The notes under the pieces: model-generated | Told to the model about the DNA's origin: nothing | Database searches by the model: none | Seen by the model: only the letters and a program-made list of their open reading frames with translations | From: a virus | Virus record (IMG/VR): IMGVR_UViG_3300035034_003525 | Location: 1-34,406 of that record | DNA: 34,406 nucleotides | Reading direction: 5' to 3' (one strand) | Shown: positions 1 through 34,406 of the stretch, in pieces | How positions within the stretch are numbered: the stretch's first letter is position 1 | Layout of the letters: each line of letters opens with the position of its first letter | Made by a program: the position numbers and the translations under genes

Positions 1-8
1 ACAAGAGA

Positions 9-881
9 ATGAAAGAGGTTTTAAATAAAACATTGATGAAACAAGTAGATCAATATGTTAAAAATGGTACTATCACAAAAAGAAAAGCCAGAGATATGTT
101 TGCATTGATGTTGGAAGGGGAGGGGTCTAATTTTGACCCTTCCGAATGGAGACGTCTCAAACTCGGAGAGGAGACAATATCAGAAGAAGAATCAGAAAAT
201 TCAGTCAAAAGAATGTATGACGTGAAGTTTTTTGAGTTTAATAAATATACAAACGGCGAGGAAATAATATCAGAAGAAGAATACGAAAAAAAGGTTTTGT
301 TAAATAAAATACAGAATCCATTATCTCAGGTGTCTTATGAGGTTTTAAAAGAAAATGAAATGAAAATAGTAAAGTATAACCAAAGTTATTACCATGATAC
401 AGAATTTAATTTTACAAATCTTCAGACCATTGGATCCCCGATTCGATATCTAGGAAATAGCTTTAACTCTGATAATTTTACTTCTCCGGCTTATGCTGTT
501 TCGTCTACAAAAGCATATAAAGGTTTGAGACCTAAAGGGAAGATTTCATTAGGAGTAAATATGCTTGTACATAAACATGATTTGAAAAATTTTAACGGGT
601 CTATAGATGGAGCTAATGGAAAAATCAACTTTGATTTAAGTGATAAAAAGGATAGGGAAAGACTTGAAGTTCATTCAATGCAATCCACGGAGGGTCGTGC
701 TAATGTTGCAGCAGCAAAAGTATGGGATAATTCAGATATTAAAAAAGAAAATCGGGTAAATTATTTTATTATTCCTGGAGCGATTATGGATCACGATCCT
801 TACCGGTTAGCCTCTGTTGCTAAAGATGGTTTTATCGCGTCAGAAGACAGCAACAAAAACGCACACAAGCTTTTAAAATAA
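9..881 (+). CDS. Unknown phage protein upstream of the giant polymerase ORF (290 aa, possibly 5'-partial)
   Basis: I do not recognise this family. The reading frame is open to the left edge, so the true start could lie outside the window; the ATG at 9 is the first visible. The N-terminal ~30 residues are basic and helical. Two similar acidic stretches (GEETISEEE and GEEIISEEEYE) occur about 35 residues apart and look like a small internal duplication. There is no signal peptide or membrane helix. The C-terminal third has alternating hydrophobic strands (for example NYFIIPGAIMDHD), suggesting a folded domain. It ends 8 bases before the giant ORF on the same strand, so the two are almost certainly co-transcribed. 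From this position I infer a late virion or internal (ejected) protein. No enzymatic motif is visible. Confidence 0.75.
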   Translation: MKEVLNKTLMKQVDQYVKNGTITKRKARDMFALMLEGEGSNFDPSEWRRLKLGEETISEEESENSVKRMYDVKFFEFNKYTNGEEIISEEEYEKKVLLNKIQNPLSQVSYEVLKENEMKIVKYNQSYYHDTEFNFTNLQTIGSPIRYLGNSFNSDNFTSPAYAVSSTKAYKGLRPKGKISLGVNMLVHKHDLKNFNGSIDGANGKINFDLSDKKDRERLEVHSMQSTEGRANVAAAKVWDNSDIKKENRVNYFIIPGAIMDHDPYRLASVAKDGFIASEDSNKNAHKLLK

Positions 882-889
882 AAAGAGTT

Positions 890-3800
890 ATGCAAAGTAA
901 AACAGAACAAACGCAAATAAATATACCTGAAAAAGAGTCTCTTGAACCACCAGAGCAAAAGGTTAAATCAAAGGATAAAGACATTAATTCTCAAAATAGC
1001 TTTCTGCAAGAGCAAAATGATGAGCCCCCTTTAATGGATTTTTCGTATGCGCTGAGGGTATATGATTACAATATTGCTGATGTAAAGCAAGACGAACTTC
1101 GCACAAAGGTTACGTATGCAATGCCTTCTCCTAAGCAATTTGCAGAGAATAATCCCAGGCTCGCTAATGATGAAGAAGCCTTTAATACCATGTATTCTAT
1201 AATAGAGGATAAATGGAGGCTTTATAAAGATGGCGATTTTTCTCAATGGTCAACAGAGGATATTTATGTTCCTGATAATAAGTATGGCGATTATTTAAAA
1301 AGAAAAACAGGCCAGAATTATCCTTCATTCATCCAGTATGATGATCCAAAACCTGTGTCACAAACAAGCCGACGCTTCCCTGGTATTGGTACTGTAGAAA
1401 TTGCCACTGCGGATGAGGTAGCAGATAAGACTCCTTTTATAAAAGATAAAGAAGGAAGGGTTCTCCCTGTTGATTATGAAAACCTCGAAACACAATATTT
1501 CAATGATTTTAAGCGTGTGCAAAACCTTGAGAAAGGCATCGATTTTTTTTGGCAAGAAGCGAAAGATGGAGAACGCATTGCCGGAGACAAAATAAGAAGT
1601 GCATTAGGTCCACGACATCTTGAGAGTTCATGGTATAAAGCTATACCGCGTGGATTGTGGTCAGGAACAGCACCAATGATGGTTAGAGGTAGCGGTCAGT
1701 TTATTGAGGTTATTGGCGATCTTATCGATCCTTCTGATCAGGATAAGTGGTCAGACCGTGTTGGCACAAACAGTTTAAATTGGGCAAATAAATACTCTAA
1801 ACAGAATTACGATGAAATGGAAGGAGCTTTTAATAACTGGAGTTCTTTCAGGTATCAGGTAATGAATGGTATAGGCCAAATTTCGTCTACAGTACTTCTG
1901 AACTATGCTACCGGTGGCATGTTCAGTTCTTTAGGATTATCCACTCAGCTTTCAGGAAAAATAGCGAAGCATTTTGGAATGTCTTTTATGGCGGCAGAAG
2001 CTGCAGGAGCCTTCAGGGAAGAGGCGAAAAATCTTGGAATTGGAGAGTTTGATTCTGCTCTATTGTTTCCGCTTATCATGGCAGCAACTTACGCTTCTGA
2101 AAGAGTAATACCCGCAGACTGGGAGCATCAAGGATTCAGTCGTTACACAAAACGCAATCTTAGAAAGACTATTAATAATGAATTTAAAGAATACGCGAAA
2201 ACGACAGGGATTCCTATTACTTCTATAGGGAAAAATGGAAAAGAAACGCTTATCAAAAGATCTTTAAATAAATGGAAGGAAGGCTTTAAAAATTGGGGTC
2301 CAAAAAGTGGCGTTTCAAGAAGTTTTCTTGGTGCTTTTGATGAAAGTCTTGAGGAAATTGGAGAAGGGTACATGCATTCAGGAATTAAAGACCTGTATAA
2401 CTTATATGCAGATGCAGAAGCATCAGAAACTCTTAACAGGTATAATGAGTCTTCATGGAAAGAGTCAGATAATCCTGATAAAATGATTGAAATATTATCC
2501 GATGGATCTGAAGTTGAAATTCCTAAAAAAGAATATGAGGCTATTCAAAAAGATATAGAGCTTTCCACAAAAATTAAGAATAAAGAAGGCGGGATGTTTG
2601 ACGACACTTCGGTTAACTTTGAAGAAGGGGCGATAGCTGGAATATCTTCACTGCTAACGGGATTACCAATCAATTTAATGCAACAAAGGAAGGAAGATAA
2701 TTCTGAGAATAAATTTATTGAACTTGCTTTGGCGCTTGAAAACGGAGATATTAAAGATAAGGATCTTGACGCTGCAATTAAAGAGGCAAAAAAAGATGGG
2801 GTATTGGGCTCTAAAGTAGCAACTGAAAACGGCGATGTCGTTAATGTTAAAGGAACAACTAAAGATGGGCAACCAGCCGAAACTCAAGCCAATCAATCCA
2901 AAAGAATTGTCAGGGAATCAATTGGGGTATTCCGTGATATTATTAAGCGTTACGGTATTAACTCAGCCGAAGTACTGAAAGCAACCATGGGCGATAAATC
3001 TGTTATCAAGGAAGCAACAAAAATAGCCCGTAAACTTGATGAAGCTAAGAAAGCTCTTGAAGCTTTAGAAGTAGACCCTTCTATTTTCACAGAAGAAGAC
3101 AGTCAAAAATATAATTCAGTTGAAGAAAAAACAAAGAAACTTGAAGCGGATGTTGAAAGGTATTCTAAAAAGTTTGCAGATGCTACACAGCCTAAGGAAG
3201 GTGGCAAATATTCCAAGACTTATTCGTCATTATATTTTGAATCAGCACAGGTATTTTATGGAGCAGAAAAAAAACTCAAAAAGAAAATACTTGACAAAGA
3301 TTTTGATGGGAAAAAATATGAAAATCTTACTCTTGAAGAGAGGGATAAATACAAAAAGAAACTGAATAAACAACGTAAGGATCTAGTAGAAACGCAACGT
3401 CCTCAAATTCTTCAGGATATTTATCAATTTCAAGCTTTAAGATCTGCTTCTGGAGAAGAGGTTCATAAACAAACCCAAGCGCTTTTTGATGAAGTAGCGG
3501 AGAATTATTTAAAAGAAGAAGAGCGAGTTCTTAAATCAACTCAAGATCGTTTTGACAAATCTATATTGTCCGATGAAAAAAGGGAAAGTGTAGATAAAGC
3601 GATAACTGATTTAGAAAAACAAGTCGGAGAAATAGCCAATTATAAAGAGGGTAGCGAAGTATCGCTTTCTGAAAAGTTTGAAAATACCAAAAAAAGTTAT
3701 CGGAAAATTCAAAACTTCATTGCAGATGTTGAAATCGGTGCTCTTCATGGTGATGCAAAAGCACAGCAATGGTTAGGTGAACTCGAAGGAATGAGGGCTC

Positions 3801-6800
3801 AAAGTGAAGCAGCTGTTGATCAAGCTCTCGGCAATCTTAACGATATGTTTGGCGAAGTCAATGAAGCGAATAAAGTTGATCCTGAATTATTAGATGCTGA
3901 TAGAGAAGTTGCTAGTGGGAATACTGAATTATTTAATCGTTTAAGGAATAAGCGTGGCAAAAGCATAGAAAATTTAACAGTGGAAGAACAGCTTGAGGTG
4001 CTTAATCAAATAATAGAAAAGCATCCTGTTTTTCTTGATGAGAAGAAAGAAGATCCAAGTACGCTTGAAAGCGTATTTAGAAAATACAAGGAAATGATGG
4101 ATAACAAGGTTGCAGTTATGAATCCTGCATCTATGGAAAAACATCTTGAACAGATTAAAGCGGTCCTTACTACTTTGCGCAATCAGTTTGAAATGAATGT
4201 TGAACTGATGCAAAATGATATTGAAGCAAATGAAAATACAGCAGAGCACTCACCGCTTCGTGATAAACCATATCAAAGGATAGATCAAGGAACCAGACCG
4301 GTCCTAAACAAAGAAGAATCAATTTCGGAAGGCGAATCTAACTATACTCAGATTATAGAAAAAATTGATAACTATCTTAATACCGTAAAAGACGTAAAAG
4401 AATATGTAGCGCAAACAAAATCTTCTCGTGATTCTTACAAAGTAAAAGCTAAGTCTTTACACCTCGGGGCAAGAGTATTTGCTCTTAATGGATTTATGGA
4501 GATTGATTCAAAACTGAACATTAAAGAGCTTGATGATATTGAGAAAGTGCTTAACGAGCACAATGTCAAAACGATAAACGAACTTCTTTACCTTTTCTCT
4601 AAAAGCAAAAAAGAAAAGCAAGAAGAAATACAAGGAGCAATAACAAAAATTGAAAGACTTATTGTTCAGGCTGAAACTTTTCTTGAAGGAAAGATGGATA
4701 ATGTGCTGAAAGAATTAGCGGAAGGCGCAACCACTTTTACTGCGCTTAAAGATTTTGTTTACGGATCGGCTATTTCGCCAAATGAAAACTCAGGGCTTTT
4801 AAGTGAATCAAATTTAGAAGTTGGAAAGAAAGACTTTAATTCAGAGAATAAGAACACAGACCTTGGAGAGCTTTATCAATACATAATGATAAGCAAAGCA
4901 TTGCAGATTAATCGCTTTGGAGGAAAAGATTTCTCAAAGGAGGATCTTTATGCTATATATCGTGACATGCTTTCAGAGAAAGAGCAAAAAGGATCTGATG
5001 AATTTGTTCCAAACTACGAGCAAGAGCAGGCCTTAATGGAAATCGTTTCTTTCTTGTTTGATCCGAAGTTTGATTCTTTTAAGAATTTCCTTAGTGAAGA
5101 TGAACATGATACAATGATTAGAAACGGGCTTTATGTCCGTGGCTTTGCTGGCACGGGGAAGACAACTATTGTACTTAAAAATTCTATTCAACTTCTTAGT
5201 AAGTTAAAAGGCCGGGGAGTTAAAGTAACAATAGTATCTCCTAATCGTAACCTTCAATCAAATATCGATAAAGATCTTCAAGATGTTTCAGAGATTGAAA
5301 CGTCGAATAACATTCTTCTTAGTGAATTTCTTGAAGGAAAGGCAAGTATTGATCCAGATTCTGATATCGTTATTTTTGATGAAATAAGCGTTATTACAAG
5401 AGATCAATCTAATATCATCAAAGATAAACTTAACAATTCTCAAATACCTTCATTATTTCTTGGGGATGATAACCAGGTTTCTGACTTATCATATACTGAC
5501 GATCAAGGAGCTGTACTTACTCCAAAGATGCCAATCATGGAGAAAACACAGCGCACTATTCCAATGACTGAGGTTTATCGTTCAGGAGTTAGTGATCTTC
5601 ATTATATACAGGATTATTATCGTAACCTTAGAACCACCGCTTCTGAAGGCGATCGCACCGATCTTCCAATAACTTCTTTTTCCGGAGAAGGAGCATCTAT
5701 GAAAGGCGTTCGCTACATGGAAACTACTCAAGAAATTGAAGAGGCATTCATGGATTACATGAAAAATAATCCAAATGCTCCTGTAACAGAAGTTATGCTA
5801 ATTGTAAAAAATAAAGCTGAGCGTGACGAGTTTTTGAGGAAACATCCTGAATATGAAAACCATGTAAGAACAGTTGAATTTATTATTGGGAATGAAGAAA
5901 ATGCGATATCAGGAATAGCTTCTAGGCATGTTTTCTTTGCTACCAATCCAGTTGTTACAAGTACTCCAAATGGAATTGTCACAGAGTCTCGGATAGGGCT
6001 GACAGGGGTTAGTCGTGCGTCTGAATCTCTTGTCATGATAGGGAAAGTTTCAAAGTCTAAAAAAACTGATAAAGTTCCTGAAAGTGAGAGTATAAATACA
6101 GAAGAAATTTCAGAGATAAGACAGGAAGAAATCAGAAGACTTCATGAAATTACTTCTAAAAAAGCTCCCGGAAATAAAACGGACAACGAGGATAATGAAA
6201 TAGATTCTAAATCAGACTTCCGATCAATTAATTTAACTGAAGATGGGAAGAATCAGGTAATCGTTGAATCGGAAGAAAAAATTAATGAGTTAAAAAACAA
6301 AGGAGTCAGTGCTTTAAAAGATCTTAATTCCGAAGATCCAACACTTACTCATATTACTGAATCATTATTTGAAAAAACAGGTAATGAAAATGCCAATACC
6401 CGTTCGAGAAATTCTATGGTTAAGGCTGCATTGCTTTATAATTTCAACTCAAGTGAAACAAACGAAAAAGCTTTCAGGGAAAGGATTCAAGAATACTTTG
6501 AAGCCACTGAAACAAAATATACAGAGGACGAACTTTTCAGTATTCTCTCTAATTCACTTTTTGCTTCTAAGGAAATTTTAGATATTCTTGATGAAGACCT
6601 AACATTGGTTAATCTTCCTTTTGTTTCCGGAGATAAAATTGCTATGCCGGCTATAGTTAAAATTGTAGGTTACAGCAACGGGCAGCCGGTGGTTGACGTG
6701 TACGATTTTAGAATAACAAGTGGAAAATCTATCACTAAACTGTCTGAATACGATAAGAAAAAACTTGCTGCTTATGCAGATATTTTAAGAGCGAATGGCC

Positions 6801-9800
6801 TTAAAATAAATAACCTTAAAATATCAAATATTGTAGAGACATTTGAAAAGAAGGGTGATTCTGTTTCGCTTGAATATTTTTACGGTAAAACATTGAAGCT
6901 CGATTCGGAAGAAGCTATTAGCCTCATGTCATTTGAGAATGAAAATGAAGCGAATGAAACGTTTGTTGGGCAAGAAGAGTTTTTTGAAAACGAAAGATCT
7001 TTAACAGAGAACAAAGGATTTAAGCTTGGACAACTCATTCAGGATAAAGATTCTCTTATATTTCATAAACTTCACGGTATTACTTCAAAAAGAATTGAAG
7101 GAAAGATTGTTACTCAATACCATATTGAGACAGAGAATGGAAATATTAAGGCTGTCAACCAATCAGAATTTGAGAGTCAATATCAGGTTCCAAATACCGA
7201 AGATCCTGTAACGCGTTTTAAAACCACTGCTGAAGACTTTGAAAATGGAGTGGACACAAATACCACAAATACCTTTTTCGTTACTGATGCTGAAGCTGTG
7301 AAGATTCTCGGGGAGAATTCGAGCTCAGTTCCAGTAGAAGATTTTTATAACCCTGATAAGAATGTTGTCTATGCAAGGAAAATGTTACTTGTTAAATACT
7401 TTTACCCTGGAGTTAGAGTAACAAAAGAATACCGTGATGGTGGCAAGGTGTTCGGAATGAAGAATGGTCAAATGGTACGATTTGAATATGACGGCAAAAT
7501 AGCCATTAATCGTATGTCTGAAAAAGACATTGATAAAGCTTTAGATTTATTAAATTCTTATGGAGAAGAAATAACAAAGCAGGAATTCATTGATCAGGGA
7601 TTGGATATTGTTTCGGCAGATTTTGAGCCTGAGTTTAATTTTGGTGCTGTTGATAAAACCAATACTGAAGGAAAGGTACGATCAATTCAGCCTAAAGCAT
7701 ACAACACTTACATGGAAGAAACAGACGATTCAAAGGCAGAAGCCCTTTTGGATAAAATGTTTGAAAATGCTTTTGACAATGATGATAATTTGGCAACCAG
7801 AGAAGCACTGATTGAAATGAATAAAGAGCGTATGCGAAGACTACGTTCAGAAGAAAAGGTTGAATCTGTTGTTAATTCTGTTGAGCCCGGAAAAATAATT
7901 CGTGTATTTGATGATTTTATTCCTATTAAGAACCTGATTGATAAACTTGTCAAAAAAAGGCAGGTTATTGAAGCGAAAGATCAAGATAATATGTATGTCA
8001 TTTCTGAATCTAAAAGACAGAAAAACGGCAAATGGCGTAATACAATTACAATTAAGCTTGATGGTGTTGGGGAGTTAACTTTTCTTATTGATCGGAAAAT
8101 TGTTAAAAACAATAAAGACCTTGATTATTTCCTTCAGGATTTATCTGAGGTAGAAGATTTGATTAAAGCATATGAAGAAAATTTTAAGGATCTTTCTAAT
8201 AAAGAAAAGGCTGATTTATTCAAAGAGGTTGAAGAATCCGTTTTATTCCGTTTTGTGAAAACCAATGCTAATATACTGAATAATTATAAAGATCAGTTAC
8301 CATTAAGGTTTAACGATAAAGGAGTTAGCATAAAAGGAAGTACTCCACTTCAAAAGATTAAATCTCTTAAAAGTATTGCGAAATTTATTTCTTCAGCAAT
8401 AGCTAATAACAGTATTGATCAGTATTTCCGTTATCCTGCAAAAAATAAGAGTGGTAAAATTGATATAGCACATTTTGAATCTATTGTTCATGATGTTACG
8501 CAACCAAACTTAAATCTTGAGTTTAATCGTATAAGCAAAAGTGCTCCAAAAGAACAAGAAACAAAAAAGCATGAGCCCGTTAAGCCAGAAAGCATATCAT
8601 CATTAGATCTTAGTAGCAGAACAAGTCTTACGATTGATGATATTAATAACAATTCTGTTGAAGATATTGTAAGTGCTTTTGAAACTATTGGAGCCACAAT
8701 AGATGAATTCGAAGCTGAAATTCTTTCTGAGGCCAAAAAGGGTGATGCAGATATGAATGAGATTCTTGAAGCATTAAATCAAAAACTAAGCGATGATGAA
8801 GAGTATCCTAAGTTAGTATCAACAGAGAATAAGCTTTCTTTTGTTTCTCTTGAAAAAGCCAGGGAAACACTCAGAAGTATTATTGGTGATTTAACCGATA
8901 CAAATGTCTTTTTCCATAATGGATATTTGTATACTAAAGATGGTCAGCGTGCACTTGGCCTTACCCGTGATGCATTAATAAAGCTTGCTATGCTGGATGG
9001 GAAAACATCTTCTCAAACAGTTCGACATGAAGCAATGCACTTCATCATTAATAATATGGTGAAGCCCGGACAACGTAAAAAAATATTAGAAACAGCACGT
9101 AAAGAAATGGAGGATAACGGAGAAAAAATAAATTCCGAAAGCGATATCCATGAATATATTTCAAAGCTTTATGAGAACTCCGAAAACATAAAATTTAAAA
9201 ATCTACTTCAAAGATTCATTATGTGGTTAAAGAAAGTAGCTAATCAATTCGGAGCATATCATTACACTTTTGACGAAATTTTATATCTCGCAGATCAGGG
9301 ATATTTTAAAGATCGTCATGCATTATCATCTAACGAAAACACCTTTTACAAAGTTGAAAATGAGCATAATAGCGAGGAAAGTATTAAGTATCTTGAATCA
9401 AGAATAGGTGATGTTCAGCTTGTGGATTGGGTGAAGAACAATATTTTTATACCTGAATTTATTGAGCAATCACCATTTGGCAGAGGCTTAAACGAAAACA
9501 AAACAGTTGGAGAAGCTCTTCTTGCTCTTTATAACAAGTACGATAGTATTGATGAGAAAACTCGTGAAAAACTTAGCAGGGTACTGGATAGAGACGGAAG
9601 CTTAAACTTTGAGAAAATCAAGAGAATGTTTAATACTCCATTAGGAAGGAAATATTTGAAAAGAGATATTTACCCTGTATTACTCAGTGACAAAAAGATT
9701 TTTGCTTCAATGACACAAATTGCTTTAGGTCGCGTAAACTTAAATGCGCTTGTGGATTTCAAGAGAAAAAAAGCCTTGGATAGTGAAAGTGTTAGTGGAG

Positions 9801-12800
9801 CTTCAGGACAAAAACTTGTAGAAGCTGAAAGCTTTGATCCTAACCTTTCACGTTCTGAGTTTCAGAAAATGTTACTGCAATCTATTCCTATATACGATGA
9901 AGGCAAAAAGGCTAAAGTTGAATACAATGGGAATATAGTTTATTATGCAAATCCAAATACAATGGATCATATCCTTATCGATGCAGCTAATAGATTGAAG
10001 CAGATGGGTAAACGGCATTTTACAGATCAGGAGTTTTTTGATATGCTTGAAAAGATGAAGAATGAAACAGATAAATCAAAATATAAAACACTGATTTATT
10101 CTTTCATGTCGACATTTGGAAATAAAAAATTTGCAGACTCAGAAGGGAATGCAGACCTTAATTTCAGAATGCAGAATAACGGATATCAAGCCTTGGCAGA
10201 AGACGAGCAAGTTTCATTAGAAAAAAGAAAGCGTTACAGGGATATTGTTTCCGGATTCATATCATATTATAGTTCACTCGGTAATGTGTCTTTAGCTTTA
10301 GTTAACCTAACAGAAAAACAATCCTGGGAAGTTAAATCTTCAGCTGATGACAAAGTGATGAAAGCATATATTCGGGAATCCATGAAAACACATTTCATTG
10401 GACAAGGAGGATTCCTTAATAAGGATGTTTCTGAAGTATTTGATTCAGCAAACCAAAAAAATTTAAGTGTCACAAAAGAAGGAATTTTCTTTAACGGAAA
10501 GCTGTACATCAAAGGAGATATAAAAAAGCAATCTCCAATGGCCATTTCAATAATTCTTAACAACCTTAAGCTTAATAAGAAGGGGATTTTTACTCAAAGA
10601 ATCATTGAAGAATTAAACAAAGAAGTTATAGGCCAATCCAGTGAGAAAGGTAATAAGAATTGGTCTATGTCTCTTGGGCAATACCTTCATGCTATTACTG
10701 CAGGATTACAAGCAAGAGTCATTGTGGACAAAGAATACACAAAGCATTTTGATAATGGTGGTAAAGCACGCGATTTGAAATTTTCAAAAGAAACAAAAGC
10801 CGCTCTTGATTTAGCAAAAAGCCTTTATCAAAAAGCAAGTATTCAGTGGGATAGTGTTGAACAAAACACTAACCGGACGAGTGAACGTTCTGGTGTTCCT
10901 GATCTTCCAAGTCCTGCAGATTTCTATATGTATTATGAGTATATAGGCAACTTGATGAAGCAATACAATGCTGATATTGGTACGCGTATGATTGTTAACT
11001 CAGAAGGGAATTTTGAGTATTCACATCCACTTTCAAGCAATCTTTATGATGCAGCTATGGGCGGTTCTAGAAGCTTAATAGCTCATGTGTCGGATCTCAG
11101 TAAAAAAGATTATGTGTCGAATCTCCCTAGAAAAATTAAGAATGAAAATATAGATCCTGTTTCTCCGATAATCGGAAATAATGGGTATAACAATCCTATT
11201 CTTGCGAATGTAATTTCGGTTGATCCAATTCAAAAGTTTGATGGAATTAAAACCTTCCTTCGTTCAGGTGGCATAGATAAAATGACAGATAAAGATTTTG
11301 CTAAAGTAATTATTGAAGAACTTACTTATAAGCAAATCATTAAAGGCGGTAATGAAAGCGTACTTCCTTCGCTGTATGGCACGCTTGCAGACAAAAAGAA
11401 TAGGTCAGTATTTAACGTTGTTAGCGAAAGAAACCCTATCTTCTTTAAGTCGTTTGCTGAAGGATATGATTTCCTTGAAGAGCTTGGTGTAAATTACACT
11501 GGCCTTGCAAATTCAATCGATCTCTTTGTAAACTATTACGAGAAAACAAACAATCTTGCCTTGGGCAGATGGAACAATGTTCTAGGTAAAAATTTCAAAT
11601 CAACAGAATCATTACAGAAATATATCGAGGAAGGATTGTCAGCAGCAGAGACAAAAGTAATTATCAATCAACTCACAGAAAAAAAGGATTATTTTGAAAA
11701 ATTTAATCCTGAAACTCGAACTATTAAGATTACAGGCCTTGGCAACTCTATAATTACAGAGGATTCCAATATTATTTATAAGCCTTCTTTTATTGCTGAA
11801 TGGAGAAAAACTAATACAATAAAAGATCTAATCAAACGAGGTAGGAAGCAACAGGAACTTCTTGAAAAAGCTACGCTTGAAAGTCGTCAGCAATTTGCAG
11901 AATGGATTGCTGATTCAGGTTATAAAATGACTTCTAAAATGACCGATCTTTTTAAGCAGTTTGGTTATAATATGGAGTCAGGAGAACAAATTTCTGATAT
12001 GATTGAAAAACATATTGAGGAACTTAGAGAAAAGGAGAAAAAACGAAAAGAAATTGGCTATAAAATAGGAGAGCGTAAAAAGATTGAAGCAGAGATTGAC
12101 AAACTTAGAGGAACCGAAAAGAAAGAGGCCTTAAAAGAAGCAGAAGAAAATCTTGAACAATTTGATCAGCAATTTAAGAATCTTAACGAAATGTATGGAA
12201 CGCTTAAAAAGGAAATAAAAGCTATCCAGCAAAAGCATACTAAAGAATCACGCAAGATTCGCAAACAAATAATTGAGAACAAATACCAATCTGAAGGTAA
12301 TCAGATACACCCATTGATTGATATTGCTTTTTGGAATTTCCATGTATTAAATGAATCAATGGATCAAATTGTGCGTGGTTCTCAAACAAATTATGCAAAT
12401 TTAACAGATTTTATTAAGAGAGGTTCTAGTCTTACTGGTCCTGGTACCCATGTCGACACTTCAAGAAAAGATGGTGTTGGTAAAACAGCAAACACGCTTA
12501 TTCTACGTGATATTCCTGGATTGCAAAAGCAATTCAGTGAAAAATTTGAAGAGGAACTGCATACAGATGGCCTTTCTATTGTCAACCCTATTTGGGCTGA
12601 AATGCTAAAACGAAGTGCCGGGCAAGAATTTGGTAATGTCCATAACGGAATGCTTAAGCCAATGATTTTTGATTACAATCCTGTTACAGATGATTTGATA
12701 TATGCTAAGCTTTCTCAAATGCCTATCAATAACCGTCAATTCAGAAACAATAAGATATTCAAACAAATGTTTGAAATGATGGTTGGCGAAGAGTTAATGC

Positions 12801-15800
12801 CTTACTTCATGGAAGAATACGAGAATAACGGGCAAGATATCCGGAAAGCTTCAACAGCATTAATTGACAGGGCAGCCAATGATACAGATATAAGAAAGTT
12901 AATTGATGATCAGATGGTTGGTTATATTTTGTTTGAATCTGCTGTAAAATCAGGGAAAAGAAAAATAATAGATTTTGATGTGCCTATAGGAGAAATGCTA
13001 ACACTTCAAAATGTATCAATAAATAAAAGCTTAAACAATGAAAAGAACAGGATTAAGATAAATAATGACGCTTATAAAATTCAGACTGTTACAAAGCAAG
13101 ATGTGATTGAAGCTGAAAAAGTTATCCCTACTCAGATTCTTAGTGTTATCGGTGGCTTAGATAACGAAACAAATGAGACAATTGTAAAGGAAGTAAACCA
13201 TGGATTAGCCGGTACTGCAAATATTATTCGAGAGAAACTTGTTTCTATGAGTTCAGGCAAAAGCATAGAGTACATGAAAGAGTTGTTGCATTATACTGCA
13301 ATGAAGCGTGGAGATACAGGAAAAGCAGGGCGGGTATCTGCATGGGCAAGTCCTGATGTTTCAAGAAATAAAGCTATTGCTGCTTTTCTTACCGCAGTGA
13401 ATAAATATATAAAACCAAATATGGCCGGACAGTCTTTTGTTCAAGCTCCGGACCTTGGTAATATGTATTTTGATAAAGACGGGAATGCATACTTGCCTTC
13501 TGATCTTGATCTTGATGATGATTCTCAAAATGTTGATGGTAAAGTAAGGCGGCCATTAAAGCCAATACTTTTTATAGTAGAAGGCAAAGAAACAAAAACT
13601 GACGGCACTTTATTCACAAAAGAAGAGCTTATTGAAGCTCAAAAGGCAGGGAAAAAAGTTGAGATTAAACCTGCTGAAGTGATTGCTCCTTTTGGCTACA
13701 TGAAAGTATTCGGAATTACTCGTAACACTACGCTTCGTGATGTTATGAGTGTAGTCATAAATGGCAAGGAAGTGAAATTTGATAATGCAAATCCTGAATA
13801 TAAAGACGTTCAGAATAAAGTCAATAAAGCTTTTGAAGGAATGGAACTGGACGGCATACTTGATTCCTTCCATCCTGATATCAGAACAGAAATTATCAGA
13901 AGGTTTACACAGTCTATTCGTGTTAATGATAAATATGATCTGCTTGATACTATTCAAGAAAGCAATCCGAAACTATACAAAGAAATCGATAAGCAATTAA
14001 AAACTCTTGATGAAGAAGGAATTCCTGGAGAAGGTAGCAAGGCTTTTGGTTTAATGATGAACGTGATATCCAATTATTATTATAACCTGAATAAAGCTTT
14101 AAACGTATTTGGGGTCCGTATTCCTACGACCAACGCATCTTCAGGGTGGGTCGGTCGTATTGTAGCTTTTGACTATGAAAGCGAAAATACAGTATATACT
14201 TCTGCAGAAAAGAACATTCTTGACGGTTCTGATTACGATATTGACCAAGTTTCTATGTATTTCCTTTCTCTTGATGAATGGGGAAATGAAATAACTCCTG
14301 ATTCAGTCATTAAAGAAAGAATGAAGGCTGAGAAAAAAGCACATAAAGAAACAGGTAAACTAAAAGAGAAAGCAGAAGATCCGAATTCAATTGATGAAAT
14401 AGATGCAGATTATTCAAAGGCAGAAAAATTTGATACTAAATATAATGGGAATATGATATTCACTGCTTTGCAAAAGTTTTATCGTGAGTCCGGAAATATC
14501 GAAATGATTCTTGAAGAAATTAATCTTGATAGTTTCCGTGATAAAGCGGACCTTGTTCCTCAGGAATGGCAGGAATTTGTTTCTGATATTAGTTCTAACA
14601 TGAAAGCTTCAGAGATTAATCTCTCAGGGCAAAAGCTTGTAGGGCACTTTCAAAACCTTGAAAAGTTTACGCTTAAATTGTTAGCAATTCCAAAAGCCAC
14701 AAGGGATCAAATATTGCCTCCTGAAAAGTTTAAAATGTTTTCAGGTAATAAGGCTATTTCTGAGCAGATCGCTTTTGTTGCAAAGCTTATTAATGCCGCT
14801 ACCGATAACGCCAAAGAAGGTGGACTTCTCGGTAGACTGAATATTACAGAATCAACTTCACCTATTGTGAATGGAATGGTGATGGCCGGTCTTTCAGAAA
14901 AAGAAATACTAGATATTTTACAGAATGAAACAATTTTAAATGCTTCTAAAAAGAGCATGACATCTAAGTCTATTACCGGGTATAATGATAATGGAGTTCC
15001 TGAAAACGCACAATATAAAATAATTCCTATATGGGAAGCCATAAGTGAATATATATCAGGAGATTATTTTGATACTCCCACACACCAAATAAAAGATGAA
15101 AAAGATCGCTTTCTCGTTCAAATTCGTGAGTATGCATATATGGGAGAGCAATTGCGGAGATTTGGAAACATTACTAATATTCAACAGGAGATTAGTATTG
15201 AAAATTCTAAGCGAAATAATGTAATCAATAGTATTAATGAAGCCATTGGAACCACTGATGCAGATGAATATATTCAGCGCAGGCTTGCAGGAGAATCTAC
15301 AACTGGAATTATGAATATTCCTACTGACGGGCATGAGTCAAATATTAGAAAACAATTTAATATTGGTGATGCAATGATGGAAAACGAAATGCTTTATACA
15401 CATGTAAGAACACTTGCTCAGGTACAAAAAACAATTAATGAATCTATTACTACAGATAAGGTTATTAATAAAGCCAAAGGAACAATTGAAAAACGTCTTG
15501 GGCAAAGCATTAATATTCCTGTTGTTTATGAAACGATAGAACGTGGTATTGAAGATTATATTGTCGGCCAGTTTATTGCTGATAATTTTAAAGAAGTAAC
15601 GGTTGGAGATCAGGCTTATGACTTATCGTTAGCAAAAAATAGGGTAAGATTTAGTATGGATTTCCCTTTATTTATTGAGGAATATACTTTTAACTGGTAT
15701 AAAAATGCACCAAAAGGGAAGAAGAATAATACTTTCTTGAGAAGGGTTAAGCAGCGTAGTACAAAGTCCGGCTACCTTTATCTTGATTTTTCTTCATCTA

Positions 15801-18800
15801 ATGATGTGAACGATACCCATAAAAAACTGTACCGAGATCATTTTGAGATAATTGATGAAAGTGTTAAAAATGCTTTTAGAGCGTATCAGTTATTAATGAA
15901 TGGGTTCCGTTATAAGAATGGGTCTATGATTGATTTTACGGATGAAAAAGCAGAACGCCAATACACAAATTGGATTCAATCTTTTGATCCGGAAAAGATA
16001 AATGAAAACGATCTTGCTGAGCAGGTTATTCTTCGCAATAAGGAACTTGTTCATTATGCAGCGGACACCGAAAAACTTATGAAAAAGTTGAAAAAGAATG
16101 ATATCATTACGTCATTGATTTATTATACGCCAAAAAAGGCATCTTTCAACCCACACATTTATAAGTTTGATATTAAAAAAGGAACTAAAGAGTATCTTAA
16201 CAGTCCTTATCCTACATTGATAAACACGTATTCTGCTAAATCTGAAACAACAAATCTGCCTGTTATTGACGCTCTTTCCAGCAAGGAAATGAGAACGTTT
16301 AAGAATAATGATTCTGTTATAATCAAATCATATTTTCCTATAGTTGTATGGCACCAAAAAAACAACGACTACCCTTACTCATTATCAAACAAGGATCAAG
16401 CTGTGCTTCAAGATGGAACTGTTGGAAATGTGGAAATTGTCGGTCCTAAACATAAAAAAGACAATCTAACAAATACAAGTATAATAAAATTCACTAAGGC
16501 AAATAAGCCTCAAGCTTCAAGGATATCTAAAAATCAAAGTAAAGCTTCATACTATGTTTTAAAGTCATTCATGGATAAGTTACAAAAAGCTTTTCCAAAT
16601 ATCCGCATTAATTATGTGAATAACATTACGAGCAAACATCCTGAATTGATAGGGTATTTTGAGAACGGACAGGTCTTTTTCAATACAGATAAATTGCAGC
16701 TTGACACGCCTATTCACGAGATTACTCACGTGTTCATTGACATACTTGAAAGTGCAAATCATGAACTGTATCGTGCTCTTGAAAATGAAGCTATAACTTT
16801 AATTGAAAGTAATCATGAGGTCGTTCAGGAAATCCTTAAAGAATATGCAGATATTTCAAAAGTGGATCTTGTTAAGGAAGTTATTGCAACTATGGCCGGA
16901 TGGAATAGCCAGGAAGCCGTCAGAAATCTTTTAGACAAGACTCCGGGCATGAACTCTGATCAAAAAGCAAGTACGCTATATGGCAAAATTTCGGCCCTTG
17001 TCAATCGTTTTTATACATGGTTGAAGAATGCGGTTTATGGCGCGTTAGGTGTTCAGCAAATAAACAGTAGAACATTAAAGGATTTCGATTTTAAAAATGC
17101 TACTATTAAATCATTCGCTGAAATGATGGTTAATGCTGTTAATAACGGACAGGTTCTATCGTATGTGTCCTCAAAGCAAATGAGTAATATAGCCAAGGCT
17201 GACGTTTATGCTTCAAAAATTAAAACGATTTATGATGTAAAGAAGATGGCCAAGGTGCTTACGAACCCAAGTGACAGGTTTGATTTCGAGGAAATGTCAA
17301 CTGATGCTAAGGTCGATTATGTTTACAATCTTATTGATACTAATACAGGTAAAATCGGGGCTGGTCTAACTGGAACAGAATATAATTTCAAAGGAATGAC
17401 AGTAGATGAAATCAAATCTACTATTCGTAAAAAGGTTATTACTGAATACGAAACTCGTGATAATAAATTTAAAGCGAAAATAAGTAACTGGATTAATGAA
17501 CATGAAGCTTCTGTGCATGATTCTATAGAAACTTTTGGAAAAACTAGTAACGATATTCCTATTTATAAGGTTCCTATTCTCAAAAAGTTTAAAAAGCAGA
17601 TTGAATATGCTTCATTTAAAGAGTTTGGAAGAGTTTCTGAGCTTGAAAAAATGGAAGGTGGAGAAGAGATTGCGAAGCATTTGTCAAAAAGTATCCGAAG
17701 TTTCGATCCCCATATTTCAATAGAGAAAACGTCTGACGGTTCAATTTACGTGTCGCTTTATGATATTACCATGGACAATATCGACAGGCCGGATATAGAA
17801 AATGAGCTTGGCAATATTGCTTCTCGATTTTTAACGGATAGAGAAGCTAAAAAAATGGGTCTGTCTATGACAAATAACCCAGGTGATGTTCGTCAGCTAA
17901 TGCTTGTTTTAATGGCAAACAAACTAATGAATGCTAATCCTAATATTAAGATTAAGGAGGCAGGAGTTATCAGTCTTAAGCCTTCAGGTAGCCAAATGAA
18001 AATGATTGATTTTTTAAAGGTTAATAAGAACATTAGTGTATTGTCTCAAATAGATGATTTTATAAATAGTTTGAGTCCGGAATTAAAAGAATTGTTTAAG
18101 CAGGAATTAAAAATTCCAAAAGTAGATTATGAAAAGCTTCTAAATAATTTTTATGAAAATGCAGCCGATAACTCGTTCCCTAAATATATAAAAATGCTAT
18201 TTCAGAATCCTGAAAATTATACTGTTATACAGAAAAAGAACCTGTTAATGGCAAGACTCAGATATGCGCTTGAAAATAATGACGAAACAAATAATTATCG
18301 TCAGGAAATTAATCTGCTTACGCAGACGTTACTTGATCTTAAGACGGTAAATGTGGTTGACACTGAAATGAATAGTGAGGATATGTCACTGCTTAGTGAT
18401 ATTGATAAATTCATTCAACCCGGACAATATATTGCCAATGATATCATTCAGGCTTTACGTGAAATAACCCTGGACACTTCCAATAAAATTGTTGAAGAAG
18501 TTCAGGAATTTCAATCTGAATTTAAGCCTATTCAAAAATGGTTTGAGAGTAGAAATAGTGGTATTTCAATAGGTTTTGGAGATAAGTCTCACAGGTTTTT
18601 CAAAGATTTATTTGTAAAACGTGACATTGACGGTTCTGGAAACGAAGTTTTTACTGGTGAAATATTCTGGACTACTGATGAAACAAAAGATCCTGTTAAC
18701 GCAAAAAAAGCAAAAGAACTTGGTCTTTCTGCAGAACTATTGGAACAGGGAGAAAAACTTGTGAATATGATTACGGATCAATATATCGACCTTGTTTATC

Positions 18801-20707
18801 ATTATCATGAAATGCAAGGATATATGAAAAATCTTAAAACTGGTAAGCCTAATTATAATTTTACAAAGAAAGACGCTTATGAGTCGTTAATGCAAAATTC
18901 TTCATATCAGAAAGGGATGCTTCCTTTAATGACAAAAACTTCTGAACAATTATTTAATGAAGGAGAATTAGGGAAGTCTAGTAAAAAACGGCTGAGTCAG
19001 ATTACTAACAACATGAACATGTTTGATGATGCAAATGATCTTTCAAAAACTGACGTGAAAGAAATAAATAAGCTTTCTGATCAATTCTTTAATCAAATTG
19101 GGTACATGCGTGAAGGCAGTAACACAAAGTTTGGTAGCCATGCAAGAACTTTTGATATTCTTGGAATTGGGAAAAATTCAAAAGGAGAAATTGTTCTTGA
19201 CAGTCAGGAGAAAAACAACAATATCACTACTGATATTGAAACAATTATGAATTATTTTGCCATGAGTTCTAAGCGAAAGATTCATTATGAAAACGATGTG
19301 CTACCTATAATCAATGGAGCAAAAGTTTTTATGACAGATATGAAAAATCATAAAGATAAAAATCTGAGTAATGAAATTGATTATGTGGAAATGTTTACGG
19401 AAATGTCTATTCGCGGACAACGCCGTAACCTTGGTGGTGATATTGGAGGAGTAGAGCTACAACCAACAATTAGTACACTTTCAACTGTTGGTGGTACAAT
19501 TGCGCTTTTCGGTAATGTGAATGTTGGTGTTGTATCATCATTAATTAATGGAATGCACTCGTTCGTGGAAGGAATAGCGAACCAGTTTGTTGAACGTGGG
19601 ATATTTAACTTTTCGGATCTTATCAAAGCAAACAGGTTAATATTCAGCGAATGGGGGAAGATGTCTGAGCTTTGTAAGATGTATCAGAATATTTCAATGA
19701 GTGAATGGGAATTAATTTCACATCCTCAAAATATGAGCAAAACGAAAAAAGGACAGATTCTTTCAAGGTATTGGGGTCATATGTTTAACTATGCTTCTGA
19801 CTATTATGGTCGTAATCTGGTAATGATTGCTCAAATGGTGCATGATGGAACCTGGGATGCTCATGAATTTGATAGCGAAACAGGGAAGATTAATTACAAT
19901 CGGAAAAAAGACAAGCGTTTTTATGATGAAAACGGACAAATGACTGAAGACGGAAATGTACTGTATGAAACAATTCGTAATCAAGTTTATAAAGATGGAT
20001 TCAAAGGACAGAAAAAAGAAGGAGAACTTGTAAGGGCTTATACCCGTAAAGAATCGAGGAAGTTTAAAAATATTTCTGATATGTTTGTTGTGGGAGCTTA
20101 TACGGATAAAGAAAAAGTCATGTTGACTCACTATACACTTGGCCGCTTCTTCGCTGTATTCCGTAATTACTTATTTACACACGTCCAAAATGCAGTAATG
20201 AAAGGTCATTATATTGGTGATGTTGGAAGGTACAAAGTGAAAAAGGATGCTCATGGCAAGCCTATGGCTGAATGGGAAAGACTTTACATGGAAGGATGGG
20301 TCAGAACAGCAACACGAATGATTGGCGATGTGGTTAAAACAAGAAGTCTTGACAACTTTAAGAATATGAGCGAATCTGAGAAATACAACTGGTTAAGAAT
20401 TGCATCAAAAACATTGATGGTTCTTGGTGTTTCTATGCTTTACAACATGTCTGTGAAAGACGATGATGATGATAAAACAGGTTTCGTTCCGGATTGGAGA
20501 ATCCTTCGAAACATAAAATATTCTTATGCCGGTGTGTTTGCCTTGTTTGATAGTGGAATTATCTCAAGTCCTTTTGCAATTATTTCTGTATTTAAACGAA
20601 TACTTACTAATCCTATAGGAGAATTTGAAGTTGAAAATATTCAAAGATTTGCTCCGGGATATACAACAATAGAAACACTTTATGAACCAATTAAAAATGA
20701 AGAATAA
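890..20707 (+). CDS. Giant polyvalent virion protein: SF1 helicase, two zincins and crAss-like DPBB RNA polymerase (6605 aa)
   Basis: This is one uninterrupted reading frame of 6605 codons (roughly 750 kDa). In order: a polar N-terminus (1-50); a hydrophobic, Ala/Gly-rich stretch (about 320-405); coiled coil (about 690-1000); an SF1 helicase (Walker A GFAGTGKTT 1418-1426, Walker B FDE ending 1498, GDDNQ near 1525, GVSRASESL near 1705); a zincin with HEAMH at 2713-2717; coiled coil (about 3700-3795); a two-barrel RNA polymerase core (about 4150-4480) with catalytic DYDID at 4448-4452; a second zincin with HEITH at 5276-5280; and hydrophobic C-terminal segments (about 6190-6230, 6500-6570). In crAss-like phages the DxDxD protein is a virion RNA polymerase that is injected and transcribes early genes (phi14:2 gp66, 2180 aa). 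Related genomes usually carry several separate large ORFs here, so this looks like a fusion. I infer that the helicase aids entry or promoter opening and the zincins cleave self or host proteins. It overlaps the next gene by one base (TAATG). Confidence 0.8.
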   Translation: MQSKTEQTQINIPEKESLEPPEQKVKSKDKDINSQNSFLQEQNDEPPLMDFSYALRVYDYNIADVKQDELRTKVTYAMPSPKQFAENNPRLANDEEAFNTMYSIIEDKWRLYKDGDFSQWSTEDIYVPDNKYGDYLKRKTGQNYPSFIQYDDPKPVSQTSRRFPGIGTVEIATADEVADKTPFIKDKEGRVLPVDYENLETQYFNDFKRVQNLEKGIDFFWQEAKDGERIAGDKIRSALGPRHLESSWYKAIPRGLWSGTAPMMVRGSGQFIEVIGDLIDPSDQDKWSDRVGTNSLNWANKYSKQNYDEMEGAFNNWSSFRYQVMNGIGQISSTVLLNYATGGMFSSLGLSTQLSGKIAKHFGMSFMAAEAAGAFREEAKNLGIGEFDSALLFPLIMAATYASERVIPADWEHQGFSRYTKRNLRKTINNEFKEYAKTTGIPITSIGKNGKETLIKRSLNKWKEGFKNWGPKSGVSRSFLGAFDESLEEIGEGYMHSGIKDLYNLYADAEASETLNRYNESSWKESDNPDKMIEILSDGSEVEIPKKEYEAIQKDIELSTKIKNKEGGMFDDTSVNFEEGAIAGISSLLTGLPINLMQQRKEDNSENKFIELALALENGDIKDKDLDAAIKEAKKDGVLGSKVATENGDVVNVKGTTKDGQPAETQANQSKRIVRESIGVFRDIIKRYGINSAEVLKATMGDKSVIKEATKIARKLDEAKKALEALEVDPSIFTEEDSQKYNSVEEKTKKLEADVERYSKKFADATQPKEGGKYSKTYSSLYFESAQVFYGAEKKLKKKILDKDFDGKKYENLTLEERDKYKKKLNKQRKDLVETQRPQILQDIYQFQALRSASGEEVHKQTQALFDEVAENYLKEEERVLKSTQDRFDKSILSDEKRESVDKAITDLEKQVGEIANYKEGSEVSLSEKFENTKKSYRKIQNFIADVEIGALHGDAKAQQWLGELEGMRAQSEAAVDQALGNLNDMFGEVNEANKVDPELLDADREVASGNTELFNRLRNKRGKSIENLTVEEQLEVLNQIIEKHPVFLDEKKEDPSTLESVFRKYKEMMDNKVAVMNPASMEKHLEQIKAVLTTLRNQFEMNVELMQNDIEANENTAEHSPLRDKPYQRIDQGTRPVLNKEESISEGESNYTQIIEKIDNYLNTVKDVKEYVAQTKSSRDSYKVKAKSLHLGARVFALNGFMEIDSKLNIKELDDIEKVLNEHNVKTINELLYLFSKSKKEKQEEIQGAITKIERLIVQAETFLEGKMDNVLKELAEGATTFTALKDFVYGSAISPNENSGLLSESNLEVGKKDFNSENKNTDLGELYQYIMISKALQINRFGGKDFSKEDLYAIYRDMLSEKEQKGSDEFVPNYEQEQALMEIVSFLFDPKFDSFKNFLSEDEHDTMIRNGLYVRGFAGTGKTTIVLKNSIQLLSKLKGRGVKVTIVSPNRNLQSNIDKDLQDVSEIETSNNILLSEFLEGKASIDPDSDIVIFDEISVITRDQSNIIKDKLNNSQIPSLFLGDDNQVSDLSYTDDQGAVLTPKMPIMEKTQRTIPMTEVYRSGVSDLHYIQDYYRNLRTTASEGDRTDLPITSFSGEGASMKGVRYMETTQEIEEAFMDYMKNNPNAPVTEVMLIVKNKAERDEFLRKHPEYENHVRTVEFIIGNEENAISGIASRHVFFATNPVVTSTPNGIVTESRIGLTGVSRASESLVMIGKVSKSKKTDKVPESESINTEEISEIRQEEIRRLHEITSKKAPGNKTDNEDNEIDSKSDFRSINLTEDGKNQVIVESEEKINELKNKGVSALKDLNSEDPTLTHITESLFEKTGNENANTRSRNSMVKAALLYNFNSSETNEKAFRERIQEYFEATETKYTEDELFSILSNSLFASKEILDILDEDLTLVNLPFVSGDKIAMPAIVKIVGYSNGQPVVDVYDFRITSGKSITKLSEYDKKKLAAYADILRANGLKINNLKISNIVETFEKKGDSVSLEYFYGKTLKLDSEEAISLMSFENENEANETFVGQEEFFENERSLTENKGFKLGQLIQDKDSLIFHKLHGITSKRIEGKIVTQYHIETENGNIKAVNQSEFESQYQVPNTEDPVTRFKTTAEDFENGVDTNTTNTFFVTDAEAVKILGENSSSVPVEDFYNPDKNVVYARKMLLVKYFYPGVRVTKEYRDGGKVFGMKNGQMVRFEYDGKIAINRMSEKDIDKALDLLNSYGEEITKQEFIDQGLDIVSADFEPEFNFGAVDKTNTEGKVRSIQPKAYNTYMEETDDSKAEALLDKMFENAFDNDDNLATREALIEMNKERMRRLRSEEKVESVVNSVEPGKIIRVFDDFIPIKNLIDKLVKKRQVIEAKDQDNMYVISESKRQKNGKWRNTITIKLDGVGELTFLIDRKIVKNNKDLDYFLQDLSEVEDLIKAYEENFKDLSNKEKADLFKEVEESVLFRFVKTNANILNNYKDQLPLRFNDKGVSIKGSTPLQKIKSLKSIAKFISSAIANNSIDQYFRYPAKNKSGKIDIAHFESIVHDVTQPNLNLEFNRISKSAPKEQETKKHEPVKPESISSLDLSSRTSLTIDDINNNSVEDIVSAFETIGATIDEFEAEILSEAKKGDADMNEILEALNQKLSDDEEYPKLVSTENKLSFVSLEKARETLRSIIGDLTDTNVFFHNGYLYTKDGQRALGLTRDALIKLAMLDGKTSSQTVRHEAMHFIINNMVKPGQRKKILETARKEMEDNGEKINSESDIHEYISKLYENSENIKFKNLLQRFIMWLKKVANQFGAYHYTFDEILYLADQGYFKDRHALSSNENTFYKVENEHNSEESIKYLESRIGDVQLVDWVKNNIFIPEFIEQSPFGRGLNENKTVGEALLALYNKYDSIDEKTREKLSRVLDRDGSLNFEKIKRMFNTPLGRKYLKRDIYPVLLSDKKIFASMTQIALGRVNLNALVDFKRKKALDSESVSGASGQKLVEAESFDPNLSRSEFQKMLLQSIPIYDEGKKAKVEYNGNIVYYANPNTMDHILIDAANRLKQMGKRHFTDQEFFDMLEKMKNETDKSKYKTLIYSFMSTFGNKKFADSEGNADLNFRMQNNGYQALAEDEQVSLEKRKRYRDIVSGFISYYSSLGNVSLALVNLTEKQSWEVKSSADDKVMKAYIRESMKTHFIGQGGFLNKDVSEVFDSANQKNLSVTKEGIFFNGKLYIKGDIKKQSPMAISIILNNLKLNKKGIFTQRIIEELNKEVIGQSSEKGNKNWSMSLGQYLHAITAGLQARVIVDKEYTKHFDNGGKARDLKFSKETKAALDLAKSLYQKASIQWDSVEQNTNRTSERSGVPDLPSPADFYMYYEYIGNLMKQYNADIGTRMIVNSEGNFEYSHPLSSNLYDAAMGGSRSLIAHVSDLSKKDYVSNLPRKIKNENIDPVSPIIGNNGYNNPILANVISVDPIQKFDGIKTFLRSGGIDKMTDKDFAKVIIEELTYKQIIKGGNESVLPSLYGTLADKKNRSVFNVVSERNPIFFKSFAEGYDFLEELGVNYTGLANSIDLFVNYYEKTNNLALGRWNNVLGKNFKSTESLQKYIEEGLSAAETKVIINQLTEKKDYFEKFNPETRTIKITGLGNSIITEDSNIIYKPSFIAEWRKTNTIKDLIKRGRKQQELLEKATLESRQQFAEWIADSGYKMTSKMTDLFKQFGYNMESGEQISDMIEKHIEELREKEKKRKEIGYKIGERKKIEAEIDKLRGTEKKEALKEAEENLEQFDQQFKNLNEMYGTLKKEIKAIQQKHTKESRKIRKQIIENKYQSEGNQIHPLIDIAFWNFHVLNESMDQIVRGSQTNYANLTDFIKRGSSLTGPGTHVDTSRKDGVGKTANTLILRDIPGLQKQFSEKFEEELHTDGLSIVNPIWAEMLKRSAGQEFGNVHNGMLKPMIFDYNPVTDDLIYAKLSQMPINNRQFRNNKIFKQMFEMMVGEELMPYFMEEYENNGQDIRKASTALIDRAANDTDIRKLIDDQMVGYILFESAVKSGKRKIIDFDVPIGEMLTLQNVSINKSLNNEKNRIKINNDAYKIQTVTKQDVIEAEKVIPTQILSVIGGLDNETNETIVKEVNHGLAGTANIIREKLVSMSSGKSIEYMKELLHYTAMKRGDTGKAGRVSAWASPDVSRNKAIAAFLTAVNKYIKPNMAGQSFVQAPDLGNMYFDKDGNAYLPSDLDLDDDSQNVDGKVRRPLKPILFIVEGKETKTDGTLFTKEELIEAQKAGKKVEIKPAEVIAPFGYMKVFGITRNTTLRDVMSVVINGKEVKFDNANPEYKDVQNKVNKAFEGMELDGILDSFHPDIRTEIIRRFTQSIRVNDKYDLLDTIQESNPKLYKEIDKQLKTLDEEGIPGEGSKAFGLMMNVISNYYYNLNKALNVFGVRIPTTNASSGWVGRIVAFDYESENTVYTSAEKNILDGSDYDIDQVSMYFLSLDEWGNEITPDSVIKERMKAEKKAHKETGKLKEKAEDPNSIDEIDADYSKAEKFDTKYNGNMIFTALQKFYRESGNIEMILEEINLDSFRDKADLVPQEWQEFVSDISSNMKASEINLSGQKLVGHFQNLEKFTLKLLAIPKATRDQILPPEKFKMFSGNKAISEQIAFVAKLINAATDNAKEGGLLGRLNITESTSPIVNGMVMAGLSEKEILDILQNETILNASKKSMTSKSITGYNDNGVPENAQYKIIPIWEAISEYISGDYFDTPTHQIKDEKDRFLVQIREYAYMGEQLRRFGNITNIQQEISIENSKRNNVINSINEAIGTTDADEYIQRRLAGESTTGIMNIPTDGHESNIRKQFNIGDAMMENEMLYTHVRTLAQVQKTINESITTDKVINKAKGTIEKRLGQSINIPVVYETIERGIEDYIVGQFIADNFKEVTVGDQAYDLSLAKNRVRFSMDFPLFIEEYTFNWYKNAPKGKKNNTFLRRVKQRSTKSGYLYLDFSSSNDVNDTHKKLYRDHFEIIDESVKNAFRAYQLLMNGFRYKNGSMIDFTDEKAERQYTNWIQSFDPEKINENDLAEQVILRNKELVHYAADTEKLMKKLKKNDIITSLIYYTPKKASFNPHIYKFDIKKGTKEYLNSPYPTLINTYSAKSETTNLPVIDALSSKEMRTFKNNDSVIIKSYFPIVVWHQKNNDYPYSLSNKDQAVLQDGTVGNVEIVGPKHKKDNLTNTSIIKFTKANKPQASRISKNQSKASYYVLKSFMDKLQKAFPNIRINYVNNITSKHPELIGYFENGQVFFNTDKLQLDTPIHEITHVFIDILESANHELYRALENEAITLIESNHEVVQEILKEYADISKVDLVKEVIATMAGWNSQEAVRNLLDKTPGMNSDQKASTLYGKISALVNRFYTWLKNAVYGALGVQQINSRTLKDFDFKNATIKSFAEMMVNAVNNGQVLSYVSSKQMSNIAKADVYASKIKTIYDVKKMAKVLTNPSDRFDFEEMSTDAKVDYVYNLIDTNTGKIGAGLTGTEYNFKGMTVDEIKSTIRKKVITEYETRDNKFKAKISNWINEHEASVHDSIETFGKTSNDIPIYKVPILKKFKKQIEYASFKEFGRVSELEKMEGGEEIAKHLSKSIRSFDPHISIEKTSDGSIYVSLYDITMDNIDRPDIENELGNIASRFLTDREAKKMGLSMTNNPGDVRQLMLVLMANKLMNANPNIKIKEAGVISLKPSGSQMKMIDFLKVNKNISVLSQIDDFINSLSPELKELFKQELKIPKVDYEKLLNNFYENAADNSFPKYIKMLFQNPENYTVIQKKNLLMARLRYALENNDETNNYRQEINLLTQTLLDLKTVNVVDTEMNSEDMSLLSDIDKFIQPGQYIANDIIQALREITLDTSNKIVEEVQEFQSEFKPIQKWFESRNSGISIGFGDKSHRFFKDLFVKRDIDGSGNEVFTGEIFWTTDETKDPVNAKKAKELGLSAELLEQGEKLVNMITDQYIDLVYHYHEMQGYMKNLKTGKPNYNFTKKDAYESLMQNSSYQKGMLPLMTKTSEQLFNEGELGKSSKKRLSQITNNMNMFDDANDLSKTDVKEINKLSDQFFNQIGYMREGSNTKFGSHARTFDILGIGKNSKGEIVLDSQEKNNNITTDIETIMNYFAMSSKRKIHYENDVLPIINGAKVFMTDMKNHKDKNLSNEIDYVEMFTEMSIRGQRRNLGGDIGGVELQPTISTLSTVGGTIALFGNVNVGVVSSLINGMHSFVEGIANQFVERGIFNFSDLIKANRLIFSEWGKMSELCKMYQNISMSEWELISHPQNMSKTKKGQILSRYWGHMFNYASDYYGRNLVMIAQMVHDGTWDAHEFDSETGKINYNRKKDKRFYDENGQMTEDGNVLYETIRNQVYKDGFKGQKKEGELVRAYTRKESRKFKNISDMFVVGAYTDKEKVMLTHYTLGRFFAVFRNYLFTHVQNAVMKGHYIGDVGRYKVKKDAHGKPMAEWERLYMEGWVRTATRMIGDVVKTRSLDNFKNMSESEKYNWLRIASKTLMVLGVSMLYNMSVKDDDDDKTGFVPDWRILRNIKYSYAGVFALFDSGIISSPFAIISVFKRILTNPIGEFEVENIQRFAPGYTTIETLYEPIKNEE

Positions 20708-21846
20708 TGGCACATATTGATCCTACATTTATCATAGGCACAGAAGTCGAAAAAGAGAGCAAACATATTTTTGTAAGAGATCAAACTCTTAATTATGCAG
20801 AAACGCTTAATGAAGAAGATACAGGATATGCTTCAACAGAGTTTATCCGGGCAATATTTGTATTTGAAAACAACACGATAAAGCCGTCTCTTTCTCAACT
20901 AACAGGGTTTGGTATGGAGTATCAATATCCTGTACTCAATAACAGAAGGTATAAAACCTTCATGTATTTCATTCCAGTATATGATGATGCCCAGGAGTAC
21001 CCTGTTGGAGTCATTGTATATAAAGACGGCGGTTTTTATAAGAAAATAAACAATGATGCGATTTCTTATGAACCAGGTGAGGAGCCTGAAATAAGAGCGA
21101 GTGTCACCGACCAACCGTTATATGATGATGCCCAAATAGAGTTATGGCAGCGATTAACTATAGATGATTTCGCTGAATTTGATGCGTGCTATACAAATGC
21201 TCAAGCAGGAAGCCTTGTTTATCCTGTTCAGTCTATTCAACAAGCAGTGTCATTTAGTAATACTGATTGGCAAGATTACAGCTTAAAAAAGATTGCTCCA
21301 TACAGGTGGCAAATTTCAGACGATAGCAACGTTCCAGGTGCAAGAGGAATAAGAGTGCTTGATGTTGAACAAAACGAGTTAGAGCCTGCGATTTCATTTT
21401 CTATTGAAAGTGGAGAAACCAAAGAGATAAACCTTGGAAATAATTCGGATGGAGTTTATTTAGTAAAGATATACAATGGGTCTATAGAAGAAATGAGAGA
21501 CGCCGATCCGAATTCTGAAATCTTAATCGAAGAATCAACCAAGTGGCTTGTGATATATGAGTATTCAAAAGTAAATGATTATGTTCATCAAGCCATGAAA
21601 GAAGTGTATACTAAAAAGCATGAAAGCTATCAAGGTGTAATGGAGCAATACAAAAGAAGCCGTAATGTTATGAGTTCTTTCAAAATCTACTCGTTTTTTC
21701 TGACCGCAATGAGTACCATAAATTTTGAAAGGTTTGAATACATAGAGCATTACATGCTTACTAACGACAGATATTCTGTTATTAAATTAGCAGATAAGTA
21801 TATAAGAAAATCGCTTGAAATGGCGACTAACTACAAAGACGATTAA
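20707..21846 (+). CDS. Unknown probable virion protein (379 aa)
   Basis: I do not recognise a family. The start codon shares one base with the stop of the giant ORF, so the two are translationally coupled and co-transcribed. The first ~290 residues read as a beta-rich fold with regular short strands and acidic turns (for example DGVYLVKIYNGS). The last ~90 residues are helical and basic-acidic (from about VHQAMKEVYTKKHE to the end). There is no signal peptide and no membrane helix. The position between the virion polymerase ORF and a fiber-like protein, in a late + strand block, points to a structural or cargo protein. That role is inferred from context only. Confidence 0.8.
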   Translation: MAHIDPTFIIGTEVEKESKHIFVRDQTLNYAETLNEEDTGYASTEFIRAIFVFENNTIKPSLSQLTGFGMEYQYPVLNNRRYKTFMYFIPVYDDAQEYPVGVIVYKDGGFYKKINNDAISYEPGEEPEIRASVTDQPLYDDAQIELWQRLTIDDFAEFDACYTNAQAGSLVYPVQSIQQAVSFSNTDWQDYSLKKIAPYRWQISDDSNVPGARGIRVLDVEQNELEPAISFSIESGETKEINLGNNSDGVYLVKIYNGSIEEMRDADPNSEILIEESTKWLVIYEYSKVNDYVHQAMKEVYTKKHESYQGVMEQYKRSRNVMSSFKIYSFFLTAMSTINFERFEYIEHYMLTNDRYSVIKLADKYIRKSLEMATNYKDD

Positions 21847-21847
21847 T

Positions 21848-22261
21848 ATGTTGAATGTATTAGCTTTCGAAACCATTCCTGATTATTTAGCAAAAAAAGG
21901 GTCTGATTTTTCTCAGTATTGGGCAGAGTTCTATAGTCTGGCTGATGATTTTTTAAGAGGAAACACAGAAAAATTATTGATTGTTGAAGAAGAAGGAGCC
22001 CAGGATGAAGCCGATGAATTATCGCTTCGGATTATGGAAATGCATATGCTGTTTATTTACTTCTTTATTATGAGGGAAGAATACGATCAGGAGGAAATAA
22101 CAATTAAAGAGCTTTGGGAAGAATACGAAGTTCAAAAGATTGTGGATTACTTTTTATCAATGAATATTAGTATATATCAATTGCTTGATATTTTTGAGCT
22201 TACCACCTATGAGCTTGGAATTGGAACAATGAAGATAGGTGATAATTTTCATGTTTTATAA
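21848..22261 (+). CDS. Small acidic helical protein of unknown function (137 aa)
   Basis: The frame extends back to an ATG at 21815, but that start would overlap the previous gene by 32 bases. The ATG at 21848 lies one base after the upstream TAA and fits the packing of the block, so I chose it. The protein is strongly acidic (for example IVEEEGAQDEADE) and almost entirely predicted helical, with a hydrophobic helix around MEMHMLFIYFFIM. The C-terminal helices (IYQLLDIFELTTYELGI) resemble small phage assembly or connector proteins only in general character. No family was recognised. It sits between two likely virion genes in the same operon. Confidence 0.7.
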   Translation: MLNVLAFETIPDYLAKKGSDFSQYWAEFYSLADDFLRGNTEKLLIVEEEGAQDEADELSLRIMEMHMLFIYFFIMREEYDQEEITIKELWEEYEVQKIVDYFLSMNISIYQLLDIFELTTYELGIGTMKIGDNFHVL

Positions 22262-22275
22262 AACCATTTACTACT

Positions 22276-23679
22276 ATGAATAATATTATAAGAAAAAAAC
22301 GCGAATTCTTCTTTGGTCCTGCCGGAAGTTCTTACAATAAGTTCTCTTCTATGAACAGGCCAAATGAGGCTACTTTCAGAAGGTTATTTTATTCCATTCC
22401 ATTTTTTATGGAATCGGAAAGCACTGCTAAAGAAACCTCTCAAGGTTTGGTTAGATTAAGCAAAGATGATGATGCTTTTAATAGAAATACTATTAGTTCA
22501 GACGGCTTTGCAAGAGCAGTACAACCGCACCAGTTACCATCCATTAAGCGAAAGGATTCAGTAAAAAATATTTTGAAGATTACTGAAGCCAATAGTGCAG
22601 ATAACAGAACAGGAGGAACTGGTTCTAATATTTTACTTTCTTCATATGAATTTGTTGGGGATGGAGTTGGTATTGACGTTGATCATGTAAATGAAAAAAT
22701 TACGTTTTCATATGTACCAATCAACCAGGATGATATCAGTGTATATATTGATGATGCATTGCAAATTTACAGGACAAATAGTGAAATTGGTAATGCTTTT
22801 GTTAGTACATCAATATTTAATAATTCCATTGCAAATATTAATAGTAACATTACATCCATTAAGGATTTGCAAGGAAACTTTACCGATGTACCTATTGCTC
22901 TTGGTAATACAATTTCAAAAGCATTAATCAATCTTAATACCGCTGTTGGTTCTGCCAGTTCTGAAGCAAATCAGAACACACAAGCCATTACCGGATTGAA
23001 TCAATTCATAGGACAGATAAACACTTCTATTAATCAATTATTAGTAAATCAGGCCGATGTTTCTAATTTTGAATCACGACTTAATGACGTTGAAGCAACA
23101 GCTATCCCTATTTCTTTATGGCTAACAACCGCTGGCAAAGTTGAGGATATGCATAGAAGTTATAATGAACATTATTTTACTCATTATGAAGAAATAAGTA
23201 CGAATATAAACAATAGACTTGTTAAATCCGCATCTATACCAAGCAATGTTGCTAACAACATGGATATGATTTCTATTGTTTCAGATTTCACATTTAGTCC
23301 TTCTTCAGGAGTCAATAAAATAAAACTGATAATTCAACAAGGATCAGAAAAAATAGAAATTGAGGTTACTGATAATGATACGGGTAACAAACAAATTTTA
23401 GAATCTTATTTTGAATTTGATGATGAGGGTAATGTTTTGTATTATGCTTACGAACATGGGCTTAATATAGACAGTAAAATGATTAAAGAAGGTAAATCTG
23501 AAATGATTAATTTATCTGAGGAATTTAATATTCATTTAATTGCTCTTATTTCTGATTCAACGAAACAAATTACGTTTGGAAAACTTCTCGGTTCTGTTCA
23601 GCATAGACCAATAACTTCAGGAGCAAATATTACAGTTCAATCCACAACAATAGAATACGATCCTGTTATGTATCAATAA
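22276..23679 (+). CDS. Fiber/appendage-like structural protein (467 aa)
   Basis: The protein has three visible regions. Residues 1-90 form a conserved-looking attachment segment (FFFGPAGSSYNKF, then MNRPNEATF, then a QGLVRLSKDDDA stretch), which resembles from memory N-terminal anchors of tail fibers in Bacteroidetes phages. Residues about 165-265 are low-complexity Asn/Ser/Ile heptad-like repeats (NSIANINSNITSIK, INTSINQLL) typical of trimeric coiled-coil fibers. Residues about 300-467 are beta-rich and could be a distal or receptor-contacting domain. No enzymatic motif is evident. It is the last gene of the + strand late block and ends just before a bidirectional hairpin terminator. The fiber role is inferred from architecture and position; the receptor is unknown. 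Confidence 0.7.
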   Translation: MNNIIRKKREFFFGPAGSSYNKFSSMNRPNEATFRRLFYSIPFFMESESTAKETSQGLVRLSKDDDAFNRNTISSDGFARAVQPHQLPSIKRKDSVKNILKITEANSADNRTGGTGSNILLSSYEFVGDGVGIDVDHVNEKITFSYVPINQDDISVYIDDALQIYRTNSEIGNAFVSTSIFNNSIANINSNITSIKDLQGNFTDVPIALGNTISKALINLNTAVGSASSEANQNTQAITGLNQFIGQINTSINQLLVNQADVSNFESRLNDVEATAIPISLWLTTAGKVEDMHRSYNEHYFTHYEEISTNINNRLVKSASIPSNVANNMDMISIVSDFTFSPSSGVNKIKLIIQQGSEKIEIEVTDNDTGNKQILESYFEFDDEGNVLYYAYEHGLNIDSKMIKEGKSEMINLSEEFNIHLIALISDSTKQITFGKLLGSVQHRPITSGANITVQSTTIEYDPVMYQ

Positions 23680-23681
23680 AA

Positions 23682-23709
23682 AAAGGCCGCTCATGGTTGG
23701 GCGGCCTTT
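23682..23709. terminator. Bidirectional rho-independent terminator between convergent blocks
   Basis: A perfect 9-bp stem (AAAGGCCGC at 23682-23690 with GCGGCCTTT at 23701-23709) surrounds a 10-base loop. On the minus strand the hairpin is followed by seven T residues, making a strong terminator for the leftward operon. On the plus strand the tail is weaker (TTTAAATTTC). It sits 2 bases after the stop of the 467-aa gene. The stop codon of the HNH gene lies in the loop, so the hairpin also encodes the last residues of that protein. Confidence 0.85.
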
Positions 23710-24047
23710 AAATTTCTCAGTTTTCTTCTCATTAATTTTACTTTCACTTCAGGAGGTTCCTCAAGATATTCAAACTTATATCTTGGTTTCATAGTTCTTA
23801 TAAAAGTAGCATGTGAAGTCTTAAGGAAAGAAAGATATTTTTTCTTGTCTCCGTATTCATCATGCTCTTTTCTGTTTACGGCCATAATATTTTCGATATG
23901 ATTAATTTCCGGATTATTTGTTCCTCCCATTCCTTTATTTTTGATATGGTGTATTTCAGTGGCTAAACGAAAGTTTAGTTCACTTGGAACAAAATCTCCT
24001 GGTGCATACCCAAAAAAGACGAAATATATTTTAGTATGTCTTTGCAT
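23691..24047 (-). CDS. HNH-family endonuclease-like protein (118 aa)
   Basis: Residues 30-65 carry an HNH-like signature: EIHHI at 31-35, then GMGG, then an Asn-rich segment with NIMAVNRKEHDEYGD, giving His33/His34, Asn53 and His62 as candidate metal-binding and catalytic residues. There are no zinc-binding CxxC pairs. HNH proteins nick or cut DNA using a beta-beta-alpha metal fold; in phages they act in packaging, recombination or homing. The small size and the stretch before the motif suggest a stand-alone enzyme. It is the last gene of the leftward KilA-N/GH16 operon, 18 bases after the GH16 stop. Its C-terminal codons run into the terminator stem. The family call is good; the biological role is unknown. 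Confidence 0.75.
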   Translation of the reverse strand: MQRHTKIYFVFFGYAPGDFVPSELNFRLATEIHHIKNKGMGGTNNPEINHIENIMAVNRKEHDEYGDKKKYLSFLKTSHATFIRTMKPRYKFEYLEEPPEVKVKLMRRKLRNLKAAQP

Positions 24048-24065
24048 GATACATCATATTAATTT

Positions 24066-24779
24066 TTAATATTTTGTGTATGTAAAATATTTGATATTAA
24101 AATCAGAGTATTCAGTATGACCTTTTGGTGCTACATTTCTAATCATGTTGTTAATCACAAGATTCATAGAGTATTCGTTTAAATAATCCATGGTAGATTT
24201 ATTCGTAACGGTTCTAACAAGCTTATCATTATAAAAAAATTTTAGGCTGTCTTTTCTCCATTCCAAAGCATATATCATATGCGTTTTATTCGGTGATTTA
24301 AAGCCAATCCAATGATCTCGTGCCGGTGGTGTATGTACGTAGTTTCCTCTGGTGTGAACATTTGATTCAATGTTGTAAAGCGAGGGATTGTTAATGCTTG
24401 GCCTAAAGTACCCAAAATGTTTAGAAGAATAGGCTTCGAATATATCAATTTCAGGAGGCCAATCCCCCCACGCCCACAACCAAAATGCCGGCCATAACCA
24501 ACGGCCTTCAGGGAGCCTTGCTTTTATTTCAAACCTTCCCCACGTAAAGTGTTTTAAACAAGAAATAAGACCAACAGCATTAATAGATTTTACTTTCTTC
24601 CCATCTATCTCAAATATTTTAGGTTTCCATTGAGTTAATAGGCTTATAGAACCATCTGGCCTGAGTATAACAGAATTCTTATCATAATACGCCTGTCTTT
24701 TTTCTTTGTGTATCTGACCCCAACGTTCTTGTGTCAACCATTCATATCCACACCACTGAAATGTTTTTCTTAATGACAT
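24066..24779 (-). CDS. Glycoside hydrolase family 16 (laminarinase/agarase type), 237 aa
   Basis: The GH16 active-site motif is clear: EIDIFE at residues 110-115, matching the ExDxxE form with nucleophile Glu110, assisting Asp112 and acid/base Glu115. It is flanked by family features: a strand with FTWGRFEIKARLPEG (78-92), an aromatic PAFWLWAWGDWPP just before the motif, and IYALEWRKDSLKFFYND downstream. GH16 enzymes cut beta-1,3/1,4 bonds in glucans and marine galactans. The length is close to a bare catalytic domain; there is no signal peptide and no carbohydrate-binding module. The start overlaps the upstream gene by 10 bases. Lying in a KilA-N/HNH operon rather than with tail genes, it may be released at lysis to degrade host exopolysaccharide or neighbouring polysaccharide. 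The substrate cannot be read from the sequence. Confidence 0.88.
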   Translation of the reverse strand: MSLRKTFQWCGYEWLTQERWGQIHKEKRQAYYDKNSVILRPDGSISLLTQWKPKIFEIDGKKVKSINAVGLISCLKHFTWGRFEIKARLPEGRWLWPAFWLWAWGDWPPEIDIFEAYSSKHFGYFRPSINNPSLYNIESNVHTRGNYVHTPPARDHWIGFKSPNKTHMIYALEWRKDSLKFFYNDKLVRTVTNKSTMDYLNEYSMNLVINNMIRNVAPKGHTEYSDFNIKYFTYTKY

Positions 24780-25123
24780 TTTTTAATTTCGTTATCTATG
24801 ATTGTTAATATTTCATTTCCTCCTTTGTCATAAACTCCAATTTCACCAATGAACAATCCGCTATCTGAAAACTTGGTTTCGGATGGTAATTCATAAGTTC
24901 GTGTAGTGTGGGATATTATTTCGTAAACAATATCGCCAAACAACACTACGTTAATATATGTACCTTCTATTTCAAATTCTTCATTAATATTTACTGAAAC
25001 GCTGCCTTCAAAGTCTTCATAGTTTATTAATTCAATGATGCCTGAATAGTTGAAGCTTAATATTTCTTCAATCTTTTTAATTACCAATTCTTTAAGATTG
25101 TCTGGTAAATTCATGTTTTTCAT
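24770..25123 (-). CDS. Unknown small acidic protein (117 aa)
   Basis: No family was recognised. It starts with an amphipathic helix (LPDNLKELVIKKIEEIL) followed by alternating strands (SVSVNINEEFEIEG, YINVVLFGDIVYEII), giving an alpha-plus-beta fold rich in Glu and Ile. It has no signal peptide or membrane helix. The start overlaps the KilA-N gene stop as ATGA, and the end overlaps the GH16 start by 10 bases. It is therefore translationally coupled to both neighbours and belongs to the same operon. No function can be assigned. Confidence 0.75.
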   Translation of the reverse strand: MKNMNLPDNLKELVIKKIEEILSFNYSGIIELINYEDFEGSVSVNINEEFEIEGTYINVVLFGDIVYEIISHTTRTYELPSETKFSDSGLFIGEIGVYDKGGNEILTIIDNEIKKCH

Positions 25124-25893
25124 AATAATGCTTTTTTTTCGTTAATAAATAATCGTCCTTTTTCAGTCCATACGGTTTGCATCCTGGTTCTTTCATTCCC
25201 TTCGGTATCTGTAAAAACAAACGTTTTAGTTTTTGTCAGACTCTTATTTTGATACTTGTGGTACAGTAACCAAGTTTTGTTTTGTTTGTATTGAACGCCT
25301 AATTTGTTAAGTTTTTTGTTAAGTGTAACAGCACTCATCCCTAACTCCTTTGCAATCTGGTTTGTGTTATAAGTGCTATTACTCTGAAGAACGTTTTCAT
25401 AATATTTGACTTTTGGAGCAGCTATTTGAAGCTCTTTTTGTTGTAGTTTGGTTTGAGTTTCAATCTGTTGTTTTTGCTCGTAAACATCAGCCCATGCTCG
25501 AGCAGCTTCAACAGGATTTTTAAAATCCGGCAATCCTTGGAAAGTTGTAGCGCCTGTTGTCATTAACTCTTTGATTCTTTGATTGCACCAAATTGCAAAA
25601 GTTGGGGAGAGCCAACGTGCAAATTCTAAAGCTACGTCTTCATGAAACCAAGTTCCGCCACCATTTTCAGGGCCTCCCATCACTGTCCTAACTAACTGGT
25701 TATCAGGTGTGTCCGGAAATCGGATACTACTCAAACTCTCTAAGAATGAGGTAGTTGAGGATAATTCTAACCATTTACTTGGACGCTTACCAAAAATTTC
25801 TGCCATTTGCGTAGCGTTTACCATTGTGTCACCATTCCCTAATTGGAAGGTAATTTCATTTTCATTGTATTCAAATTTTTTAATGTCTTTCAT
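25120..25893 (-). CDS. KilA-N domain / phage antirepressor-type DNA-binding protein (257 aa)
   Basis: Residues about 5-112 match the KilA-N fold: DTMVNATQMAEIFGKRPSKW, a disordered insert, GGGTWFHEDVALEFARWLSP and FAIWCNQRIKELM. A Gln/Lys-rich coiled helix follows (138-158). Residues about 162-257 look like the phage antirepressor C-terminal (ANT/KilAC) domain, with a helix-turn-helix (NTNQIAKELGMSAVTLNKKL) and the closing VWTEKGRLFI. Such proteins bind DNA or repressors to switch phage gene expression. It is the first gene of a four-gene leftward operon and follows a 220-base non-coding stretch with potential RNA structure. The first ATG gives the complete KilA-N strand order, so I keep that start. 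Confidence 0.9.
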   Translation of the reverse strand: MKDIKKFEYNENEITFQLGNGDTMVNATQMAEIFGKRPSKWLELSSTTSFLESLSSIRFPDTPDNQLVRTVMGGPENGGGTWFHEDVALEFARWLSPTFAIWCNQRIKELMTTGATTFQGLPDFKNPVEAARAWADVYEQKQQIETQTKLQQKELQIAAPKVKYYENVLQSNSTYNTNQIAKELGMSAVTLNKKLNKLGVQYKQNKTWLLYHKYQNKSLTKTKTFVFTDTEGNERTRMQTVWTEKGRLFINEKKALL

Positions 25894-25934
25894 TTCATTC
25901 TATTTAAGTTTTATTTGTTAATTAAAATAAACAA

Positions 25935-26023
25935 GTGGGCTTTCAGTAGCGATTTTCTTCCTTCGGATGTGCATCCTTTTCAGAGTCTTTCTACCTACTA
26001 TATATCTGCACAGATACGCCCAC
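25935..26023 (-). ncRNA. Putative structured leader RNA upstream of the KilA-N operon
   Basis: On the minus strand this ~89-nt stretch can fold into a nested structure. The outer stem is GTGGGC (26023-26018) with GCCCAC (25940-25935). A second stem pairs 25999-25995 with 25949-25945 (AGTAG/CTACT). There are two hairpins, at 26015-26004 (ATCTG/CAGAT) and 25976-25965 (GGATG/CATCC). The centres of the two hairpins (26012-26007 and 25973-25968) are mutually complementary over 6 bases and could form a loop-loop contact or an alternative pairing. It ends about 40 bases before the KilA-N start, as a cis-regulatory leader would. I could not match it to a known riboswitch or ribozyme. Only one sequence is available, so there is no covariation support. 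Confidence 0.3.
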
Positions 26024-26072
26024 CAGTATATAATTTAGTTAGCAGAAATAGGGGTGATGCTCTTTGATTAAA

Positions 26073-26142
26073 CATTCGTGATGAAAAAAATAAAAGAAAA
26101 ACATCACCTGCATTTTTAGTAAATCAAATCAACATCTTTTTC
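26073..26142 (-). repeat. Direct repeat, copy 1 (3' end and downstream flank of the split phage gene)
   Basis: Two blocks here recur at 29388-29452 in the same order and orientation: 26073-26095 (23 bases; the second copy has one A fewer in the A-run) and 26110-26142 (33 identical bases). The second block encodes the last eight residues (EKDVDLIY) and stop of the neighbouring gene. On the minus strand the sequence after the stop has T-rich runs and may work as a weak terminator. Confidence 0.85.
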
Positions 26143-26697
26143 ATTTTCGGAAAAATACTTCTGCAAGTAATCCTTACCATACAAATTCAATGTTTGTGGA
26201 CTTACTTTAAATTTCCATTTCTTACCGCTTGGTGTCGATTGTGGATATTCTTCCCATTTACCACCTATGAAAGTTTTACCATCGCTATATTTACTTTCAT
26301 TGCTGAATGTAATATGGTTTGGCTTCTTGTAGGTATCAGGCAAATGTCCTGTTTGTGGGTCAAATTTAAGCTTTCCAGCCTTGATGTCTTTCCAAGCACC
26401 TTGTAAGTCGTAAGAACCCATTTCATAAAGAACATTATCTTGTCATTTATATTTGTCGTTAGCCCATTTGTAGTATTCATCAAATTCAGGCTGTGTTAAT
26501 CCTGTATTATAATTTGACACATACTTTAATGATGGGTCTTTAGCCCTTTCATTTCTGATTTTATCAGTCAAAGAAAGTTGTAGAAGTTTAGCAGGTTCTT
26601 CTCTCAATTGGGTAGTATATTGTTTACCGTTAAAAGCAAATTGTGCTAATCCTTGTTTTCTTGCATTCGCAAATGCAATTTCAAATTCTGTTGGCAT
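26116..26697 (-). pseudogene. Phage protein of the PDTYKKPNH family, interrupted by one in-frame TGA (84 + 101 aa)
   Basis: Two ORFs, 26697-26443 (84 aa, ending TGA) and 26421-26116 (101 aa from an internal ATG), are in the same frame, separated only by the TGA and seven sense codons (QDNVLYE). Read through, they make one 193-residue protein. The second half (YDLQGAW, GHLPDTYKKPNH, FSNESKYSDG, GGKW) is a signature I associate from memory with small phage proteins and the C-termini of large phage virion proteins. The stop falls in the linker just before it. Either the gene is freshly broken, or the stop is leaky (TGA followed by C is a known weak context), or the halves are separately translated. 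TGA is a normal stop elsewhere in this window. Function unknown. Confidence 0.65.
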
Positions 26698-26810
26698 TAT
26701 TTTTTATTTTTAAATTGTTTAATTAAGTCCCACGCTTCTTTTTTTTTTATTTTTTCTTTAGTGCTTCGATTGAAGTTAGATGGTGGGAATACCCTACTTC
26801 TGTTAACAGC

Positions 26811-26917
26811 ACCTAACAAAAAGCGGGGGCGACCTGCCTCGTAGAAACATTTGTGGTTTATTAAATTTCATATCTTCGTATTTAATTTTGTAGTTAATTC
26901 CCCGCCTTCTGTTAGCC
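26811..26917. repeat. attC-like long imperfect palindrome
   Basis: Arms 26812-26828 and 26900-26916 are inverted copies matching at 14 of 17 positions, each with a GC-rich inner part (GCGGGG/CCCCGC) in otherwise AT-rich DNA, separated by 71 bases. The outer ends read ACCTAAC (26811-26817), an exact fit to the integron core RYYYAAC, and GTTAGCC (26911-26917), one mismatch from GTTRRRY. This is the layout of an integron attC site. On the minus strand it lies just after a 40-codon ORF. No integron integrase is visible. Similar palindromes occur, from memory, between genes in Flavobacteria-type chromosomes, so capture from a host is possible. Confidence 0.45.
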
Positions 26918-26960
26918 GCAAACCGTTGTAAAAAACAACCGAAATCAGATATAATTCGTT

Positions 26961-27083
26961 TTAATTAATGTGCCCTCGCCTTCTCACCAGTTTCATTTCA
27001 GCGTGTAAAGTTTCGTTTAATTTTAGGTTATAAATTGTTTTTTCCATTTCGGTATATTTATTAAATACTATTTTGTTATCCAT
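26961..27083 (-). CDS. Possible small basic protein (40 aa)
   Basis: A short ORF with an ATG at 27083 and TAA at 26961 encodes a charged, probably helical peptide (contains MEKTIYNLKLNETLHAEM and ends VRRRGHIN). No family was recognised. It is the only sensible ORF in the otherwise gene-free 26698-27173 interval and sits directly before the attC-like palindrome on the same strand, as a cassette gene would. No clear promoter was found upstream. It could be a chance ORF. Confidence 0.35.
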   Translation of the reverse strand: MDNKIVFNKYTEMEKTIYNLKLNETLHAEMKLVRRRGHIN

Positions 27084-27173
27084 AATTTTAAGTGTTAAAT
27101 TGTGAATGATTTAAATATTGATCTTTTTTTAATTTACATGATTATTTTATTTTAAGTTTGTAATTCTAATTCG

Positions 27174-27668
27174 TTAGCTGCAACTACTATCATACCGTTC
27201 TAGACTAGCTATTGTGTCGTGAATTGCCCCTCCGTGAGAAAACAATCCTATTTTTTCAACGTGAAAACCTCTATTTTTGCCCATCGTATTTGAATGATAC
27301 CCGAATGTAATAACTATTCCCCCTTTATTTAATACATTATGTATTTCATCTTTTAGTTGTTTGAATGGACTGCATCGGATACCTTTATACATCTCGATAC
27401 TTTTCCGGTATGCATAAGGTGGGTCAAGCAATATAGTATCAAACTTTTCCCTTTTCCAAGTTCTTAACAATTTTAAAGCATCCATTCTATAATCAGCCAA
27501 TGCTTCTGGGTCTAAATCATTTCTTACTTCATCAATGTTCAGCTTTGTTCTACCAGCAAAAAGGTTTAAAGTTCTTCCTTCGCAATTAAGCTCAACCCAT
27601 TCCCTAATGTTTTTTACCGAAAAAGTATATCGGTGCAATGGGCATTTTATGTAATCAAATTTTATCAT
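27174..27668 (-). CDS. Small DNA methyltransferase-like protein with DPPY motif (164 aa)
   Basis: The AdoMet-binding motif I appears as NLFAGRT at 35-41 and the catalytic motif IV as DPPY at 82-85, preceded by the hydrophobic strand FDTILL. A later strand, GGIVITFGYH, fits motif V/VI order. Together these indicate an amino-methyltransferase fold (N6-adenine or N4-cytosine). The protein is much shorter than typical stand-alone enzymes, with little room for a target-recognition domain, so specificity may be relaxed or supplied by a partner. The start overlaps the DnaA-like gene stop as ATGA, placing it last in a three-gene operon with a PD-(D/E)XK nuclease and a DNA-binding protein. It could protect phage DNA from host restriction or mark it. 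The 3' end is followed by about 90 AT-rich non-coding bases. Confidence 0.8.
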   Translation of the reverse strand: MIKFDYIKCPLHRYTFSVKNIREWVELNCEGRTLNLFAGRTKLNIDEVRNDLDPEALADYRMDALKLLRTWKREKFDTILLDPPYAYRKSIEMYKGIRCSPFKQLKDEIHNVLNKGGIVITFGYHSNTMGKNRGFHVEKIGLFSHGGAIHDTIASLERYDSSCS

Positions 27669-28210
27669 TTCATTTTTTTGTTTCCAAATAAATTTTTTGA
27701 TATTAATTTGTAATAAACATATTTTGCACCGAGGTATTCCGATAATGTTTTAATGTCTTTTTTGTATACTGGAATCTCGATATATTTCCTTACTTTTTTT
27801 ATTGAATACCGGACAGAAGTTTCTTTGATCGAAAAAATATCGGCAATTTGTTTTCGTGATAATCCATTGTGATAGTAGAGAAAGAATATTACTATTTGTT
27901 TAGAATACCCACAAATGCCTTTATTCTTTAATTGGAAAATATTTTCTCGCTTTATATTAAAATAGTAAACAATAATGTCAATCGTCAGGTCTTTTCCTGA
28001 TTTTCTGCTGAACTCTTGTAATAGTATTTCCTTTAAATCCGAAGGTGAGTGGATAGTATGGCCGTTAACAATGTAATTGGATATCATCGTCAATACGTTG
28101 TTCACAGGCACTTCATATGCTTTTGAGATAGCGTTAATAATATCATCCCAATTATTTACAGGAAGTGCTATTATTTTTTCGATAAATTCAATACTTTCTT
28201 TCTTTGACAT
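27665..28210 (-). CDS. DnaA domain IV-like DNA-binding protein (181 aa)
   Basis: Residues about 75-145 resemble the C-terminal DNA-binding domain of DnaA. A helix reads VYYFNIKRENIFQ; a second helix reads YSKQIVIFFLYYHNGLSRKQIADIF; then comes ETSVRYSIKKVRKYI, in the place of the DnaA signature helix (DHTTVxxAxxKI). There is no AAA+ ATPase, so it is not an initiator itself. The N-terminal 70 residues are helical and unassigned. Phages may use such proteins to bind origin-like boxes or to act as transcription regulators. The start overlaps the nuclease gene by 40 bases, with no later Met before residue 42. The stop overlaps the methyltransferase start. Confidence 0.7.
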   Translation of the reverse strand: MSKKESIEFIEKIIALPVNNWDDIINAISKAYEVPVNNVLTMISNYIVNGHTIHSPSDLKEILLQEFSRKSGKDLTIDIIVYYFNIKRENIFQLKNKGICGYSKQIVIFFLYYHNGLSRKQIADIFSIKETSVRYSIKKVRKYIEIPVYKKDIKTLSEYLGAKYVYYKLISKNLFGNKKMK

Positions 28211-28758
28211 AGGTATTCTTTTAGTAGTTTGATTTTAAAATTAATCTTACGGCGTCTTGTGCCATTGTTCGTCCAGATATATCGTGTCGGAATAAAAGTT
28301 TTTTTAAACAATTCAACAGGTTTAATCAATTGGACATAAATATCGTGTTTATTATATATCCATTTTTGATTAAGCGTAAATGCTCTTGTCATGTTGTGCT
28401 GATCAAAGGAAGGTTTAATCTCAATAATACTTCTTGGTTTATCTACAAATTTAAACGCAGAGTTTGCAAGTATAAATGGAGTATTTTTTTCATTGAACCC
28501 TCCAATATAAGAAGTAAATATATCAGCAGCTATTTCATTCCAAACAATTGTGAAATCCGGAGTATAAATGTGTTTATGCAGCAGCGTGTGCGATAAAGGT
28601 TTTTGTTTTGTCTTAAGCTGTTCAAACATTTTTATTTCTTTTTTATCGGAAAGAGAAATAACAGGGTGTTGAGGAATAATTTCTTCAACAAACCCTATTT
28701 TTTTTAAATCCTCTAAATACCAGTAAAAATATTTTTCTTCGTCGCTATCAAATGTCAT
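28171..28758 (-). CDS. PD-(D/E)XK nuclease family protein (195 aa)
   Basis: Conserved positions of the fold are visible: an N-terminal helix with FDSDEEKYFYWYL (Glu7/Glu8), the active-site strand YTPDFTI (Asp68) and IIEIKP (Glu113-x-Lys115), followed by a helix and a strand (DIYVQLIKP). This arrangement resembles phage nucleases of the DUF1064 or TnsA-N type, which act as Holliday-junction or homing/repair nucleases. Similar PD-(D/E)XK nucleases occur in crAss-like genomes. It is the first gene of the operon with the DnaA-like and methyltransferase genes and overlaps the DnaA-like gene by 40 bases. The very basic C-terminus (RRRKINFKIK) probably contacts DNA. Confidence 0.75.
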   Translation of the reverse strand: MTFDSDEEKYFYWYLEDLKKIGFVEEIIPQHPVISLSDKKEIKMFEQLKTKQKPLSHTLLHKHIYTPDFTIVWNEIAADIFTSYIGGFNEKNTPFILANSAFKFVDKPRSIIEIKPSFDQHNMTRAFTLNQKWIYNKHDIYVQLIKPVELFKKTFIPTRYIWTNNGTRRRKINFKIKLLKEYLCQRKKVLNLSKK

Positions 28759-28783
28759 GGCTTATGATTCAAGTGTTCTAAGA

Positions 28784-28800
28784 ATACCTTGGAAAGGTAT
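28784..28800. promoter_or_regulatory. Short perfect hairpin between two genes
   Basis: ATACCTT (28784-28790) and AAGGTAT (28794-28800) form a perfect 7-bp stem with a 3-base loop, in the 52-base gap between the 102-aa gene and the nuclease gene. There is no T-run on the minus strand afterwards, so it is not a classic terminator. It could be a processing site or an operator. Confidence 0.35.
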
Positions 28801-28810
28801 CTGTTTTACT

Positions 28811-29119
28811 TTAAAATAATTTTCCTTGCTCATACACTATTTCTTTTTCGTTAGTTATATCTTCTCTTCTTGGCTCTCGTTTATTTTTAAAGATAAAACG
28901 AATAAAACTTTCATACCCATATTTAGCTTGATAGGCAGCAACCCATTTGTTTGGATGATTTTGGCTCATGCCTATTACCCGTTGCCACATATGATATTGA
29001 AAAATTTTTTTTTTGCCATTAACAAGTACTGTGTATTCAGCATTGGCGATTGTGTTTCCTTTTACAGAAACAAGCTCAATATTTTGTCCGTCTTCAAGTT
29101 TAAATGATGTTATTACCAT
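28811..29119 (-). CDS. Unknown small protein (102 aa)
   Basis: No family was recognised. The N-terminal half is beta-rich (FKLEDGQNIELVSV, AEYTVLVNGKKKIF). The C-terminal half is helical and basic with several aromatics (WQRVIGMSQNHPNKW, KYGYESFIRFIF). There is no signal peptide. Its start overlaps the end of the membrane-protein gene by 7 bases, so the two are likely co-translated. It is followed by a short hairpin and the nuclease operon. The role is unknown; a nucleic-acid-associated function is possible given the neighbours, but this is not shown. Confidence 0.65.
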   Translation of the reverse strand: MVITSFKLEDGQNIELVSVKGNTIANAEYTVLVNGKKKIFQYHMWQRVIGMSQNHPNKWVAAYQAKYGYESFIRFIFKNKREPRREDITNEKEIVYEQGKLF

Positions 29120-29361
29120 AAGATTATCAGATAAATTATAAGGTTCAATAATGCAATTACGATGCTTAAAAGCACAAATTGTTTTAGCTTAATAACATGT
29201 CTTGCTTTTGATATACGATAAATTATTTTTTCATGTCCATTTATATACCTTCCTCGACGATCTCTTTTTGGAACTATTTTAATAGTGAAATCATTATTAA
29301 ATACAATAGCAAAAACAAAAAAAATAAATATTACAGTCGGTAAAAAACTAATTATCTCCAT
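29113..29361 (-). CDS. Small two-helix membrane protein (82 aa)
   Basis: Two clear membrane segments are present: residues 5-22 (LPTVIFIFFVFAIVF) and 62-82 (FVLLSIVIALLNLIIYLII). They flank a 35-residue strongly basic loop (KRDRRGRY, KARHVIKLK), which by the positive-inside rule should face the cytoplasm, leaving both ends outside. It has no cleavable signal peptide. Phage proteins of this shape include holins, spanin partners and superinfection-exclusion factors, but nothing distinguishes these here. It begins after the repeated 3' flank shared with the split gene and is the first of the leftward genes up to the methyltransferase. Confidence 0.65.
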   Translation of the reverse strand: MEIISFLPTVIFIFFVFAIVFNNDFTIKIVPKRDRRGRYINGHEKIIYRISKARHVIKLKQFVLLSIVIALLNLIIYLIILW

Positions 29362-29387
29362 GATTTTTTCTTATTTCGTTAAACAAT

Positions 29388-29452
29388 CATTCGTGATGAA
29401 AAAATAAAAAACCCCACCCGCATTTTTAGTAAATCAAATCAACATCTTTTTC
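29388..29452 (-). repeat. Direct repeat, copy 2
   Basis: Second copy of the repeat at 26073-26142: 29388-29409 and 29420-29452 match the first copy, the latter over 33 identical bases. It holds the last codons of a truncated paralogue and its downstream flank. Confidence 0.85.
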
Positions 29453-29596
29453 GTTTTCAGAGAAATACTTTTTCAGGTAGTCAGCACCGTATCTATCCAA
29501 AACTTGTTTGCTTGGTTTATAAAAAGACCTTTTTGTGTCAGCGTTTTGCCCCCATTCGCCTTCGCCAAGCCCGAAAACGTTGCCTACAATTAAAGA
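29426..29596 (-). pseudogene. Truncated second copy of the C-terminus of the split phage gene
   Basis: Read on the minus strand in the frame ending with TAA at 29428-29426, this stretch encodes GEGEWGQNADTKRSFYKPSK and then DRYGADYLKKYFSENEKDV to a DLIY end. The last 16 residues are nearly those of the gene at 26116-26697 (YGKDYLQKYFSENEKDVDL). Only about the last 45-50 residues are recognisable; the conserved PDTYKKPNH part is missing. The upstream sequence runs into the 130-aa ORF in a different frame. It looks like a remnant of duplication or recombination. The left boundary is approximate. Confidence 0.65.
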
Positions 29597-29930
29597 AAAA
29601 CGGAATAAACAAAAATCTGTTTTTAGGTGTATCGCTAGTTTTTCTACTTCCGTATTTCACTCTCATTTCTAATTCAATCAACTCTTTTGGTTTCGCTAAC
29701 TCTCTATCAAGCTCACACCTTAATTCAATCATTTTTAATTCAAATTGTATCATATATGGTGGTTTTTCCCAATAAGGAAGGGATAGGTAGTGCATAGCAA
29801 AAGCATCTTCTTTTTCTTGTGCTTTATAGAAAGCATCGCACTGTTTGGGGTGTACTCTTTTTAATATTCGGTGGCTATTGCCGTTACTATCTACATACTC
29901 ACCGTAAGATTTCTTATTTTCTCTTTTCAT
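29538..29930 (-). CDS. Unknown protein, possibly frame-shifted at its 3' end (130 aa)
   Basis: No family was recognised. Residues 1-100 look like a real charged helical protein (YGEYVDSNGNSHRILKRVH, a Met/Glu-rich helix with MIQFELKMIELRCELDREL). The last ~25 residues (NRFLFIPFFFNCRQ, then very Arg-rich) change character. This change coincides with the point where another frame begins to encode the truncated paralogue at 29426-29596. The original protein therefore probably ended differently, and an insertion, deletion or recombination joined them out of frame. The start lies 42 bases left of the TnpB element end, so the insertion separated the gene from the Bacteroidetes-type promoter at 31.4 kb. 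Confidence 0.5.
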   Translation of the reverse strand: MKRENKKSYGEYVDSNGNSHRILKRVHPKQCDAFYKAQEKEDAFAMHYLSLPYWEKPPYMIQFELKMIELRCELDRELAKPKELIELEMRVKYGSRKTSDTPKNRFLFIPFFFNCRQRFRAWRRRMGAKR

Positions 29931-29971
29931 TTTTAATATAAATTATCGTTAATAACTGTGGGTAACACTGT

Positions 29972-30200
29972 GTGAACTACCCACACACTAAAAAGATGTG
30001 TGGGCTTCCTGTACAACGCATAGCCTAATGGCTTACGTTAGCGTACAAAGGGTTGTCCCTAACCCCGAAATTTTTTATATTATACGCAGCGTTAAGGTCT
30101 CTATCTATTGAATTATTACACTTATCACAATTATATGTCCTATCTGAAAGTTTTAAATCTTTCTTGTGGTTTCCACAATTAGAACATACCTTACTGCTCG
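29972..30200 (-). ncRNA. Predicted TnpB guide RNA (omega RNA / reRNA) from the element's right end
   Basis: In IS605-type elements the guide RNA is transcribed from the tnpB 3' end through the right end of the element, and its guide is the flanking DNA. Here that region contains a branched hairpin (30016-30050, with AGCC-TAAT-GGCT in the middle) within the tnpB 3' coding end, then the terminal hairpin at 30004-29980. A second hairpin, GTGGGTA (29958-29964) with TACCCAC (29978-29984), overlaps it and is mutually exclusive with it. If the element ends at 29972, the guide would be read from 29971 leftwards. The boundaries and 5' end are inferred. Confidence 0.4.
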
Positions 30201-31143
30201 GTCCAAATCTACCAATTACAACAAGGTTTTTACCTTGCCAATCAGTCTTATATTCAAGCATTGTTCTTAATTGTCGCCAACCCATATCAGATATTGCTTT
30301 AGCTAAATTATGGTTCTTAACCATATTACTAACAGCTAAATCTTCCAAAACAATCGTATCATACGTGTTTACTAATTCAGTAGATATTTTATGCAAGTAA
30401 TCAGTCCTTTGGTTACGGATTTTTTCTTGCAATAATGCTACTTTTAATTTTTGTTTTTCTCTATTTATCGAACCCTTTTGTTTTCTTGAAAGGCTTCTTT
30501 GTTCAACTCTTAATCTTCTTTGTTGTAATTTAAAGAAGTTTTTGTTTTCATATACTACGCCATCAGAAGTAATTGCTAAATCTTTAATACCAAAATCAAT
30601 ACCAACAGACGTTTCTGTTTTTATACTTTTTTGTTTTGGTTTTTCAGTTTGAGTATCAACCAATATTGAAACAAAGTATTTACCAGTTACCGTTTTCGTT
30701 AGTGTAACTCTTTTTGGTAAGCCTTTAAATTCTCTATGGTAGCCAATAGCAACTTCTTTAAGTTTAGGTAATTTTAAAATATTATCCTTAAATGATATTT
30801 CAAATCCTTGTGGAAATGTAATTGACTGTTTAGAGTACTTATTTTTAAATTTAGGGAATTGACCCCTACCTTTAAAAAAGTTTTGGTATGCAGTATCTAA
30901 ATTAATTATACTATGTTGTAAAACTTGGCTTGGACACTCTTTAATGTAATCAAACTCTTTTTTTAATTCTGGCAGTTGTTTAATTAAATCATACTTAGAT
31001 ATTGATGTTTTATTTGAAGCATACGCAACACTCTTAGTTTCTAAACCAAGGTTATACACCAATCTATTAACTCCAAAGTACCTTTGTAATTGGGCTTTTT
31101 GAGTTTCCGTTGGAAATATTCTGTATTTGTATCCTTTTAGCAT
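30025..31143 (-). CDS. tnpB: TnpB, RNA-guided endonuclease of IS200/IS605 family (372 aa)
   Basis: Full-length TnpB with the usual order: N-terminal MLKGYKYRIFPTETQKAQL; the target/guide-binding region; RuvC-I with Asp183 in VGIDFGIKDLAI; a basic KQKGSINREKQK bridge; RuvC-II with Glu267 in IVLEDLAV; a zinc ribbon with Cys320, Cys323, Cys339 and Cys342; and RuvC-III DRDLNAAYNI with Asp347/Asp349. All catalytic positions are present, so it is probably active. TnpB uses a guide RNA made from the element's right end to cut the empty donor site, favouring element retention. There is no tnpA nearby, so movement would depend on a transposase elsewhere. A possible promoter of its own lies at 31170-31200. 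The last codons overlap the predicted guide RNA scaffold. Confidence 0.92.
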   Translation of the reverse strand: MLKGYKYRIFPTETQKAQLQRYFGVNRLVYNLGLETKSVAYASNKTSISKYDLIKQLPELKKEFDYIKECPSQVLQHSIINLDTAYQNFFKGRGQFPKFKNKYSKQSITFPQGFEISFKDNILKLPKLKEVAIGYHREFKGLPKRVTLTKTVTGKYFVSILVDTQTEKPKQKSIKTETSVGIDFGIKDLAITSDGVVYENKNFFKLQQRRLRVEQRSLSRKQKGSINREKQKLKVALLQEKIRNQRTDYLHKISTELVNTYDTIVLEDLAVSNMVKNHNLAKAISDMGWRQLRTMLEYKTDWQGKNLVVIGRFGPSSKVCSNCGNHKKDLKLSDRTYNCDKCNNSIDRDLNAAYNIKNFGVRDNPLYANVSH

Positions 31144-31169
31144 ATATTATTAAATAGTCTAAACTTTTG

Positions 31170-31200
31170 TAAAAGTACAATATTTTTTATCTAAAATCAA
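31170..31200 (-). promoter_or_regulatory. Possible tnpB promoter (Bacteroidetes type, imperfect)
   Basis: On the minus strand TTG (31200-31198) is followed 20 bases later by TACTTTTA (31177-31170). This is one base short of the Bacteroidetes -7 box TANNTTTG, with the right spacing to a -33 TTG. It lies 27 bases before the tnpB start. Confidence 0.35.
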
Positions 31201-31398
31201 GTTCTGGTTAAAATTTGTTTAATTGATACCATTAAACAATACATATTATCACAAGGCTAATAGTCGCTTACATCCCATCCACGCTAAAGCGATGAATGGG
31301 TTTTACGCTCCAACGTATAAAGTAATGCCGAAATGATTGGTAAATCTTAATAATTGTATTTGCATGATCTCTCGCTTTAATAATTCAATAACTATAGA

Positions 31399-31429
31399 CA
31401 AAAGTAAAAAAAATGATAACATAATCAAA
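31399..31429 (-). promoter_or_regulatory. Bacteroidetes-type promoter reading leftward
   Basis: On the minus strand TTTG (31429-31426), a 19-base spacer and TACTTTTG (31406-31399) fit the Bacteroidetes consensus (TTTG, 19-21 bases, TANNTTTG) exactly. It lies between the terminator at 31.57 kb and the left end of the TnpB element, pointing into the element. Before the insertion it probably drove the 130-aa gene and the following leftward genes. Confidence 0.6.
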
Positions 31430-31562
31430 ATAATGACAACTAAATAAATAAAAAGTAAGTAAAACCGTTGCTATTGATTGGTATATTTGCCGTGAGTTTA
31501 TTTTAAAAAAATCATTTGTTTATATTTTTCAATGTCTTACCATCAATTCTTGCATACTACTG

Positions 31563-31595
31563 AAAAAAGCCGGATTCGTAGTCCGGCTTTTTTTT
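31563..31595. terminator. Bidirectional rho-independent terminator after the SF2 helicase operon
   Basis: The stem GCCGGA (31569-31574) with TCCGGC (31582-31587) and a 7-base loop is flanked by six A on the left and eight T on the right, which extend the stem. It therefore gives a U-tract in both directions. It lies 55 bases after the helicase stop on the minus strand and ends that operon. No + strand gene reads into it, unless a short RNA starts near 31.49 kb. Confidence 0.85.
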
Positions 31596-31649
31596 ATGAA
31601 TGCCCATGCCCTTGGGTCTTGTTAAGGCTTCTGGCACGCCTGATTCGTA

Positions 31650-32903
31650 TTATGCTTTTGTAGTATTTTCAGCCTTTTTTAAGGCTTTTTCAGATTTTAA
31701 TTTGAATTTTGTTAGTGGCACTCCGGATATTTGCCCAACATTAGTCATAATAATGTCTTTAAACCCTCCTTTTTCTTTCATGATACGGATGGATTCAATC
31801 ATTCCCATTCGGGTAACATTGTCCATAATATCGAGTACACGGCATAGTTTTTTAGGGTTGTTAGGATCTTTCCTGAGCCCTCGTCCAACCATTTGATAAT
31901 ACAAAGCAAGTGACATTGTTGCTCTTGCCAGTGTAATTCCGTCAAGTGAAGGAAAGTCAAATCCAACAGTAAGCACACCCATATTAAACATATGCTTTAT
32001 CTTTCCTTCCCGGAAAGCGTCAATCTTTTCTGTTCGTATGTTCATAGGTGTTTTCCCATGGATATAGTCGGCACTCATTCCCATCTCGCGTAGCATTTCA
32101 GCACTACGTCTTGCTTGTCTTACTGAACTGCAGAATATAAGGTTGTGATTCACTTTCTTATCAAACCAAGCAATATTCGCAGCGAGTTTTTTTAGTCTTG
32201 CATCACTCCAAAATCTTTCGAGCTCAGCTTCATCAAAGTCTCCACCTATAGTGTTGGTTTTAATTTTGCTTACATCAAAATGATTGCTGATGTGATATTT
32301 TATTGGTGACAAATACCCTTGTTTGAAAAGCGTATAATTGTCAATCTTGAAGGCTATTTTCTTGAAGAAAAACGGATAAATTCTGTTTACCATTTGAAGA
32401 GATTGGCTGTAAAATTTATCATCACCTTGGCTAAAATATTTTCCAACCATACGGTATGGGGAAGCTGTCAATCCGCAAACATTTTTTGGCTGTATAGCTT
32501 CAAAAAATTGATTATACATGCCATTGAAGTTTTTAGGATTCAGCAGGTGGCATTCGTCAAGAATGATGTACTTGAACCTTTTAAAAAGTTCAGGGTTTTT
32601 ATAGATACTCCCTATTGTAGCGTACGTGAATGTTGATATTTCCTTTTGACCAAAGCTGGCTGAATAAATAGAAACATCTAATATTCCATATGACAATAGT
32701 TTCTGAAAATTTTGTTCTAATATTTCCTTTGTTGGTTGCAGAATAAGAACAGGCTCTTTTATTTTTTGGACAATATCCGCTATTATAAGAGACTTTCCGC
32801 TACCAGTGGGTAATACTAACATGAAAGGCTTCTCGTAATTCATTAAATGATATACAGCAGATTCAGAAGCTTGTTTTTGATATGGTCTTAGTGTAAATTT
32901 CAT
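31650..32903 (-). CDS. SF2 DEXH-box helicase (417 aa)
   Basis: Motifs are in order: Q-like RPYQ near the N-terminus, motif I PTGSGKS at 32-38, motif Ia LQPTKE, motif II DECH at 116-119, motif III TAS at 146-148, the C-terminal RecA lobe with NLIFCSSVRQA and VGFDFP, and motif VI QMVGRGLR at 337-344. This is a compact two-lobe SF2 enzyme like phage UvsW/RecG-type or RapA-like helicases. It probably remodels DNA during phage replication or recombination; crAss-like genomes commonly carry SF2 helicases in the replication block. Its ATG overlaps the upstream gene stop as ATGA, so the two are co-translated. The C-terminal ~35 residues are Lys-rich and likely flexible. Confidence 0.92.
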   Translation of the reverse strand: MKFTLRPYQKQASESAVYHLMNYEKPFMLVLPTGSGKSLIIADIVQKIKEPVLILQPTKEILEQNFQKLLSYGILDVSIYSASFGQKEISTFTYATIGSIYKNPELFKRFKYIILDECHLLNPKNFNGMYNQFFEAIQPKNVCGLTASPYRMVGKYFSQGDDKFYSQSLQMVNRIYPFFFKKIAFKIDNYTLFKQGYLSPIKYHISNHFDVSKIKTNTIGGDFDEAELERFWSDARLKKLAANIAWFDKKVNHNLIFCSSVRQARRSAEMLREMGMSADYIHGKTPMNIRTEKIDAFREGKIKHMFNMGVLTVGFDFPSLDGITLARATMSLALYYQMVGRGLRKDPNNPKKLCRVLDIMDNVTRMGMIESIRIMKEKGGFKDIIMTNVGQISGVPLTKFKLKSEKALKKAENTTKA

Positions 32904-33412
32904 ATGAAATGTTTTATCGTTGTAAGTGTTAATAGCCCATAATATTTAGTGATCAAACTATCAAAATTTTCGTCATTAATATCATGAAGTTCTTCTGTTG
33001 ATTCATAATTAAAGTATAAGATTAATTTTTTGATATTAATTGATATTTTGCCCATTAATAACATGTTAAAATCAATAATCTTTACAAGATCAAAAGGCTT
33101 ATTAAATATCCTTAAAAGATTCTTTATCATTTTGAGTTCATCAGGATCGGGTATTACAGCAATTCCAAGAATTGCATCAGCTACCTGTGGATCGTATTGG
33201 TTTAAATAGGTTCCTTTAACTATTTCCTTTCCGTATTTGTAAAAGGCATCCTTTATTGTTTTAAAGTCGAAATCTAAAGGTTTTGGTAGAAAAATGGGCG
33301 TTACTTCAGAATAATTCAAACCCCTGAGAGGAATTTTGTCTTTAATCCTCTCAAGAGTTGTGAATGAGTTTGCAGAATAGTATTTGTTATTAATTTTGAA
33401 AATAGCTCGCAT
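32900..33412 (-). CDS. Unknown protein co-translated with the SF2 helicase (170 aa)
   Basis: No family was recognised. The N-terminus is beta-rich (MRAIFKINNKYYSANSF). The middle carries a helix-rich stretch (IKDAFYKYGKEIVKGTYL, DPQVADAILGIAVIPDPDELKMIKNLL). The C-terminus ends in further helices (FDSLITKYYGLLTLTTIKHF). There are no metal-binding or nucleotide-binding motifs. The stop overlaps the helicase start codon (ATGA), a tight coupling that suggests a helicase partner or another replication protein. It is 26 bases from the upstream gene. Confidence 0.75.
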   Translation of the reverse strand: MRAIFKINNKYYSANSFTTLERIKDKIPLRGLNYSEVTPIFLPKPLDFDFKTIKDAFYKYGKEIVKGTYLNQYDPQVADAILGIAVIPDPDELKMIKNLLRIFNKPFDLVKIIDFNMLLMGKISINIKKLILYFNYESTEELHDINDENFDSLITKYYGLLTLTTIKHFI

Positions 33413-33438
33413 ATGTTCTTTGTCTTTCTTTTGTGAAT

Positions 33439-33834
33439 CTATTCTGAAGTTTCGTTTAAGATTTCTCTTGATATAAATATTTTTCTTGTTCTAATGCTTA
33501 TGTAACCATTTTCGGATTTAAACCCAAAAAATATTTTAGATCTTCTCTCAAGTGCTCTAATAGTGACAGGGGTTTTGTTATCCATTAAAGCTTTAATCTT
33601 AGTTACTTCTGAATTTTCTTTTGAGGAGCTTAATAGAAAGAATTTGGTGATTTCATTATTGTAAAATACTGAAATGTAATCATTATCAAAGATTACTAAG
33701 CCATCATGATTTGTTTCGGATGGTTCTTCAGATTCTGAATTATCGTACAATTCTAATTTTTCAATTTTTAAAACTGCATCCTGTGAGAATGAGATAAATG
33801 GAATTAATAATAGTATAAATATTAGTTTTTTCAT
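33439..33834 (-). CDS. Alternative nested product: secreted protein (131 aa)
   Basis: Starting at the ATG at 33834 gives a signal peptide of about 18 residues (basic KK, hydrophobic IFILLLIPFI, SFSQ) and a mature acidic domain of about 113 residues. The sequence before this ATG is AT-rich (TTTAAACCA), like many Bacteroidetes initiation regions, and no Shine-Dalgarno is needed in such hosts. If this start is used, the product is exported to the periplasm. Exported phage proteins of this size include exclusion and lysis-timing factors, but there is no motif to choose among these. Confidence 0.45.
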   Translation of the reverse strand: MKKLIFILLLIPFISFSQDAVLKIEKLELYDNSESEEPSETNHDGLVIFDNDYISVFYNNEITKFFLLSSSKENSEVTKIKALMDNKTPVTIRALERRSKIFFGFKSENGYISIRTRKIFISREILNETSE

Positions 33835-34089
33835 TGGTTTAAAGTTTAAATGATAATATTGTGAATTTTTTTTTAAATCTTTATTATAAGTGTTTATGGC
33901 AAGAAACCAATATTTTACTTTGTCATAATCAGTGATTATTCTGTAATCTCTATAAAATGACATTACAGATTTTCCGTATTTGAGAATGGAATCAATTGGT
34001 GAATCCACAAATGCTGAATAAACTAAAATTTCACATTGATCAAATACTCTTTTTGACAGTTTAAAATATTTTTTTGCTGCTTTTTTCAT
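33439..34089 (-). CDS. Protein with an internal signal peptide; fusion of two genes or nested starts (216 aa)
   Basis: The frame opens at an ATG at 34110, but the first seven codons lie inside a hairpin repeat, and the Met at 34089 (MKKAAKKYFKLSKR) is a more natural start. Residues 1-85 are a basic helical region with several aromatics (MSFYRDYRIITDYDKVKYW). At residue 86 (ATG at 33834) a classic signal peptide begins: MKKLIFILLLIPFISFSQ, with a Bacteroidetes-style FSQ cleavage end. It is followed by a ~110-residue acidic, beta-rich domain (HDGLVIFDNDYISVFYNNE). No stop separates the two halves. Either two genes lie head to tail in one frame, or one protein has an internal hydrophobic helix. 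The secreted or membrane-anchored part could act on the host envelope. No family was recognised. Confidence 0.55.
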   Translation of the reverse strand: MKKAAKKYFKLSKRVFDQCEILVYSAFVDSPIDSILKYGKSVMSFYRDYRIITDYDKVKYWFLAINTYNKDLKKNSQYYHLNFKPMKKLIFILLLIPFISFSQDAVLKIEKLELYDNSESEEPSETNHDGLVIFDNDYISVFYNNEITKFFLLSSSKENSEVTKIKALMDNKTPVTIRALERRSKIFFGFKSENGYISIRTRKIFISREILNETSE

Positions 34090-34105
34090 AAAAATGCTAC
34101 GGAAA

Positions 34106-34230
34106 CACACTCATCAGCTTTGCTGTGGGTGTGAGGAAAGTAGCTACCCCTTTGTTAAAATTAATTATTTCCTTCAAATAATGTTCTAAGTTCTAAAACC
34201 TAACCTATCGCTTTTGCGTAGGTGGGTAGT
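34106..34230 (+). mobile_element. MITE/PATE-like relic with IS200/IS605-type ends
   Basis: The left hairpin (34106-34133) has arms CACACTCATCAGC and GCTGTGGGTGTG with one unpaired T. The right hairpin (34203-34223) has arms ACCTATCGC and GCGTAGGT around TTTT, again with one unpaired T, and is followed by GGGTAGTT. The same bulged-T design and the same GGGTAGTT trailer occur at the ends of the tnpB element at 30-31.3 kb. Only about 70 bases separate the hairpins and no gene lies between them. CTACCC (34144-34149) can also pair with GGGTAG (34224-34229). It looks like a non-autonomous or decayed relative. Confidence 0.55.
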
Positions 34231-34406
34231 TTATGTTTTTTTCCATTTGAATAATCCTTTTGGTTTTTTTCCTGAATATTCAAAGTGTTTGGTTGCGCAG
34301 CGTATGCATAGTTGTTTGGTGATTGATATCCGAATTTTTTTTACATTGTAAAATATAGATCGGTATCCACATTTTTTGCAATTGTATGCTACAAAATAGC
34401 CTTTAA
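34231..34406 (-). CDS. Zinc-ribbon-like small protein, 5' end outside the window (58 codons seen)
   Basis: The minus-strand frame is open to the right edge and ends with TAA at 34233-34231. The visible C-terminus contains two Cys pairs, NCKKCGY and LCIRCAT, about 20 residues apart, giving a likely zinc-binding CxxC...CxxC ribbon. A basic tail follows (SGKKPKGLFKWKKT). Such small zinc-ribbon proteins occur in phages as transcription or recombination accessories. The stop codon lies at the right end of the MITE-like element, so the insertion may have set the present 3' end. The function is not determined. Confidence 0.6.
   Translation of the reverse strand, partial: KGYFVAYNCKKCGYRSIFYNVKKIRISITKQLCIRCATKHFEYSGKKPKGLFKWKKT

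Follow-up and report, generated by a model that had tools for sequence, protein, structure and literature searches.

The window (the whole 34,406-nucleotide stretch analyzed, IMG/VR record IMGVR_UViG_3300035034_003525) carries a plus-strand ORF that begins with ATG at position 890, ends at 20707 and contains no internal stops. This ORF is the virion RNA polymerase (RNAP) block of Crassvirales in one piece and not a new machine, and its features are as follows.

890..20707, plus strand: fused Crassvirales transcription (virion RNAP) block, a single ORF of 6605 aa and 753.8 kDa with one cysteine
1952..3352, plus strand: gp47-like N-region, aa 355-821 (hhalign probability 76, score 55.7; decoy maximum for this profile 26.5)
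4931..6229, plus strand: SF1 helicase core, aa 1348-1780 (Pfam AAA_30 and AAA_19 above cut-off; hhalign)
8792..9325, plus strand: zincin-1, aa 2635-2812 (HMM without window rows, E = 2.4e-12; HEAMH at 2713, E2755)
12329..15013, plus strand: RNA polymerase core, aa 3814-4708 (HMM, hhalign, AlphaFold2 model match to 6VR4)
14231..14245, plus strand: DYDID catalytic triad, aa 4448-4452 (D4448, D4450 and D4452 invariant in 64 aligned sequences)
16526..17026, plus strand: zincin-2, aa 5213-5379 (HMM without window rows, E = 1.3e-13 at 5257-5379; HEITH at 5276)
18812..20494, plus strand: gp49-like C-terminal region, aa 5975-6535 (HMM without window rows, E = 1.9e-14; hhalign probability 98)
19478..19546, plus strand: hydrophobic segment, aa 6197-6219 (Kyte-Doolittle)
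19673..19675, plus strand: the only cysteine codon, C6262, inside the gp49-like part and away from the splits
20534..20590, plus strand: hydrophobic segment, aa 6549-6567 (Kyte-Doolittle)

The 19.8-kb stop-free frame described in an earlier note on this DNA is real. The same frame, 6627 codons from stop to stop, is uninterrupted in two other IMG/VR records, 3300012170_000002 (43.3 kb) and 3300028415_000003 (70.8 kb), with stretches of 22.9 kb that are 99.97% and 100% identical to the window. Locus L003 aligns with the C-terminal third over 9,627 bases with 50 mismatches and no gaps, and 17 codons differ within the ORF, 8 of them silently. The C-terminal third is also unbroken in record L012, as a 2196-aa ORF equivalent to residues 4410-6605, and in one further record, as a 2087-aa ORF. 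Because other records carry the same ORF without interruption, an indel artifact is very unlikely. A scan for ribosome sites, which may not suit these hosts, detected one at aa 3052 and none across aa 3052-5979 (the expected second split).

Upstream of the block, the 70.8-kb record encodes members of the TerL, portal and major capsid protein (MCP) families phrog_6681, phrog_6547 and phrog_11589, placing crAss-type TerL, portal and MCP genes ahead of the transcription block, an arrangement that marks Crassvirales. In tblastn searches, 138 phage records match its TerL; those listed, 40 in number, are largely crAss-like or Flavobacterium phages, and the best rows are Crassvirales (taxonomy confirmed for cr4_1, cr53_1 and cr55_1). 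Within the ORF, gp47-like and gp49-like parts flank the polymerase in the conserved order. The view of a crAss-like phage whose single chain bears a DxDxD RNA polymerase together with a helicase and two zincins is supported.

Single-sequence searches leave the 6605-aa protein nearly invisible. A PHROGs search returned one weak family of unknown function, Pfam searches of slices of 1,500-2,105 aa gave matches below cut-off only, and phmmer of the polymerase slice against the PDB gave none. In tblastn searches against phages, residues 1-1000 and 3801-4800 had no match, and the helicase had three weak matches (E = 0.03-0.06) in other phages. Used as a query, alignment A1 led back to this virus and to a pair of distant contigs, of which one was known before.

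Profile work resolves the parts. HMMs for four block domains were seeded with crAss-like phages together with G005, G006 and MT835470, excluding window rows, and grown on ORFs from 80 IMG/VR loci; their E-values refer to a search of one protein. The top matches of these four window-free HMMs in the 6605-aa chain (zincin-1, polymerase, zincin-2 and a gp49-like end) follow the Crassvirales block order, which is gp47-gp50-gp49 in crAss001 and gp67-gp66-gp65 in phi14:2. Profile-profile comparisons were calibrated in the first hhalign round with decoys obtained by reversing and shuffling segments (seven profiles, 15 decoys per profile). Decoys scored at most 32.3, as opposed to 42.7-120.8 for accepted matches in that round. 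Among its 11 profiles, four had no match at a probability of 20 or more (crAss001/cr111 gp47, two Leptolyngbya proteins and the upstream gene). In the second round, the two FpV4 profiles had none at 10 or more, and Suoliviridae profiles matched weakly (probability 10-12 for the first ORF and 26 for the second).

The N-terminal parts of the chain resemble gp47-like proteins. The aa 355-821 region is common to G005, G006 and MT835470, and in profile-profile comparison this region and the helicase (1348-1529) are colinear with gp47-like proteins, whose helicase stretch matches that of the window with hhalign probabilities of 84 and 91. The SF1 helicase that had been proposed for the chain is confirmed: once excised whole, it clears the Pfam cut-offs (core at approximately 1415-1566; AAA_30 at 36.6 bits versus a cut-off of 27, and AAA_19 also above cut-off), and a Walker A motif, GFAGTGKT, is visible by eye. 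The helicase HMM reached an E-value of only 0.0089 against the chain, and the helicase call therefore rests on Pfam and hhalign.

Both predicted zincins are also present, each with its motif and HMM support. The H and E of the zincin-1 motif and E2755 are conserved in 53 of 53 relatives, and the last H in 45 of 53. Zincin-2 matches a Leptolyngbya phage protein with an hhalign probability of 95.7. There is some cross-matching: the zincin-2 HMM reaches zincin-1 at 1.3e-5, and two weak matches (0.0035 and 0.019) come from the zincin-1 HMM. Hydrophobic segments had been claimed near both ends of the chain. The C-terminal pair holds, and the aligned stretches of three gp49-like relatives at aa 6197-6219 look hydrophobic too (by eye, alignment A1), but no N-terminal segment exceeds 1.4 in a 19-residue Kyte-Doolittle scan.

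The polymerase core was recovered in several ways. Its window-free HMM gives 4e-13 at 3917-4533 and 4e-4 at 4621-4708, and hhalign gives a probability of 94 at aa 3814-4190 with an extra profile set that lay outside the decoy runs. The DYDID motif lies within GSDYDID, so the chain has the DxDxD triad in the R-x-P and G-S-D context of a gp66-like core, and the R, P, G and three D residues are invariant between the window and 63 relatives. In this 64-row alignment (A4, built from the window, 61 loci out of 76 eligible and two additional ones), R4410, P4412, G4446, D4448, D4450, D4452, D4639 and G4667 are all invariant. The AlphaFold2 model of the core has a mean pLDDT of 67.3 and a pTM of 0.71. 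In Foldseek, 6VR4 (the virion polymerase of phi14:2) is the sole match to this model at 0.001 or below, with E = 3.9e-18 as opposed to 0.048 for the row that follows, and a second aligner superimposes 683 residues on 6VR4 (Z = 18.6, rmsd 5.1). Its next matches are the RNA interference polymerases QDE-1 and RDR2 (Z of approximately 13), and kinship of crAss-like polymerases with these enzymes has been described (PMC7886860, in the part consulted). The structural check proposed earlier, judged on the whole fold and not barrel by barrel, therefore finds the expected fold, and the model points to a gp66-type polymerase on the one chain.

In relatives, this content is divided among several large proteins (two to four), as the earlier note had stated without giving a number. 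Our first set consists of 80 IMG/VR loci, the best 80 of at least 473 confirmed relatives ranked by similarity to cr55_1 and left unthinned; given this ranking, it is no random sample. The usual form in these best 80 is two ORFs, one with zincin-1 and polymerase and the next gp49-like, often with zincin-2. Complete polymerase ORFs (57 in these best 80 of at least 473 loci) have a median length of 4258 aa and a maximum of 5549 aa, and 32 of them reach at least 4,000 aa, such that calling the window's ORF extreme for a phage was an overstatement. Five of 23 open-ended polymerase ORFs were extended, and two TAG-recoded ones reach 6219 and 5977 aa and lack their separate gp49-like ORF. Zincin-1, polymerase and the gp49-like part share one ORF in 2 of these best 80 loci (L046 and L075) and in none of 36 further loci (a second set, below). 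The 6605-aa ORF is the longest that we measured and the third full fusion seen. Full fusion is therefore rare yet not unique, RNAP ORFs of more than 4,000 aa are common among relatives, and having the whole block in one ORF is the extreme of a continuum that was known before; in the portion consulted, a review already gives crAss RNAP genes as "up to ~6000 aa."

Named relatives illustrate this continuum. In cr4_1 and cr55_1 (Suoliviridae), zincin-1 and polymerase share an ORF of 4491 aa (counted with TAG read through) and 4551 aa, respectively, and in Flavobacterium phage FpV4 they are joined on a first ORF of 4287 aa. All three differ from the window in having the gp49-like part on a second ORF (1803, 2007 and 1596 aa). 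The zincin-2 motif is on the second ORF in cr4_1 and cr55_1 and on the first in FpV4, as opposed to the single ORF of the window. The full fusions L046 and L075 resemble the window in uniting zincin-1, polymerase and gp49-like part, but they are shorter (5549 and 5005 aa); L046 lacks a zincin-2 HMM match, and in L075 the helicase follows the polymerase, whereas in the window it precedes it. A functional parallel is gp96 of Thermus phage P23-45, a giant virion protein that has a metallopeptidase domain and to which a virion RNA polymerase is fused; it differs in being the tail tape measure of a long-tailed phage and in having its polymerase at the N-terminal end (PMC10770324, in the part consulted).

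The position of the helicase varies among relatives. The SF1 helicase (AAA_30) precedes the polymerase in the window, G006 and MT835470 and follows it in L054, L075 and L091, and, as judged from these sequences, it is a module with two possible positions in the block.

The 6605 residues of the chain include a single cysteine, C6262. Approximately 63 would be expected at the 0.96% found in 99 other ORFs of crAss-like genomes, and approximately 18 at the 0.27% found in the same phage's own plus-strand genes. Block proteins of relatives are likewise cysteine depleted, with an internal content of 0.018% across 69 standard-code loci. The TAG-recoded loci (n = 11, including L073 and L065) have 0.268%.

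The cysteines that split blocks do contain lie mostly at the ends where pieces face each other. In the cultured phage phi14:2, whose gp65-gp67 are annotated as virion proteins from MS/MS, gp067 has one cysteine (residue 1797 of 1797), gp066 has two (residues 3 and 2179 of 2180) and gp065 has one (residue 3 of 1421), such that all four cysteines among 5,398 residues sit at facing ends. These proteins (gp66 is 6VR4) share polymerase fold, motif and part order with the window, but they are three proteins with cysteines only at facing ends, whereas the window has one ORF and no end cysteines. In crAss001, with a zincin motif in gp47, a polymerase motif in gp50 and a gp49-like end, the block comprises three ORFs on two strands and not one ORF. 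Here, gp47 has C2339 of 2341; gp50 has C5 and C2404 of 2412, plus an internal C1334; and gp49 has C5. The pattern is kept even though gp47 lies on the opposite strand from gp50 and gp49, and gene adjacency therefore cannot cause it. The crAss001 cargo proteins gp45 and gp46 have no cysteine near their ends, and cr111_1 does have internal block cysteines.

The same end-cysteine pair occurs in Leptolyngbya phage Lbo-JY46 (L015/L021), in which a protein of 1552 aa ending in cysteine is followed by one of 2748 aa that starts MSNC and has two HExxH motifs and a gp49-like end (phmmer, approximately 1e-30 to crAss001 gp49 in a small set). This cyanobacterial phage thus carries a crAss-like block, annotated as hypothetical proteins; according to the part of the crAss001 atlas consulted, crassviruses appear to infect Bacteroidota only.

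To score this pattern, a cysteine was counted when within the last 12 residues of the upstream protein or the first 12 of the downstream protein, and junctions cut by a locus edge were left out. In the first set (best 80 of at least 473), 88 of 93 junctions have the upstream C-terminal cysteine, 90 have the downstream N-terminal cysteine and 87 have both, as opposed to 0 of 63 outer C termini and 1 of 53 outer N termini. That one exception, L102, lies inside a chain: the preceding ORF, open at its 5' end within the locus, has a single cysteine as its last residue. Among 99 other ORFs of crAss-like genomes, 5 have a cysteine at the N-terminal end, 9 at the C-terminal end and none at both; for 16 other ORFs of the 80 loci, the counts are 0 (N-terminal) and 1 (C-terminal). 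The three full fusions (the window, L046 and L075) have no cysteine within 12 residues of their ends. No description of the pattern was found in the literature listings searched, a scope that excludes the full text of the paper on the phi14:2 polymerase and of the crAss family paper from 2018, and the word "cysteine" is absent from the excerpt of PMC10172136 examined.

A second, phi14:2-centered set of 36 loci was assembled after a prediction had been written down, before fetching, that at least 90% of junctions would have both cysteines. Contigs encountered before (37, identified by manual matching) were removed from it, as were 7 near-duplicates with an identity of at least 80%. Both cysteines are present at 44 of 49 junctions, with 0 of 27 outer C termini and 1 of 21 outer N termini having one. 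L193 proved to be crAss001 itself (100% over 22,661 bases), which had been examined before the prediction; without it, the counts are 43 of 48 (89.6%) and 0 of 26. Taken literally, the prediction is narrowly missed; the 90% level is reached if two breaks inside the catalytic motif are discounted as protein junctions. The outer N-terminal exception is L188, in which the preceding ORF's only cysteine is 17 residues from its end. Across both sets without L193, 0 of 89 outer C termini have a cysteine. Fisher tests, with L193 included and all failures counted, give P values of approximately 1e-46 and 1e-54 for loci that are related to one another; clustering of the 123 polymerase cores, duplicates included, yields 17 groups at 40% identity and 43 groups at 50%.

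Of the 142 junction rows, 11 fail the 12-residue rule because one cysteine or both are missing (6 in the first set and 5 in the second), and the following explanations were made after seeing the failures. L083 has a cysteine at residue 3 if a GTG start is used, the break in L108 interrupts an ORF that its relative L098 has in one piece, and L078 and L086 have a single cysteine 23 and 31 residues from the C-terminal end. In L170 (three rows), the polymerase gene is broken and an ORF of 577 aa is inserted, with cysteines at the C-terminal end of the pieces before and the N-terminal end of the pieces after. In L148 and L158, the DxDxD codons are interrupted by approximately 0.93-0.95 kb, at a place where a protein would not be expected to end. 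In L095 (two rows), the polymerase is in two pieces (12915-16403 and 16470-19088) and an ORF of 1163 aa is inserted; cysteines lie near both ends of the second piece and at the N-terminal end of the next ORF, but the first piece has none at its C-terminal end, and this is the one junction that the rule fails to explain.

Breaks of approximately 0.9-1.0 kb within the DxDxD codons occur in the polymerase genes of three phages (L148, L158 and MT835470, the last represented by L016/L022). They lack end cysteines and look intron-like. In L140, three ORFs without block-domain matches lie between a polymerase ORF with a cysteine tail and an ORF starting MSCKDKQ, which by eye resembles gp49-like starts.

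Taken together, these patterns suggest, with a probability of roughly 0.65, that the 6605-aa ORF is the virion transcription block as one polypeptide and that split forms are likely stapled by disulfides; packaging, ejection, the bond and the zincin targets are what we infer here. The chain would run from a gp47-like entry part with helicase and zincin-1 through RNA polymerase and zincin-2 to a gp49-like tail. By extension from its homologs, it would be packaged in the capsid, threaded through the tail as one chain and transcribe early genes after delivery. In split relatives, the pieces would most likely be stapled at their facing ends. The staples would probably be disulfides, which the reducing cytoplasm would open, and the split string would then fall apart there. 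In the 6605-aa chain, peptide bonds would replace the staples, end cysteines being absent, and the chain would stay whole after entry unless the zincins that it carries cleave it. The idea that fusion is accompanied by cysteine loss is based on a small number of cases, the three full fusions. The cytoplasm in which virions assemble is reducing, and the disulfide would therefore have to form later. The broader proposition has slightly better than even odds: the transcription machinery of crassviruses would be delivered as a single covalent string, several thousand residues long and joined end to end, with links that are either peptide bonds or a terminal-cysteine code in otherwise cysteine-depleted proteins, forming disulfides in the virion or during ejection that open in the host cytoplasm. 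Passage through the tail would, in the simplest account, require one string in fixed N-to-C order. In the parts consulted, PMC10172136 reports gp47, gp49 and gp50 in crAss001 virions by mass spectrometry, and discusses constrictions under 50 Å and partial unfolding of the cargo.

The earlier note offered two possibilities, an injected machine or a polyprotein that its zincins would process. The former is favored, because the homologs include proteins detected in virions. Cleavage into gp47-, polymerase- and gp49-like proteins before packaging is improbable: relatives do produce the same pieces as separate proteins, and both zincins of the window keep HExxH, but the cysteine pairs at facing ends of separate pieces suggest rejoining and thereby disfavor a cut before ejection. 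Moreover, zincin-1 is present in split forms (crAss001 gp47 and the polymerase ORF of many two-ORF loci) and is therefore not tied to the fused state, and HExxH is intact in only 17 of 45 zincin-2 relatives. Zincin cutting after delivery is possible.

The link between neighboring pieces could also be something other than a disulfide. How disulfides would form in anaerobic or reducing surroundings is not obvious, and end cysteines serving a shared metal site, a common third partner or other thiol chemistry is the most plausible of the competing accounts, though still rather unlikely. Cysteines at facing ends and bare outer ends are what links between neighbors predict, other cysteines are so scarce that a cysteine metal site would have few ligands available, and disulfides are reported elsewhere in the crAss001 virion, in the tail barrel and hubs (PMC10172136, in the part consulted). 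Far less probable is that the cysteines are a by-product of translational coupling, reflecting codons around overlapping stop and start sites; many block ORFs overlap or sit within 20 bases of each other, but the pairs persist across gene gaps of 356, 505 and 532 bases and on opposite strands (crAss001 gp47 and gp50), and the distance from cysteine to stop varies. An assembly artifact that joined two ORFs, which the split blocks of the nearest relatives might bring to mind, has a negligible chance of being correct, given that two other records have the same frame, that a further two hold unbroken C-terminal ORFs of 2196 and 2087 aa, and that L046 and L075 are full fusions as well.

The stapled-chain reading bears on how very large crassvirus polymerase proteins cross a narrow tail while keeping their proper order and stoichiometry. 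If it is true, the continuous chain would be a selected trait, with gene fusion replacing paired end cysteines in some lineages, and a simple sequence rule would tell which virion proteins are linked, and in what order. End cysteines would also separate true protein ends from introns and errors in metagenomic ORFs. This rule is the part likely to surprise specialists, and the cultured phages phi14:2 and crAss001 allow direct testing.

Beyond the block, the window encodes on its minus strand a KilA-N/ANT antirepressor (25120-25893), a GH16 glycosyl hydrolase (24066-24779), a DNA methyltransferase (27174-27668) and a helicase (31650-32903). An OrfB_IS605 (TnpB-like) gene lies at 30025-31143. The alignment of L012 (14091-15263) to the window breaks at this TnpB-like region, where L012 has a different ORF of 390 aa, and this spot thus appears to differ between near-identical viruses.
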